Shown here in pieces: positions 1-64,000 of a DNA stretch of 64,000 nt (position 1 is the stretch's first letter; each line of letters opens with the position of its first letter). Source of the DNA: Hoplostethus atlanticus (Eukaryota; Chordata; Actinopteri; Trachichthyiformes; Trachichthyidae). The stretch covers positions 1,606,501-1,670,500 of the forward strand of contig JAXDDX010000013.1 of NCBI GenBank assembly GCA_034670405.1. The letters are read 5' to 3'. The notes below the pieces were generated by a model that was not told where the DNA came from, made no database searches, and saw only the letters and a program-made list of their open reading frames with translations. A program made the position numbers and the translations under genes.

Positions 1-153
1 GACCGCCTGGGAATTCAACAACTAACTACTGATGATGATAATAACCAAAGAAGAGATTTGACACGAAAGCTGCGTCCTGAAAGTCAATCCACTGTAGTAG
101 TTTCTTAGCTACGAAGTGATTGTTGACGATGCATCCTTGTATGTGTATGCCAG

Positions 154-244
154 GTCATACCTGACGCCAGTGCGAGACGAGGAGTCCGAGTCCCAGAGGA
201 AAGCTCGCTCCAGACAAGCTCGACAATCCAGGAGGTCCACCCAG
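154..244 (+). CDS. ppp1r12a: PPP1R12A exon with the Thr696-type inhibitory site
   Basis: 91 nt; the first base completes a split Arg codon and the exon ends in phase 0. It encodes (R)[14 protein letters not shown], then a basic stretch and RRSTQ. The Ser (236-238) and Thr (239-241) codons correspond to human S695/T696. The acceptor is tatgccag at 146-153 and the donor GTTAGT at 245. The reading frame stays open upstream to about 116, but the mammalian protein has its junction just before SYLTP, so the start was set at 154. Confidence 0.92.
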
Positions 245-3200
245 GTTAGTCCTTTAGCCCCTTACCCTCGTCACCGGGTTGCCTGTTGGTGTCCCTTGTT
301 TCAGTCGTAGACGGTTTCAACCACAGGAGTCCAACCACCAGAATTCAAGGCAATAAAATCATTTGGGTAAAAGCTGAACTTGTTTGTGTTGAGAGTAAAT
401 GAAAGTTATCCTTGTTGAACACTGTACTGTTTAGTGTACACTGGCACCCTCTCCTAAGTGATAGTCTTTTATGAGGCGCTGCTCACTTACCAGCTGACAC
501 AATTTGAGCTTTGTGCTCCTAGGACTATAAGAGGAAGCCAGTGACACTCAGCCTAAACACCGTAAACGACCTATTGGAGTGTTTACTTTTTACTGCTTAG
601 CTAATGTGAACAATTAATTTACGGTTATAAACCTCCCTCATAAATAACCAGAGACTGCCATTTTGTAGTTTCATCCAGAGGGGAATTCAAAATGGCAACC
701 TCCAGAGGCACAGCCTCGCTTCAGACCAGAAGCAGAATGGACGTGTAGCAGGGTTTAGTTGCAGTCCAGCAGCTTTCCCTTAGTAAAAAGCTGCATTGAA
801 TGGAGTTGAAATGACCCATGAAAGCAGGATATACTTGTATTGTACTGCAGCAGCATCCCAAGCCTTATCTTTTATTTAATTATATAAATAATATGCTTCT
901 GTGGTGATATGAAGCAAATATAACCAACGTGTTTCTGTGAAATCCATGCGCCAACAACATGGACTCTGCATCATCACCGTGCACAAAGCGCCATGCTGCC
1001 ATTCACTCCAACCCATTAACATGGTGCCGAAAAGAAGCTGGGTCCGTTGAGCTTCTGATCTGAACAAGACCTCACGCTCTCTCTCTCTCTCTCGTCTTCC
1101 AGGGTGTGACTCTCACCGACCTCCAAGAGGCGGAGAAAACCATCGGCAGGACCCGCCCCACACGCAGCCGGGAGGAGGAGAAGGAGGAGAAAGAGAAGCA
1201 GGACAAGGAGAAGCAGGAGGAGAAGAAGGAGACTGAGACTAAAGAGGACGATTACCGGTCAAGGTACCGCAGCTTCGAAGAGGTACGCAGCTCCTCGGGC
1301 TACATCGATTTAAGTATCAATGTTAAGAAAAGAAAGTAAGGTGTTTGAGTTGATTCTGCAGAGCTGGAAGTATTTCTGAAACCAGGCTCTTCTAAAGGTC
1401 ATAGCTCTGTGGGGGCGCAGTATCTTTCACTACACTGATGTCCTCCTCATCTCTTGCTTCTTTCTCTCTCTCCCTATCAGACCTACCAGCGCTACCGGCC
1501 TTCCTCCTCCTCCTCCTCCACCTCCACAGTCAGCACTGCCTCCAACCCAGCCTCCTCTAGCAGCACCCTGTCCTCCAGCTTTCTCAACAGGCCCAACAGC
1601 CTGACGGGAATCACATCCTCCTATAGCCGCTCCTCCAGGGATACAGAGAAAGGTCAGATAAGACGGTACTCTGTCGACCAAATGCATTTCTGTCCTTCTC
1701 CTGGAGCTCTCTGAACACACAGATGAGTGTACGTACTTAATACGTAACTGCAGGCTGTCAGGATGTCGGCATCAGTCTTCTTATACCCACAACACCTTGA
1801 CTCAAATCTGAGTGGAAACAATAGCCAATTAAAGTGGAGTGGAGCACGAGAAGGAAAGCAAAAAAAAAAAAATACAGGAAGCCTTGAGAGAAAAATGCTC
1901 CACCTCATGTTCCATGATTGTTGTAGTAGTGTGAGAGTTTGTTTTCACGAGATTGCGAGGTTGCGTGATGTTAGAACTGTTGGTGTGTGATCGCCAAGTC
2001 ATGAACGACACGCTAATGCCGGTCGTTGAGTTTGTGATGATCAATCTTTTCAGTCTGTTCAGTGTATCCCCCAGCTTTGGCAACCATAATAAAAACAAAA
2101 TGTCAGCAGCTACCAATAAGCCACTACTATTTGGCTTCACATCAGAGTGCTGACAATGCTAACAACCTATCTTGTCTCGCTGAAGTATCAGTATATTGAA
2201 ACTTTTTAAAATTACAATGTCGAAGTATAAAGCGGTAGATTCACAGTCAGGTTCTGGTGAATTCCACCGGGCTGGCATTTGTCCCCACAGGTCCAGATTC
2301 ACATGGGCACGCTGCCACATGCTGATTAAGGCTACGGAGAAAGAAAGGGATTTTAAATGAAGTGGCTCTCGTCTTGAAGAATAAAGCCACGAAGCATCTC
2401 TGGGAAAATAGAAGGCTGCTTCAATTCAGTCCATCCCACTGAAGGAAACAGTGACTGCTCTGTTCTCTCCCAGCCAAAGCTGGTTTCTTTTAACTCAGGC
2501 CAACTCCGTTGTGGTCCTAATTATGCCTGCTGCAGTCAAATAAATGCATTGTTTATCTTGAACTTTTCCCTCGTTAAAGTTTGCCTTCCGTTTAGGGTTA
2601 CTTCATGGGTATACTGTTGAAGTCACGATAGTCAATTTACAGTGCTCAGGTCAAATGCAGATGATGTAGAGAAGGTCGACATGAGGTACAAAGGGATCTA
2701 GTATTACACCGACTCAGTAATGTTATTTACTACAATGGATATAAAAAATACCACAGAACTGGATTTGAAAACCAGCACTCTATTTTGTTGTTTCACGTTG
2801 ACTATCATTTCCTGCATACTCACAAACATAAATCCTTGTATGAATGTGTATTTAAGATGCAAGAGCAAAGGAAGTTGTGTGTCAGCAAAATATGTCCTAC
2901 AGGAAACAATTATTAAAGTTCCATTCATCAGAACAACTCAGTGGCTATTGGATGGGGAAATCATTCCATTTTAATAACTGTTATTTCATGTTGTTCTACT
3001 GTTTCCGGGGTTTTTGTTTTACAATCAAAATCGTGACACGTGGGTAGTTGTATCGAAGTCAACATGATCTCGTATATATGGTTTACCTGCTGCCATTCTT
3101 CCTGATGGACAGAGACGGACAAAAACGAGGAGGAGAAGGAGGGAGATGACAAGTCTCAGCCCCGCTCCATACGGGATCGCAGGCGGCCCCGCGAGAAGAG

Positions 3201-3952
3201 GCGCTCCACCGGGGTTTCCTTCTGGACCCAAGATGTAAGCGACCCCGCACACAGCGATACACACATTTTTAAAAGTTTCATTATATCGGCACCATAACTA
3301 TTCATGGCACTATTCATCAGGTCAAGCATTTCAGTTCACTTAGAGAAACCGGAGCGTTCCTCTTTGGTAATTCAGACAGCGTGGGCCTGAAGCGGTGTGT
3401 GACCCCGTCTGTAATTTTAATTCCAGAGTGATGAAAACGACCCCGACCAGCAGTCCGACTCGGAAGAGGGCAGCACCAAGGGAGAGCCCCAGGTAACCTC
3501 AACACCCACACATCCAGAGAGGAGATGTAACTACTGAATTTCAAGTAGGAACCCTCGAGCCTGACATCCAAATCAAGGGAGCGCTATCGCCTTTTCTTGT
3601 ACGCCTCGACTTTCCTTTGATTTTTTTATTTTTTTTTGTTCCCCTCTGCGGGTATTTCTCTATTCTCTCCCTTACCTTCTGTCACCTCATATAGCCAAGG
3701 CCAAGCAAGTACTACCAGTCTTTGATTTGCCCTGTTCTGCCCGGTGCGAGTAAGAGTTCCTCCCCTTCCCTCCCTCTTTATCTGTCCTTCTCTATCTGTG
3801 GCCTTTGACTTTTGATTGTTCCCCCCGTTTCCATCTTCCTGTGATTGTCTGGTTGCTAAGGTGAATTTGCCAACCAAAAGTACTCTCAGCTACAGATCAG
3901 TAGGTTTCAAAACAAGCGGCACAGAAAGGAAATCTGGCTCACTGGGGTCAAG

Positions 3953-3989
<37 letters not shown>

Positions 3990-6900
3990 AATTTGAAGTT
4001 TGACAGTTTCGTGATTAGAGTTAAGCGGGAGTGGAAGCACTTCTGTTTGCCATTTGTGCTCTTTCCTGTATGTTGGGTCATTTACAATGAAAGATTAAAC
4101 GGGAATGGGAATGGTGATGATATTGATTGATGTCACAGCTTAGTACATGTAAACTTACAAATTTGTGCAATATGATGTAATTGTTAAAAGCTGGAAATTA
4201 AATTGAGATACATTAGAGAATTTTGTGAAACCAATTATCTTTAGTAATAGCATGTCTACACATTTCAGTCCCTGAAAGAACACTGGAGACCAAGAAGCTG
4301 TCAGATACAGAGTAATGCATTGTAGGAGCATAGAAGGGACAGCACAGCGTAGGCCTGCTGCAAGGGCAGTGTTGTGGAAATTTCGCTGGCTGGGTAAACT
4401 TCCTGTTTGAATGGGAGTGTCCCGCGCAGCATAGCGTAGCGAGCCGACAGTAGTAGTTTACCAGAGTACCTGGCTTCACATCAGACACAGCAGGGAGAAG
4501 AGGAGGGGGATCCAGAGTTGCCAGCCAGCGTGGATCTCTAGGGCGGAGCAGCAGCACAGCACTAAATAGGAAACAGCCCATTATCTCTGCATGGATTGGA
4601 AAGCATTCAGGAAAAGCTCAGTCGCTTCCTTTTCAGCATGACACTCTCAATTAAGAGCAACCATCCTCTACATGGTGGAACCATTTCTAGTGGTGCAAGT
4701 TTAGTATATATAGTTTACTTGGAGACCACAGTGTAAAAAAACATTGAACCTCAGAGCAGATAAAATGGATTGGGTTTTTTGTGTTAGGCTGAGGACACAC
4801 TGAAAAGATTGGGCATCACACACTTAATGATTGGATGGAAACCTGGACTGTAATGTCATCTGCAAATGAACCATATATCCATACTGTGTTCAAGTATTCT
4901 GACGGAGAGTCCACCCTAAGATCCCATTAAGTCCCATTAAGATCTAGTGAAGGGACTTGGTCTCCGCTTTGCTAGCAAGAAAGACGAGTTTTAAACCATC
5001 AGAATTTCTAAATACAATCTGAGTAACTTTAATCCGAACATATTTTTGCTAGTGTGGCAACTTACCCCGAACGAAGCAAAGGGGTTGAATACTTAGCCAA
5101 TCTTGATTTCTGTTATTTTCATTTTATCCTTCCACATAAATTTCAACAGCTTTGATATAATGCAGTGCTTTGCATAGAATTCAGATGAAAAATCCCAAAT
5201 GTGTTTTTGAAATAACTTAATAGTACAACAAAATGAGCAAAAACAAAGGGGTTTGAATACTTTTGCAAGGCTCTGTATGTAAGAGTATCCGAGGGTGGTA
5301 CTGTATGTCCTGCATGACGTCTTGACAGATTGTCACGCTGTGTTCTGTAATTGCGCTCTCTGCTTCAGGAAACTGGCTGCAATCTTTAAATGTCTGGAGG
5401 CCTGACCCCACCACTCTATCTGATGTCTAGCCCCATTCTGAGGCCCTCTGCTGGGGCAGCACAGGCGAGATCAGGCTGCAGCAGCAGTAGGCCTCGAGGC
5501 ACTGGCAGTCTTGGCAGATGTTCAGGAATGTGTGTGTGTGTGTAGGAGGCTGGCTGTAGGGGAAGGTCAGGTGCTGAGACTTAAAGAGACAGCTCTAGCT
5601 TGGAGGAGAATCTGCAAGCAGAGGTTTATCCAGCCCACAAAGTCTGAAATGGCTTCTGTAAATGAACAGCATACCTGGTTTCATTTCAGTGTTCATTTTG
5701 CTCTTGTCTTTGTACCTTGTCACAGCTTTAATCAGACGTTTCAATCCACCAATGTACACTAACTGAGCTACATTTTAGACACCATGCCTTGTCTAGACAC
5801 TAGGAATATTTACCTGCTGTCAGTTTTGTCAATGCTTCATCTGAGCACAACTAAAGACATGAAAATTCACTGTCTGTTTTTGTCTTCTTTCAGAGTGACA
5901 GACTGTCCAGGTATGTTATACTCCTGTTACTACCTTTTACTTGTGTTACTGTACTAACAGTTGTTTTAATTGCCTTCATTAAATAAATCTTTACATTTGA
6001 GTTAAATTGCATTAAGTCATTTATTTTATTTTAGGAACGAGAGCAGCACTTCATCCTCCGAACGCAACAACGCTCTCAGTAGCCGTGGCTACGGCGAGGG
6101 TCGGAGGCCATACTCGAGCAGGCTGGAAAGAGATGACGCCACTGACTACAAGAAGGTGACTTGATCCTGAATTTAATTTTACCATCGCCATGGTAACTTA
6201 GGCTGCACACCTAACCTGCCCTGGGCCGGGTTATGTTCAGGATATCGGATCCAAATGTACGAGGAGAAATGAGGCAGACTTGTCCATTTCTTTCTCATAC
6301 TTCCCACTTTTCTTTTCTTTTTTTAACTTTTTATTTTAATTTTTTGCATTATTTTACATAACAAAACATTTCTTGACATAGGACCCCAATAAAGATAAAT
6401 TAATAATAATAATTAATAAAAATACAATAAATAAAAAGGATTAAAAAAATAATAATTAAAAAATAATAATAATTTAGTACAAAAAATAAGTATAAAAATA
6501 AAAAACATTTACAGAAGGGGTGGCATTACTTCCCACTTTTCAGTTGATATCGTAAAGATACCCTGACTATGTTGACCTGGTATTGTGTATGTGCGACTGT
6601 ACGTTTGAGTGCCATGTTTTCTGACTGTTGCTCGTGTTTCTCCCTTCCATCAGCTCTACGAGCAGATCTTAGCTGAGAACGAGAAACTGAAGGCCCAGTT
6701 ACGTGACACAGACCTGGAGCTGGCGGACCTGAAGCTACAGCTAGAGAAGGCCACACAGGTACAGAGCTTGCTCTGCTTCCTGGGCTCCCACTTCAGTTGA
6801 TTGATCATTAAGATAGTAGATAGGCTAAACCCTCACACTGCTGTTTTCCTGTTTGCAGAGGCAGGAACGCTATGCTGACCGGTCACAGCTTGAGATGGAG

Positions 6901-9900
6901 AAAAGGGTAATGACAGACTAACTTAAATAATCCACCTCTATTTCTGACCTCTTTGCTCTTTACTGAAGAGATTATTTTATAGGCTCTCCTCTTTTTTTTT
7001 TTTTTTAGAAATGTTATCTCTGAGCTCACAAGTCCTTCTTTCCATTATTTTGATTGAACTGAAGTAAACAGCGTGGTAACATGATGACAATGGGTTTATG
7101 TCTGAAGGTAACAAGCAGGCCCCAATATCAACTGGGTGGTGGTATGGTCTTAACTTGAGTTCTTACCAGTCTACTGCCTTTTCCTGCTGCTGGCTTTCAT
7201 GTTGCACATGCCCCTATAGCTGGCGTCAGGGAGGCCTCCTCCCGCCACGCCTCCCAGAACACTGGCACCTTCTCTCTCACGTGTTTTTGAACCTTGGAGG
7301 CAGCGTGTGGTCACCACTTCTCAAGACTGTTCTTATTTTTTTTTAATTTTGTGGTGTGTGTGTGTTTGTGTGTGTATTAGTGTGTGCCGACAATACCACT
7401 AGTGGATTGTTGAATTACTGTTGTACCTCATGCATGTGTCTTCTTCGATTTGATGCACTTTCCACTCATTCATAATTACAGTAGTCATGATGGCAGCCGA
7501 GAGGAGCAACACAATTAATTTCCCCTAGCTGCAGCTCCACACCCATGACACCCTAACCCATGGATGTACAAACCTTATCCCTAGTTATTGCTTTAAGTCC
7601 ATGCTCTAACGTAAGCCAGGTTTCAAATCATCCTCCACATCTTCATGGCCTTTTCCCATCCTGTCCCAGCATGGATTTCCCTCCCCAAACAAGCCTTTAT
7701 TTCCAGAAGGCCAGTCCGACCTCACTGTCCATGAGTCATCGCATTAACATCATCTACTACCCCATGTCCTTACTCATGCATGTCATTGGACATCTCTATC
7801 TGGATCATGCATACATCACTGAGTAGGTCTAAATAAAATGTAGGCTCTTCCCTGGATATAAACATGTAGGCTATGGTTGCGGCTTGCAGACACCTCACAG
7901 TCATGCGTGTGTTCACGGGTGTGCTATGGCTACATCCTCACCCCTCTTGTCACCTCTGTCGTTTTCACGCAGCGTGTAGAGCCTGTGCTGAAGTGTGTGT
8001 GTGTTTTTGTGCTTATTGTCCGTGCGACGCCTGTAAACTTGGGGCTGACCTGTTTTTCCTCCGTCCCACAGGAAAGAAGAGCTCTAGAAAGGAAGATCTC
8101 TGAGATGGAGGAGGAACTCAAGGTAGCGTTTCATGTCACTTACCCTTCATGAGGCATAGTGCATTTAAGTGTCTGTTTTTGTGCGATGGCATTCATGGCT
8201 GGGATCCCAGCTTAGTACGTATGTGGTAGTTGGATATGTGTTTAGAAGGCAGTGATAACATGATACGGGTGCTTATAGCCTCTAAATAAACCATTTGAGA
8301 TCCAATTGGGGCAACTACAGATCCCACCTCAATCTCCACCTGTTATTTTGGGCTGAATGTTCCAGCTGAATGTCTCTTTGTTCTGGGCACATCTCAGGTC
8401 AGCCATTGTAATCTATGTTGACAAAACATTTAAGCTCTTCTGAGGAGAAGTCCAATTATATGTTCCTTTTCTGGGAAACTGATTGAAGAAGCATCCATTT
8501 AACCGCAGTGGGCAAGTGTTCTTCCCAGCACTGTGATAATGTAGTGTGTTTGTTTCTAGGTCATAGGCAGCTGGCCGATCTTATCTCTGGCTTTCTATTC
8601 TACTCTACTAGTGTAGATCGACATCTTTCCAATGCCAAACCGGAAAGCTCTTATCACTCCTTCAGTTTCCAAACTCTGTCCCCATTTTCTAACAATCTTC
8701 CTTCTGTGTTCCCTTTTTTCTTCTCTTGATCCCTCCTTTATACATTTATATTGTTCTGTCTTTCTCTAACCTTTTCTCTCTCTCTCTCTTTCTCCTGATT
8801 TGTTTCTTGGTACATTCTTAACATTTCCCCTTTTCCTCTGCAATTCTTTCCCTCTGACTGTCTTTCCATCCCTCCCGTTTCCCCTTTTCTCTCTTCCTGT
8901 GTTGTGGTTGTTTTTGTTTTTTCCCCCCCCCTGCAGAACCTCCCCCAGGTTAAGCAGGTTCAGGCCCTGCGGCAGGTTAAGGAGCGGCTGCAGGCTGAGA
9001 ACCGGGCCCTGGCCCGTGTGGTGGCAAAGCTCTCCCAGTCCGCCTGCAGCCAGCTGCCCTCCGTCGACCTCTAGGCCACGTTCGTCCGTCCACCACCACC
9101 ACCACCACCACCACCACCTTCTCCTCCTCTTCCTCCTCCTCCTCACCTCCCCTGCCCCCCCCTCCCAACCCCACCCTTCTCATGCTCCATTTGCGCTCCG
9201 CCCCGCACCTATAGACAGGCAGGTGCCCAGCCGCCCAACCATCATTGGTTTTGAACACTACCCTTTCTGTCCCCTGCCTCCCCAGACCTGTTGGTTTTCA
9301 GATTGGGGAGGGTGTTTTTTGTTTAGTCTTTTTTACAACAGGACACTCTCCTTTTACAGTACACAACTTTCCAAAACTTTCTGAGCACGATTCCACATTT
9401 CTCAACATGCAAAAATGCACCTATAGGTTATAATAACAAACAGGTTTATAATGGAGGGGTGTCGGTAAGTATCATTTCAGCCAGATACTGCATTACTGCT
9501 GTCAAATTTACTGTTCAATACTTTTGATTACTCAGTGGTTTGGAGTTCATTAGCAAACAAATCTTAAAGTACTGTAAAGGAAAGTGTCCCTTTCTAGTTC
9601 TGATGCCTCTATCAGGGAGCACAGTTGTTCAGTTTGGCTTGTTCTTTGCATGAAGTGGCTTTGTTTTTTGTTTTGTTTTTTGCATCAACTTTTTGGCCCA
9701 CATCTTCAGAGATTGAAGTTTTTCTTTCCCCCTCCTTACTGCTCTCCAGTCCTTCCCAAAGGTTAATTTGACAGATGACATCAACAAAGCCTTGGGTCAC
9801 TTGGTTACAACAACTTCTTTGATCGGTGTACAGTACAAATATTACATTTGGGCTTATCTGTCATCCACATTCTGCAATATACATTTACCAACTGGTTGGT

Positions 9901-10713
9901 TGACTGTCATCTGTAGTCATTGTGAAATAGTTTCTTTTTTTAGTGGACTGTAATCTTCTCTTGCTGGAGTTGTTTCTCAGTGCTGTGTGTCAATAGGGGT
10001 CCTCTGAAAACAGGACATGTTCACTGCACCTCTGTTTTTAAAACTAGTTAATTAAGTAATTAAAGTTCTTGTATATTATTACGGTATATTTAAGACTTGA
10101 AAATCCAACACACTGAAATGTCGAACTTTTAAGTCCACAATTTGTCGACTTATTTCAGGACTCATGACCCAACACAGCCGTCTGAAAGGCCAGTGTAGAT
10201 GTTTGCCCATTATGACCTCATAATGAGGAATCATTGTGGATACATTTTAACTTCGTATGGGTCAAATAAAGGAGTTTTCTTTTTGTTTCTTTTGCTCTGC
10301 TGTGTACTTAGACAGCCCGTCTGTTGGCTGCTGGTGAGCAGCCACTCAGGTTGTGCATGGCTATTGATTAGGAGAGCTGGCCTGTCGGTGTGCCTGCTTT
10401 AATTCCTCTCTCTCCTGACTTGAAACAAGGATGTGGTTTTAAAAAGAGGGGGGAACACAGATTGAGAGATGCTGTGTGACTGGTCCAAGATTGCTGACAC
10501 ACGCTGCAATTAACAGATTGTAGAACTGGACTGACTGGTTAACAAACACCATGTATCTTGTCAAGACTTGTCTAAGCCCTCTCTTCCCCCACCCCCCCCC
10601 CTCCCTGTTTTCTTTTACTCTTCCAGACGCTACCAGACTTGAAAGCAGACAACCAGAGACTAAAGGACGAGAACGGAGCTCTCATTCGAGTCATTAGCAA
10701 GCTTTCCAAGTAG
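154..10713 (+). CDS. ppp1r12a: PPP1R12A / MYPT1, myosin phosphatase regulatory (targeting) subunit, C-terminal third (5'-partial)
   Basis: Joined exons 154-244, 1103-1282, 1481-1652, 3113-3234, 3427-3492, 5894-5910, 6035-6155, 6654-6758, 6859-6906, 8072-8122 and 10627-10713 read through in frame with GT-AG junctions and give 352 residues ending in a stop. MYPT1 targets PP1 catalytic subunit to myosin II and so controls smooth-muscle and cytoskeletal relaxation. The visible part holds RRSTQGVTL (human Thr696-type site; Thr codon 239-241), an acidic/Lys-rich segment, a Ser-rich segment with [19 protein letters not shown] (Thr853-type site; Thr codon 3208-3210) and a coiled coil ending in the zipper that binds PKG-I alpha. 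ROCK and ZIP kinase phosphorylate the two Thr sites; PKA/PKG act on the preceding Ser. The ankyrin repeats and RVxF motif lie before the window. [12 protein letters not shown] favours R12A over R12B or R12C. An alternative terminal exon exists at 8937-9074. Confidence 0.96.
245..1102 (+). other. PPP1R12A intron
   Basis: 858-bp intron with GT/AG ends and a (CT)n tract just before the acceptor (1077-1093). No other feature was seen. Confidence 0.85.
1103..1282 (+). CDS. ppp1r12a: PPP1R12A exon, acidic/Lys-rich linker
   Basis: 180 nt, phase 0 to 0 (60 codons). It begins [15 protein letters not shown], a highly conserved MYPT1 signature, and continues into an E/K-dense, probably helical stretch ending SFEE. 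The acceptor follows a (CT)n tract, and the donor is GTACGC at 1283. Confidence 0.95.
1481..1652 (+). CDS. ppp1r12a: PPP1R12A exon, Ser-rich segment
   Basis: 172 nt, entered in phase 0 and left in phase 1. It begins TYQRYRP, then a low-complexity Ser/Thr stretch, then [16 protein letters not shown], which matches the mammalian LNRPNSLVGITSAYSR. The acceptor is ccctatcag and the donor GTCAGA at 1653. Confidence 0.93.
1653..3112 (+). other. PPP1R12A intron
   Basis: 1.46-kb AT-leaning intron with a poly-A run near 1860. No coding or repeat structure was recognised. Confidence 0.8.
3113..3234 (+). CDS. ppp1r12a: PPP1R12A exon with the Thr853-type site ([12 protein letters not shown])
   Basis: 122 nt; two bases complete a Glu codon and the exon ends in phase 0. 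It encodes [20 protein letters not shown] followed by [16 protein letters not shown]. The Ser/Thr pair (3205-3210) corresponds to human S852/T853, the ROCK site. The donor is GTAAGC at 3235. Placing the acceptor at 3112 rather than 3114 is required by the frame. Confidence 0.95.
3427..3492 (+). CDS. ppp1r12a: PPP1R12A exon, acidic [15 protein letters not shown]
   Basis: 66 nt, phase 0 to 0. It encodes [20 protein letters not shown] then PQ, like the mammalian SDENEQEQQSDTEEG. The acceptor is aattccag and the donor GTAACC at 3493. Confidence 0.93.
3956..3985. repeat. (CA)n microsatellite
   Basis: About 15 uninterrupted CA units. Confidence 0.95.
4880..5280. mobile_element. Tc1/mariner-like non-autonomous remnant
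   Basis: The right end reads aaaggggtttgaatactttt followed by gcaaggctctgtatgta, a phrase typical of fish Tc1-family ends, preceded by gaaataacttaatagtacaa. A degenerate counterpart (tactgtgttcaagtattctg) near 4882 may be the left end. No transposase ORF remains. A related mosaic copy lies near 50940-51180. The family assignment is from memory of fish repeats. Confidence 0.5.
5894..5910 (+). CDS. ppp1r12a: PPP1R12A 17-nt microexon (SDRLS + split Arg)
   Basis: 17 nt, entered in phase 0 and left in phase 2. A strong pyrimidine tract (gtcttctttcag) precedes it and the donor GTATGT follows. Without it the frame from 3492 into 6035 is broken. It corresponds to the TDSISR segment of mammalian MYPT1. 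Skipping it alone would shift the frame; skipping it together with the next exon (17+121 nt) would not. Confidence 0.85.
6035..6155 (+). CDS. ppp1r12a: PPP1R12A exon, Ser-rich to [10 protein letters not shown]
   Basis: 121 nt, phase 2 to 0. It encodes a Ser/Asn/Gly-rich stretch, then [19 protein letters not shown], matching mammalian KPYSSRLEKDDSTDFKK. The acceptor is tattttag and the donor GTGACT at 6156. Confidence 0.93.
6156..6653 (+). other. PPP1R12A intron with AT-rich retroelement-like block
   Basis: About 500 bp. Positions 6310-6515 are extremely A/T-rich with AATAA/TAATAA reiterations and read like the 3' tail of a retroelement, but no family could be named. Confidence 0.5.
6654..6758 (+). 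CDS. ppp1r12a: PPP1R12A coiled-coil exon ([16 protein letters not shown])
   Basis: 105 nt, phase 0 to 0 (35 codons). It starts the C-terminal coiled coil with [16 protein letters not shown] and ends [10 protein letters not shown], nearly identical to mammalian MYPT1. The acceptor is ccatcag and the donor GTACAG at 6759. Confidence 0.95.
6859..6906 (+). CDS. ppp1r12a: PPP1R12A coiled-coil exon ([16 protein letters not shown])
   Basis: 48 nt, phase 0 to 0, encoding [16 protein letters not shown]. The acceptor is gtttgcag and the donor GTAATG at 6907. Confidence 0.92.
6907..8071 (+). other. PPP1R12A intron
   Basis: 1.17 kb with a short TG-rich stretch near 7351-7375. No other feature was recognised. 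Confidence 0.8.
8072..8122 (+). CDS. ppp1r12a: PPP1R12A coiled-coil exon ([17 protein letters not shown])
   Basis: 51 nt, phase 0 to 0, encoding [17 protein letters not shown]. It is the last exon shared by both predicted C-terminal isoforms: both candidate next exons (8937 and 10627) begin in phase 0. The donor is GTAGCG at 8123. Confidence 0.94.
8123..8936 (+). other. PPP1R12A intron before the alternative terminal exon
   Basis: 814 bp. The last ~230 bp are strongly pyrimidine-rich, giving a very long polypyrimidine region before the acceptor at 8936. Confidence 0.75.
8937..9074 (+). CDS. ppp1r12a: PPP1R12A alternative terminal zipper exon (predicted)
   Basis: Acceptor tttttcccccccccctgcag followed by 45 codons and TAG at 9072-9074, in frame with ...EEELK. 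The peptide begins [16 protein letters not shown] and continues [18 protein letters not shown] with an 11-residue tail ending PSVDL. The second part matches the canonical zipper [18 protein letters not shown] at 11 of 18 positions, so this looks like a duplicated zipper exon. It would make a different LZ tail without the 10627 exon. It is absent from the main mammalian protein as I remember it. No transcript evidence is available here. Confidence 0.75.
9089..9118. repeat. (CCA)n trinucleotide repeat
   Basis: About 10 CCA units just after the alternative stop codon. It creates artificial poly-His and poly-Val/Trp frames. Confidence 0.9.
10265..10270 (+). terminator. ppp1r12a: Possible proximal poly(A) signal AATAAA for the alternative terminal exon
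   Basis: AATAAA within gggtcaaataaagg, followed within 15-35 nt by a T/GT-rich stretch. It lies 1.2 kb after the alternative stop (9074) and before the canonical last exon, where an alternative 3' end would be expected. Confidence 0.45.
10627..10713 (+). CDS. ppp1r12a: PPP1R12A canonical last coding exon, C-terminal leucine zipper
   Basis: Acceptor ttttactcttccag, then 28 codons and TAG (87 nt). It encodes [15 protein letters not shown] then [13 protein letters not shown], essentially invariant among vertebrate MYPT1 and MYPT2. This zipper is the part known to associate with PKG-I alpha and confer cGMP sensitivity on myosin phosphatase. Confidence 0.96.
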
Positions 10714-10875
10714 AGCTGACCCCCCCGCCCGTCTTCTGCACCCCCACTCCCCCATGGCAGTGACTAATGGAATTGCACATTTAGATATTAATTGCAACAG
10801 ACATCAGAGACGAGACTCCTTTTTTCTTTTCTCCTCCCAACTCTTATCTCCCTTTGCTCCTCCACCTCTGCAGCA

Positions 10876-10922
10876 TCCACCCACCCATCCACCCACCCAC
10901 CCACCCATTCATCCATCCATTC
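10876..10922. repeat. CCCA/CCAT tetranucleotide repeat
   Basis: Imperfect tandem CCCA and CCAT units within the PPP1R12A 3'UTR. Confidence 0.85.
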
Positions 10923-11374
10923 CCCTGTGCCACCTCTTAGATTATAATCCACTTGATTCTGTGGCCGCTGTCCAGATAGAACCACTGAGTTTACAGAGCA
11001 AAGGAAAAAGGGTTGTGTGATCAGCATGTAAAAGCGTTGTGGGCGGGGAAGCCTGAAAACTATTTAACCAATAAGCCTTAGTTGTACATAAAGGAAAAAA
11101 AAGAAACACTTGCATCGATCTCTCTCTCTCTGTCACTGAAGAACGGTTATTAAACAACACCTGATTTTATTTGTGCCACAATCTCTCTTATTTGATGTAA
11201 TTTTTCTTTCTTTTTTTTGTTTCCGCTTCCTGTGTAAGTGTTGTGTGCTGTGCAGTTTCCTCCTCAGTCTTTTCTCCCCCCCGCCCCCCTAAGTGCCAGT
11301 TCTGCCCCATATCAACTCCTGGCTGCCCCTGTTTTGGTGCAAGTGTTCACCTCCTCTCCTTTCCTATTACCCTC

Positions 11375-11376
<2 letters not shown>

Positions 11377-11431
<55 letters not shown>
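11377..11431. repeat. (CA)n microsatellite in the PPP1R12A 3'UTR
   Basis: About 27 uninterrupted CA units, likely length-polymorphic. Confidence 0.95.
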
Positions 11432-11434
<3 letters not shown>

Positions 11435-11814
11435 CACCATTGCGCGCACACACACACTCAAAACACCCCCTTCCCCCTCTCTCCACGCCCACCTTGTTCA
11501 TTTCTGTACCTCTGTGCGTCTTCCTCCAAGAGGGAAAATTGAATTCTGGCTTTACAGAACGAGGCGGACCTGGTGGAATTTAAGCTTTCACTGTATGTGC
11601 AATATGCATTTATTTCTTTTTTTTTTCTTTCTTTTTTTTTTTTTAAATGCTTTAATGATGAGTCCATCACAAGTAGGATTTTTCACTCTTCCACCATTTC
11701 CATCGCTCACCTTCCTCCCCCTCTTTTTTTTATTTTATTTTTTTTTTAAGTTTGTAGTGTAGTCAGTTTATACTCTGTATTTCTCACTTCGTTTTAGCAG
11801 GTACTGAGTGATGC

Positions 11815-11822
11815 TGTATATA
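11815..11822 (+). promoter_or_regulatory. Pumilio-type element TGTATATA in the PPP1R12A 3'UTR
   Basis: Matches the PUF consensus TGTANATA on the transcribed strand of the 3'UTR. Function is inferred from motif only. Confidence 0.4.
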
Positions 11823-12534
11823 CCTGTATGTATTTGTTTGAGACCAGCACATGGCATGCGTTTATGGTTCCCGTCTGTTACTATTAAAAGTATACAAATT
11901 CCAGAGGACAAAAAGGTGTGTTTTAATTATTTTACTTTTATAGTCTAAAGACATTGGATTACAGTAGGGCCTCTCTCTTGAGACGGCTGGCAGTGTTCAG
12001 TGCTTATTTTCTTTTTTTTTTTCCAGTTTAAAAAAAAAAAAGTGTTCACATAATTGTGAGATAAAAATAATATAATTGCTTCACTACATTTCACATATTG
12101 TATCCAGTATCTTTGGAAGAGTGCTGTTCATTTTTTTTTCTTTTTTAAAAAAAAACAAACAAAAAAAAGCTGTAGTATTATAGCCAAGGTGTTGTCACTA
12201 AAAAAAATCTTAGGTATCGCTAACCAGTCCTTTTTACAATGTCTACATGCACTGTCAATGCCATGTGAGGAGTCTTGATGTCAGGTTAAAGCAATTTGCC
12301 ACCATGCATCTGAAAACACATTTTATGCATTTCAGTGGCCTTTTAAGAATATTTTAGTTGAAAGTCGCTGCAGATGGACTGTTGACCATCAATTCTTTGG
12401 TTTAGATTTTTTTTTTTTTTTCATTTTTGTTGATTTTTGTTTTTTGTTTTTTTCCCGTCATCTTGTAAAATAGGTGTGTGGCTTCATACATGCAAGCTGT
12501 GCTGTGACTACCAACCACTGAAGAGTTCATTAAA

Positions 12535-12540
12535 AATAAA
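12535..12540 (+). terminator. ppp1r12a: Main poly(A) signal of PPP1R12A (AATAAA)
   Basis: Overlapping ATTAAA/AATAAA in cattaaaaataaacttg, followed by T-rich DNA. It is the best-supported 3' end; ATTAAA at 11149-11154 and 11883-11888 could give shorter 3'UTRs. Confidence 0.6.
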
Positions 12541-12560
12541 CTTGTACATTGTAAAGTTCC

Positions 12561-14760
12561 CACGTTTGATCATTTCCTTCTTGAAATATCAAATAGACGA
12601 GGTTGTTGTTGTTTTTTAATGGAGATGGTTAAATGATCTTGGTACCAGGTGGGTTTTCATGTCCACACATACGTGAAACTATAAAAAAAAGAAGTTCCTC
12701 TTAAGGCTCTTGGGTGGCTAGATACTCATTTTAAAGACTATTTTGAGAACAAATTGTGTGTAGAGATGATAATCTTATGTTTTCAAGTCATCAAGTTAGT
12801 TAGTTTCAAGTCAAGATTGCAAGTTAAACCACAGACAGGCAGAGCAAATACCGAAGCTCAAGTTTCCACCTCAGGAGGGAGGCTGCCATCTTTGTATACC
12901 AGCTCCATCACTGACAGGAACTAGATGAACCATTTGAGTGTGTTTCTGCAACCTACCACTAGATGGTGCTTTGCACACTGTCACTCAGGTGCACTGAAGA
13001 TTACAGTAGCCTGGGTGTTTGTGCCCTAGGAGTACACCATTGGGATAATTGCTGTGTCATTCTTTTTTTTTCCACTTAACAACTACATGGGAAATTATTT
13101 TAACACTCGATGCTGAACCATCACAGAAAGCTCTCACACCCACGTGAAGCGGGCATCGATAAACGAGGCGGCTTCAATCTTTTTAAATACAGCTTCATCA
13201 CTTTGCTGTTCACCTCAGTAATTAAAGAATTGTTGAATTTTGGATGCTTTGCTCTTCTCAACCAATCAGCTTCTCCAACCTGGGGGGGCGGGAGGAGTCG
13301 CTGCCTCACATAGTTTGCAGCTCTACATCAGTAGCAAAACAACTGCAACTTTAAAATATGATGTGATAGGTTGTTAACTGATGATGTGGCAAGTGGTAAT
13401 CCAGCAGTTTATTCTAAGATCTCGGTCGCTTGTTTTCTACTTCATTTGCACTCGTTGCCAAAAATGTGGCTTTCCTCTCTCAGCCCGTGTCAAAGAGCTT
13501 CCACTCAATCTTCCGATAATGCTTCGTGGATAAGTGATGGTATGCGCTATAATTGCCCAGAGTCATGCAAAAATAAAAAGTCATGCATTTTCATTTTCCG
13601 CTGCCCAAGCACATGTTTAAGGGGGGGGGGTCTGGTTTGTGTCTTCATGTTGACACGGACACGCCTCCTCAGCCGGCTCAAGCAGATTGTCCTCATCAAG
13701 CACTTTGACCCAACATAATAGGGAAAACATCATTTGGACGGTTTCCCGGCCTAAAAAAAAAAAATGACCCCCAGATAATTCTAGTAACAAATGGTTGTAA
13801 TTATTGCAGCCTAGTGCAGCTTCCTCCTGGCTCAAAGGCAAAGAGGACAAGGCCAGGCTATTAGTTCCTGTCATTGCGGCGAGGTGTACCTCACTCTGTG
13901 CATTTCGATGTCGTTCAACCCCCGCGTGTTTATTTGGCTTCCACCTCAGCTTCGCTCTTGACTTCACCTCATCAAATAGTTGAAAAGCTTCTTGGCCGGT
14001 CCAAACCTCTTTTTTCGATTCCATTTCAAGTCCAGAATTTGTCATTGGCTCACTGAGGAACGTCAAATTCAAAATATTCCTCTAGTAAGTTTCACCAGGA
14101 GCTTAGAGTCAGAGGCCTAAAAATAAAAAAAAAACAGCTCATGATTGCTCGCTAGTCTCTTTGATTCCTGACAGCAGCTCCACCACGGGGATGATGCGCT
14201 GTGCTTTTTGAGGTTGGAAATCATCCGTACAGAAGGAATTAGATCTCTGCAAGTCCTGTCACACGCAGACACACACACACTGATCCTCTCCTTCCGACTC
14301 ATTTTTATTTTTATTTTTTTCCACTGCCACGGCCTAATCTTCCTCTCTCTGCATCGTGCATTGCAGCAGTAAGCTCACAGTCCAAACAAACCTCCCCAAT
14401 TACACTTACAACCCCTCAACACACACACACACACACTAGAATTAGACACCCTTGATGAGCAAAGCCCCTCTGCTCTGAAGACAAACAGCCGCCGGCTTTC
14501 AAGTTTCTTTATTTGAGAAAAAAAAAAAAAAAAAGTGCCACTCCAATGACGAGTCAAGGCATCGTGATGAACGGACACCTCGGTCTGTCACCTGAAGGAA
14601 GGCAAGCGCACTCGACCAGAATGCTGTGATTCAAAGCAGCAGGTGCTTGAAAGGGTAGTGAGTGCATCGCTGTAGCTGTAGGCTGAAGCAGGCTGTGGGT
14701 TGACCTCAGTAGGAGCTGCCACCACCTTCCTCTGTCACTCTTTCACTAAGGCGGAGCCTG
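12561..14760. other. Intergenic region, PPP1R12A side
   Basis: Unique-looking DNA holding a CTCF-like motif (12956-12969), a G run (13620-13630) and short CA and A runs (14403-14436, 14517-14534). Open frames here lack any family resemblance. Confidence 0.6.
12956..12969 (+). promoter_or_regulatory. CTCF-like motif CCACTAGATGGTGC
   Basis: Matches the core CTCF consensus CCASYAGRKGGCRS at 13 of 14 positions (T for C at position 12). It lies about 400 bp after the PPP1R12A poly(A) signal, between the two genes. Confidence 0.45.
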
Positions 14761-14764
14761 ATAC

Positions 14765-15170
14765 CCCGTCAATAACCAGAGTAACAGCCCAGTCAGAGTA
14801 GAAACGCTTCATGCATCCACTTGAAATAACATAGACGAGCCCATTCTGAATTCAATAGGACAGTGGTTCTCAAAGTGGGGTTCAGGGACCCCTAGTGGTC
14901 CTTAAAGGGGCATCCTCAGCAAAATGATAAATAATTCAACGTCACTCAAGTTGAATTCACTAGAAAGTATCCTGATTAGAGAATACACGAGAGTGACTAC
15001 TCTAATCTTTCACTCTCACTACTCTCTCCCCCATGACAGGTAAAGCATTCAGTACTAAATCAACAACCCGTATTGAGGTCCCCGGGACAAATCCTTATCC
15101 AGCGGGGGTCTGTGGTCTGATGCCTCTTAGCCGTGATGTGGGAATGTTTGAGAACCCCTTGCAATAGGAG
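14765..15170. repeat. Composite repeat, copy 1 (contains the hAT MITE)
   Basis: The left flank of the MITE (aacagcccagtcagagta and following bases) and its right part are both recognisable, in order, at 35803-35965. A larger repeat unit containing the MITE is therefore present twice in the window. Confidence 0.6.
14861..15161. mobile_element. hAT-type MITE (Charlie-like ends) with 8-bp TSD
   Basis: A 301-bp element with imperfect terminal inverted repeats: it starts cagtggttctcaaag and ends ctttgagaacccctt-like (tttgagaaccccttg). It is flanked by identical 8-bp copies of caatagga (14853-14860 and 15162-15169), the TSD length of hAT elements. No ORF is present, so it is non-autonomous. Confidence 0.85.
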
Positions 15171-18100
15171 AACATTAAAAAAAAACACTGATTATGTTCT
15201 GTAAGAGCATAGTTCTGTAAAGATATCCACCTCACCTTGATTTGCATTGGAAACAAGTGAAATCATCTCAGCCCCAGTGACGGAATTCTTCACTTGTTTC
15301 AGGAAAACGAAGATTTTAAGATTCAGTTCTGGACTCACTCGCTTGCTAAGTTGGATGTTTTTTTTGCAGCGCGTGCAGCTGACTCAGCTACACAGCGCAT
15401 GGGGAGGAGGTTGGCAAGCTGACCCACCCAGTCACCCACCATCACGCCATCATCATCAACAGATGGCACCCTGCAGATGGCACTGGGACGGTACTGGGAG
15501 CCGTTGGAGGGCACAGACGGGATAACGGACAAACCAATCAGCCAGACAGTGGAATGGATCCACAGAGAGCCCTTAGTTGGTTCTCATTTCAAAAGTAATG
15601 TCATTACTTTACTTTTACTCGCTGGATTACTTTTCTGTTAACCCTACAACATTGGTCCCATATTATAGGAGTTCAAATCTTCCTTGAATTTAAACCAGGC
15701 AGTTTCAGACCAACTCCAGTAAATGCATCACAACTGCACTTGATTGGCTCCCCTCACTAAAGACTTCCTGAAATCCGTCCAATCAGGCCAGTTTGCCGCT
15801 TCACATTCATTCAATTTAACTCATTTAAACCTTTAACTAAACTACATTTATCTGCAAAACAATAATAATAATATATTGGGATAACTCACTACACACAGCC
15901 AACAGTCTACCAGGGGCACATGGGTAATCTTGGTGTTTACAGGTGAGTTGACCAACATGTCAAAAACGTATTTGAAACCAAATCTTCCAGGCTTCAATGA
16001 GGTGATCTACTGTGTGTTCTCTGGTCTCGCTTGCTCCCTTTCACCCTTTAGAGGAAGTGTGTCACCCAGAGCTCTGTTGTCCCTCTCTTTAACTTCCTTC
16101 CTGCCGTTGACCGTGCAGCGACCTGCACAGACAGGCGGCTGTGTGGGGGAAAGTGAACGAGGAACACTCTCTCCTCCCTCAACGAGATGCCCCTGAGCAA
16201 GGCACCGGTAGAAGACAATGGTCGTACTGGGCAACATCTGGGATGCTTGCGAGAAACTTTCATTTCTTGACCACTTCCTTCCACTTGGATCAACAGAGTC
16301 ATGGAGGAGTGAGTCAGTCTCGGCTCCTTACCACAACATTGGCCACCTAATAGCGTTTGACTGAAACATTACTGCTGAATAAATGAAAACCTGCGAACAC
16401 AAGAGTAGCCATTGCAGTGTTATGTTTAATATAAACTTCGGGCTTCTGGCGGTGATAATTTTACGGGTTTGGCAAGCAAGGTGTTTTTCTTCTTTGCTGC
16501 AAATGTGTTACATGTTACAAAGGAGTAATATTGAAAAAAAAAAAACACCACCATGACGCTTAGGACAAGTAAGTCTAAACACTTTAGAGAGCACTCAAAA
16601 CGAGAGCGGGCCCTCTTCCTCCCATATCTCTCCCTTTGGAAATACAGTATTGGAATGCTAAGTGGGATTTAGTAGAAAGCGGCGCAGAGTTTGTGTTGGC
16701 ATGGGAGGAGGAACCACTCAGCAACAACCCTGGTGCCCCCTCGCTTTTTTTTCTTCTTCTTCTTCTCAAGAGCAGACTGAAATATGTGAAATATGCAGCA
16801 GTGTGACCTGAGTGCGTAGATCAGGGTTTATTTTTAGGAGAGGCGCCTCACTCGCCAGTTTTCTCATTATCTTTAGCAGGGTTGGCACATGGTAGAGATA
16901 ATGGTCTGAAGCATGGCTCTGGGCTGCCACTCACCAATGTGATCTCTCAATGTTACAATGGGAGTCCTTTATCATGCTGTCATCATTTTAAATATATCAG
17001 TGGGATTGGTTGAAAAATGTTTTGCACATTGATGATAAAACTGCCTGAAAGTCAGTGCACCCCTGGGAGCCGGGGCACACACATCCAACACCACAAGGCT
17101 CTCTATCTACAGCAGCACCCTACGGCATGCTACGTCGCAGTGCTATTATCCTGGTATGAAATTAGATTTCTGACAGTAAGCACCTATAGCGGGTTTAAAT
17201 CACTGGGGTGGGGGGTGGGGGGAAACCTGGGCATGGCACCAGTGGCGTAATGGGCCCGTGGAGTTAGGTAATGGTAATACGCCCATGGGACTGAATCTCA
17301 TTGGATTGCCAAGCAGAGTTATTACAATGGAGCTTTGCATCAACACACAGCAATGACACGCAGTACGTTAGATGACTTATGTTTCCCTTAAGCTGGGATC
17401 ATTACACACGAAAGCCAAATGAACTCCAGTGAGATATGACAACTTCCAAATAGTGTGCAGGAAAAAAAAATCCAATAATAGTGTCGGGGTAGGTCTTTGA
17501 AAACTCATTGCGCGGGTGGATATTGAACCAGGAAGTATTTTGTAAAAGCTACCTGGCGTTGAACGTGTCATGAAACATTTCTGCTGGATGGAAAGGGCTA
17601 GACTGAAATGTTGCATGTAGAATTTCAATTGCACATGAAGGCAGTGTGCGGCTGTCTTTTACCCGTACTGTGGCCTGCAAAGAGCAGTGTCTGGGTGTGC
17701 AGGCAATTTCTACATTCAGTGATACATTTCTAGAAAACCACAGCACCGCAAACTTGATAAGAAATGCACTCCCGAATCCTCCCCTGCTGTTTTCAACCTG
17801 CTCTTATGCAGGAATCAAGTATGTGCATGGGCGCATTATGCATTAGCTTTGCCCTTGGAGATAAACAAGGAGGTTCACCCCTGATCAACTGTGGTTGGGT
17901 GACTCATCCGGCACCTAAGGGAATCGGTCTGTGGGATCTGCGTGGGAGAGTTTAATTATCAACAAACAGTCCTTCTGTAGGAATGCTGAACTGCAGCACT
18001 ATAAATATCAAAGGCCTAATGAAAACTATCAACATCAAAAACAATTCACCAACATGATGGTGTAGTAAGTCAAAGCCACAGTCTATTGAGAGAAACCTTA

Positions 18101-18180
18101 ACCCACCAATTACCACTGAAATGCTGCTATCCAGATACCTAACTAAACTACCACTACGCCACCAATTGTAAGACTAGAAT
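15171..18180. other. Intergenic region, middle part
   Basis: About 3 kb with no recognised gene, RNA or repeat family beyond short A and G runs. All open frames are short and lack family resemblance or codon bias. Confidence 0.6.
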
Positions 18181-18349
18181 AAATGTGGCAGAAACAGTGA
18201 TAGTTAATTTCAGTCACATTCAGAACATTTTATCAGACTTATTCACAGGCATGAAGGTGCATAATCAGGTGCATAGCTATAGTAATCCTATAATACATTT
18301 TAGAAGGATACTATACAAATATCACATCTTTATTATAAGCCCTGATACA

Positions 18350-18805
18350 CCTAATATAGGAATATTATAGTGATACCATAAAAGATAAAAATCTACCATA
18401 AAGTACAATAAGGCCTCTATAAAATCACTACTGAGTACCACAGACACAATATAAGTCCCTATGTTATAGTAATACAATAGGATATGACGTACATACATCA
18501 TAAAGTCCTTATAGGAATATTATAGTGATACTATAGAAGTTGAAAAAATACCCTTAAGGATGATATGTTCACTATAAACTCTCTACTAAGTACCACAGAC
18601 GCACTATAGGTCTCATCGGGGATATTATATGAATAGTATAGCAGGTAAAAATAACTATAAAGTCCTATAGGAATATTATAGTAATAGTATAGTGACACCA
18701 TAGGAGGTAAAATGTACTCTGAAATACAAAAAAGGCACTATAAACTCACTACTGAGTGAAACAGACACATTGGAAGTCCCCGTAGGAATATTACAATAAT
18801 ACTAG
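18350..18805. repeat. AT-rich minisatellite, period about 155 bp
   Basis: The phrase ataggaatattatagt recurs near 18356, 18511 and 18667 (spacings 155 and 156), with a shortened copy near 18782. A second phrase, ctgagtaccacagacaca, recurs near 18431, 18585 and 18752. About three diverged units end roughly 100 bp before the PAWR first exon. Confidence 0.8.
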
Positions 18806-18814
18806 TGGGGGGTT

Positions 18815-19008
18815 TTCACTCGGGTTGAGCGCTTCCTCTACTTCGGGTTCACTCGGGGATGTTCGTGTGTGCTCGGACTAACCCGGCGTACCGGAGGGCA
18901 GAGCGCAGCAGCTCGCAGCGCTCCAGACCAGCGCCATTCATCTGAACGGACCGCGGTCACACCTGAGACACCGAGGAGAGCCCTGTGTGCAGTAAAGCAG
19001 GCCCGCAG
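18815..19008 (+). promoter_or_regulatory. pawr: PAWR promoter region and non-coding exon 1
   Basis: Base composition changes abruptly at about 18815 from AT-rich satellite to GC- and CpG-rich DNA. A strong donor CCGCAG|GTGAGT lies at 19008/19009. No coding frame continues, so this is read as a 5'UTR exon (mammalian PAWR also has one) with its start site somewhere around 18850-18930. No TATA box is obvious. The exact start site cannot be fixed. Confidence 0.55.
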
Positions 19009-19302
19009 GTGAGTTTGTACGGGGGATTTATACTTTTACTTCACTGTCGTCAACTTTGGCACACTTTGAAAACAACCGTCGTAAAAGTAACAGGAAAAGT
19101 TCCTGGAAATACCCGGAGCGGTGCAGCTTTGACGTTAACCTCGCTGCAAAAAAAATCGGGAACCTGTTGACTTTATTGACGTTATGTAATAGCTGCGACG
19201 TCAAAAAATAGCTGTCTAGGTTTTTGAAAATGAGCCAATGGAGATAGTCTAAAGTTTGCTTTGTCGTCAGGCTGACATTATTTTTTCCCTACCTGTCAAT
19301 AG
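19009..19302 (+). other. PAWR intron 1 (inferred)
   Basis: 294 bp between donor GTGAGT and the inferred acceptor AG at 19301-19302. No feature was seen inside. Confidence 0.5.
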
Positions 19303-20006
19303 CCCCCGGATTAAAACCACTTGAGGAATGCGCTGTCGGTAGGACCGGAGCGGAGAAGTTCGGTATCAACTCGGAAGAAGTGCGTTAAATTCATTCTCAC
19401 CAACTTGGCGTGCTTGGAGGAATTAAGACCAAAAAAAGGGGGATCATGGCCACTGGCGGATTTAAGCCAAACGCAACGACGGACTTTTTGGAGGAATGGA
19501 AGGCTAAACGGGAGAAAATGAGAGCGAAAATGCTTGGGGACATTGCCGCGGCCACCGGTGCTCCCCTGGGCGCCAGCAACGGCAACAGGGGCGAAGCGCG
19601 CAACGCCGCCGCGGGCCCCGAGCTCACCAACAACGGCAACCCAGACCGCGGGGCCCCCGCCGGGAACTGCCTGTCGTCCTACCCCGTGGCTCGGTCCTCC
19701 TCCGCCTCGGCGCTGAAGAGACCCGAGGAGGAAACGCAACACCCTGCCCACCCTGCGCCCGCAGCCTCCCCGGGGAGCAACCTGAAGAAGAGCCCACCTC
19801 AGCCGGAGAAAGTTCAGTGCGTCTCCCCGGAGTCCCCCAGCCCCGCGGCTGGCAACGACAGCGACAAGGAGAGCCCGTCACCCGGCAAGGGCAAGGAGAA
19901 GAAGAACGCTGGTCCCAGTGCCAGGAAGGGGAAAGGGCAGATAGAGAAGAGGAAGCTGAGAGAGAAGCGCAGGTCGACAGGTGTTGTCAGCATACCATCC
20001 AACGAG
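19303..20006 (+). CDS. pawr: PAWR exon 2: 5'UTR tail plus residues 1-187
   Basis: The coding part is 19446-20006 (561 nt), ending in phase 0 at donor GTGAGT (20007). The acceptor at 19301-19302 (ttccctacctgtcaatag) is inferred; another AG at 19269-19270 is possible. It encodes the N-terminus, NLS1, the low-complexity region and most of the SAC core including NLS2 and RRSTGVVSIPSNE. It is GC-rich, unlike the surrounding intron. Confidence 0.9.
19328..19342 (+). promoter_or_regulatory. Short upstream ORF (MRCR-stop) in the PAWR 5'UTR
   Basis: ATG with G at -3, four codons, then TAG, about 100 nt before the PAWR start codon. It is present in the mRNA only if the exon begins at or before 19303. 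Confidence 0.4.
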
Positions 20007-23000
20007 GTGAGTCGCTCCAACTTGTGATTAGTGTGATGATGTGACACTTTACTGACCCCCCCCCATCTCCACAGGGAGGTCAGGGTCTTGCTCAAGGGCA
20101 CTTTGGCAGGGTGGATGCTTGCTTATACTGGGGTTTGGGCCAGTCTAGACCTGGAAACCTGAAAAGTGTAAGTTGTCAAAACCACCAAAATAATACAAAT
20201 ACCACCCGTCACAAAAGTCTCAACTCTTCCCATAAAGGTGTCTGTTATGAAGACCTTCTGTTTGCTAGAGAAATAAAAACAGCCTTCAGAGAGAGAGAAG
20301 TGGGGGGGTCATTGTTATTCAGTTTAAATCCTGTCACAGTCGTGGCTAGTGCCTATGATTCAGACTCATGCAGGAACTCTGCTATGAAAACATGCTGTGG
20401 TGGGCCTCACTGTGCTGTTATTACACCCGCTCACACATACTTTGAAAAGCAGGCAAGTGATTCATGTCGGCATGAATGTGTTTTTATATGGTGTGATGCC
20501 TGTAAGACTCTAGACCAGTCCGTCCGTAACACCCTGCAACCCCCACCCACCCCCCTTTTCATTTTTGATAGCCACCCAGGGTATGGTGCCCCCAGGGCCG
20601 TACAACTTGGAGTTTGACCAGTGTCTCAGTTGGCGCTCTACATCCTGTTATTAGGCACTCAGCGGTGCCAGAGCAAAGCAGTTTGAGAGCTGGTCATAAG
20701 CCAGGCTGTAATGCTAGGTTTCAGCGCTTGGTTGCTTGTGCCAGATATGTTTGATCGTGCCCATAGGCGGACGATTATCTTGTAAGGTGGGGGAACAGAC
20801 TATTATTGGGGGGATGGGTGGGTGGTGGGGGATCTGATGAAGTGGTGTGCTCGTTTTTTGAGTTGAGTGAGACAGAGCGAGAGAATAAACCAGCAGTTTG
20901 ATCTATGGACTGGAACTCTGTGATCCCATCTGGAATGTGGTGGTCTCAGCACTATTTGTACAACTGACCCTGGATCAGCTCCCTGTCTTTAACCCGCATA
21001 GACACATTTCTGATCTGTGGTGCTGCAGCAGGCCTGCAGGTGTCAAAGAGGTCGTACTATTTACCAGCTGATGGGATCTTCTAAGGCCTAGATAGGAAAG
21101 TGGCATCACCAGAAAGAGGAGAGTCGTAGCTTTCCGTCTTTCCAAAGAGCTCACTTACATTAGGTGTTTTTCCCGGGTTTGTTTTCATAATCAATCTCTG
21201 AATCTAAGAAAGAAAGCTTTTGTTAGATCAATGCGATGCTTATTTTGTATGTATCGGTTCTGACATTAGATTGGCCTAATAAAATGTCTCTACTGATGAT
21301 TTAGTCAAGCCTGACTATATTGCCATAGCAACACCTCTCATCACCATTTCAAATTGATATGTTCCTCGCCCCGCTTTCTCCTCGTGTCCTGGTCAGCTGC
21401 TGACAGCGCCGCAGTGGAAACGGCTGGTGAGGGAATAAATTGCCGATGCAGAAATTGGACGCAGAGGCTCAAAAGATCAGGTTTTCTAATCCCAGTTTAA
21501 TAGCGGAAGCTCCATCTCCCAGGTGCCCCGAGCTCACGGCCCCGCGATCCCACGGGGAAGTGGAGAGGAACATAAAATGCAAAACTTGTATTCCTTTTGC
21601 ACAATGTTTCTCTTTCTCCTCCTGTTGCATGTAAACAGTGGCGCACTATGCAGGTGAAAACTCCTCGCACTTCCCTTCCCTTTGTGCTCTGAATATGAGT
21701 GGACAGGTGTGAATGGGGACGCCGGGGGGATTATCTCCCCGCTTTGCTCCGCGGAGCACAATAGCTGTTGAGGGGGATTTCAGATGGAGTAGGGAACCTT
21801 GGGGCTATAATGGCCTGATAATAGCTTCATGGTTTACTGGGGCAAACACTCAGTTCTGCACGGCGTCAATCAATACCGCCTCCCGCATTCCACCAAGGTG
21901 TCTCCTTTCTCCCTCCTCACTCGCTACCTCAGACGCAGACCCCGGATGTGTCTGTAGTTGTTGCCGACCTTTGACCTGCCCGTGACGAGTGAGAGTGTAT
22001 GCAAAGAAATAAAGGTGTCTCTGTGAGGTTTAAGTTCTTTCTCACCACAGACGGTGGGGTGGCGATGGTGGCGCGCTGCCCACCGGCCGCCGGACGTGAT
22101 TTACGCCGGGGCATTGTTCGGGGGGACGTGCAGCTTTTCATGGCCTCGGTGAGTTACGGGGGCTCTGGTTGGACACTCCGCCGGGGGGAGCGTGAACTTT
22201 GCTTCACGTGGATGACTGGATCTCCCTAATAAAGGTTACTGCAGAGCCCGCTGTTCCCTCGCAGCGATTTGTCGTCGGCGTCACTGACAAGTTCAGCGTT
22301 TTAACGTACGATGCAGGTCTGTGCCGAGCGCTGTGGCAATTGGCACTAGCGGTAAAGTTGTTTAACCGGTTCCTTTTTTTTTTGAATCCAGGAGTTGTTA
22401 AAATGCTTTGTTTGTGTAGATGTATCACAAGTGAAACGGTAACCTTCATGTGACACGTGTAGTATCTGCTCGCTGGCTCAGACGGAGCAATATATTCTCG
22501 GCATTTGTGGTTTCAACATAAAATTGGATCAGCGAAAATGCTGGTAAATGGAAGGCTGATATTTCTTTTGAAAATGTGGCTTGCCCCCGGAAATTTTCAT
22601 GGTCTGTTTGTAGATAAATCCAATCTGATTGTCGTACTTGCCAAATTAAAGCCCAAATGCCAAGTGAAAAACACATTTACAGGGTAGCAACGGTGATGCC
22701 TCCTATCAGGTGAGGCTCTGCGTTTTATCTGCTCTCTCAAAAGAAAAATAGTGCTCGTGTTCTGCCTGCAACATTAATCAGCAAACACCTCAAACCCAGA
22801 CGCCCTTGTATTGCTTGTGCCTCGGCTTTTCTTCTGGGTCGTATTATTCTGTCGTGCTGCATGAAGCTGTGTTGCTGCACGCTGTCAGCGAAGGGCGAAG
22901 GTGCAAATCTTTGGAGGCGGGCCATGCTCGGGGCAGAGAGCCAGTTCGGCCTTTTGTACAGTGTGACAAAAACACTGCCGTATACTTATGTCTATATTTT

Positions 23001-26000
23001 TGTTGCCATCAGCTCTCTAAGCAAGAGCAGCAGTTGCCGATTTGTGGGAAATGGACTTGGTACCATGGGAGATCCTCGCCGCTGCTGCTCGTATATAAAA
23101 ATGGTCACATCTGTGCAAAAGAATGTAAGAATGTCAATCTGCATTAGCTGTGAGTGTGTTGCTCTTAAAACCTCCAAACAAGGTCACATCATGATAATAA
23201 ATACCACAGGGGTTTTATCACAGACTTAGGTAAGCACGGAGTTATTTGGGCCGGGTGTTTTCACTTGTTGGTTGAACAACAGGAATGTTAAACTCTTTAA
23301 TTGAAACAAGCGTTTTCCCCCAAAACGAGCACCGGCCGAGTTCCCGAGAACATTTTGTTTGGTTGGCTTACTGGAACGGAGCCGAGATTGTTTACGAGGG
23401 CCACTGTCACTGGAAAAGTTTCAAGGGGTGACTAATAGAAACACCCCCCCCCGTCCCAATAGAGCTGCTCTGTGAAAGGTTGGGGGATTTCCAGACGGAG
23501 GAAAGAATGTGGAAGTGCTGTTTGTCTGACTGTGCAACATACAGTAGTTACCAGGTAGGCCCCTTTTCCACAGGGGCACCCAGGGGTCTCTCGGCACCTC
23601 GTAAAACACCCGGCACCCAATACCCCGGTGTTGTTCAGGTTGTAGGAATGTAAACGTCAGCTCTCATTAACGTGGCCTCTGACTAGGTGAGCCAGAGCGA
23701 ATGGGCGTACACTATGGATTAGAGTCAGAATGTGATGGGGAAATACGGAGGTGAAGACACAGTGTTGTTCTGTTACTGCAAAAAGACCAGCAACAAGTCG
23801 TACAACTCTCAACCCTCACTTCCTCTCATCCTTCTGTATCTTGAGATGCTTTATCAACATCCCATCCAGTTGTTTATCAGAGCATCTGATCTGTGTCCAT
23901 GTTACCAGATTGGAAGAGCATTAATGAGTCTATTCTAGTGTGGTCGCAATAACTAAAAGTTTGATACTACTTTAAAACCGTTGCAAAAGATTGAATTTAA
24001 TTTACTGAAAATACTTTGCAAGCTTAAAGTCCATTTCAATACAAACGTGGATTAGAGCAGTTTAAGGAAGAAGAAGTTGGTTGATGACTTCTCTTAAATA
24101 TTCTCTTGAATTTTTAGATATTAAATTTCGCTTTGGTGTTACAGTCAGAATCGTGTTACCGTGGCAACGCTAGTCTCTTTGATACTCAGAGTTGGGAGTT
24201 TTGCTGTCGTTTGAACTCGGTACACGCGGTTTTTCAAATTCTCCTATCTAGGTCAGCGGCTCTTCGTGGCTATTAAGGACCTCGGCGGAAACAGACTGTA
24301 GATTATTACTGAGCAAGAATGTCCCCCTGCACAGTCATGCAACACCCGGGCCGCCCTGCAAGGCACGCAATCTCGTGAATAAGCGAGAACCAGCCTATTG
24401 TGCTGCGGGGCCGGCTTGCTCTCTCCCTCTTCATACACCACAACAGTTATCCACTCTCAAATCTCAGTTGCAAAACAAGTGTTCACCCCCCCCAAAAACG
24501 TGGCTTCTTGTAAAGGTAGTTTCCTTCCCTGCGTCTGGACTTGGTGTTTGAGACGTCACTCACTTCTCCGGCTGGTCTTCGCGGGCTAATCATTAACTCG
24601 CGGGTGTGTGCCAGATCAGGATGTGCAGGTCGGTGTCAGTGAGCTGTTGTTGGTTTTGGTTCGCGTTCCTCGCAAAGAGCTAAAATAAGCCCCTGAAATA
24701 GAGCAGAAAGGAGCGATCCAGTGGAATGTGCATCTGTCAGAGGTTGTAAAGCGTGCACGTATTGAATCGGTCAGGCCCGCTGTGCAGCATAACCCGCGTC
24801 AATATTTAACCAAATGCACTTTGACTGATTTCTCTGCAGGCGCAAAACAATGTCGACGTGAATCGGCCTCGTCCTTGTCTGACCCCTTTTGCTCTGGAAG
24901 TTCTAGTTGAACCTTTATAACCCCCCCCCCCTCCATTACCATTACCATGAACTGCTGTGTGTCATGGTAATTGACATGCAGCTTGTCAGGGATTTAGTCC
25001 TAGTAGCTTATGGTGGCATCCGGGGTAATCGTTTTGATGCCTCCGTATTTCAAAATAAGAAGACCCCCACCCCCCCCCCAGTGTGGATATTGTGAGGACT
25101 TGCTGTACTTAGCTCGCGGGCAAGTAGGACGGAACCAGACATGCTCAAATAACACACAGACACACAGCGGGAGGTTCAGAAAGTATGAAAGTAATGGATT
25201 AGAGCCTGTCAGCTGATCTGCTCACTGTTCCCCTGCTGATCTTGCCGCAAAAGTGTGTGTGTGTTTTTGTGTGTGACGCGTAACATTTCTGTGTGTTTGG
25301 TGCAACAGGGAATCTGTGAGTCAGCCCTCATCAGGCCACTCTGCGTGATTCGGCATTTGAGCCTGTCTGTTTATACTCATTAAAGTAGAATAACACAAAG
25401 ACCCCCCCCACACACTTTCTTCCATTCTGTCCTCTATTTCTTTTCATCTTTGCTCTCCTCTTTGCTCTTCATTGGGCATATTTGGGTTCCATCATGCGAT
25501 AACCACCATTTGAAAAAGTTGAAAAACACACCTATGAATTCGATCATGAATTTCAGGTAACAGTTTCTTCTCAGGAAGGATAAATAGTCCAACCCTAACC
25601 AAAATAGAGCAAGGGAAATACCTCGAAAGATGCAGGCATCAAAATCAGACCGGTGGTGTATCAGTTTGAAATGTTGACCTTTAGTTACAGCGCCCCAGGC
25701 CAACCGGTGTAATGTTTTTACTAAACAGATCACAGTATCAAAATACATCATCCCTCCAAGTTTCATCAAAATCGCACCAGTGGTGTCTGAGATATCACGA
25801 GTTAAAAACTTTGACCTTTAGTCACAGCAACCCCATTACGGCAATTACTGTCATGTGTAAGGATGAAAGAAGTGTCATGTGTAAAGATGGATGGATGTGT
25901 GCAGAAAGTTTCGGGGAGTTTGGAGTTTGTTTTCAAATGCCATAATGCATCATCCCTGCAGGTTTCGTCCGAATCGTCCCAGCGGTGTCTTTGAGTTTGA

Positions 26001-29000
26001 AATGTTGTATGAGCCTCAGTGTACTTTGCGTGAGCGAACGCACCCCAACAGATCGATTCTGCAACAGGTTTCACTGACTCGTCTCCGTGTTTCACCGCAG
26101 TTTCCACTGCCAGCAGACAAGCCCGTTTTACGTGTGCAGCCCGACCTGCGCTTGATGATTGACGAGCAAACACACGTCATAAACTCATAAACCGCTTTCA
26201 GACGGAAGGAGAGGGAAAGTGTCGTAGCAAAACCAGGAACGTCGGCTTCACAGGGCGGTGTTTTCCCGAATCTCGCCGGTGTTTTCCCTGGCGGTTATCT
26301 CCCTCTCTCATCTCTCACTGCGGGGAGGACGAACGTACCAACACAAACTGTCCCTGGGCATAGAAACAGCCATTTGTATACTATACTACTATATCGGTAT
26401 GCTGGGACTCTTGGCTCCTGCGTTTTTGCCCTTGAATGAAAATAAAGAAGATTTATTCAACGAAGAACCTTTTGATGTAGTCGTCTGTATTCTGCTTTAG
26501 GCTCGGCTCAGTTGTGAAATTTATAAACACGTTCAGTTATTAGCTGTGGCAAGACTAATAAAATTTCAACAGCTGAAAAAAAAATCCAATAAATCCGTCA
26601 ATTCAACACCAGTGATTTGATTTTCCTGTTCCTGTGGCATTAAACACAAGCCATGCTGCTTGGTATTGATTGAACCAGGTGAGTTCCCAGCTGTATTTTA
26701 GTGTGGTGTTCCTGGTATGGGAGGAACCTGACAACCTGTGAACTTATTGGGAGGTGGCAGGGTAACGTTTTCTCTCAAACCACTCCTGCAGATTGCCTGT
26801 CAGAGGAGCAGCATGGGAGACGTAGAACCTGCTGTACTGCCCCTTCCAGCTCCTACATACCTTCTCTGTGTAATATCTTGTCAGTATTGTTCTTATGCCG
26901 TGAGGTTGTCACCCGGCGACCTTAAGTGACACTAATGTGAGTATGGAGAGTAAACAAGGGTGTTCTAGCGACGTGTGAACAAATGCAGCAATAACCAGTC
27001 AATCGTGACAACGGAGCCGCACCCTGTCAGCTAGAGCGAGGCCAGTACACGGCCATCTTGGCATTAGACACTAAACTGGTGCATGTCAAATTGTATTTCT
27101 TTCTTGTCAAGTGCACCAAAGTGACTGTTTTATTCTTCAAACCTGCAACTTTTTTTGCCTTCAGGCAGTAAAGTGTATTTTTAGTCCCGCCTCCCTCGCC
27201 CCTCAGTTAGACGAGTTCACGCCACAACACTTGTCACTCATCTTGACGAGCTGTCTGACGAACTCGGTGGAATAGAAAACGTAGCGAACCGGCTAAACAT
27301 CCTAGCTGTCTGGCGGGATGCAAGCCAGCTCCGTGTCACTTCTCAACCCTTTTCGTCTCAACGTGACGCTGACGTTCACCCGTGTTCTTGAACGTGCCTT
27401 GAACGTTGTTGCTGTGACGTTTCAGATAAAGGGAGACCGACAGACACCAATTGATGAGGTATAATATATTAATTATTGCCATTTTATTGTGAAAAAAGTT
27501 GCATATTGCAGCTTTACATCCCCAGTGCCGTTGCGGGATAGCCTACATGGTACCTGCACTCCGATGGCTCCTGTCTCAGATGGATCTATTCAGGGTCGCC
27601 TTACACGATCAGGATGCAGGTTCAAGGCTCAGAGCAGGAACTAGACACTTTGATTTGTGTCTGATCCGATTTCTCACCGTCACACCGCCGGGCCCCTCTC
27701 TGCTCGCGTTACAACCTGACACGTGTCACTTCCAGGTAGCCTCAAGCAAGGTAACGTGTCGTGCTACACTCGTCAGTATACACATGATAGTGGGACTGCA
27801 CGGTTACTTGATATCAGTTATTAATCAAGATTATTAGTCTTGATGATGTGAGGGACCATCTGGACTCTTTTCTAAATGAAATGAAGTCGATGTGCTGTTG
27901 GAAAAACAGGAAAAACTCCAGGGCCTCGTTTTTAAAAAAGGTTTTGGTCTATAAAATATTAACAGGATTCTTTTGACCACACCAGTGCCTTTTCTGTAAT
28001 TGAAAAAGAGGCAACACCAGCCTGAGCAGCAACTCGGATCCGCCATCGGGAAGAAAACAACTTATTACAACACTTGAGTGAAATGCAAACGGAGTGTGTA
28101 ATTTCCTGCATGTTTTTTTCCCTCAGGGGTCTGTTCACTCACCCCTCTCATTCAGCATCAACCCACGCTCCGCTCTGCTGAAAACTGTCCACTGACCCGA
28201 TGACAGCCATGGAATATTCCAGACCCCTTGGGAGACATGCTGTGATGTTATGAACAGTTTCCCTTTGCATGCTTGTGAATATCTGTCTGGACCATTTTCC
28301 TCCCCCCCCCCCCTCCCCCGATGGCGAAAAGTTGCATGATGCTGGTTGTAATCGGTTTGGCCTGTTGCCGCCTCGCCGCCACGTGGAGGCGTTTCCGTCA
28401 CGCCTTCATAGAAAGAGAGGCCGGGCGGTGTCCTGTAGCCTCTCCTCTGTGGGGGTTTAACCTTTTCGCCCGTGGCGCTGCCGGCCTCCTGAAACATTCA
28501 TAGCCAATGAAAGTCCTCGGCTTGCCGTGACAGATTGGATTCTCATCGCAAGCCACGGCCGGTTGATTGTGTATGCCTTGGCCAGAATTTCACCGATCCC
28601 TCTTTTTCTCCACCAGTTCCTTTCTTTGTTTTGTTTCCGTACCCTTCACGAGCATCCTGGATTTGATCTCTCTTCTGGTATTTGGCCCGTGGATACACAT
28701 GATTTATTTTGCTTTTGCTTCGGTATGCTGGACCCAAAGTTTTCCCATTTATTCTCTTCATTTTGTGATTCTTATAAAAAAGACGGCTGTCGCCAGCTAT
28801 CTCCCTCAAACGACTCATTTCCATAGCAGTCCTTGAGTCTGGTGCGTCTGGATCCATTTGATCGTGTGCAGACAGAAATTTCGGGGCTCCCGGCTTATAA
28901 GTAAACATGAGGTATGGCTGTGTGTGGCCTACCTCCCCTACCACCGTGTCCTCATCCTTCCCTCCATCCTTCCTCTCTCACCATTGGTCCAGGGCAGGGT

Positions 29001-29746
29001 GAATGGGCCGGTGTCACCTGCTCTGTCTGTCCACGGGGCTGGATTTATCTTCCTCGTGTCGTGCCTGAAAGGTCACGCGATCGAGAGCAAACAGCCCGCC
29101 ATTATCTAGAGAAGGTCAGAGAGTGACAGCCTCCAGGGGCGTCTTTTGGAAATGTCACTAAATGTATACAGGGACGCTTCTGGTGTACAGGCTGCGACTT
29201 TGAAAATAATACACTTGATGAATTTGTGAAATGCTTGATGGTTGCACAAAGACTGCAACCAGCTTCAAAATCTTATGAGACGATTTCCAGACAAATTTGA
29301 CATTTCCGATTTCCTGTGCTGTTCTTCCCACAGTCACATGGTCTCGGCAGGAAAAAGTATTTACCCTGCTGCACGCTTGTGTACCGCTAACCGCTTGTTT
29401 TCCCGTGCTCGTGTCTGGTCTATATGTGTCGTCTCCGTCAGGTGGAAGGTGAAAACTGGCTGGAGTTTTGGCCTTAGTCAACGGCCGTGTGGCGACGGGC
29501 TTTAACCTTTCCCAGCCCATGCTACGAGGCGGTGGTCGGGAGTCCAGACGGTGCTTAGCATGACTCATGGTCTGGTTCAGTGTCTGCCAACGGCCCAACA
29601 CAATGGCCTCTGTACACAATGGTCCCGCCTCTCTCTCCTGCTGGAATGCAAAACATGCTTCAACGTTTTCCGATACAGTATATCTGCGTATTGTGTTACC
29701 CGTCAGGCATGCAGGCAAGGTGCACTCCATAACCCGCTCTCAATGT

Positions 29747-29827
<81 letters not shown>

Positions 29828-32800
29828 ATGACCCCCTTTTCCCTCAGAGTTCACTTTTCAACATGCTTGCTCAAACACACCAAACATGAGGATGAGAGTA
29901 CGACTCGTCTGGGAAATATATCAGTGATGTTTTGACATCGATCACTTTGTGTTTAAGTAATAATTGGCAACATTTTTATTAGAGTTGATAATATCTGAAG
30001 AATGGGAAACGTACTCGGTACTTGGTTTGGCAAGTGATGCGTAGACAGTTTTCCAGCAGGAGTTGGAAGTCTCTGCAGTGTGGCGATTCTTTGATCTCAG
30101 TGAAGCAAAGTGGAGGAGAGGTGGAGCAGCTCCCAGAAACCAGACAGAGGCTTTTAGAATGAGAGCGCCTTCAAAATAAAAGCATAGAATTGGTCAGGGT
30201 TATGCTGGTATAAATATATGGTGTGAACAGCAGTCACTAGGGAGTGCTTGGATATATTCACTTAGGCACTTTGGGTTAATACAATTTTATTGAAATTTTG
30301 ACTGGAAAGCGTTTATTATTCTGGCTTGACACCGGTAGGAAAATCAACATGAAAATGCTGAAAATTTGTGAAAAAGAACATTTTGCTCATTTTCCATTTC
30401 AGCATTATTAGTTATTATTATTAGTTTGGAGTAAAGAGGAACATTTCCTCCAGACACAGGAAGCATCATCAGGAGAAGAGAGAGCGCTACTTCTGATATG
30501 TTACCGGCTGGATGGAGCACCTCGGGGACCTGTGACACATCCATCCACGTTAGAAAGGATTGTTATGGAGACGGAGCCTCGGGAGCAGCCAGTCTCATGC
30601 CGGCTGTCAGGCTTATCCTTGCGTGCCCCGCACTTCATTTTCCCTCCGCCGCTCTCAGAAGGAAAAAATGCTACTTGGTATTACAGTAATGTCGCTGCTG
30701 AGTATCAAGTTCCTCTGAAACGCCAAGAGATAATGACTCCATCGCTTTGTCACATGGCCCGTCGGTTTCCCAGCCATCCCCCCTTTCCTCCTCCCCCCTG
30801 CTCGTGGTTAATGGCGGGGCCTGTAATTGCTGAGAAAGTGGAGAGCCAAGTGTTTCTCTTGACCCTTTATCCCCCCACTTTGTTGTTCCCCTCCCTCCCA
30901 AAGAGACATTTAAGTGCGGATCTGGCATGTCCCTGCACGCAGATGGGAGGAGGGTGCAGCGGCGAGGGAGGCGTGCGTGCCAGCTTCCTATGAGACGCTC
31001 TTGAACGCTCGCTTCGTCGGCAAATCACAACCGCCTCGGGGGAGGATGCTGTACGCCGCTGATCAACTTGTCCCGGAGATCAGTTATGTAATATGTTAGT
31101 GAATGCACTGTTACGCAACTGCACACCTGTGTTGTTTTATGTCTGGATTACCGCGTACCTGTGGATCACTACCGGCCCGTACTAACCAGGAAGCAGGCGT
31201 GCTGCTGGAGGCCCGCCCCCCCGACGCCGTTCCCGAGCCGGGAGCGCTTTCCATTAATCTGGACATGTTTTTCCAGTCGGCTTCCTCATTCTCATGCAAA
31301 GCTCTTCCTCCCTCTCCCTCTCGGGGCTTCCCCCTTCTCTCCTTTAAGTGACGCTTCAAAGAGCAGATAAAGCGCCTTTACTTTTAAAATATTAAAGCGG
31401 CGCAATCAGCTGTCTGTGGTAATATATGACGTGGCAGGCGGGGCCGTAAGCGGAGCTCTCTCTCTATCTCAACGAGGAGAGGCATTGGCTTTCGCTCTCT
31501 GAACGGCTCCTCGGTGTGATGGGTCTGCACAGTGGACGCTTTGATGTGTCGCAGGGAGCGGTGATGTCATCGCTTTCCAAAAAAAAAAACTTTATAGAAG
31601 GAAGGCTAATACAGATAAATGTGTTATCTTCAGGTTGTTGGTTCTCAGGCGTAAGGGTGTTGCTCTCTACCTCTTCCTCTTCATCCTCCTCTCTTCCTCC
31701 CTTGAGCGCTTAATGACTAGCTGGGCTTCTTCCAGGGATCTCCATTATCGAAACACTGAACTAATTCCCTCCCTCTCTCACTATCTTGCTTTCCCTCCCT
31801 CTCTCTCTATCTCCCTCCTCACCCTCCCACCCTCCCGTGCCAGATACACCGCAGCAGGGCGCGAGGTCGTGGAAGACTGCGGCAGCCATTTGTATCCAGA
31901 GGAGAAGCGGGTTCGTTTTTTCCAGACCAGTGGTATAACATTCCCAGAGTCTCACGCTTTCTCATGAATAGCAAGCACAAAGCCTTCGCTCGGGGGGGGG
32001 CGGGTTTAGGGGGGGGCAGTTCACTCTGACTCTCTTCCTCTCTGTAGTCTCACCTCGGACCTCCAGGCGGCTTCTGAAAGCGCCACCGAGTTTATTACAC
32101 ATTTCTGGGGTGATCCTCTCTGCGGGCTGGACTTAAGCTAAGGCAGCACAACGCTACCTGCTACAACAGCAAACACGACGGAGATGGGGGGGCGATGGGG
32201 GGGCGATGGGGGGCTTCTTGCCTAAGGGGAAGTTTAGATAAGCCCTGATTTATGCCTCTCACTCCTCTCACCGGAGGAAGTTGACAGTCGGGGCCCCTCG
32301 AGCCGATGAATCCACGCAAACCGTTTATATAAAAGACTATTATCCCCCCGCCGCCGCTGTCGTCACACACCTGTACGTTCCCAGGCAACGAGTCAGAGTT
32401 GTCATTTATATCCTCTTTGTGTCCCCTCATCCAGGGCTAGGAGGTTAAGGGAGGCCCTACAATGGGGGCATTGTCAGTAATAGTCCCTCAGCGAACAGAT
32501 TCGCCGTTCTAATCTGACTTCCTCGCGGCCTTTTTGGGGTGAAGGGAAAGACCCGGCGGGTTTTTACCGCTGATCTGCTTCGGCAGGCACCGAGGGGTGG
32601 GGGGGGGGGGGGGGTCAGGTAGCGATATCCACATCCCGCGCTCTTATTTGTATGTAAATGCGGGGGATGCAGCGATGCGGTGAGTCAGCGCTCTATAGAG
32701 GGAGGCAGGGGGGAGGAGAGGGAGAAAGAGGGAAAAGGTTATTGTTGCCCTAAGCCCGTCCGCCGTCTCTGTCTGTGCCGTTGCACCGGGTGGGGTGAGG

Positions 32801-34011
32801 TGGAGAGGAATGCACTAATCACGCAACTGTGCTGCCCTGCCCTGCCCCGGCCAGCCCTGCCTTTTGTCTGCACTTCCAAAAAAAAAAGTCCCCAGGCCTC
32901 GAACCATTTTGGGTCCATTTCCCCCTTCTTACAACCGGCACAATGAAAGAGAGAGAGCTGCTGTGTGTCGTCTCCTTCCTCCCCCACCACCACCAACACC
33001 ACCACCACCACCACCACCTCCAACCCCTTTCTTCTTCTCTCGCTATGACGGGAATGTTGTGACACAATCAGTAATGCAGGACGGACTTGCGTGGCCCGCT
33101 CTCAACCGCAGAGCAACAATAGCTCTCATTCACACGGCGTCTTCTCTCCACTCTCACCTGTCCCCGGGCTTTGTCGTCTTCAGAGAGCGGTACGAACGCG
33201 AGGACATCCGAGCCCAGCCGTGACACACCGGCTCGCCGTGTACAAACACAAGCAATCCTCGGGGTTTATTTAAAAACTATTTTATGGGACAATGAACTCA
33301 GCCGTTAAATGCTCTGCCAAAAATGGAGCTGCATGTTTAACACAGCCGAAGCATTAAGCTTGTTTTCCTAGTGCACGCTGTGCTTAGCTTGCTGACTGTG
33401 TTTTGGTGTAATGTTGTGCCCAGCAGCATATTGACAAGTATATTTACTAGTTTAAATCTGTTACTTCACACGGTGTGGCTCAAAGCATCCGTTTTTCATG
33501 AGGCTGTTGTTAGCATACAGATTCTGGATTATTTTCCACTTTAAAATCAATAATTGCAGCAGAATGTTTCTGAGTAAACGCTCTTCTTCTCAATTGCCCT
33601 CTGGAGGGACGATTACCGAGCAGATTTACTCCTTCTGCATCTTGTGTTTTGCATGTTTTTCATGAAAATAGATGCAACTCCTGGGGTGCAAGTTGTCGAA
33701 ATTAATACAAATGCATGACAAATAATCTCTATTGAGAAATGTATTCAAAGATTATTTAAACAGATGGAGATACAAGTCTGTTTGGCATGAGAGAGCAGGC
33801 CAAGGCAGCAGCGTGTTGTCATACAGATGCAACACGGTGGACTTTATTTCATCTGCTTGCTTGCTAACAGCCTGTGGGATCTCCTCCTGCACTACAGACG
33901 AGCCTCTCTGTGGATTGCACCAGTTGGGGCGTCCTCACTGCAGAATGATGACTCTCAATTTGAAGTGCCTCCAGAGGAGCCATTCTCTGAAGCCGACTAC
34001 TCTTCATCTTC

Positions 34012-34052
<41 letters not shown>

Positions 34053-34645
34053 TGGTTCACCTCCTGTTGTGGTGTACATTGCCCAAACCATCCCTGCCAG
34101 AAAAGTCAGTCGGTCATTAGGTTCAGTCGATAAGGCGATGTTTGGGGGGTGGGAGGCAGAGAAAACACGAAGCCCCCGGATGGTTCCAGACAGTCAAAGC
34201 AAACCGGCAGGCTCTGAGCCACGTGCAGGAGGATCAAAGCGCGGTATGTCAGATGCTGCACCGTGTCCAATTCCCTTTCCTCCTTTCAACAGACTGTTGC
34301 CAAGGTGGATACGGTTACAGGAGCGGTGTTGAGTAACTGAAATTCACTTTTGCGTTGGCCTTGATTGGATGCATTGTAATGATTAGGAGTTTACGTACAG
34401 AGATTGGACCAATATAGGTGTTTGAAGACTGATACTGATATTTACCCATAGACAGTATTTTGTTATTGTGATTTAGATGTTCAATAGCTTCAATTTTTAC
34501 CATTGTTATGCCAAAACAAATCCCAAAACATTACAATTAGTCTGCGTTTCCCCCAGAGTTGTATTCGTGGCGGAGTGGAAGAGCCTCAGAAACAGCATTT
34601 AGACTACAGGATCGAAAGCCAGGATACAACTACTACTATTGCTGC

Positions 34646-34681
<36 letters not shown>

Positions 34682-37600
34682 GCTATTGGAATCCGATCAA
34701 CGTGACGCCGTAGAACTGATCCAGGTTCAGGGCTTCCCATAGACAACAAGTGTAGTATTGATCAATCCTACACAAAACATGCAATGAAACAAACTGCATC
34801 CATCATATCAGAGGTGGACATCCAGTCATCATGACCCAGCTCTAGGTTGGTGTGCGCTACATCCACATACCAGGAAGTAGCTGGGTGATTTTCTAACTGC
34901 AGTAGGTTAGTCAACACGTTATTCAGTGATTCTCTCACTTTGCTAACACATCACTTTGGTGTCAACAGGATGACTTTCTAAAGCCAGTGTAGTTTCACCC
35001 CCCCACCTCTCCCCCCTCCAGCTGAGCACTAGGAAGCACTAATTAATAAAAGGGTTAATATATGGGCTGACTGATACATCACCCTGACCCTGTAATTTCC
35101 ACTGTGCTGTCCTCCATTGAACCAGGTGTGAACGCTCCCGTTGCAGTGCCTGTAGTCAAGAGGGTGTTGGCCTGATATACCAGCATGTCCTGACAGGATG
35201 ACGTTGCGGTTTTGCACAGTGTGTGTGTCTGTGTGTGTATATGTGTAAATATGTGTACGAGATAAGACACATCTAAGCCAATCTTACCTTTTGCGTCTAA
35301 TACAAAAGCTTCCTGTTACCGGAGGCGACCGACATAAGTATCAAATAACTTGTGATAATGCCGAGATGAGTTTAATTGCTCTTCGCTTTAATGCTCACTG
35401 GGGGTTTTTAGCCGCCCTCCCCCCTCGCTATCATTTTCAAATTGCTTACCAGGCTTGAAATCGACGCCTTCATTTCATGCGCCGAAGTAAAAAGCACTCG
35501 TTTTAATTTCAGGTTAATTTGAGTTAAATGGTTGGCGGTCCTGGTGCACAGCAAGCAGAGAGCTGAGAATAATACAATCACCTGCTCATATCTGTGGCAG
35601 TCCATCTCTCAGCCACAGTTAAACTTCACGCCAAAGTGAACAGGGCAAGGAGGCAGCGCTGTGTTAATGGGTATTTAAGAGGAGGCCTATATAGCGTCTT
35701 TACAAGTTGTCCTATTGGGCGTGTGTCAGCTCTTTTGTCCACTTACTGTGAGTACCACTGTATTTTTTTGGTGCTGGGCTTACACCGAGCCAAATATTCC
35801 ATTAATAACAGCCCAATCAGAGTAAAAATGCTCCATGTAACCTTGAAATGGAATAGATGAATGATGTTTCAATACCAGTTCGACAACAAGAACAATCCAT
35901 GGGACACAATCCTACCCAATGGGGTCCGTGGTCTAATGCATCGATATTTGAACCCTTGCAATATTAGCAGCTAATAGCCACGTAAACATTTCAGCTAACT
36001 ACTTCCTTACTTCTTGTTCTTCTTCTTACTGTGCGTGTTCGTCCACTAAGAGTAGGTGACATCAAGTTTTTTCAGTAAACACACACATTATCAGATCACT
36101 TTATTTAGCGCTCATGTAAACAGTTAATTTGTCTCCGATTGGAAGTATTTTATTCTGAAAGAGAATGTAACCGTAAGCGTGTCCTGACCATATCGACTGA
36201 TTTATTTACTGTTTTTTTGTTTTTTTCCCTAAAGTCAGGTTGTAAAGCATGTCGGGGGAAACGCGGCCAACTTCCTCCAACGCTCAGAGCTGCTTCAGCT
36301 GTAACAATCAAAATTCCATTTTGTCTGTAGGGGAATCCATTTAACCACTGTTTTATGGTTGAAATTACAGTCTTGATTGCTCCGGAGTTCGCCTTGGGGA
36401 GAGCAGATGGTAGCTTAGAGTTTCCCCAGCGAGCTCTTGCCCTTGAGGGATGTGGAAGGCAAAGTCACCCCGCGTGGGAAAAACAGACCCCCTGCCCCCA
36501 CCCCCAAAACGATAAGCACCCATCTTGACCCGTTCATGGTGGAAAGGATACTCAAACGTTATCGGACGTGGAGAGAGGGCTGCCAGCATGCGGTAAGAGG
36601 CGAGCCGTTCTGTTACCTCCAGTGGAGATAACATAATAACAGGCTACCACCACACACACACGGGCCTCCCCATGCAGCTTCCTCCTCCTTTATCGTCTTT
36701 CACCCATTGTTGCAGAGCTAGCTCCCAGTGCTGCCGTGCCACTCACACAATGGTTTATTTTGGACCCGAAGTTTCGCTCACGGAGAATATATATTTGGAC
36801 AGAAGCCACATCTGCACTGCCTCGAGGGCGTTTCATCTCCCCTCCCCCTAACTAATAAGAGAGCACAAAAACAGCGAGAGGAGAAAGAGGAACAAAAATG
36901 TTTGTTTTGCGCTTCTATCTGGAGTCGCGCCGCTGAACGCCCATCTTGGCAAAATATCCGGTTTGTCCTCGGGTTACGGCCAGCCCAGGAGCGCACGAGA
37001 AAGGCAACTCGCTTTTCATCTCCTCCCCTCTATCATTGTTTCCTCTTGTTGCTTTTTATTACGTCTCTGTTGAAGTGAGATAAGGGTGTACCTGCAGATG
37101 AAATGAGACGGCCAGTCTGAGGCGGTTTTTTCGCCAGGGTGTGAGATGATATCGCTTCATTTATTGAACCCTGTTGTGTTCAGGGACCCGCGGCCTGTAT
37201 TTTCACATTAATCTCACACCACGCAGTCCTCTCGATGCAACGTCAACACCATCTTATTGGCTTGTCTCTAAAAAAAAAAGTCACAGGCCTGGATTTTGTG
37301 GCCTTATATTGTGGCATTCAACTGCACTGAAAAGCATCTGGTTTGGTTTGGCCGGATTGGTCAGTGGCCACACAGGTTTAATCCTTCCACCAGATGTAGT
37401 TTTCATGTTCGGCAGCTGTAGAAAAGGGAATAAATGGTTATTTGCTTAAATGTCTGCTGCTCATCTCTGGAGAGAAATGTGGAAAACCCACAGAAACCTG
37501 AGGAGTGTCCCGCCGCCGTGGCCCTGGGGATCAACTCGCACTCGTTCATTGACATTCTTCTGATACTGAAACCTGGCTGGGCACTCACCTCTTCTCAGAC

Positions 37601-40600
37601 TCCCTCTCCTCCACAACTAGTCATATACTACTACACTACTGTGTTCCACCCTTATTTCCCACTTCTCTTGTACATGATCATTGTTGACTGACAGAAATAT
37701 TGTCAGGGCATTGTGGCTCCAGGAATTTGAGTTTATTCTACTTTTGTCACTCTGGATAAGTGTCAGCCAGATGGCTAAAATGTATACGTGCTCTGCTTGC
37801 TTCACGAGGGACACGTCAGAGTTCATCTACTGTCTCAATCTCAGTATCATGGGAGCCTCAGTGCTGTTCACTTGACCTTTTGTATTTGGGATGTTCTGCT
37901 GAATGCATCCTCCCCTGCAGTCCAAAGCTGCTCAGGATAAATGAGAGTTTTCTGCACATATGCTCTCAAATGCACATTTGCTTCAAGTTTATTTTTATAT
38001 GATCATATTCAGTCTGAATGTGGACAGTCAATGATGCACATTAGCTTTTGAAAACTGCACATACAGTGTGACCTTGAACTGGAGTCCAGCCGACACCCTC
38101 GTATCTGTAACATTCTTGAGGATAACCTTTATTTATTGTATTGCCTTTTTATTGAATCGCTATCTACAGCCTACACTCTCCTTTTTGCTATTTCTATCTA
38201 CATCTATTCTCTTGATTTGCACATTTCTGACTTCTATTTTGCTTCACAATTTCACTGCATCTGCAATCTCATCTCATCTCATCTCTTGAGCGACATCAAG
38301 ACACGGTGCCCCTTTCCTGATTGGCTGAGGTCAGGTTTTATCCATTCACAACATGGCACCTGCCTCCAGCCGGTTGTCCACACCTCGCTCTTCCCACCGG
38401 GGGCCGCCTTGCAATTTAGTTTAGTCTTCCCAAAGATTCTCTTGATTGTTTTGGACGTGTGTGTGTGGGATGTTTTACCAAGGGAAGTCAGATATGCAGC
38501 AGTATACACACTTCATATTTTTAATCTTAAATGGTACCAAGTGGCGAGGGAATGTGTCGATGAATTGTGGGTTCGTGTTTCCAGCTATCAAACACTGACA
38601 CTGAAAGAACCATTGCTCTTTTTGCTTCTTATTTTTCCACTTCTGTCTTTCTTGAATAATAAACTCCGAGGTGGGCTCCTTTTTGTGTGTGTGTGTTATA
38701 TTTCTTTTCTTTCCTCTGAAATGGTCCGTCTCTCCAGGAATCATGAAAAGGAAATGAAAGGGTGTACGGTATCGCATGGGGAATAGGCTCGCAGACTTAG
38801 ACTTAAATGGAAGCGTTCCCTGTGTTCTCCAGTTGTTTTTCTTGCTAAGCCGTGTCAATCATAGGTACAGTCGTCCCAGAGGCCCTCCTCCTGTTGTTGC
38901 ACCGCGGTATGGAGGCTGGTAGGTGGGCACTCACTCAACTCTCTGTTGGGAAGAGCTGGTCTGAGCACACGGGTTCTACCATGTAGGTCGTCACACAACA
39001 TCACAGGGCAAAAGTGGACGATATTAAGAGACATTTTAAATTTGATGTATTTTGTTCTCATTCCACACTCCGTTTCAATCAAGTTTTGGGCTAGGCGTGT
39101 GGAAAAACGATGGAGAAATGGAAATATGAATTGTTAGATGTGGGAATATTCTGTCATCGTGTTCGGACCTTTTATTTATAGCGGTGTCATCAAATACCTC
39201 CAGTATCATCCAAGAAAATACATACTTTTATGCATATTGAGTGACTTAAAATACTTTAAAAAGAAAAAAAAAAGGAAAAATATCCGGGGATGCAACATGA
39301 ATTAGAACAGATGGATTGAGTTGTTGTTGTTTGGTGGAGGGGACCTCACTGTGGGTCCAAGAGTGGTTTGCAGATGGCATCAATTATATAGAGGTTCCCA
39401 ATTCACTGACCGGTTTAGCGGCGTGTCTCCTCATGTGTGGCACCATGTGTGTGTGGTATTTCCCTGTCAATTATGGTGGAGCTGAGAGATTTACCAAATA
39501 GAAAATATTTTGAGAGATTTATAGGGGGAATATAGGGGGAAATTAACAATGAAACCAAGCTAACAACACAAAGAAGGCAATTTATTTTTGAAGGCGTAAT
39601 CTCATTATTGAATTAGATTGTTTAGGAGACAGCCCTTTTTTTTTGCCCCCGGCGAAGGGAACAAAAACACCATCTGAATTAATTGTACTGTGGCCTATTG
39701 TGGAGCTGCAGGGTTTTGCTGGTAGCCAGAGGTATTTGTTTTGTACATTATCTCCCTAATTAGGCTGTGATTTCAAACAGGCCAGTCCCTTTAAGAAGAC
39801 AAAGGAAGACGATCTCGGGAGGAAGTCATTCCTCTCCCAGCCGTGCCTCTCTAATGCCTGCACCCAGGCTCGGAGCAAACTACAATACTCATGCACTCTG
39901 GCATCTCGAGAGCAGACCGCAGTGTTTTGTGTGGTATTTGATTGAATGCTAAATTCGCCCGGCCTCTATTTTCAACCCTAAAGGATGACGCAAGTAATAC
40001 AAAGAGACAGCATATTCCCTTTCGTCTCAAGTAGTTGCATTACCCACTGCAGTTCTGCTTTTACCAACAAATTGCCTCAAAATTACCCATGGTGCCAGTT
40101 TTTTTTTTTTCCTGCATCTAAAACTGTCTTATTGCTTAACATGGACGTGACGGTGACCAAAATGAGGTCGCTTTAAAGTCGTAAAACGTGAAAACAAAAG
40201 TGCACACTGCTCTGATTGTCAATTGAAGTGCCCACTAGCTGCAGTTATGGAGCTGGATTGCCATTCAGAGCTGGTATCCCATTACCAGCATGATTGTAGC
40301 TGGAGTAGGCGTGACCCGTACCACCACCACCAAATTTTGCAAGACTCTCAGGATAGAGCCGACTGTGGGAGGGGTGCAGAGGTGTGGAGAGGGCTTTCAG
40401 GTGATGTAACGCACCCTCTGGCAGCGAGAGTGGAGGTTTTCAGCTCTCGGGCAGCAGCTGGTCACGTTTCTAAAGGTGCAAATTCGCAGAATCGCATTAA
40501 CAAGTTCATTTCTGAGCTTTTTTTTTTGACTGGGAACTTATACATCCGATCAATAGTGTGTTTGGATAATGTTAGCTAGGTAACCATAGTATCTGGTCAG

Positions 40601-43600
40601 TTTCCTGTGTCACATTAAGTTGAAAGCAAATCTACCTTATCCTCGCTTTTATTCTAACATTACTGAATTGACCTCCGCCCACACCGCAACACATTTTCCC
40701 AGCTATTCCCCTTTTTTTTCTAGTCTGGCTGTTGCCATTTTTAGCACACTGCCAGTTGACCTCCATGAGGACCTACCAGCCCTCGGTCGCGGGGATATGT
40801 GAAGCCCCTCTGTCCAGGTGTGCGGTTCAGGTGTTTATTGGGAAGCAGGGTGGTTAAGTACCGCCATCAGGTGCCCTCAGGCTGCTACTGCTGTCCAGCC
40901 ACCCAGCAGTCACTCAACACAGACACAAAGGGCCTGGCTGACTCACCATTACTCGCTCTCTCTCAACTGCTCAGCGGCTACCGGCCATCTCATTTTAAGC
41001 CTTTTCCAGTCCTGATTATTCCACGTAGGTCTCTCTTGGGGTCGATCCCAGCCATGTAGTAATAACTTAGATAGGTTATAAATCATCTACAATTCACTAC
41101 TAGATTACCGTCCATGTTTTCGCGGCCGTTGGGCAGTATCATCGAGCAGTCGGACAATGTGAAAAAGCCATTTGCACCGCGGTCGCCGTTGCTTCTCTGG
41201 ATGCTGTGGACCTGGCTGCGCTCCTACCCGGCATGTCTGTGGTTCTTTTGATAGGTCTATGATCCCCGAAATTGTCCCAGAGTTGTCGGAGCTCTGAATG
41301 GGAGCGAGCCCGCAGCCAAGAAAACCCGGCATCAGCGGCCAAAAAAACTGCAATGGCCTAGCAGAAAGGCAGCGAGGGGCTGAATGGCACTCGGCTCTAA
41401 TTGCCAGCGGCTCGTTCTCGTGAGATAAAGCCAATCAAAAGGGAGGTAGAGCCGGTTTCTCTTCCCTTAAATGTTGGGACACCGCGGCAGGCCAAGACGT
41501 CTCTTTGTTGGGTGCCCCGTCTTGAAAAGGGGTCCGCTGACACAATAACCCACTGTCTAAGCGCTGGCTTTGTTCGTCCCCAGCCCATTGGATGAGCTCA
41601 GTCCGGTTGCCAGGTTGCTAGGTAGCGCAGGGCCAACGCACTCAAGAGGCTTTGGGGGTAAAAAAAAAAAAAAGGAGAATAGTCCAGCTGTTGAACAACA
41701 CATTTGGCATGGCGATGTGGGTCAGGGAGAGGTGGCGTATGGGCTGTACATGTGAGCAGATACGAGTCATTCCTAGGGAGGAATGCGGCGGAGAGGGGGA
41801 AGGCTGTGTCGGCCACAGCTCGGGGTCGGGGGTCACATTGTAGTGTGCTGATAAACACTGGGGGAGCCGCTCGGGAGATAAGCAGCTTTATAACTCTCTT
41901 CCCTATCCACCTGCCCTGTCATGCTTCTCCCCAACACGTACAGACTCAGATATACAGTATGACCTGGCTGCTCATTCCTCTATTTGGATTTATGACTGCG
42001 AGGGAGAGACGGTGGAAGAGAGACATCGAGTGAAAGGATGAAATATGAACTAAGAAAGCAGCAGGCTGTTGGATGCTACTCTCCCCCACCCCGTGTCCTT
42101 TTGTCTCCTGGCTTCTCATCCTCTGTTTTCTGCCCTGCGTGATATTTACCCGCTTGTGTGGCTTTCCGAGTCCCGCCTGCATTTGGATGACGAATGACGG
42201 GAAACAACATGGCAACCTCAGTGGCTCTGTTCTGCCTGCAGATGCAACCTCATCCGAGAGTCGCTCCTCAAACTGCTCCATCGCTATTCTCTCCGTTTGA
42301 ACGCTCCGGGTGTTTGGTTTTCGCTCCGTTTTGGGTCGGGTTTGCGGCTCGCTGTGCAAAAAAAACCCCATTAAGATGAGTAGGAAGAGGAAGTGTGCAA
42401 GCCAGCGCTGGGGTGAAAACAAGATTAGGGGTTAGACAAAACACAGGGCCACTTCCCCCAATGCTTCCTTCACACGGCACACAGCAGGCACCCCCTTATT
42501 ACTGCTGGTTTTGCAGGAATTGGGTTCATTACGGGAAAAGGCTGGACCCGGGAGAGGCTTTGCCGGTCTGAGCGCTCTAGCAGCCTCCTCCGCCAGCCTG
42601 CTCTAACTGCCTCTCTCTGGCTTGAGTTACAGCCACGCCGGTCTGCGGCTGACAGATGCAGATGTTAAACCCATCCCACGTCTGATCCTGAGACAGTCCT
42701 GCCCCGTGTGCTGCTATTACTCAACGTCATGTGTCGAGTTAAGAGGATGAGTGTCAGCTTGGACAGTTTGGGACAGTTGAACATTATAGTGCTCAACAGG
42801 CCAAGGTGGTATTTAGAGGTGCTCTTGTGTTGGGACAGCAAATGAAGCTTTCCCAATAGTGAGTGCATCAAATGATCAAATGAAGGTAATTGTTTTGCAG
42901 TAGGTCAGTACTATGTGGCATCAATGAGAGGTACTCGTAATACAGTTCTCAGTACTTGTATTGATTCTGGTATCGGTGCTCCTCTAGTGGTATTAATGTT
43001 GTTGACCAGTAGATAAGCACTTTGACCTAAGACCTTTTTATTTATTGCGATAAGGAAGGCAAGATTGCGCCCAGATGACTTTTCACTTGCACATCCTCGA
43101 TGCAGGGCGGTGACGTGGCGTCTGTTTGCAGTTAGTTAGTAGGTGTGCTGCCCTCTCCCTGGTCAAACACCAGAGAAAAAACAAACCGCTAACTTTGCTA
43201 AAGGGGCCGTAACGACAAGCTGCATACCCGTCATTCAGAGGAGGGCCAGAAGTGTTTAGAGAGCAGGCTTGAGCAAATACACAACAAGATAAAGACCCCC
43301 CCTGCCCAACAGGATGGTTCAGTCTGCTCTCTGTTTCCTGGGATGACAATGTTTAGACCCCGAGGTCACAGAAGAATACAAACAGAAAAACAGCAGTGGG
43401 TCATAGTCTCATGTGTTTGTTGTCTTTATGTGAACTTTATAAACCCATCTATACTTTTTAAATCCATTTGTGTATATTTGTATACATTCAGTACTTTATG
43501 GATGCCGAATTATACGATTTAACTACACATCCAGCATGTTAGCATGATGTAAAATCACTGTGTTCTGGTGGGAATGGAGGAGAGGGTTTCTACCTTTTTA

Positions 43601-46600
43601 GTTAAAGGTGGCGTCTTCGGTCTCTCAGTGTGCGTCAGCCTTCAAAAAATGTTTTTCTCCGTGGCTTTGTGGAACCAATCACGTGTGCAGAAATGTACCA
43701 AATAGCTAAATATTTATGAGGAATTGAAGGAAGAAAACACGGCAAATTTGGCAAATTGCATGGCAGAGCATAAACACAATGAGTTAATTCCATGTATTCA
43801 CACTGTTTCATCATGTTACCCCACAGGTCTCCGAGTCACTTAGTATTGCTTACCTGCAACTCTCGTCTTGCCTGCCTGCGCTTCAATGCTAAACGCTTTC
43901 AATAAATAATTGAGAAGTCATCCACGACTGGATGCTGGTCTGAATTGATAATGATTATTTTGCATGTTAAGTTGACAGGAAAAGTGCTGCTGTTGTTCAG
44001 ATTGATAAGATGATTCATTGTATTGGTGTTCAGCTGTCTAATGCTCTGGCGCTGATGGCAACTTGGTAAATTACCATTATGTCAGTTTGCTGCTAGCCTC
44101 TCTTAACCAATCCCATCGGTGTAATCTGCCTCCAAGGAGCTCGAGGTGGGTCGCAGTCAGCTCCGTTTCCTGGATTCATACAATAATCTGTTCCAGGGAA
44201 GCCAAACAGAATGATTGACAGTTATCGGTTTTTGGGTTGTTGTTTTTTTTTGCATGTGGCCCTTTCATTCTGTGTTTCAGATTCCCCCCGTGTTCTCCAA
44301 ACATGAGAACCGCTCTCTGGGATGGGGGCCGTGTGGTTTTCTGTCTGTGGTACTGGAGCGTAATGCACCATTTACACAGAGTAACCCCCCCCCCACCCCA
44401 CCCCGAAGCTACAAATACCTCCTCTGCCCTATCAACCCTGCGCACACACACACGCCCCCGGGCTTGTTACAGTGTTTTGTCGATCATACTGCTCCCTTCA
44501 GCCCCCACTGCGGAGGCTGCAGACCGGAGAACGAGTTTGGCACACCAGGAGTGAGCTGTTTCCCACAGACGTATCACAGCTCTGTCAGACAGTCAGACAG
44601 ACCAGACCTCTGCTGACCGGACCGGGCCTGCCCTCAGGCCTTTCGCTGTGTCTGACACACAGAGAGGAATGCTGATGCTGCTTTCGCTGGGTCAGCAATC
44701 ACAGTCGACCCCCTTTGCTGTTTGTTTGCCGAGAGCTCGTTCCTACCGTTGCACTCATGTAAAGCGAAACTCATTCTGAGGTCTGGCTGCGTGCTGATTA
44801 AAACATTATATCCTCACATGGAGTGAAAATGAGGGTCAACCAAAGTTTAAGGTTCAGAGCCCAAAAGTGCAACACTGTCACTTGGTAAACATTGATTTGG
44901 AAGAAAAGAGCTCCACAGGCCAATACAAGCTTTGCAGCATGAGAATGTCTTTGCACACAGTTTGACTCTCTTGTCCCCAAGAAACCCAAGAAACCCTCTC
45001 AGGAGAAAAACACTGTTGTGCAATATTTGGTCTTTAATTCAAATGAGAAGGCTACAGAGTGAGGTAAACCAGACCGGGCTTGACAGTGGTGATAAATACT
45101 GAATTCTGGGTTTGGGGAGAAGCTCGTAGAGGGTTTGTGTGTGTGTGTGTGTTTTGTTACTTTTTTGTACATTATTGTAAATGCAATGGCGACAGGTCTG
45201 TCAAGACCAGTTCACACCTCTTGAGGCTGTTAGATGAACGCTCACTCCCCTAGCCAGACCATAACACTGACCTTGGTCTGTAGTGTCGTATCAGTCAGCC
45301 TCCAGCTCCAGGGTGGATGCCCTCACTTTCATCCGGGCCATACCTGAGCCCGGTACCGCGCCTGTGTCTGAGCTGACTGCCACTCCTGATTAAAAGACAG
45401 TGGGCATCAGCGTGATCCCCCACCCGCGCCAGTAAACGGTCTCTCTCTAATGTATCTTCTTAATGAAGTCACTGTGCCGGGCCGAGTGGCAGGTGATTAA
45501 TACACACAAGTCATTAAGCCTGCTGTGTTAGAGTGCAGTCTCTGGCGGAGGTGCCCTTTGCTTGTTTAGAAATAAATCTGAGGACTAAGTGGACAGGGCA
45601 CTGGCAGGCTAACAAGGCAGCACTCATGTTCAAGTTGGATCTTGACTGGCTCCTCTGAGGAGTTACTAAGATCAAGTTCTTAGGAGGGGATGTTAAACAT
45701 TTGAGGCAGGCAATTATTGGCTCAAACCAAGTCTATGCCCACTAAAAGCCATTAATATTGCTTTTAGGACCGTTTAGTGTATATTGAAGTCATGGAGTAG
45801 ACTAGATCCTGCATTGTTGTCCAACCTTACTGTGCACACACACCACCAGTAACTCAAGAAACCAGTCGCTGGAAGTCCATCAGACTACTGCTACTGGCCT
45901 CATTTCCTCTTTAGTCAAGTTGGCTGCAGCTGAACTTTTAGGTGACATCAGCCATCAGCAGCCATTCCCTTTCTAACATGCTGTATGTACATCTAGCAAT
46001 AGGCTAGCTCAAACTGGCCATCACACGGCCACACAGGCTGAACATGACACATAATCCTCATTCTCACTATTGCATGGAAGCTCCTCCATAAGATAAGGGC
46101 TGCCACTTTGAGAGGGGCATGCCCATGCAGCGACGTCAAGGAGTCAGGCTGCTGTTGTGCAGACTAAACATCAGATGCACTCAAATTCACGCTGCCAGGG
46201 ATGGCGCTTAAGAATGATAGATGGCGGATCGTTTTCCTCCTCCCCCCCCGAAAGCAGCGAGTTTCCAACCACAACAGACATTCCAGACGGTCCGCTCCAG
46301 ATGCAGCTTCTTAAATTCACGTTCTGCAGCGTAGCCGGTTATTGAGGCCTGAGCAGACCCGGGCGCTTGTTTCACTGGAAAGTAAACACTCTTGTGAGGC
46401 CGCCCCCCCGACACGCTGTCTTATTGTAAACAGGAAGCAGAGAGGATTCTGGACGCCGGGCTGCTTCTTTCCCCCCCATACACTCATTTTCTTTTAAATC
46501 TGATTTGCTTGGTGTGTGTCATCGCTTTATCAGAGAGCCCTCAGCCAGTGGGTACATGCACCAACATTGTTTCCTGGGGCCCCCCTGTGGTTCCTCTGAT

Positions 46601-47547
46601 GTAGTTGACTAATTGGACTGCATGTTAAAGTCTTTACCTTTAGCTGTATTTTTGTAGACATTTTTGGACCTTTCCGAATGATTAACAGTCAAAACATTGC
46701 TCATTCATCATCCCGCTCCCTTTATTTATTTCCAGAGTCCAAGGTGAGGAATTAGCCTGAAAAAATACATACACACACACACGATTTGATGATGTCAGAA
46801 ACAAAAGCACCCCTTATATGGTTGCACACAGATCTCCCCATTCCTTTATTTGGAGTAGAAGAAATGCAAGTATTACAGGGCAAGATCGGCTGCATCTCCA
46901 TCCAAAACAAATGTTCCCAATTCCTGATTTCTGGCAGCTAGCGCATAGCGAAATGTTTAGTCACTGCACATTTCACTCGGCGTTGACAGACACAGACTGA
47001 CTTCTGTTTAAGTTTCATCATTTCAACTGTTCACTATCCCACATATTGCGAGTTCTTCTTCCTGGACTGTGGGCCCGGCCGACTTTACATCCTACAGGAC
47101 AGCATTTCAAGGGGTGCGTGGCCACGTCGATGCATGCTAGGAGGCAGAGGAGAGCTCTAGCATTAGGCTCAGGATGAGGGAGAGTTGAAAAAGAAAGGAG
47201 CTGACATTTTCCCCAAGGACGACTGATAAACCGTATAACAGGAAATGCCTCGCAAATGACTGCATTCCTTGTTAACCTTGTAGGGCTATTTTTTACCCCT
47301 AGACGACCTGCTGAGTTGGCAGCTTTTGTTCAGCGTGCATTGCGCTCCTATGGAAGTCTCTGGCTCTCTTCACCACGCAGCCGTCCATCCTGATGTCAAG
47401 CTCTGTTTACTCAGCGCATCTACAGGAAGGGGAGGCCGAGCGCATACGTCTCGATAAAACCGAGACGTAAAGTTGGAGGCTTTCCCAGGCAAAGTGCAAA
47501 ATCTCACTGGATAGTGAAGGCCAACTCCCCATTTAAAGGGATGTCTG

Positions 47548-47579
<32 letters not shown>

Positions 47580-50500
47580 GTTAATTCCACCGGTCAACAA
47601 TATCCCCTCTGACTGTCCTCAGGAGGTGAAAGGCCCTTGTGCCGACTGTCTTCCTGTTGCTTTACTAGATTCCATCAAGCGCCGGGTTTGTGTTTTTGCA
47701 CCGCGGCTCCCCGGGGCCTCCTGGAAGTGGCTGTGATCGCGTCTTAAGAGGATTAGGAGGAGGGCCCCCGGCTGTGTTGAGCCAGAGGTTACTGACTGCT
47801 GCTATGGTGGGAATGACCTCGCCTGTCACCGCGCATCAGTGTGACAGCCCTCACTCGATCCAAGCCTGATCTAATGATTGTTTTTTTCTCCTCCCTTTTT
47901 CTTTTCTCTCTACCCATCTTCCTCTCAGAGCCTGGATGAGCTGGACGATGACGACGGAGGGGAGAAGGAGAGAAAGCAGGAGGAGGAGCTGGTTCAGGCC
48001 AACACTTTCCAGAACGAGTCCATGGCTGCTGACCCCGGCACCGGCCACTTGATGGTAAATACACAGATCACAAAGTCCATGTTGTCGGTCAGAGGATCTT
48101 TTTCTTCATATCCTTTCCCTCTCTCCTCTCCTTGAGCGGTGTTGCACAGATTGATAGAGCAGCGCTGCCAAACAGAGGCACTGTTGCCCAGTGAGACACT
48201 CAGAGAGCACTCAGCAACAGATGACTTTATGTGTAAGGCCTGTGCCGCAGTGAAGCAACAACAAAGGTGTCTTGGCATTTCATCATCGCGGTGTAACCTG
48301 GTAAAGGACAAATCCACCCTAAAACACTTCAACACTGTCAGAGCTTACATTTCTGGGTCCATTTTATTGTTTGGTTGGTGTATTTTCCCCATTGCGGCTG
48401 ATAATTGGCCAATCAGAGATGACCTGATGTCACCTCGAGATATTTCCACCGCGGCTACAATGGAGTGGTGCCGAAAATGTTTCAGCTATTTGAAACATCA
48501 AAGGTAAATATCACATTTTGCTGAATCAAAGAGCAAGGGGTTTCTTTGTAGACCGACGTTCAACAATCATACAGGGAGAAATCCATCACAGAAGAGGAAG
48601 AGATGCCAATTTCTCCACTAACAGTAGCCTCAGTAGACCAGAATGCAATGCAGCCAAAAAATGTTGGGTTTTGAGGAAGAAAAAACTCTCTCCCTATTTC
48701 TCTCTCTACCAACACGTATAACCCACAGCCGGCTGCAACAAGTTCAGGCACGTTCTCAAGGGGGGTTGTTGAAAGGCATTCTGGGAAATGTAGGAAATCA
48801 CTAACTGAAGTAGAATTAGAGGCAGGTTGAGGAAAAGTGAGTACAACAACAAAAGTAAGTTACAATCATCACAAACTAACTCCTTTAATGTGTTGAACAC
48901 CACAGAGTGATGAGTACACGATCTCAGCTCTGTGCAACAAAGACCCACAAAGAGAGACGCCACATTAATCACATTTCTGGAAACAGTGTCTGGATCTCCT
49001 CTGCGTGAATTAGAGGCTATTGATATCTACTAAATGAATCTTTTAATATTGGCAAGTAATACTGTGTTCATTCAATGAAACCTAATTCTGCTCTTGCTCC
49101 AAACCCGTCTAGGGGTTGTCTGTAGAATGAGCACATAAATAAATGAATGAACATGAAACCAGCTCAGACATCGCAAGCTTGTAATTTGAGTGTTGAGAAT
49201 ATTGATTTCTAATCAAGAGTGCCGTGTATGTGCTGCCTAAATACACACGGGGAGGATTTTCAATAAGAAACTGAGTACAGAGGGGATGTGGAAAGCATCC
49301 ATCCAGCTGTGTAACAACTACTGAAGCCTCCATTCTGTAAGGATTCATCTGACTGACACGAAAATTGCTATTTGAAAGCGAGAGAAACAAAATGCGTGTG
49401 TGTGTGTGTGTGTGTGTGTGGATGGTAGCTAAGAGTTGCTTTCCAGACGGATTGGCTGTTCTGCTTCAGCGGGCTTCGCTCCGCGTCGGCCTGGAACCCG
49501 TCTAAGGCTGTTTACACCAAGTGAGCTCTTGTGTATGAAATATGTACACAAACACCGCGCTAACAGGAAGGGGCTGACGGCACCTGCTGAGGTGATTGCC
49601 TGAAAAAAAAAGTATTAAGCAAAGAACTTCACCGTCTACATGAAAATGAAAGACTTTCTGCAGCCTTGCCGCATCTATTTAGACTCAGATTCTGCATCCA
49701 TCATTTCAATTGGATTGCGTCCATTCAAGCCCCAATGTATCTATTCTTACCATCACAAGTCTTAACACAGACCAGATGTGTTTATGCAGACAGTAACCAT
49801 TGGATGTCTCAGTCACTCATTCTGCTATTAGCCCCGTGCCAACCACAACCTAAACACAGCTAATAAAGAAGCAGACAGGGAGAGCGATGAGGAGCAGGCG
49901 GAGGTGCAGTTTGGCCGGTGGATTTACTCCAGAGCTGTCAGTAACACATCTGTAAAGACGGAGCATCCCAAAAATGTGCCGTTTCACTCGGCGGGGGGGG
50001 GGGCATTTATCACGGAGAGACGAGCAATTGCCATGTCGGAGCCCGTCGTGATGTACGGCCGGGCCTGTTAGCCGGCATCAAGATATCTGGCTGAAGGGTT
50101 GAAAAGTTAGAACGAAGTGCAGTTAAACTGCTCAGAGTGCTGCTAATTATCTCCCCAGAACTCAGACGGCTTCCCGGGCCAAAACAAACTGTAGCTCTCC
50201 TACGTTTAAGATGGAAACTCCATCACGGGTCTGGGAATATAAAATGTCTTATCAGAAAATGTCCATTCTGTGATGGTGGCTTTTATTTTTTTCCTATCCC
50301 TTTCTCAATCAAGATCAAAGAATTCTGTGTTTTCCACTTCTTTGAACAAGGATCTGGAATATATTAGAGTTTCTAAAGAGGATCTCTATGTGTGTGTGTG
50401 TGTGTGGCACATACGCACACACGCCTCTTTGGATGCCTTTATCTGCCTGTGCTCGGTGGTGGCAGCTCCGTGGGCATGTGGTCCTGGTTATCAGGCCGTA

Positions 50501-53500
50501 CCTCCCTGCGGTATGCCAGTCCCACAAGGAAACCTGTTTCCAGCAGCCAGAACCGCGCGGAACATTCCACGGGATCATCTGCTTTTAACGTGGAGCGGCT
50601 CTGGATGAACGATCACCATCCAACACTTTTTTAAACAAGCCTCATTTTCATTTTTAATTAGCAGCTTTCAGTCCAAAAGATGGTGATTATGCCGAGCATC
50701 TTGTGAACAGCAGGGAAACGTTCACTACCCACCACAGAACCACAGCTCCTAACTGAATTTCATCTTGTTGCCTGAAGCAGTATTTGATCAGGTCCTCACC
50801 TCTGTTGACAAAAGATTATACAGATTACAGTAATATAAACCAGGTTATCCAGGCCAGTATTTGTCTTTTACAGGATTACTATCAGCATACAATGTCTTGA
50901 CTATAGATCCTATAGATTTTGTCCAAATGCATTTATTCAGGATTTTGAGGCTGAGTTCTATGTAAAGCACTCCATAATATCAGTAAGTGTATGCCACACT
51001 AGCAAAGATTTGTTCAACATTTGTTATCATCTGTTACTCAGATGTATTTAGATTGGATTTAGTCCCCTCAATACTCAAGCAAACGAAACCTGCATAAATG
51101 CATTTTGAAATAACTTAATAGCACAATAAAATGTGTAATATCTAGTAACTTCAAGCATTTATGAACGGGCCGGCCTGATATACTGTGAGAAGAAAAAGAA
51201 GAATTAGGCAGCCAGTCTAGCGGTCCAGGTATTGATATGTCACATTGTATGAGCCATAATCAATATATAACCAACACCTTGACATATCAGAAGTCACATG
51301 TCTGCCCGAAAAGAGATTGTGTGATGTTTCTTCAGTCTCACAACCTTTGGTGCCAACGGTAGGTGGTGAATTCACTGAGCCAGCTGAGCAGGAGGACTAG
51401 TGTTTGTTTCACACTGGAGTGAATGTTTTACAGTTGTTGCTACAAACAGTGATAGACTTCACAATTGACTAAAGCAGGAGCATCAAACCATGTGCCCAGG
51501 TGATTGGTTCCTCCTCTCTGGTTGCAGGTGTGATAGTCAGTGAAATCACCTGGTGTAGTGTTTTTAGGTCTGCAGGCTTCTGTCAGTGCAGCTCAGGCAT
51601 GATAAATAAAGTCACACAGGCTTATATTGTGTGCAGCGAATTAGTTGTACACGAATTGCATCGGCCTTGTCTCGTAGATTCACGTTCAGGCGGAGAGAGC
51701 ACACACTGAAACACCGCCAAAAGTAATGTGGCCAATGAAATGTGACATGGTACCTGTAAACATGGTGTCAGATACGAGCCTGCATAGCAGCCACAGAGGA
51801 ATTGTGTTTCTTATCGTTGTGTCCATCCAGTCCCTCGGCGCTGGAAGGTAGCAGGCCATTGGAAACTGCACAGGTGGTTGATGACACCTTGTACCTATTA
51901 GGGCTTTGTTGCTCTTTTCTTTTACCATTAATCAAATAAACTAAAGCAGCAACTTTTATCCTTGTCCAATTGTGGATGTGCAAACTGTCTGCAGTACTCA
52001 GACTGGTGGAAGTTAATGATCTTGCAAGGGCAAAAGAAACCAATGTACTTGATGATAAACTGATGAGATATGGCCCTTTTATTGTGTATCAGAGGCTTAT
52101 GGCACGTTCAGCAGCAGGTATGTGCCCTAAGCCTCTGATACACAATAAAAGCCAACATTACCTAACAGTAAGGAAGGTCCAGTGGTCCAGGGCCAATAAA
52201 AAGCCACATGGGGTCAGTATAGCAGTCGGTTCCAAGCCCATGTGAGCCAGCAATTGCCTGAGCGTTTTGCTCTTTATTGCCCAGAAAGGTATTAATGTGC
52301 AAGAAATGAATCTCAGGTGAACAACTGTGAATAACAGTAGCATGATGTCAGCAAACTGCACACAGCATACTCATGTTTACTGACCCAGCTGGTCTGCGAT
52401 GCTGTATAGTTGAGGGTACCAAAGGGACGAGAGAGGAAAAGGTCTAATGTTGAGTTTCAGTGGGTGGAGAAGTTTCCAACACTAGAATTTCATTTGGGCA
52501 GAAAAGGTCAATCTACGAGGTCTCAATTAGTGAGGATGAAACGCTCTCCTCTGTTGCTGCAACAATGGTGAGTCAGGATGAGAAGACGGGTGTATTAGCT
52601 GTAAGACACATGTCACAGAAACTTAATACCAGTTGTCAATTAAAACCAGCCAATCAGCACTGTGGGGGGAGATATGCCCTTCTGCTCTTCCTGTTGGTAA
52701 TTTGGTCAGTCCTGAATGTCTTATGAGAATCCTTCTTGCTTTTTCTTTTGTCCACATCACAGTTGGCTCAAACTGCCTACTTCCTCTGGCCCTGTTGACC
52801 GTTCTGACCCTCTGTCACACTCATGCGGTGTGTCACTCAATAAATCTCTAGGAGAAACATAAAAGCAATGATTTAATTCCTACAAAAACGCATTTCTTGT
52901 TGGACGCCGGCAGAATTTTGAGGTTTGCAGGCCAATTGCATATTCAGACCTGCTGACCCGTCGCTTCCTTCCTATCACCCTGGAACGTGATGGTACACAT
53001 TCATTTACATATAGACAGCATTTTCATAAGTTCTATACTGTGATGGATATTGACGGAGCGAGTGACCGTCTCAGTCTTTCTTCCTCTCTTTCTATTTCCC
53101 CTCTCTACGTCCTCCTCCAACTCTTTTCTCGATGACAGTGGTGTGAGACTTGGGCCATCCCAGTAAGCCTTAATCCTGTATGAGGCTATACCGTCTGTCA
53201 CCCCCGACACCATCCGCTCAGGTTCACAGTTCACAGTTATTGTTCTGCTCAGTATCAAACCACATGGGCTTTGCTTATCAGGCCCAATCTGGAAGTGACT
53301 TTTAGCCAACTGTCATAACACCCCATTATAGCTTGTGTGTGTGTACATAAAGTAGTGTGTATATACTGTATCTACACACCTTTAGATTGAAGTTCTGATA
53401 TGAAGACAGTTTGTTGCTGGAGGATTAACCAGCCTGAACTGGCTTCACAAAGTTTGGCAGCTGCTGGATTAAACGGAAAGCCTAGAAACTGCTCGATTCC

Positions 53501-56500
53501 AAAACAAGAGTCATCAAAATGCTCTTTAAATTCCCGGGCTGTCACTGATCTGATCTCAGGTCTGACGCGAGGATCAGATCTATGGCCCAGCGCCGCAGAG
53601 GGAGAGGACCCATCCCGAGCATATCCTCGGGGTCGCCCTCCATCTTAGTAAATCTGTCCAGGCCTGAGCCGCGGGAGAGACGGGGGATAGGGATTGCACC
53701 CACAGCTCTGGACAGCAGAGGTAATGGACGATATGTCACCGAGACGGAGAGGCCCGGTGCATGCTAAGAGCAGGGGCATCCACTAAAGCCCGGCTCTGAC
53801 TGATAGATTGCTGCAGAGCTGAGGCTCCTCAATCAAACCCGTGACCCCTTCACTGCACAGGACCTCGGGAAAGAGGAGATACGTATTATTCTCCGAGCGT
53901 CTGTGACACACACCTCATTTCTTGAATGGAAATGCTGTTTTACCAAAGGCGGTTTCCTGGGCGCATCACTGCAGTATAGATCTAAACAACCTTTAGATCC
54001 TACAATAATAGAGAAAAGATGATAAACATATACCTCACGTTGCAAAACAAGATTGCCTTCCACAACTTGGGGGGCGGCTAAACCATTAAATGCAGCAAAT
54101 CTCATCATTATATCAGTTCTGCAGTTCAAGAACGTTCACACACAACCTGAAGGCTTTCTATAAATGCTATTCCTGATAAATGTATCTCACCCTGTAGATG
54201 GAATTTCTCGTGTTGTTTTTCCCTCTTTGCTGAACCCACACAACCCCGAGGCGTATGAGCGTAGTGTTTGCAGAGCACGATGGATGACACCAACCTAAAA
54301 ATATATACTGTTTTTTTTACTGAAATTGCTTGTATTTGAGATTAGAGACTCGCAGCACTCCTCAATTCGTGTTATTTTCATTATGCAGGCATGAGGATTG
54401 AATATCCCCCTCAAGCACCGGTGATGCAATTTAGCACCTTGAGTTATTGTTCTTGGACCGCCGGCTTTTCTTTCGCTCATGAATGGTTTTGCTTTGTTTT
54501 TCCAGGAGACTCCGAGATCCGGGAGCGGCCGCCACAAGGGGTGAGACTATTTTGCTTCTTCTTCTGACACTTGAGAGTGGAGTTTATCTGCCGTGGCATC
54601 ACCAGTAATGTGTTAAGTGAAGGACCGGCGACCAGGGAGAGAAGCAGCAGTTTGGGTCATTAGTCGCGATAGCAGATTTACTCTGAAATTATCTGATGCA
54701 CTTTCCCTCCTATATGTCACCATGGTTTGTTTTTTTTCATGCCTGCTACTCTCCTTCAAAGTCTTCAGTTCTGGTTCAAGAGGGATGACAGTAGTGCTTT
54801 GATCAGTTGACGGTACGCCAGCGAGACCTTGGACATCCCTGACATCTTGACTACGGTAGCTGGCAGGTTCAACACAGAGGTTGCTTCAGTGTTTTACAAG
54901 GAGCTCTCAAACCTTTTCACTCCATCGACAACCAAAGATCATGTTATCATACGGTTTAATATAGAACTGCATCATACAATATGTAGGGAGAAAGGAAGGG
55001 AGAGTAAACCTGTTAACTGGTAAATGAAATTATTATATACAAATTTACTACTTATTTGTCTGAATTCCCTTCAAGCCCTTCAAGAAACCTTGGACTATGC
55101 AGCATGTTTCCTCTCCCTTGTGCGTACATACTAAAGTACATCTTACCACACAGCCAGTAACACACCAATCAAAACTACAAGTCTTATGAGAACCTTTTAT
55201 GTGTCGCACATATTTTGATATGGTGACCGAAATTGTGAAGCGGTGGCGGATCCCAAACGGCCAGGTTCAGCAGCTGATGCTCTCAGTCTGGCCGTGTCAT
55301 TTTGGCTGCTGCTCTGATCGGCTTACCTGGCCACACTCGGACGCGCCACAGTTCTGCAGCAGAGAGCCCGCCGGGTGGGCCGGGCGGCACAGGATGGCTG
55401 ATGGAGAGAGTATATATACACACATCTGTCCCTCCCACCTGCCTACATGCTTTTGAGTCATTGTAGACACATCATAGTCGGGTGCAGCCCTGATACTGGT
55501 GTGATTAGCAAATGTACAAGTGTGCATACCTGGTAGAACATGGTCTTCCTGTCAATCCAAGCAAATCATTGAAAAGCCAATTTCAGACAAACTGGAGGAT
55601 TGAGTCATTTACACACACAACTGATCGCCGGTGTAGACGAGTTATTCCATGTTGCCGCTTTAGCTCGCAGACAGCCGTTGTCATCCCAGTGGCCGCGGTG
55701 GTCCAGGTTGTTATTGGCTCTGCTGTCTCCTGCTGAGGCTCCCAAGAGTGGATCGTTGACGGAGCCTCTCTCTCTCCCAGACCTCACACCGCAGGGTGCT
55801 AATGGGTGTGCTCGGGTAATGGCGCTGTGCTATTTATTATCGAGGGGATGGATGTTTAGGCTGAGCTTCAACACATGCTGAGTCCCCGAGAGGATCTGTG
55901 TGTTGTTGTTGGTGTGTGTGTGTGTGTGTGTGTATGTGTTGCGTCCAGGGAGATATCTCTCTCCCTAACAAGATGACACGCATGGATGTGCACACGTTAC
56001 AGCTACACCGCCATCGGTTTTGTGTAGGCCTCTTCCCGGGACGTCACGGAGAGCAGATAGGTTGTTATCGGGGTTACACTATGTTATATGTATGAGGGTG
56101 TGTGTGTGTGTGCATGCATGCTTGCATAAGTGTGCTTGTGCCCCGTAAAGGAAGCGTAGCCTTGAAGAGCTGCAAGAAATGCACTTTATCTCGAGCGTTT
56201 CAAGGACTCGCTGTTGATCAAAAGCAGTGGGCACTGCGATGTTTAGCACCGTGCAAGAATGAGTGAAAATAAGCTGCAGAAAAAAACCCGCTGTGTGTTG
56301 CGTGAGAAACGTCAGAGTAGCCTCGCCAGAGAGAAGAATAACGGCTGAGTTGAGTTGAATGAGATGAGTCAGTGAGTGTGTATCCCTCCTGGGGTTGATT
56401 GCCGTAGTTTGTCACCATTGTTTAAATCTTTATGCTCTTGCAAAGTCATACGCTCTCAACTCGGAGCCCAAAATAGTCCACACCCTGTTGATGGAGTGCG

Positions 56501-57247
56501 GTGTATATCTGGCTAGAGCACAGGTGGCTCCCCGTGGAGTTGCACAGAGTTAAATTTGTCCCATTGTCACGGCAGCAGCTTCCCTGTGTGTTTCAACTGC
56601 AGAAATATGCAGACAGCCCTCTCGGAGAGCGCCGTGAAGCCCGGCAGCTCCCCAGTAATTTCATTCCTTGAGAGATTTATAAACCTGGCACAATCTGTTT
56701 GTTAAAAAAAAAGAAAAAAAGAAGAGCCAGCAACTCATTCCAGGTTTCCACGGGAATAATTATTGAAATAAAGTCGTCAAGAAAATAAATTCCACATGAA
56801 TATGCTTTCCCGGCTGCCCCAGAACCGGAGAGCGAGAGAACGGGAGATAAGGCGTAAAACGTTCCTCGCCGTAAACCTTTGGAACCACTTTCCACCAGCA
56901 GGAGAACAGGGACACTGAAGTTGCTCCGCCATTCTTCAGCCTTTTTTCGAGGTTGTCAAATGTACATTATTTCTTAATCAAAATCCTTTTTGCGGCGACG
57001 TTGCAAAGCTTTGTGCGAGCTTAAAGGTGCTTAAAAGGCACAGGGGGGGGGGCATTAATAATGCATGCCTAATTGAAAGCGGCGAAAAAACCTAGAAGAT
57101 ATTCCCACCTGTTCTTTTGTGTCATGCCATTGAAGTTTCATTATGTGGGCATGATTCATACCTTCAAACAGCTTGAATGGCAGTTCCTCCTCACAACTCA
57201 GACCAAGATTTGTGTTCAATCATATTAGGAGTGCTAATTGCGTGTGG

Positions 57248-57296
<49 letters not shown>

Positions 57297-60200
57297 ACAG
57301 CTCTGCGGGGTCTGAGGAGGAAGTGGGTGGGAACGGCAGACACCGACAGAACCGCCACGGCAGAGACGGTGGCGCCGCAGCACCCGGAGGCCTGGAGAGG
57401 AGGATAGAGGAACTGGAAAAGGTACTTCTACTGCTCCCTCTGCACGAGACCGCTCGATGTGATGTAGTGTGGTAGATTAAGAGGTGGGTGAACTGTTGGT
57501 GATCATCACAGGACAAACATCCATCAATAGTGAAATAAAGCAAGTTAGAATTCCTGAGGGTCTTTTTCCCCTTAAAAGACCCTATCCACATATAGTTGTG
57601 ATTCAGTCAAATTTCCCTCTCAGACACAAAGAGGGATTTATGTTTAACTTATGATGAACTTGCATAAAAACCATAACTTGGACCAGGGAAATCAGGGATG
57701 GATGTGGTGGAAAATATGAATCAGTTTGATACTACTTACTATGAATTTACACTATAAAGATTTCTGTCAGCCTAAGAATCTGGATAACACCACCACCTCT
57801 TCTACCATTATTTCAAAATGTTCCCTGTTAGCAGCACTTTTGTTTTGGAAGAGCCAGTCTGAAGGTCTCCGGGCCGGCAAAAAAAAAAAAAAGTTTGAAA
57901 AGCATCCTTTAAAAGCATCTGAAAAGATGAATTTCCACTTTGATTCCTTTGAGCGGCCGCCCGAGCTCTGATTTTTTTTTTTTTTTCTGGCTCGACGCCG
58001 TGGCTCAGCCCTGGCAGAAATATCTCCTCCATGTTCTTGAAGAGATGACCTTTACAGTGGAGATGTTTCTCCCCCTCCTACACCACTCCTTTCAGACACT
58101 CACTGCTGCCACTGCAGGGACTCCGGCAGAACTCGAACTCAAATGTCACGTTGGGTGCCTTTTTTGAAAAAGATTTAAAGAAACTGCCGCTGTATCCTCG
58201 GTGACCCCCAGAGCTCCTCTTGAGTCAAAAAAAACAAACTAGAAACGCCATTGAAATCTCATTTTGCATGTTTATTTTCGCCAGTAATCCAAGAGAGATG
58301 TTTGTTCATTCTCTGGAGATCCTCAAGGACTCCACAGCTGCAGTTACCTTCAATACCCTTAATAAGTAAAGTGAATCCAGTTTCAGTGGCCTGCAGAGTT
58401 TTTGTAGCTACTTATGAACAAAAGCCCCATTATGCTTTGTGCCGTCTCCCCGCTCGATTGGTTTCTATGGAAACAATTGCATGCTTATCTGCAATAGAAA
58501 GAAAGTGAGGCTGGAATTCCTGGCGTCCATCATCCCGGAGCATGAACACAAACACGCAACCTGAACATATGCACCTGTTAACCTCGTGTGTTTGCATTCC
58601 TCCCTCTCGTTCTCAACATGCAACAATATCCTCCTATGTCGAGGGAGTTGGCGGAGGTGGCCGGGAACACGCTGGCCCTGACCCAAGTACATTTTGAAGG
58701 GAAACTAAAAGCATTTTTCACTCGTGTACAAGGGCGTGCTGTAACCCCCGAGGGCTATTGTTACTTAATGGGAATAAACCGTTAGTAAGTGGTTCAGGCT
58801 GACTGGCACCTTTTCTGTGTGCTTGTTTATTTGCAAGACTCTCCGGCAGTAGGAAGTAGTATCTATACGCTTTTTGAAAACCGTGCCCTGTCAAAAACAT
58901 CTCAACGCCATCAGGTAGCAGCAGATTGATGCAGCAGGCCAAGGCTCAGCTCTTCACCTGTGGAACATGGCTGTTTCATACATAGTAGTTTTTGCAGTTG
59001 TAGTTTTACCCTTTTTAACCTTTATTTTTAGGGGTTCTCTTTCAGGCTGAATATTATTGCCAGTATTGTCATGGAGCTGTAGCAGTGTAACGGTTTGGGT
59101 AGTTTTTGGTCCCTTAGCTGCCTTTGATCCAACTTCAATTCCTAGATGGCTGCTTCTACTTTTGCTTGAGTATGATTTTTGATTTTTTTGATTCCTAGTC
59201 CTTGAACTCTAGTGTGTGTGTGTGTGTGTGTGCGTGTGCGTGTGTGATTTCAGGAGCTGGCCAGGCAGCTGAAGGCCCACCAGGACAAAGACGACCTCAT
59301 CGGGAAGCTGAAGGAGGAAATTGACTTGCTGAACAGAGTGAGTCCCTCTTCCCTTTTTTCTTGTGCAACTAAGAAAACACGGTAAACTAGAAAACAAGCA
59401 TAACAATAAGTAATAAAATGAAGGCAGGAAAAGACGTCCAAGTAGTAAAAGCTGGGGGTCTTTTCTCCGGCGCGCCTCGCTAAGAGAGTTGCAGAGGCTG
59501 TCATATTTTTAGATCATCGATGGATACCAAGGTCCTGTGGGGCCACTCCAAATAGAACAATAGCGGCCAAAGAAAAGAATCGAATGCAGCTTGGGGTGTG
59601 TTTGCACTGATCCTTTGAATTCAGACAGCTCTATTTTAGACCAGTGCAAAGCTATGCACAGCTAAAGTAAAGCTAATGTGTCCACAATTAGCTTTACCTG
59701 CCGAGGTCTGGTACACAAGACAAATACTTTATAAGCAATGTCTTTTTTTCTGCATTTCAGTTTTGCATTCCTGAAATCATTGTCATTTCACATGGAACCC
59801 ACTGTACATTTTAACTACACTGATATTGCTGCACCCCTTTTTGACACATGTAATGATGTATTTCTAGTAAACCTATAATTCCGATGGCCACTACATAGTG
59901 ACACAGTAAATCAGTCTTACCTTCGTTGTCAAATGGAAGCCGGGGTGCCTGGCCGTGCCCCGGATTAATCACCAAATTACAGCCTTGCCGTCTCCAGGCA
60001 ATCGAGTTGACACTGCGAAGCCGCCTCTGGAATAAGCAAAAGATTATAATCAACCACCGTGTGGAAGAACGGCCTCGTCTCACAGCTTAAAACCCTTAAA
60101 AGCTTTCTCATGGTCACTGTCCATTGATGAGTAGTGAAATTAAATACATAGCGCTCTCTAAGGAAGAGAGGTTTAAGAAGTAGTTGGCGTTCAGGAAGCC

Positions 60201-61747
60201 TGTGGAAACACATCTAGACCAGTTGCGACGACTGGACCTGCTTCGTTTCTGATATTCAATCAACAGTAAATGCACTGCCGTCAGGGGTCAGAGGTCAGGG
60301 ATACTCATGTCGCCCATGCGCTCTTACATGCAGCAGCCAGAGTGATTCACAACCCCCCTCCCCTCCCCCACACACACACACACACCTTCTGGCCCCCCTC
60401 CTCCCGGACTGTCAACAACCCCTCCTCAACACAAAGCCTCTGCCCTTGTTTTCTGGGTCACAGGGGGCTGGTGGTAAAACACGGCTCTGTTTTTTTGGCA
60501 TCTCTGAAGGGAAACTCGGCAGGGGGAGTACATCTGAAAGCCTTTTATGTCTCCAATATTCTGAGAAGACCGATCACAGCCCTCCCCCGACGAGGCAATC
60601 CAATCCAAACAAGAGGCCGCGCCATGCCAACAAATACAGTGGTCAGCGTTGTTGTGCACAGTTTCAGAGCAGTTGAGTGACGCGTCGCTTCAGCCAGTGG
60701 GTTTTTCATCATTTTGACACTTTTTGCCATTACGCCACTCCCAACAGTCCACCTGCAAACACGAAGGGGGGGCAATATCGTAGCGAGGTCAGGAGGGGAC
60801 TGATACCATCGCATGGACAGGAAGTTGGTCATAAGAGAAGGGCTTTATGTAAGAACGGTCGAGGCGGTGATAGCCATCAGAAATGTCCCTGAGAGAGGCT
60901 CCCGCAGGGCCTGATGGGAAAAACAGGAGATAACAGCTGATCCAGTCTGGCGTCTTCGTATAGGAAGATTGAACCCTGACTCAATGTAGAAGTTTATTTG
61001 GGAGAGAAAGCGAAGATAAAGCTGAACCGCTGGCCCCGTATCTCCCTCTCGATACACTTTGAAGAGAGAGAGAGCCCGTCTGGTAGAGAGAGCACAGATC
61101 CCAGCAGGCGCATGCAACACCGATGAGATCTTTCCGTCATCTGATGGTAATTAATTTGGGGTATTTGACTTTTAAAAGGTTACAGCAGCACACGAGAGGC
61201 CATATTGATTGTATAATACACATGAAGCCGATCGGTTTGATCTGAAATCAGCATTTTTATCTCTGCTCCTCTGCAGCAGAGGCAACATGCTCTCTAGAAG
61301 CTCGTCACCTCCCTAGTTTGACTTTCCTAACGCCTCTACGTGCAGTCAGGCTCATTCCCAGTGGTCGTGCCATCCCCGGCTGGTGATGGAAGAAGCCGAA
61401 AATAAGGAGTGTCACTTCGATGAGACAGCGCTGCGGCAACGCGAGGCTCAAATTTGCAACTAATTGGAGCTGTTAATGTGTAATTTGTCGCTATCAAGGC
61501 AGCCTGGCTGAAGGGGAGACCTGGCAGCAAGTATCACTCAATCCTAACTCTCAGACTAACACTCTGACCTGATTGGGCCCTCAGACGCACCGAGGCGGGG
61601 TCTTCAACATTCAGGCGTCTAAACTTGCTAACCCGGAGCTGTCTGTTTTGTCGTTTGCAGGACCTTGACGACATCGAAGACGAGAACGAGCAACTCAAAC
61701 AGGAGAACAAGACTCTGCTGAAGGTGGTGGGCCAGCTGACGAGGTAG
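19446..61747 (+). CDS. pawr: PAWR / Par-4, prostate apoptosis response 4 (complete, 337 aa)
   Basis: Joined exons 19446-20006, 47929-48054, 54506-54540, 57301-57421, 59254-59337 and 61661-61747 give 337 residues (human 340). Par-4 is a pro-apoptotic, mostly cytoplasmic/nuclear scaffold that inhibits atypical PKC and NF-kB signalling and binds WT1, ZIP kinase and myosin phosphatase through its C-terminal zipper. Visible parts are MATGGFKPNATTDFLEEWKA with NLS1 KREKMRAK (residues 21-28), a variable Pro/Ser-rich stretch, the SAC core GPSARKGKGQIEKRKLREK plus RRSTGVV (from residue 156; PKA-site Thr178) and a coiled coil from about 270 to the end. The start ATG has A at -3 and G at +4. The human SPSB motif, caspase site and one zipper heptad are altered or absent. 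It lies head-to-tail after PPP1R12A. Confidence 0.97.
25637..26006. repeat. Diverged tandem repeat (CACCAGTGGTGTCTGAG-type)
   Basis: Three related segments: aaatcagaccggtggtgtat followed by the tail phrase tgacctttagttacagcg (from 25637), aaatcgcaccagtggtgtct followed by tgacctttagtcacagca (from about 25766), and gaatcgtcccagcggtgtct (from about 25970). Similar repeats are common in fish introns. Confidence 0.65.
29749..29824. repeat. (AC)38 microsatellite
   Basis: 76 bp of uninterrupted AC units, the longest simple repeat in the window. Confidence 0.97.
31990..32030 (+). repeat. G-rich tract, potential G-quadruplex
   Basis: Two long G runs separated by cgggttta give at least four G3+ tracts within 30 bp. 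Confidence 0.5.
32180..32214 (+). repeat. Tandem (GATGGGGGGGC)n, potential G-quadruplex
   Basis: Three tandem copies of a ~12-bp G-rich unit (gatgggggggc). Confidence 0.7.
32597..32614 (+). repeat. Poly-G run
   Basis: About 16-18 nearly uninterrupted G in the PAWR giant intron, preceded by cgagg. Confidence 0.9.
32985..33021. repeat. (CCA)n trinucleotide repeat
   Basis: Imperfect run of about 12 CCA units with one CAA interruption. Confidence 0.9.
34010..34051. repeat. (CT)n microsatellite
   Basis: About 17 to 20 CT units. Confidence 0.93.
34647..34681. repeat. (ATT)n microsatellite
   Basis: About 11 ATT units. Confidence 0.93.
35803..35965. repeat. Composite repeat, copy 2 (internally deleted)
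   Basis: It aligns in the same order with both the left flank of the hAT MITE (aacagcccaatcagagtaaa) and its right part (gggacacaatcct...ggggtccgtggtctaatgc...aacccttgcaat), but lacks about 200 bp of the MITE's left and middle. Confidence 0.65.
37530..37690 (+). pseudogene. Possible LINE endonuclease fragment (frameshifted)
   Basis: One frame reads SHSFIDILLI and the overlapping next frame TETWLGTHLFSD. Joined, they resemble the D-LLLTETWL block of LINE apurinic endonucleases. It is very short and has no flanking RT sequence, so this may be chance. Confidence 0.25.
47548..47576. repeat. (TG)n microsatellite
   Basis: About 14 TG units, 350 bp before the PAWR exon at 47929. Confidence 0.95.
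47929..48054 (+). CDS. pawr: PAWR exon 3 (acidic, residues 188-229)
   Basis: 126 nt, phase 0 to 0. It encodes SLDELDDDDGGEKERKQEEE, then LVQANTFQNESMA and ADPGTGHLM, matching mammalian CLDEYEDDEAGQKERK...QQNTIQNEAVNLLDPG. It completes the SAC domain. The acceptor follows a long pyrimidine tract; the donor is GTAAAT at 48055. Confidence 0.95.
48303..48800. repeat. Possible interspersed repeat block
   Basis: Phrases such as aaaggacaaatccaccctaa and aggcattctgggaaatgtag resemble dispersed fish repeats I recall. No terminal repeats or TSD could be defined. Confidence 0.3.
49396..49420. repeat. (TG)n microsatellite
   Basis: About 12 TG units. Confidence 0.93.
50940..51180. mobile_element. Diverged Tc1-like mosaic related to 4880-5280
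   Basis: It contains gccacactagcaaag, the reverse complement of ttgctagtgtggc near 5047-5060, followed by ttgaaataacttaatagcac in the same orientation as 5210-5228. The two parts have opposite relative orientation compared with the other copy. Confidence 0.4.
52072..52153. repeat. Long inverted repeat (32-34 bp arms, 16-bp loop)
   Basis: The left arm 52072-52105 and right arm 52122-52153 are reverse complements apart from one mismatch and a 2-bp indel; the inner 23 bp (tttattgtgtatcagaggct core) pair perfectly. The loop is 52106-52121. Probably a foldback or TIR relic, or a cruciform or RNA hairpin. Confidence 0.85.
54506..54540 (+). CDS. pawr: PAWR exon 4 (35-nt small exon)
   Basis: 35 nt, phase 0 to 2. 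It encodes ETPRSGSGRHK plus two bases of a Gly codon, like mammalian QEPPRTVSGRYK. The acceptor is tttttccag and the donor GTGAGA at 54541. Confidence 0.9.
54541..57300 (+). other. PAWR intron 4
   Basis: 2.76 kb ending in a long TG tract (57257-57294) immediately before the acceptor CTACAG. A short TG run (55913-55936) and a G run (57041-57050) occur. No other feature was recognised. Confidence 0.85.
57257..57294 (+). repeat. (TG)n tract at the PAWR exon 5 acceptor
   Basis: About 19 TG units, ending 6 bp before the intron end in place of a normal polypyrimidine tract. Confidence 0.95.
57301..57421 (+). CDS. pawr: PAWR exon 5 (Gly/Arg-rich, start of the coiled coil)
   Basis: 121 nt, phase 2 to 0. 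It encodes SAGSEEEVGGNGRHRQNRHG, then RDGGAAAPGG and LERRIEELEK, the last matching mammalian LEKKIEDLEK. The middle is more Gly-rich than the mammalian Ser/Tyr-rich equivalent. The donor is GTACTT at 57422. Confidence 0.93.
57422..59253 (+). other. PAWR intron 5
   Basis: 1.83 kb ending in a TG-rich tract (59211-59247) before atttcag. Nothing else was recognised. Confidence 0.85.
59211..59247 (+). repeat. (TG)n/(CGTG) tract at the PAWR exon 6 acceptor
   Basis: About 18 TG-type units with CG interruptions, ending 6 bp before the exon. Confidence 0.95.
59254..59337 (+). CDS. pawr: PAWR exon 6, coiled coil lacking one heptad
   Basis: 84 nt, phase 0 to 0 (28 codons). It encodes ELARQLKAHQDKDD then LIGKLKEEIDLLNR. 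The mammalian block has 35 residues (EVVR, seven more, then LVRLMQDKEEMIGKLKEEID...), so exactly one heptad is missing and the register is kept. The donor is GTGAGT at 59338. Confidence 0.93.
59338..61660 (+). other. PAWR intron 6
   Basis: 2.3 kb with a short CA run (60369-60385). No other feature was recognised. Confidence 0.85.
61661..61747 (+). CDS. pawr: PAWR last coding exon, leucine zipper and stop
   Basis: Acceptor tttgcag, then 28 codons and TAG (87 nt). It encodes DLDDIEDENEQLKQE then NKTLLKVVGQLTR, identical to mammalian Par-4 as I recall it. This zipper end binds ZIP kinase, atypical PKC and WT1. Confidence 0.97.
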   Translation, partial: DLDDIEDENEQLKQENKTLLKVVGQLTR

Positions 61748-62086
61748 AACCTGAGTGCACGGGCCCGTTCCCCGAAACGAACAACCACCTCCCCCCCCCC
61801 GGACGGAGTATCTCTTTAACTTTCAGCTTTCTAAACCTCCCGCCCCGGGTCAAGTCCATCGGCACGACCTTTTTATCTGTTTTGATTCTGTCTCATTATT
61901 TGTGTCACTTTGTGGAGGAGAAATCGTGAAGTAGTCATCCTGAGTTCCTCGCGGCCTTAAATGCATCCCCCCCCCCCAGCAGGAGGTTCTGCTTCGGTTG
62001 TTGTGGAAGCTGGGGGTTTGTACGAGGCCCCCCACCCCGCGGTCTCATGGGGAGTTTCTGTCATGGTATATTTAATGTAAATGTAT

Positions 62087-62094
62087 TGTACATA
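62087..62094 (+). promoter_or_regulatory. Pumilio-type element TGTACATA in the PAWR 3'UTR
   Basis: Matches TGTANATA on the transcribed strand. Motif evidence only. Confidence 0.4.
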
Positions 62095-63236
62095 GGCCAT
62101 TTAGATTGTTCATTTTTGATAAAGTCTTAAAAAGCAAAATGAAAGTAAATGAATGTATGTGGTGCACCACAAGGTGTTTTCAGTTATTTAGGGGCTAAAA
62201 AAAGTCTCTCCTTTGACTCACTATGTATCCACTACTGTACACGTATCAATCACCTAGCTACCTTCAATTTCATAACAATTTAATTTGCAATTTTTTCTTG
62301 TCTAGCATCATTTAGACCAAATTCAACATGTAATCACTGCTACCATCAGCCAAAGTGGGCGTAATGCCTCCCAAGCGCACGGGAGACCTTTTTTTCCGAG
62401 TACTGATATACCTTATTTCCACTTCATTTAAGAAATAGTTAAAGCCTGGTGCTTTTCTAAATTCACATTAGTGCCAGATTTACTCTCTGCTTCCAATAAG
62501 TTTTGGTACATTTGAACCCAAACAGGTCATCTAAGAAACCTGGATGAAGTCATGCTAGAGGATATACTCCCACTATAAACCACAACATCGAAGCAAGCAA
62601 GACTTCTACATCAATTCTCTGCTTTAGCCATCTCACCGTAAACACGTAAACACATGAGTATTATACTAGTGAGTGGTGATATGTTTTCGGGTAAAACCCC
62701 TCATGTAGTATATGTGGATTATTTTCTAAAAAAAAAAAAGCATTTTGCGTTCTGTAATTGAAGCGTTTACACGTTGTTTGTCTTTGCAACATGAATAGAT
62801 GTTTAGCTGCTCTCCGTGTATTGAGACCAAGATGTGTGGAGTAAAGCTACAGCTGTGCATTTTTTTTGTATGATAACCAAATGAACTGAAGGAACATACT
62901 CTTTTAAAAAAAAAAATGCATCTCTTTTGTTTACTGGAGGGAAACAGCTTGGCTGGTAGAGGCATAGCGCTTCACCTATCTGTATTTAGACCGTGTTGTT
63001 CTGAGGCAAACGCGCAGCTCTTGCATCATGTACTCTGTGGAAGTCCACCGAGTGGCAAAGAATATATTTAGGTTGTAGACGGTCAACAGACCACTCTGCT
63101 TGCACACACACACACTCAAACACACACACACACTCGATCACGGCAACATACATATACGGGGATGAGTCGGCCTCCTCACAGACAGACTCATCTCTCTTCC
63201 CATTACGTTATGCATGTACAGAAGATGAAGTCATTT

Positions 63237-63242
63237 AATAAA
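63237..63242 (+). terminator. pawr: PAWR poly(A) signal AATAAA
   Basis: AATAAA in catttaataaaagtttg followed by a T-rich stretch (gattatctttcttctcag) and then GT-rich DNA. It is the best 3'-end candidate. Confidence 0.65.
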
Positions 63243-63262
63243 AGTTTGATTATCTTTCTTCT

Positions 63263-64000
63263 CAGTCGACTCGCTTGTGTTCATTAAGACTAATTTGATG
63301 TGATGATAACGTGCCACTGAGTCGGTAATGCAATGTGACGGTGGCGGGGGGTTCGGTTTTCCTCCGCCTGGCTCTCATCAACACTCACACACACACACAC
63401 ACACACACACACAGCCATGGTGATTCAACATGCCAATCAACAACCTGACTGCATGCAGAGGCCACCTTGCTGGGACATCAAGCCTCCATCCACCCCACAG
63501 TCCTCTATTACGCCATTCAAACCATTAATTCCCTCACCTGGAGCCTCTGCATAGGAGCCATATCGGGGCTAATGTCAACTAATTTCAAGATAATGGCCTC
63601 TTACAGCCCACAGAAACTGCTGGAGGCTCTGTCCATAATCCCTATTAGCATTTTTATGGAATGTTGTAAGGTTTGTTATTTGGAGTGGTCACACAGAGGG
63701 CATGGACAAATCCCCCAGCTTCGCTATCTATCCTCCTACAGTTTGTCATGATGAGCTCCTCGCACATTACCTTGCCTCCTACTGTGATTCCTGCAGTACT
63801 GTAATCCTTTCCGTCTTGTCACTCATTAACTAATGTGCTGCTTATCTCATTTGTCAGCAGAAGTCCTATTACAGTTTCGAGTCTCGACCTTTTATATTTG
63901 TACTGTAGCTTTGCGAGAAGACCTCGTTAAGCCCCACGACCTTTTGAGACGAGCAACAGCCCACATTGTCATCGTTTTGCGCTGGACAGCAAAAACAGGA
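63263..64000. other. Intergenic DNA downstream of PAWR
   Basis: About 740 bp with a CA microsatellite (63384-63413). No gene was recognised. Confidence 0.6.
63384..63413. repeat. (CA)n microsatellite
   Basis: About 15 CA units. Confidence 0.95.

Follow-up and report, generated by a model that had tools for sequence, protein, structure and literature searches.

PAWR (Par-4) is quite probably a paralogue of MYPT, the product of the PPP1R12A/B/C genes, that corresponds to its C-terminal half and lacks the phosphatase part, the two lineages having split before the last common ancestor of molluscs and vertebrates. The exons of PAWR and of the 3' half of PPP1R12A are collinear, the C-terminal regions of the two proteins are similar above coiled-coil nulls, and PAWR is present in molluscs. 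Par-4 is generally regarded as an orphan: it is a disordered tumour suppressor whose core kills cancer cells selectively and whose zipper has many binding partners.

The window, the 64,000-nucleotide stretch of Hoplostethus atlanticus DNA that was analysed (contig C13:1606501-1670500 in a genome of 632.8 Mb), contains two genes head to tail on the + strand: PPP1R12A, of which the 3' part is present, and PAWR, with its coding sequence complete. The main PPP1R12A stop (10713) is 8.7 kb from the PAWR start codon (19446). Both genes were rebuilt from splice sites, giving the following features.

3113-3234, +, PPP1R12A RRSTG exon with the second inhibitory site REKRRSTGV (T853-type), ending in phase 0, 8 codons past the Thr; from sequence and splice sites
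3427-3492, +, PPP1R12A acidic exon, 66 nt, 0-0; splice-checked model
5894-5910, +, PPP1R12A small exon, 17 nt, 0-2; splice-checked model
6035-6155, +, PPP1R12A 2-0 exon, 121 nt; splice-checked model
6654-6758, +, PPP1R12A coiled-coil exon, 105 nt, 0-0; splice-checked model
6859-6906, +, PPP1R12A coiled-coil exon, 48 nt, no PAWR counterpart; splice-checked model
8072-8122, +, PPP1R12A coiled-coil exon, 51 nt, no PAWR counterpart; splice-checked model
8937-9074, +, PPP1R12A alternative last exon with a second zipper, 45 codons plus stop
10627-10713, +, PPP1R12A main last exon with the zipper, 28 codons plus stop, 87 nt; splice-checked model
19446-20006, +, PAWR first coding exon (561 nt), SAC core with REKRRSTGV, ending in phase 0, 9 codons past the Thr
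47929-48054, +, PAWR acidic exon, 126 nt, 0-0; splice-checked model
54506-54540, +, PAWR small exon, 35 nt, 0-2; splice-checked model
57301-57421, +, PAWR 2-0 exon, 121 nt; splice-checked model
59254-59337, +, PAWR coiled-coil exon, 84 nt (28 codons), 0-0; splice-checked model
61661-61747, +, PAWR last exon with the zipper, 28 codons plus stop, 87 nt; splice-checked model

The rebuilt models agreed at all points checked with the exon sizes and phases that the first-pass annotation of this DNA had given for both genes. Its gap-free alignment of the two last exons, with 10 of 28 residues identical, was also reproduced. The PAWR in the window is an ordinary teleost PAWR, with 82% identity over its length to a Diretmus protein. 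Its coil matches 5fiy, the solved coil of a rat or mouse-type Par-4, and the known PAWR/Par-4 features (the FLEEWKAKREKMRAK N-terminus, the SAC core and the C-terminal zipper) are all present.

The exons of four further PPP1R12 loci in the same genome, C20 (L009-L010), C35 (L015-L016), C1 (L011-L012) and C51 (L013-L014), served as a within-family yardstick for the architecture; the models of C20 and C35 begin no earlier than the coil or the 2-0 exon. The phase string 0, 0-0, 0-2, 2-0, 0-0 is common to PAWR, PPP1R12A and the C1 paralogue. The C51 paralogue keeps this order but has its acidic exon joined to the small one. The phase-order comparison covers PPP1R12A and two other PPP1R12 genes, which are complete except for this one fusion. 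The exon with the RRSTG site ends in phase 0 shortly past the Thr, at 8 codons in PPP1R12A and 9 in PAWR, both of which carry the REKRRSTGV site as previously described, and at 7 codons in C51. The first MYPT site, by contrast, is interrupted by an intron that directly follows RRSTQ. The RRSTG site is kept as RRSTGIV in C51 and lost in C1 (RARRRAQRAGE), and a recognisable site was not found in the partly modelled C20 and C35 loci. Each of the five PPP1R12 genes found has a main last exon of 28 codons plus stop, and the last exon of PAWR has the same length.

Exon length carries weight for some of these exons and not for others. The coil exon that precedes the inner 48/51-nt pair is 105 nt long in all five PPP1R12 genes of the genome. 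The suggestion that the 84-nt exon of PAWR descends from one of 105 nt fits the finding that 13 of 15 aligned teleost PAWRs retain 35 residues at this position; relative to this teleost norm the window fish has lost seven coil-exon codons. The exon is therefore shorter by exactly one heptad, and P0079 likewise lacks seven residues. However, the equality of the two 121-nt 2-0 exons, which had been counted as evidence, did not survive the comparison. The homologous exon is 64 nt in C1, 40 nt in C51 and 139 or 64 nt in C35, where two possible acceptors make the size ambiguous. Because the size of this exon varies among paralogues in the same genome, the 121/121-nt match is a coincidence and was given no weight. 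The residues at the phase-2 intron are not in exact line either, as the intron lies inside the Arg codon of LSR in MYPT and three codons past the Arg of GRHK in PAWR. A likeness between SRY and RYK at this intron (hagfish MYPT and lizard PAWR both read ISSRY) was not used because it is offset from the intron by three codons and is of low complexity. Derivation of the PAWR coil exon from the 48- and 51-nt MYPT exons was also considered and rejected: the 51-nt exon has to be shifted by four residues to fit and then scores 14.0, whereas in register with the 105-nt exon the best window of 17 residues scores 21.8.

PAWR thus matches the MYPT C-terminus (PF15898, PRKG1_interact) in the KRRSTG site exon with its phase-0 end a few codons downstream, in phase order, in the 105-nt coil exon and in the zipper, which has the same C-terminal register and is encoded by a last exon with 28 codons and a stop. 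It differs from MYPT in lacking the ankyrin repeats, the PP1-binding part, the first site RRSTQGVTL and the 48/51-nt coil exons. For example, the window PAWR has a single RRST, which is RRSTG and so is not the first site, RRSTQGVTL, that is present in MYPTs. No ankyrin family was among the Pfam families listed for exon 1 of the window PAWR or for nine full PAWRs (for P0147, the best 25 of 36).

A protein query with PAWR found the gene in the molluscs Plakobranchus and Patella. Seven mollusc-type (invertebrate) PAWRs were found, including those of Plakobranchus (P0142) and Patella (P0144), and their zippers are ENQALIRAVGQLS or near it. For comparison, 120 of 214 long MYPTs were listed, including those of Mactra, Mya, insects, lampreys and hagfish; Mactra and Mya demonstrate full MYPT in molluscs. 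The phosphosite extends as KRRSTGVVHL in 5 of the 7 mollusc-type PAWRs and in 13 of the 120 listed MYPTs, from insects, and KRRSTGVVH[ILV]D, the insect MYPT pattern, is present in 74 of the 120. Elsewhere the same position reads GVSF (vertebrate MYPT) or GIANY (mollusc MYPT). Mean identity to the main last exons of MYPT is 11.9 of 28 residues for mollusc-type PAWR and 9.6 of 28 for vertebrate PAWR. The mollusc-type PAWRs are thus nearer to MYPT, which indicates that the two families converge backward in time, as expected from descent and not from chance.

The mollusc-type PAWRs have further features of their own. P0139-P0144 have the linker block KSPSDL(D/E)ADLEDNQDYDS in common, and the mollusc-type proteins have extra residues past the zipper, often Val-terminal, that resemble a possible PDZ ligand. 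The Patella vulgata PAWR (P0144) is labelled histone-lysine N-methyltransferase set1 in its source.

Coiled coils look alike, and therefore nulls that preserve the heptad pattern were chosen to judge the similarity of the tails. The last-exon score of mollusc-type PAWRs (n = 7) against 20 MYPTs was reached by 2 of 20,000 heptad-preserving column permutations and that of vertebrate PAWRs (n = 7) by 34 of 20,000, with permutations that preserve heptads but not the tendency of real coiled coils to repeat ENxxL. For the 35-residue exon the score was reached by 21 of 5,000 permutations with mollusc-type PAWRs and by 333 of 5,000, a weak result, with vertebrate PAWRs; this test covered 19 of the 20 MYPTs (the hagfish MYPT gave no segment), and P0143 was out of register, with a seven-residue insertion. 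When the segments were slid from -14 to +14 residues (29 slides), register 0 was best in 12 of 12 comparisons. An HMM-HMM comparison of Par-4 with the MYPT C-terminus, also proposed earlier, gave an hhalign score of 51.7 for the coils of 20 MYPTs against those of 14 PAWRs, above each of 300 heptad-preserving shuffles (mean 23.3, SD 5.0, maximum 47.1). The score with vertebrate PAWRs alone was 35.9. hhalign pairs the second half of the 35-residue PAWR stretch with the 51-nt MYPT exon, although the 105-nt exon gives the higher score in register.

Database searches gave less. The MYPT last-exon profile had 11 matches among 177,635 PDB sequences, with PAWR 5fiy 10th by score (E 2.2). Of the 11, PAWR 5fiy alone was aligned over 25 of the 28 positions, and the alignment lay at the C-terminus of 5fiy; none of the remaining matches covered more than 18. 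PAWR was not found in PDB with a longer MYPT-coil profile, and no MYPT chain was among the best 60 of 94 PDB matches to a PAWR coil profile. A PAWR query against 5.8 billion proteins (about 392-1246 aa) returned 29 proteins at E ≤ 10, and the only PPP1R12 among them was a fused Bos mutus model. Direct pairwise scores between PAWR and MYPT were at most 14 bits. The MYPT-tail model of Pfam, PF15898, fell under its cut-off in all nine PAWRs scanned (best 23.6 versus 32.4 bits). Its rank among Pfam models was 1st for P0139 and P0143, 2nd for P0141 and P0142 and 13th for P0140, all mollusc-type PAWRs; it was absent for P0144, was not among the best 25 of 36 families for P0147, and ranked 7th for mouse and 13th for Megalops among vertebrate PAWRs. 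In the linker, from phosphosite to zipper, there was no convincing residue homology between PAWR and MYPT. Since neither single sequences nor Pfam reach significance, the case for common descent is made by register, intermediates and gene structure jointly and not by one E-value.

PPP1R12A has a second zipper exon. The alternative last exon (8937-9074) was absent from the earlier list of PPP1R12A exons, and the C20 paralogue has its own copy. The C-terminal ends of the 120 listed MYPTs comprise 97 of the main zipper and 21 of the alternative type. Those of the alternative type include Amia, Coilia, opossum and 16 dipteran entries, and both ends are seen in opossum and Bactrocera neohumeralis. 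The presence of this exon in vertebrates and dipterans gives it an age of at least the insect-vertebrate ancestor. The idea that the PAWR zipper stems from the alternative last exon and not from the main one was considered and set aside: mean identities (of 28) to the main and alternative exons are 11.9 versus 9.6 for mollusc-type PAWR and 9.6 versus 9.3 for vertebrate PAWR, so the main exon is favoured by identities in mollusc-type PAWR only. In the available part of a survey of human transcripts, 31-nt E24 and E26 are described and the alternative last exon is not (PMC9367544).

One alternative is that each family independently acquired the common basic kinase motif RRST as well as a leucine zipper of generic type, in which a positions carry Asn, and that the phase match is luck. 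The subthreshold single-sequence and Pfam searches would be consistent with such convergence, as would the equal scores that other coiled coils in PDB reach against the MYPT tail. Among intron phases, phase 0 is the commonest, and the coiled-coil introns of both genes are mostly phase 0, so the string 0,0,2,0,0 is not rare. However, chance does not readily account for a likeness that lies in exact exon register, is full-length and end-anchored, and exceeds heptad-preserving nulls. Nor would it be expected that similarity to MYPT rises in mollusc PAWR (11.9 versus 9.6 of 28 in vertebrate PAWR), that the phosphosite match extends past the kinase motif (GVVHL) or that PAWR and PPP1R12A adjoin. 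We therefore regard convergence as unlikely.

Gene order bears on the route by which PAWR may have arisen. In the barn swallow the two genes (proteins P0157 and P0133) have consecutive locus tags, DUI87_12677 and _12678, with contigs that are equally long, and the Bos mutus model P0137 fuses the two genes. P0137, P0132 and P0133 are database models that merge PAWR with PPP1R12A or with other sequence, and annotation readily joins adjacent genes whose introns are in phase 0. The accessible part of a published gene-order study shows PAWR adjacent to PPP1R12A in tilapia and other teleosts (PMC11727018). Searching the window fish's own genome revealed one PAWR locus: five matches on C13 were followed by three on other contigs at E of at least 1.39. 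No PAWR remnant was found within 10 kb downstream of any of the four other PPP1R12 loci.

The lack of a PAWR near those four loci would also suit a homology that came about otherwise, through exon shuffling, through two independent fissions of a MYPT tail in vertebrates and molluscs, or with a chance adjacency acquired later in vertebrates. We consider these routes improbable. Features specific to PAWR, including the NTxxNE motif and the DKD..I..L coil, are common to mollusc and vertebrate PAWR, which makes a single origin simpler, and adjacency on the same strand fits tandem duplication.

The first-pass annotation had suggested that PAWR may be a partial tandem duplicate of PPP1R12A. Common ancestry with the 3' half of PPP1R12A is upheld by the exon-anchored similarity, the profiles above coiled-coil nulls and the invertebrate intermediates, but the vertebrate-era setting that this implied is not supported, because PAWR is present in Plakobranchus and Patella and full MYPT in Mactra and Mya. 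A duplication of vertebrate age would agree with the neighbouring position and the orientation of the two genes in teleost, bird and cattle relatives and with the identical REKRRSTGV of vertebrate PAWR and PPP1R12A, but it is scarcely tenable, being already contradicted by these molluscs unless their PAWR proteins are an independent MYPT fission, and it sits poorly with the GVVHL that PAWR has in common with insect MYPTs where vertebrate MYPT has GVSF, and with the single PAWR locus in the genome.

Because molluscs have both PAWR and MYPT, the split predates the mollusc-vertebrate ancestor. PPP1R12A/B/C are generally attributed to the vertebrate genome doublings. With a split this old the doubling was the later event, and the copies of PAWR that would be expected next to B and C would have been lost. 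A tandem origin is plausible and fits the head-to-tail adjacency here, the barn swallow tags and the Bos mutus fusion; the retained introns favour copying at the DNA level.

Under descent from MYPT, the 3' part of the gene, from the exon of the second phosphosite through the zipper last exon, would have been duplicated as DNA with its introns intact before the mollusc-vertebrate ancestor, and the duplicated tail would have survived without the ankyrin/PP1-binding half. The inner coiled-coil exons (48 and 51 nt) may have been lost from PAWR or gained by MYPT. PAWR would have retained the RRSTG-type kinase site, the acidic linker and the C-terminal zipper in the same register, and all three blocks would have a single origin.

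MYPT1 and Par-4 are reported by Vetterkind et al. (2010) to bind via both leucine zippers. The PAWR zipper may be able to pair with that of MYPT because both derive from one dimerising zipper, in which case the heterodimer would be a relic of a homodimer. PAWR would lie along the MYPT tail, covering the inhibitory sites, and would be released once its own copy of the site was phosphorylated, with the copied RRSTG site responding to the same kinases. This arrangement corresponds to the padlock model of those authors, in which, as set out in the available part of a review, Par-4 bound to MYPT1 activates myosin phosphatase through blockage of the inhibitory sites, and phosphorylation of Par-4 unlocks the complex (PMC4819215). 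The same part of that review states the functional partnership and does not state common descent of the partners. According to the accessible part of another study, zebrafish Par-4 does not interact with zebrafish ZIPK, whereas rat ZIPK does bind zebrafish Par-4 (PMC4139802); details thus vary among species. We found no statement of PAWR-MYPT paralogy in the accessible portions of the literature on PAWR/Par-4 with PPP1R12A, MYPT1 or myosin phosphatase.

The fullest version of this history, to which we give somewhat less than an even chance, is that PAWR began as an early or pre-bilaterian partial tandem copy of MYPT that still lies beside its parent gene and works with the parent protein. The MYPT1-PAR-4 complex would then be a relic of an ancestral MYPT tail dimer, SAC, the best-known tumour-suppressor core of PAWR, would be an old inhibitory site of myosin phosphatase, and the locus, counting the alternative zipper exon, would hold three descendants of one zipper exon.

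If PAWR is indeed a MYPT paralogue, descent would account for its binding to MYPT1, for its phosphorylation at RRSTG and for the control of myosin phosphatase that has been reported for it, and homology would supply an origin for the published MYPT1-PAR-4 padlock. The PAWR zipper would be expected to compete in MYPT-PKG and MYPT-MYPT pairing, and the introns of the two genes would be expected to correspond in invertebrates. The SAC core would become open to study as a myosin-phosphatase regulatory site.
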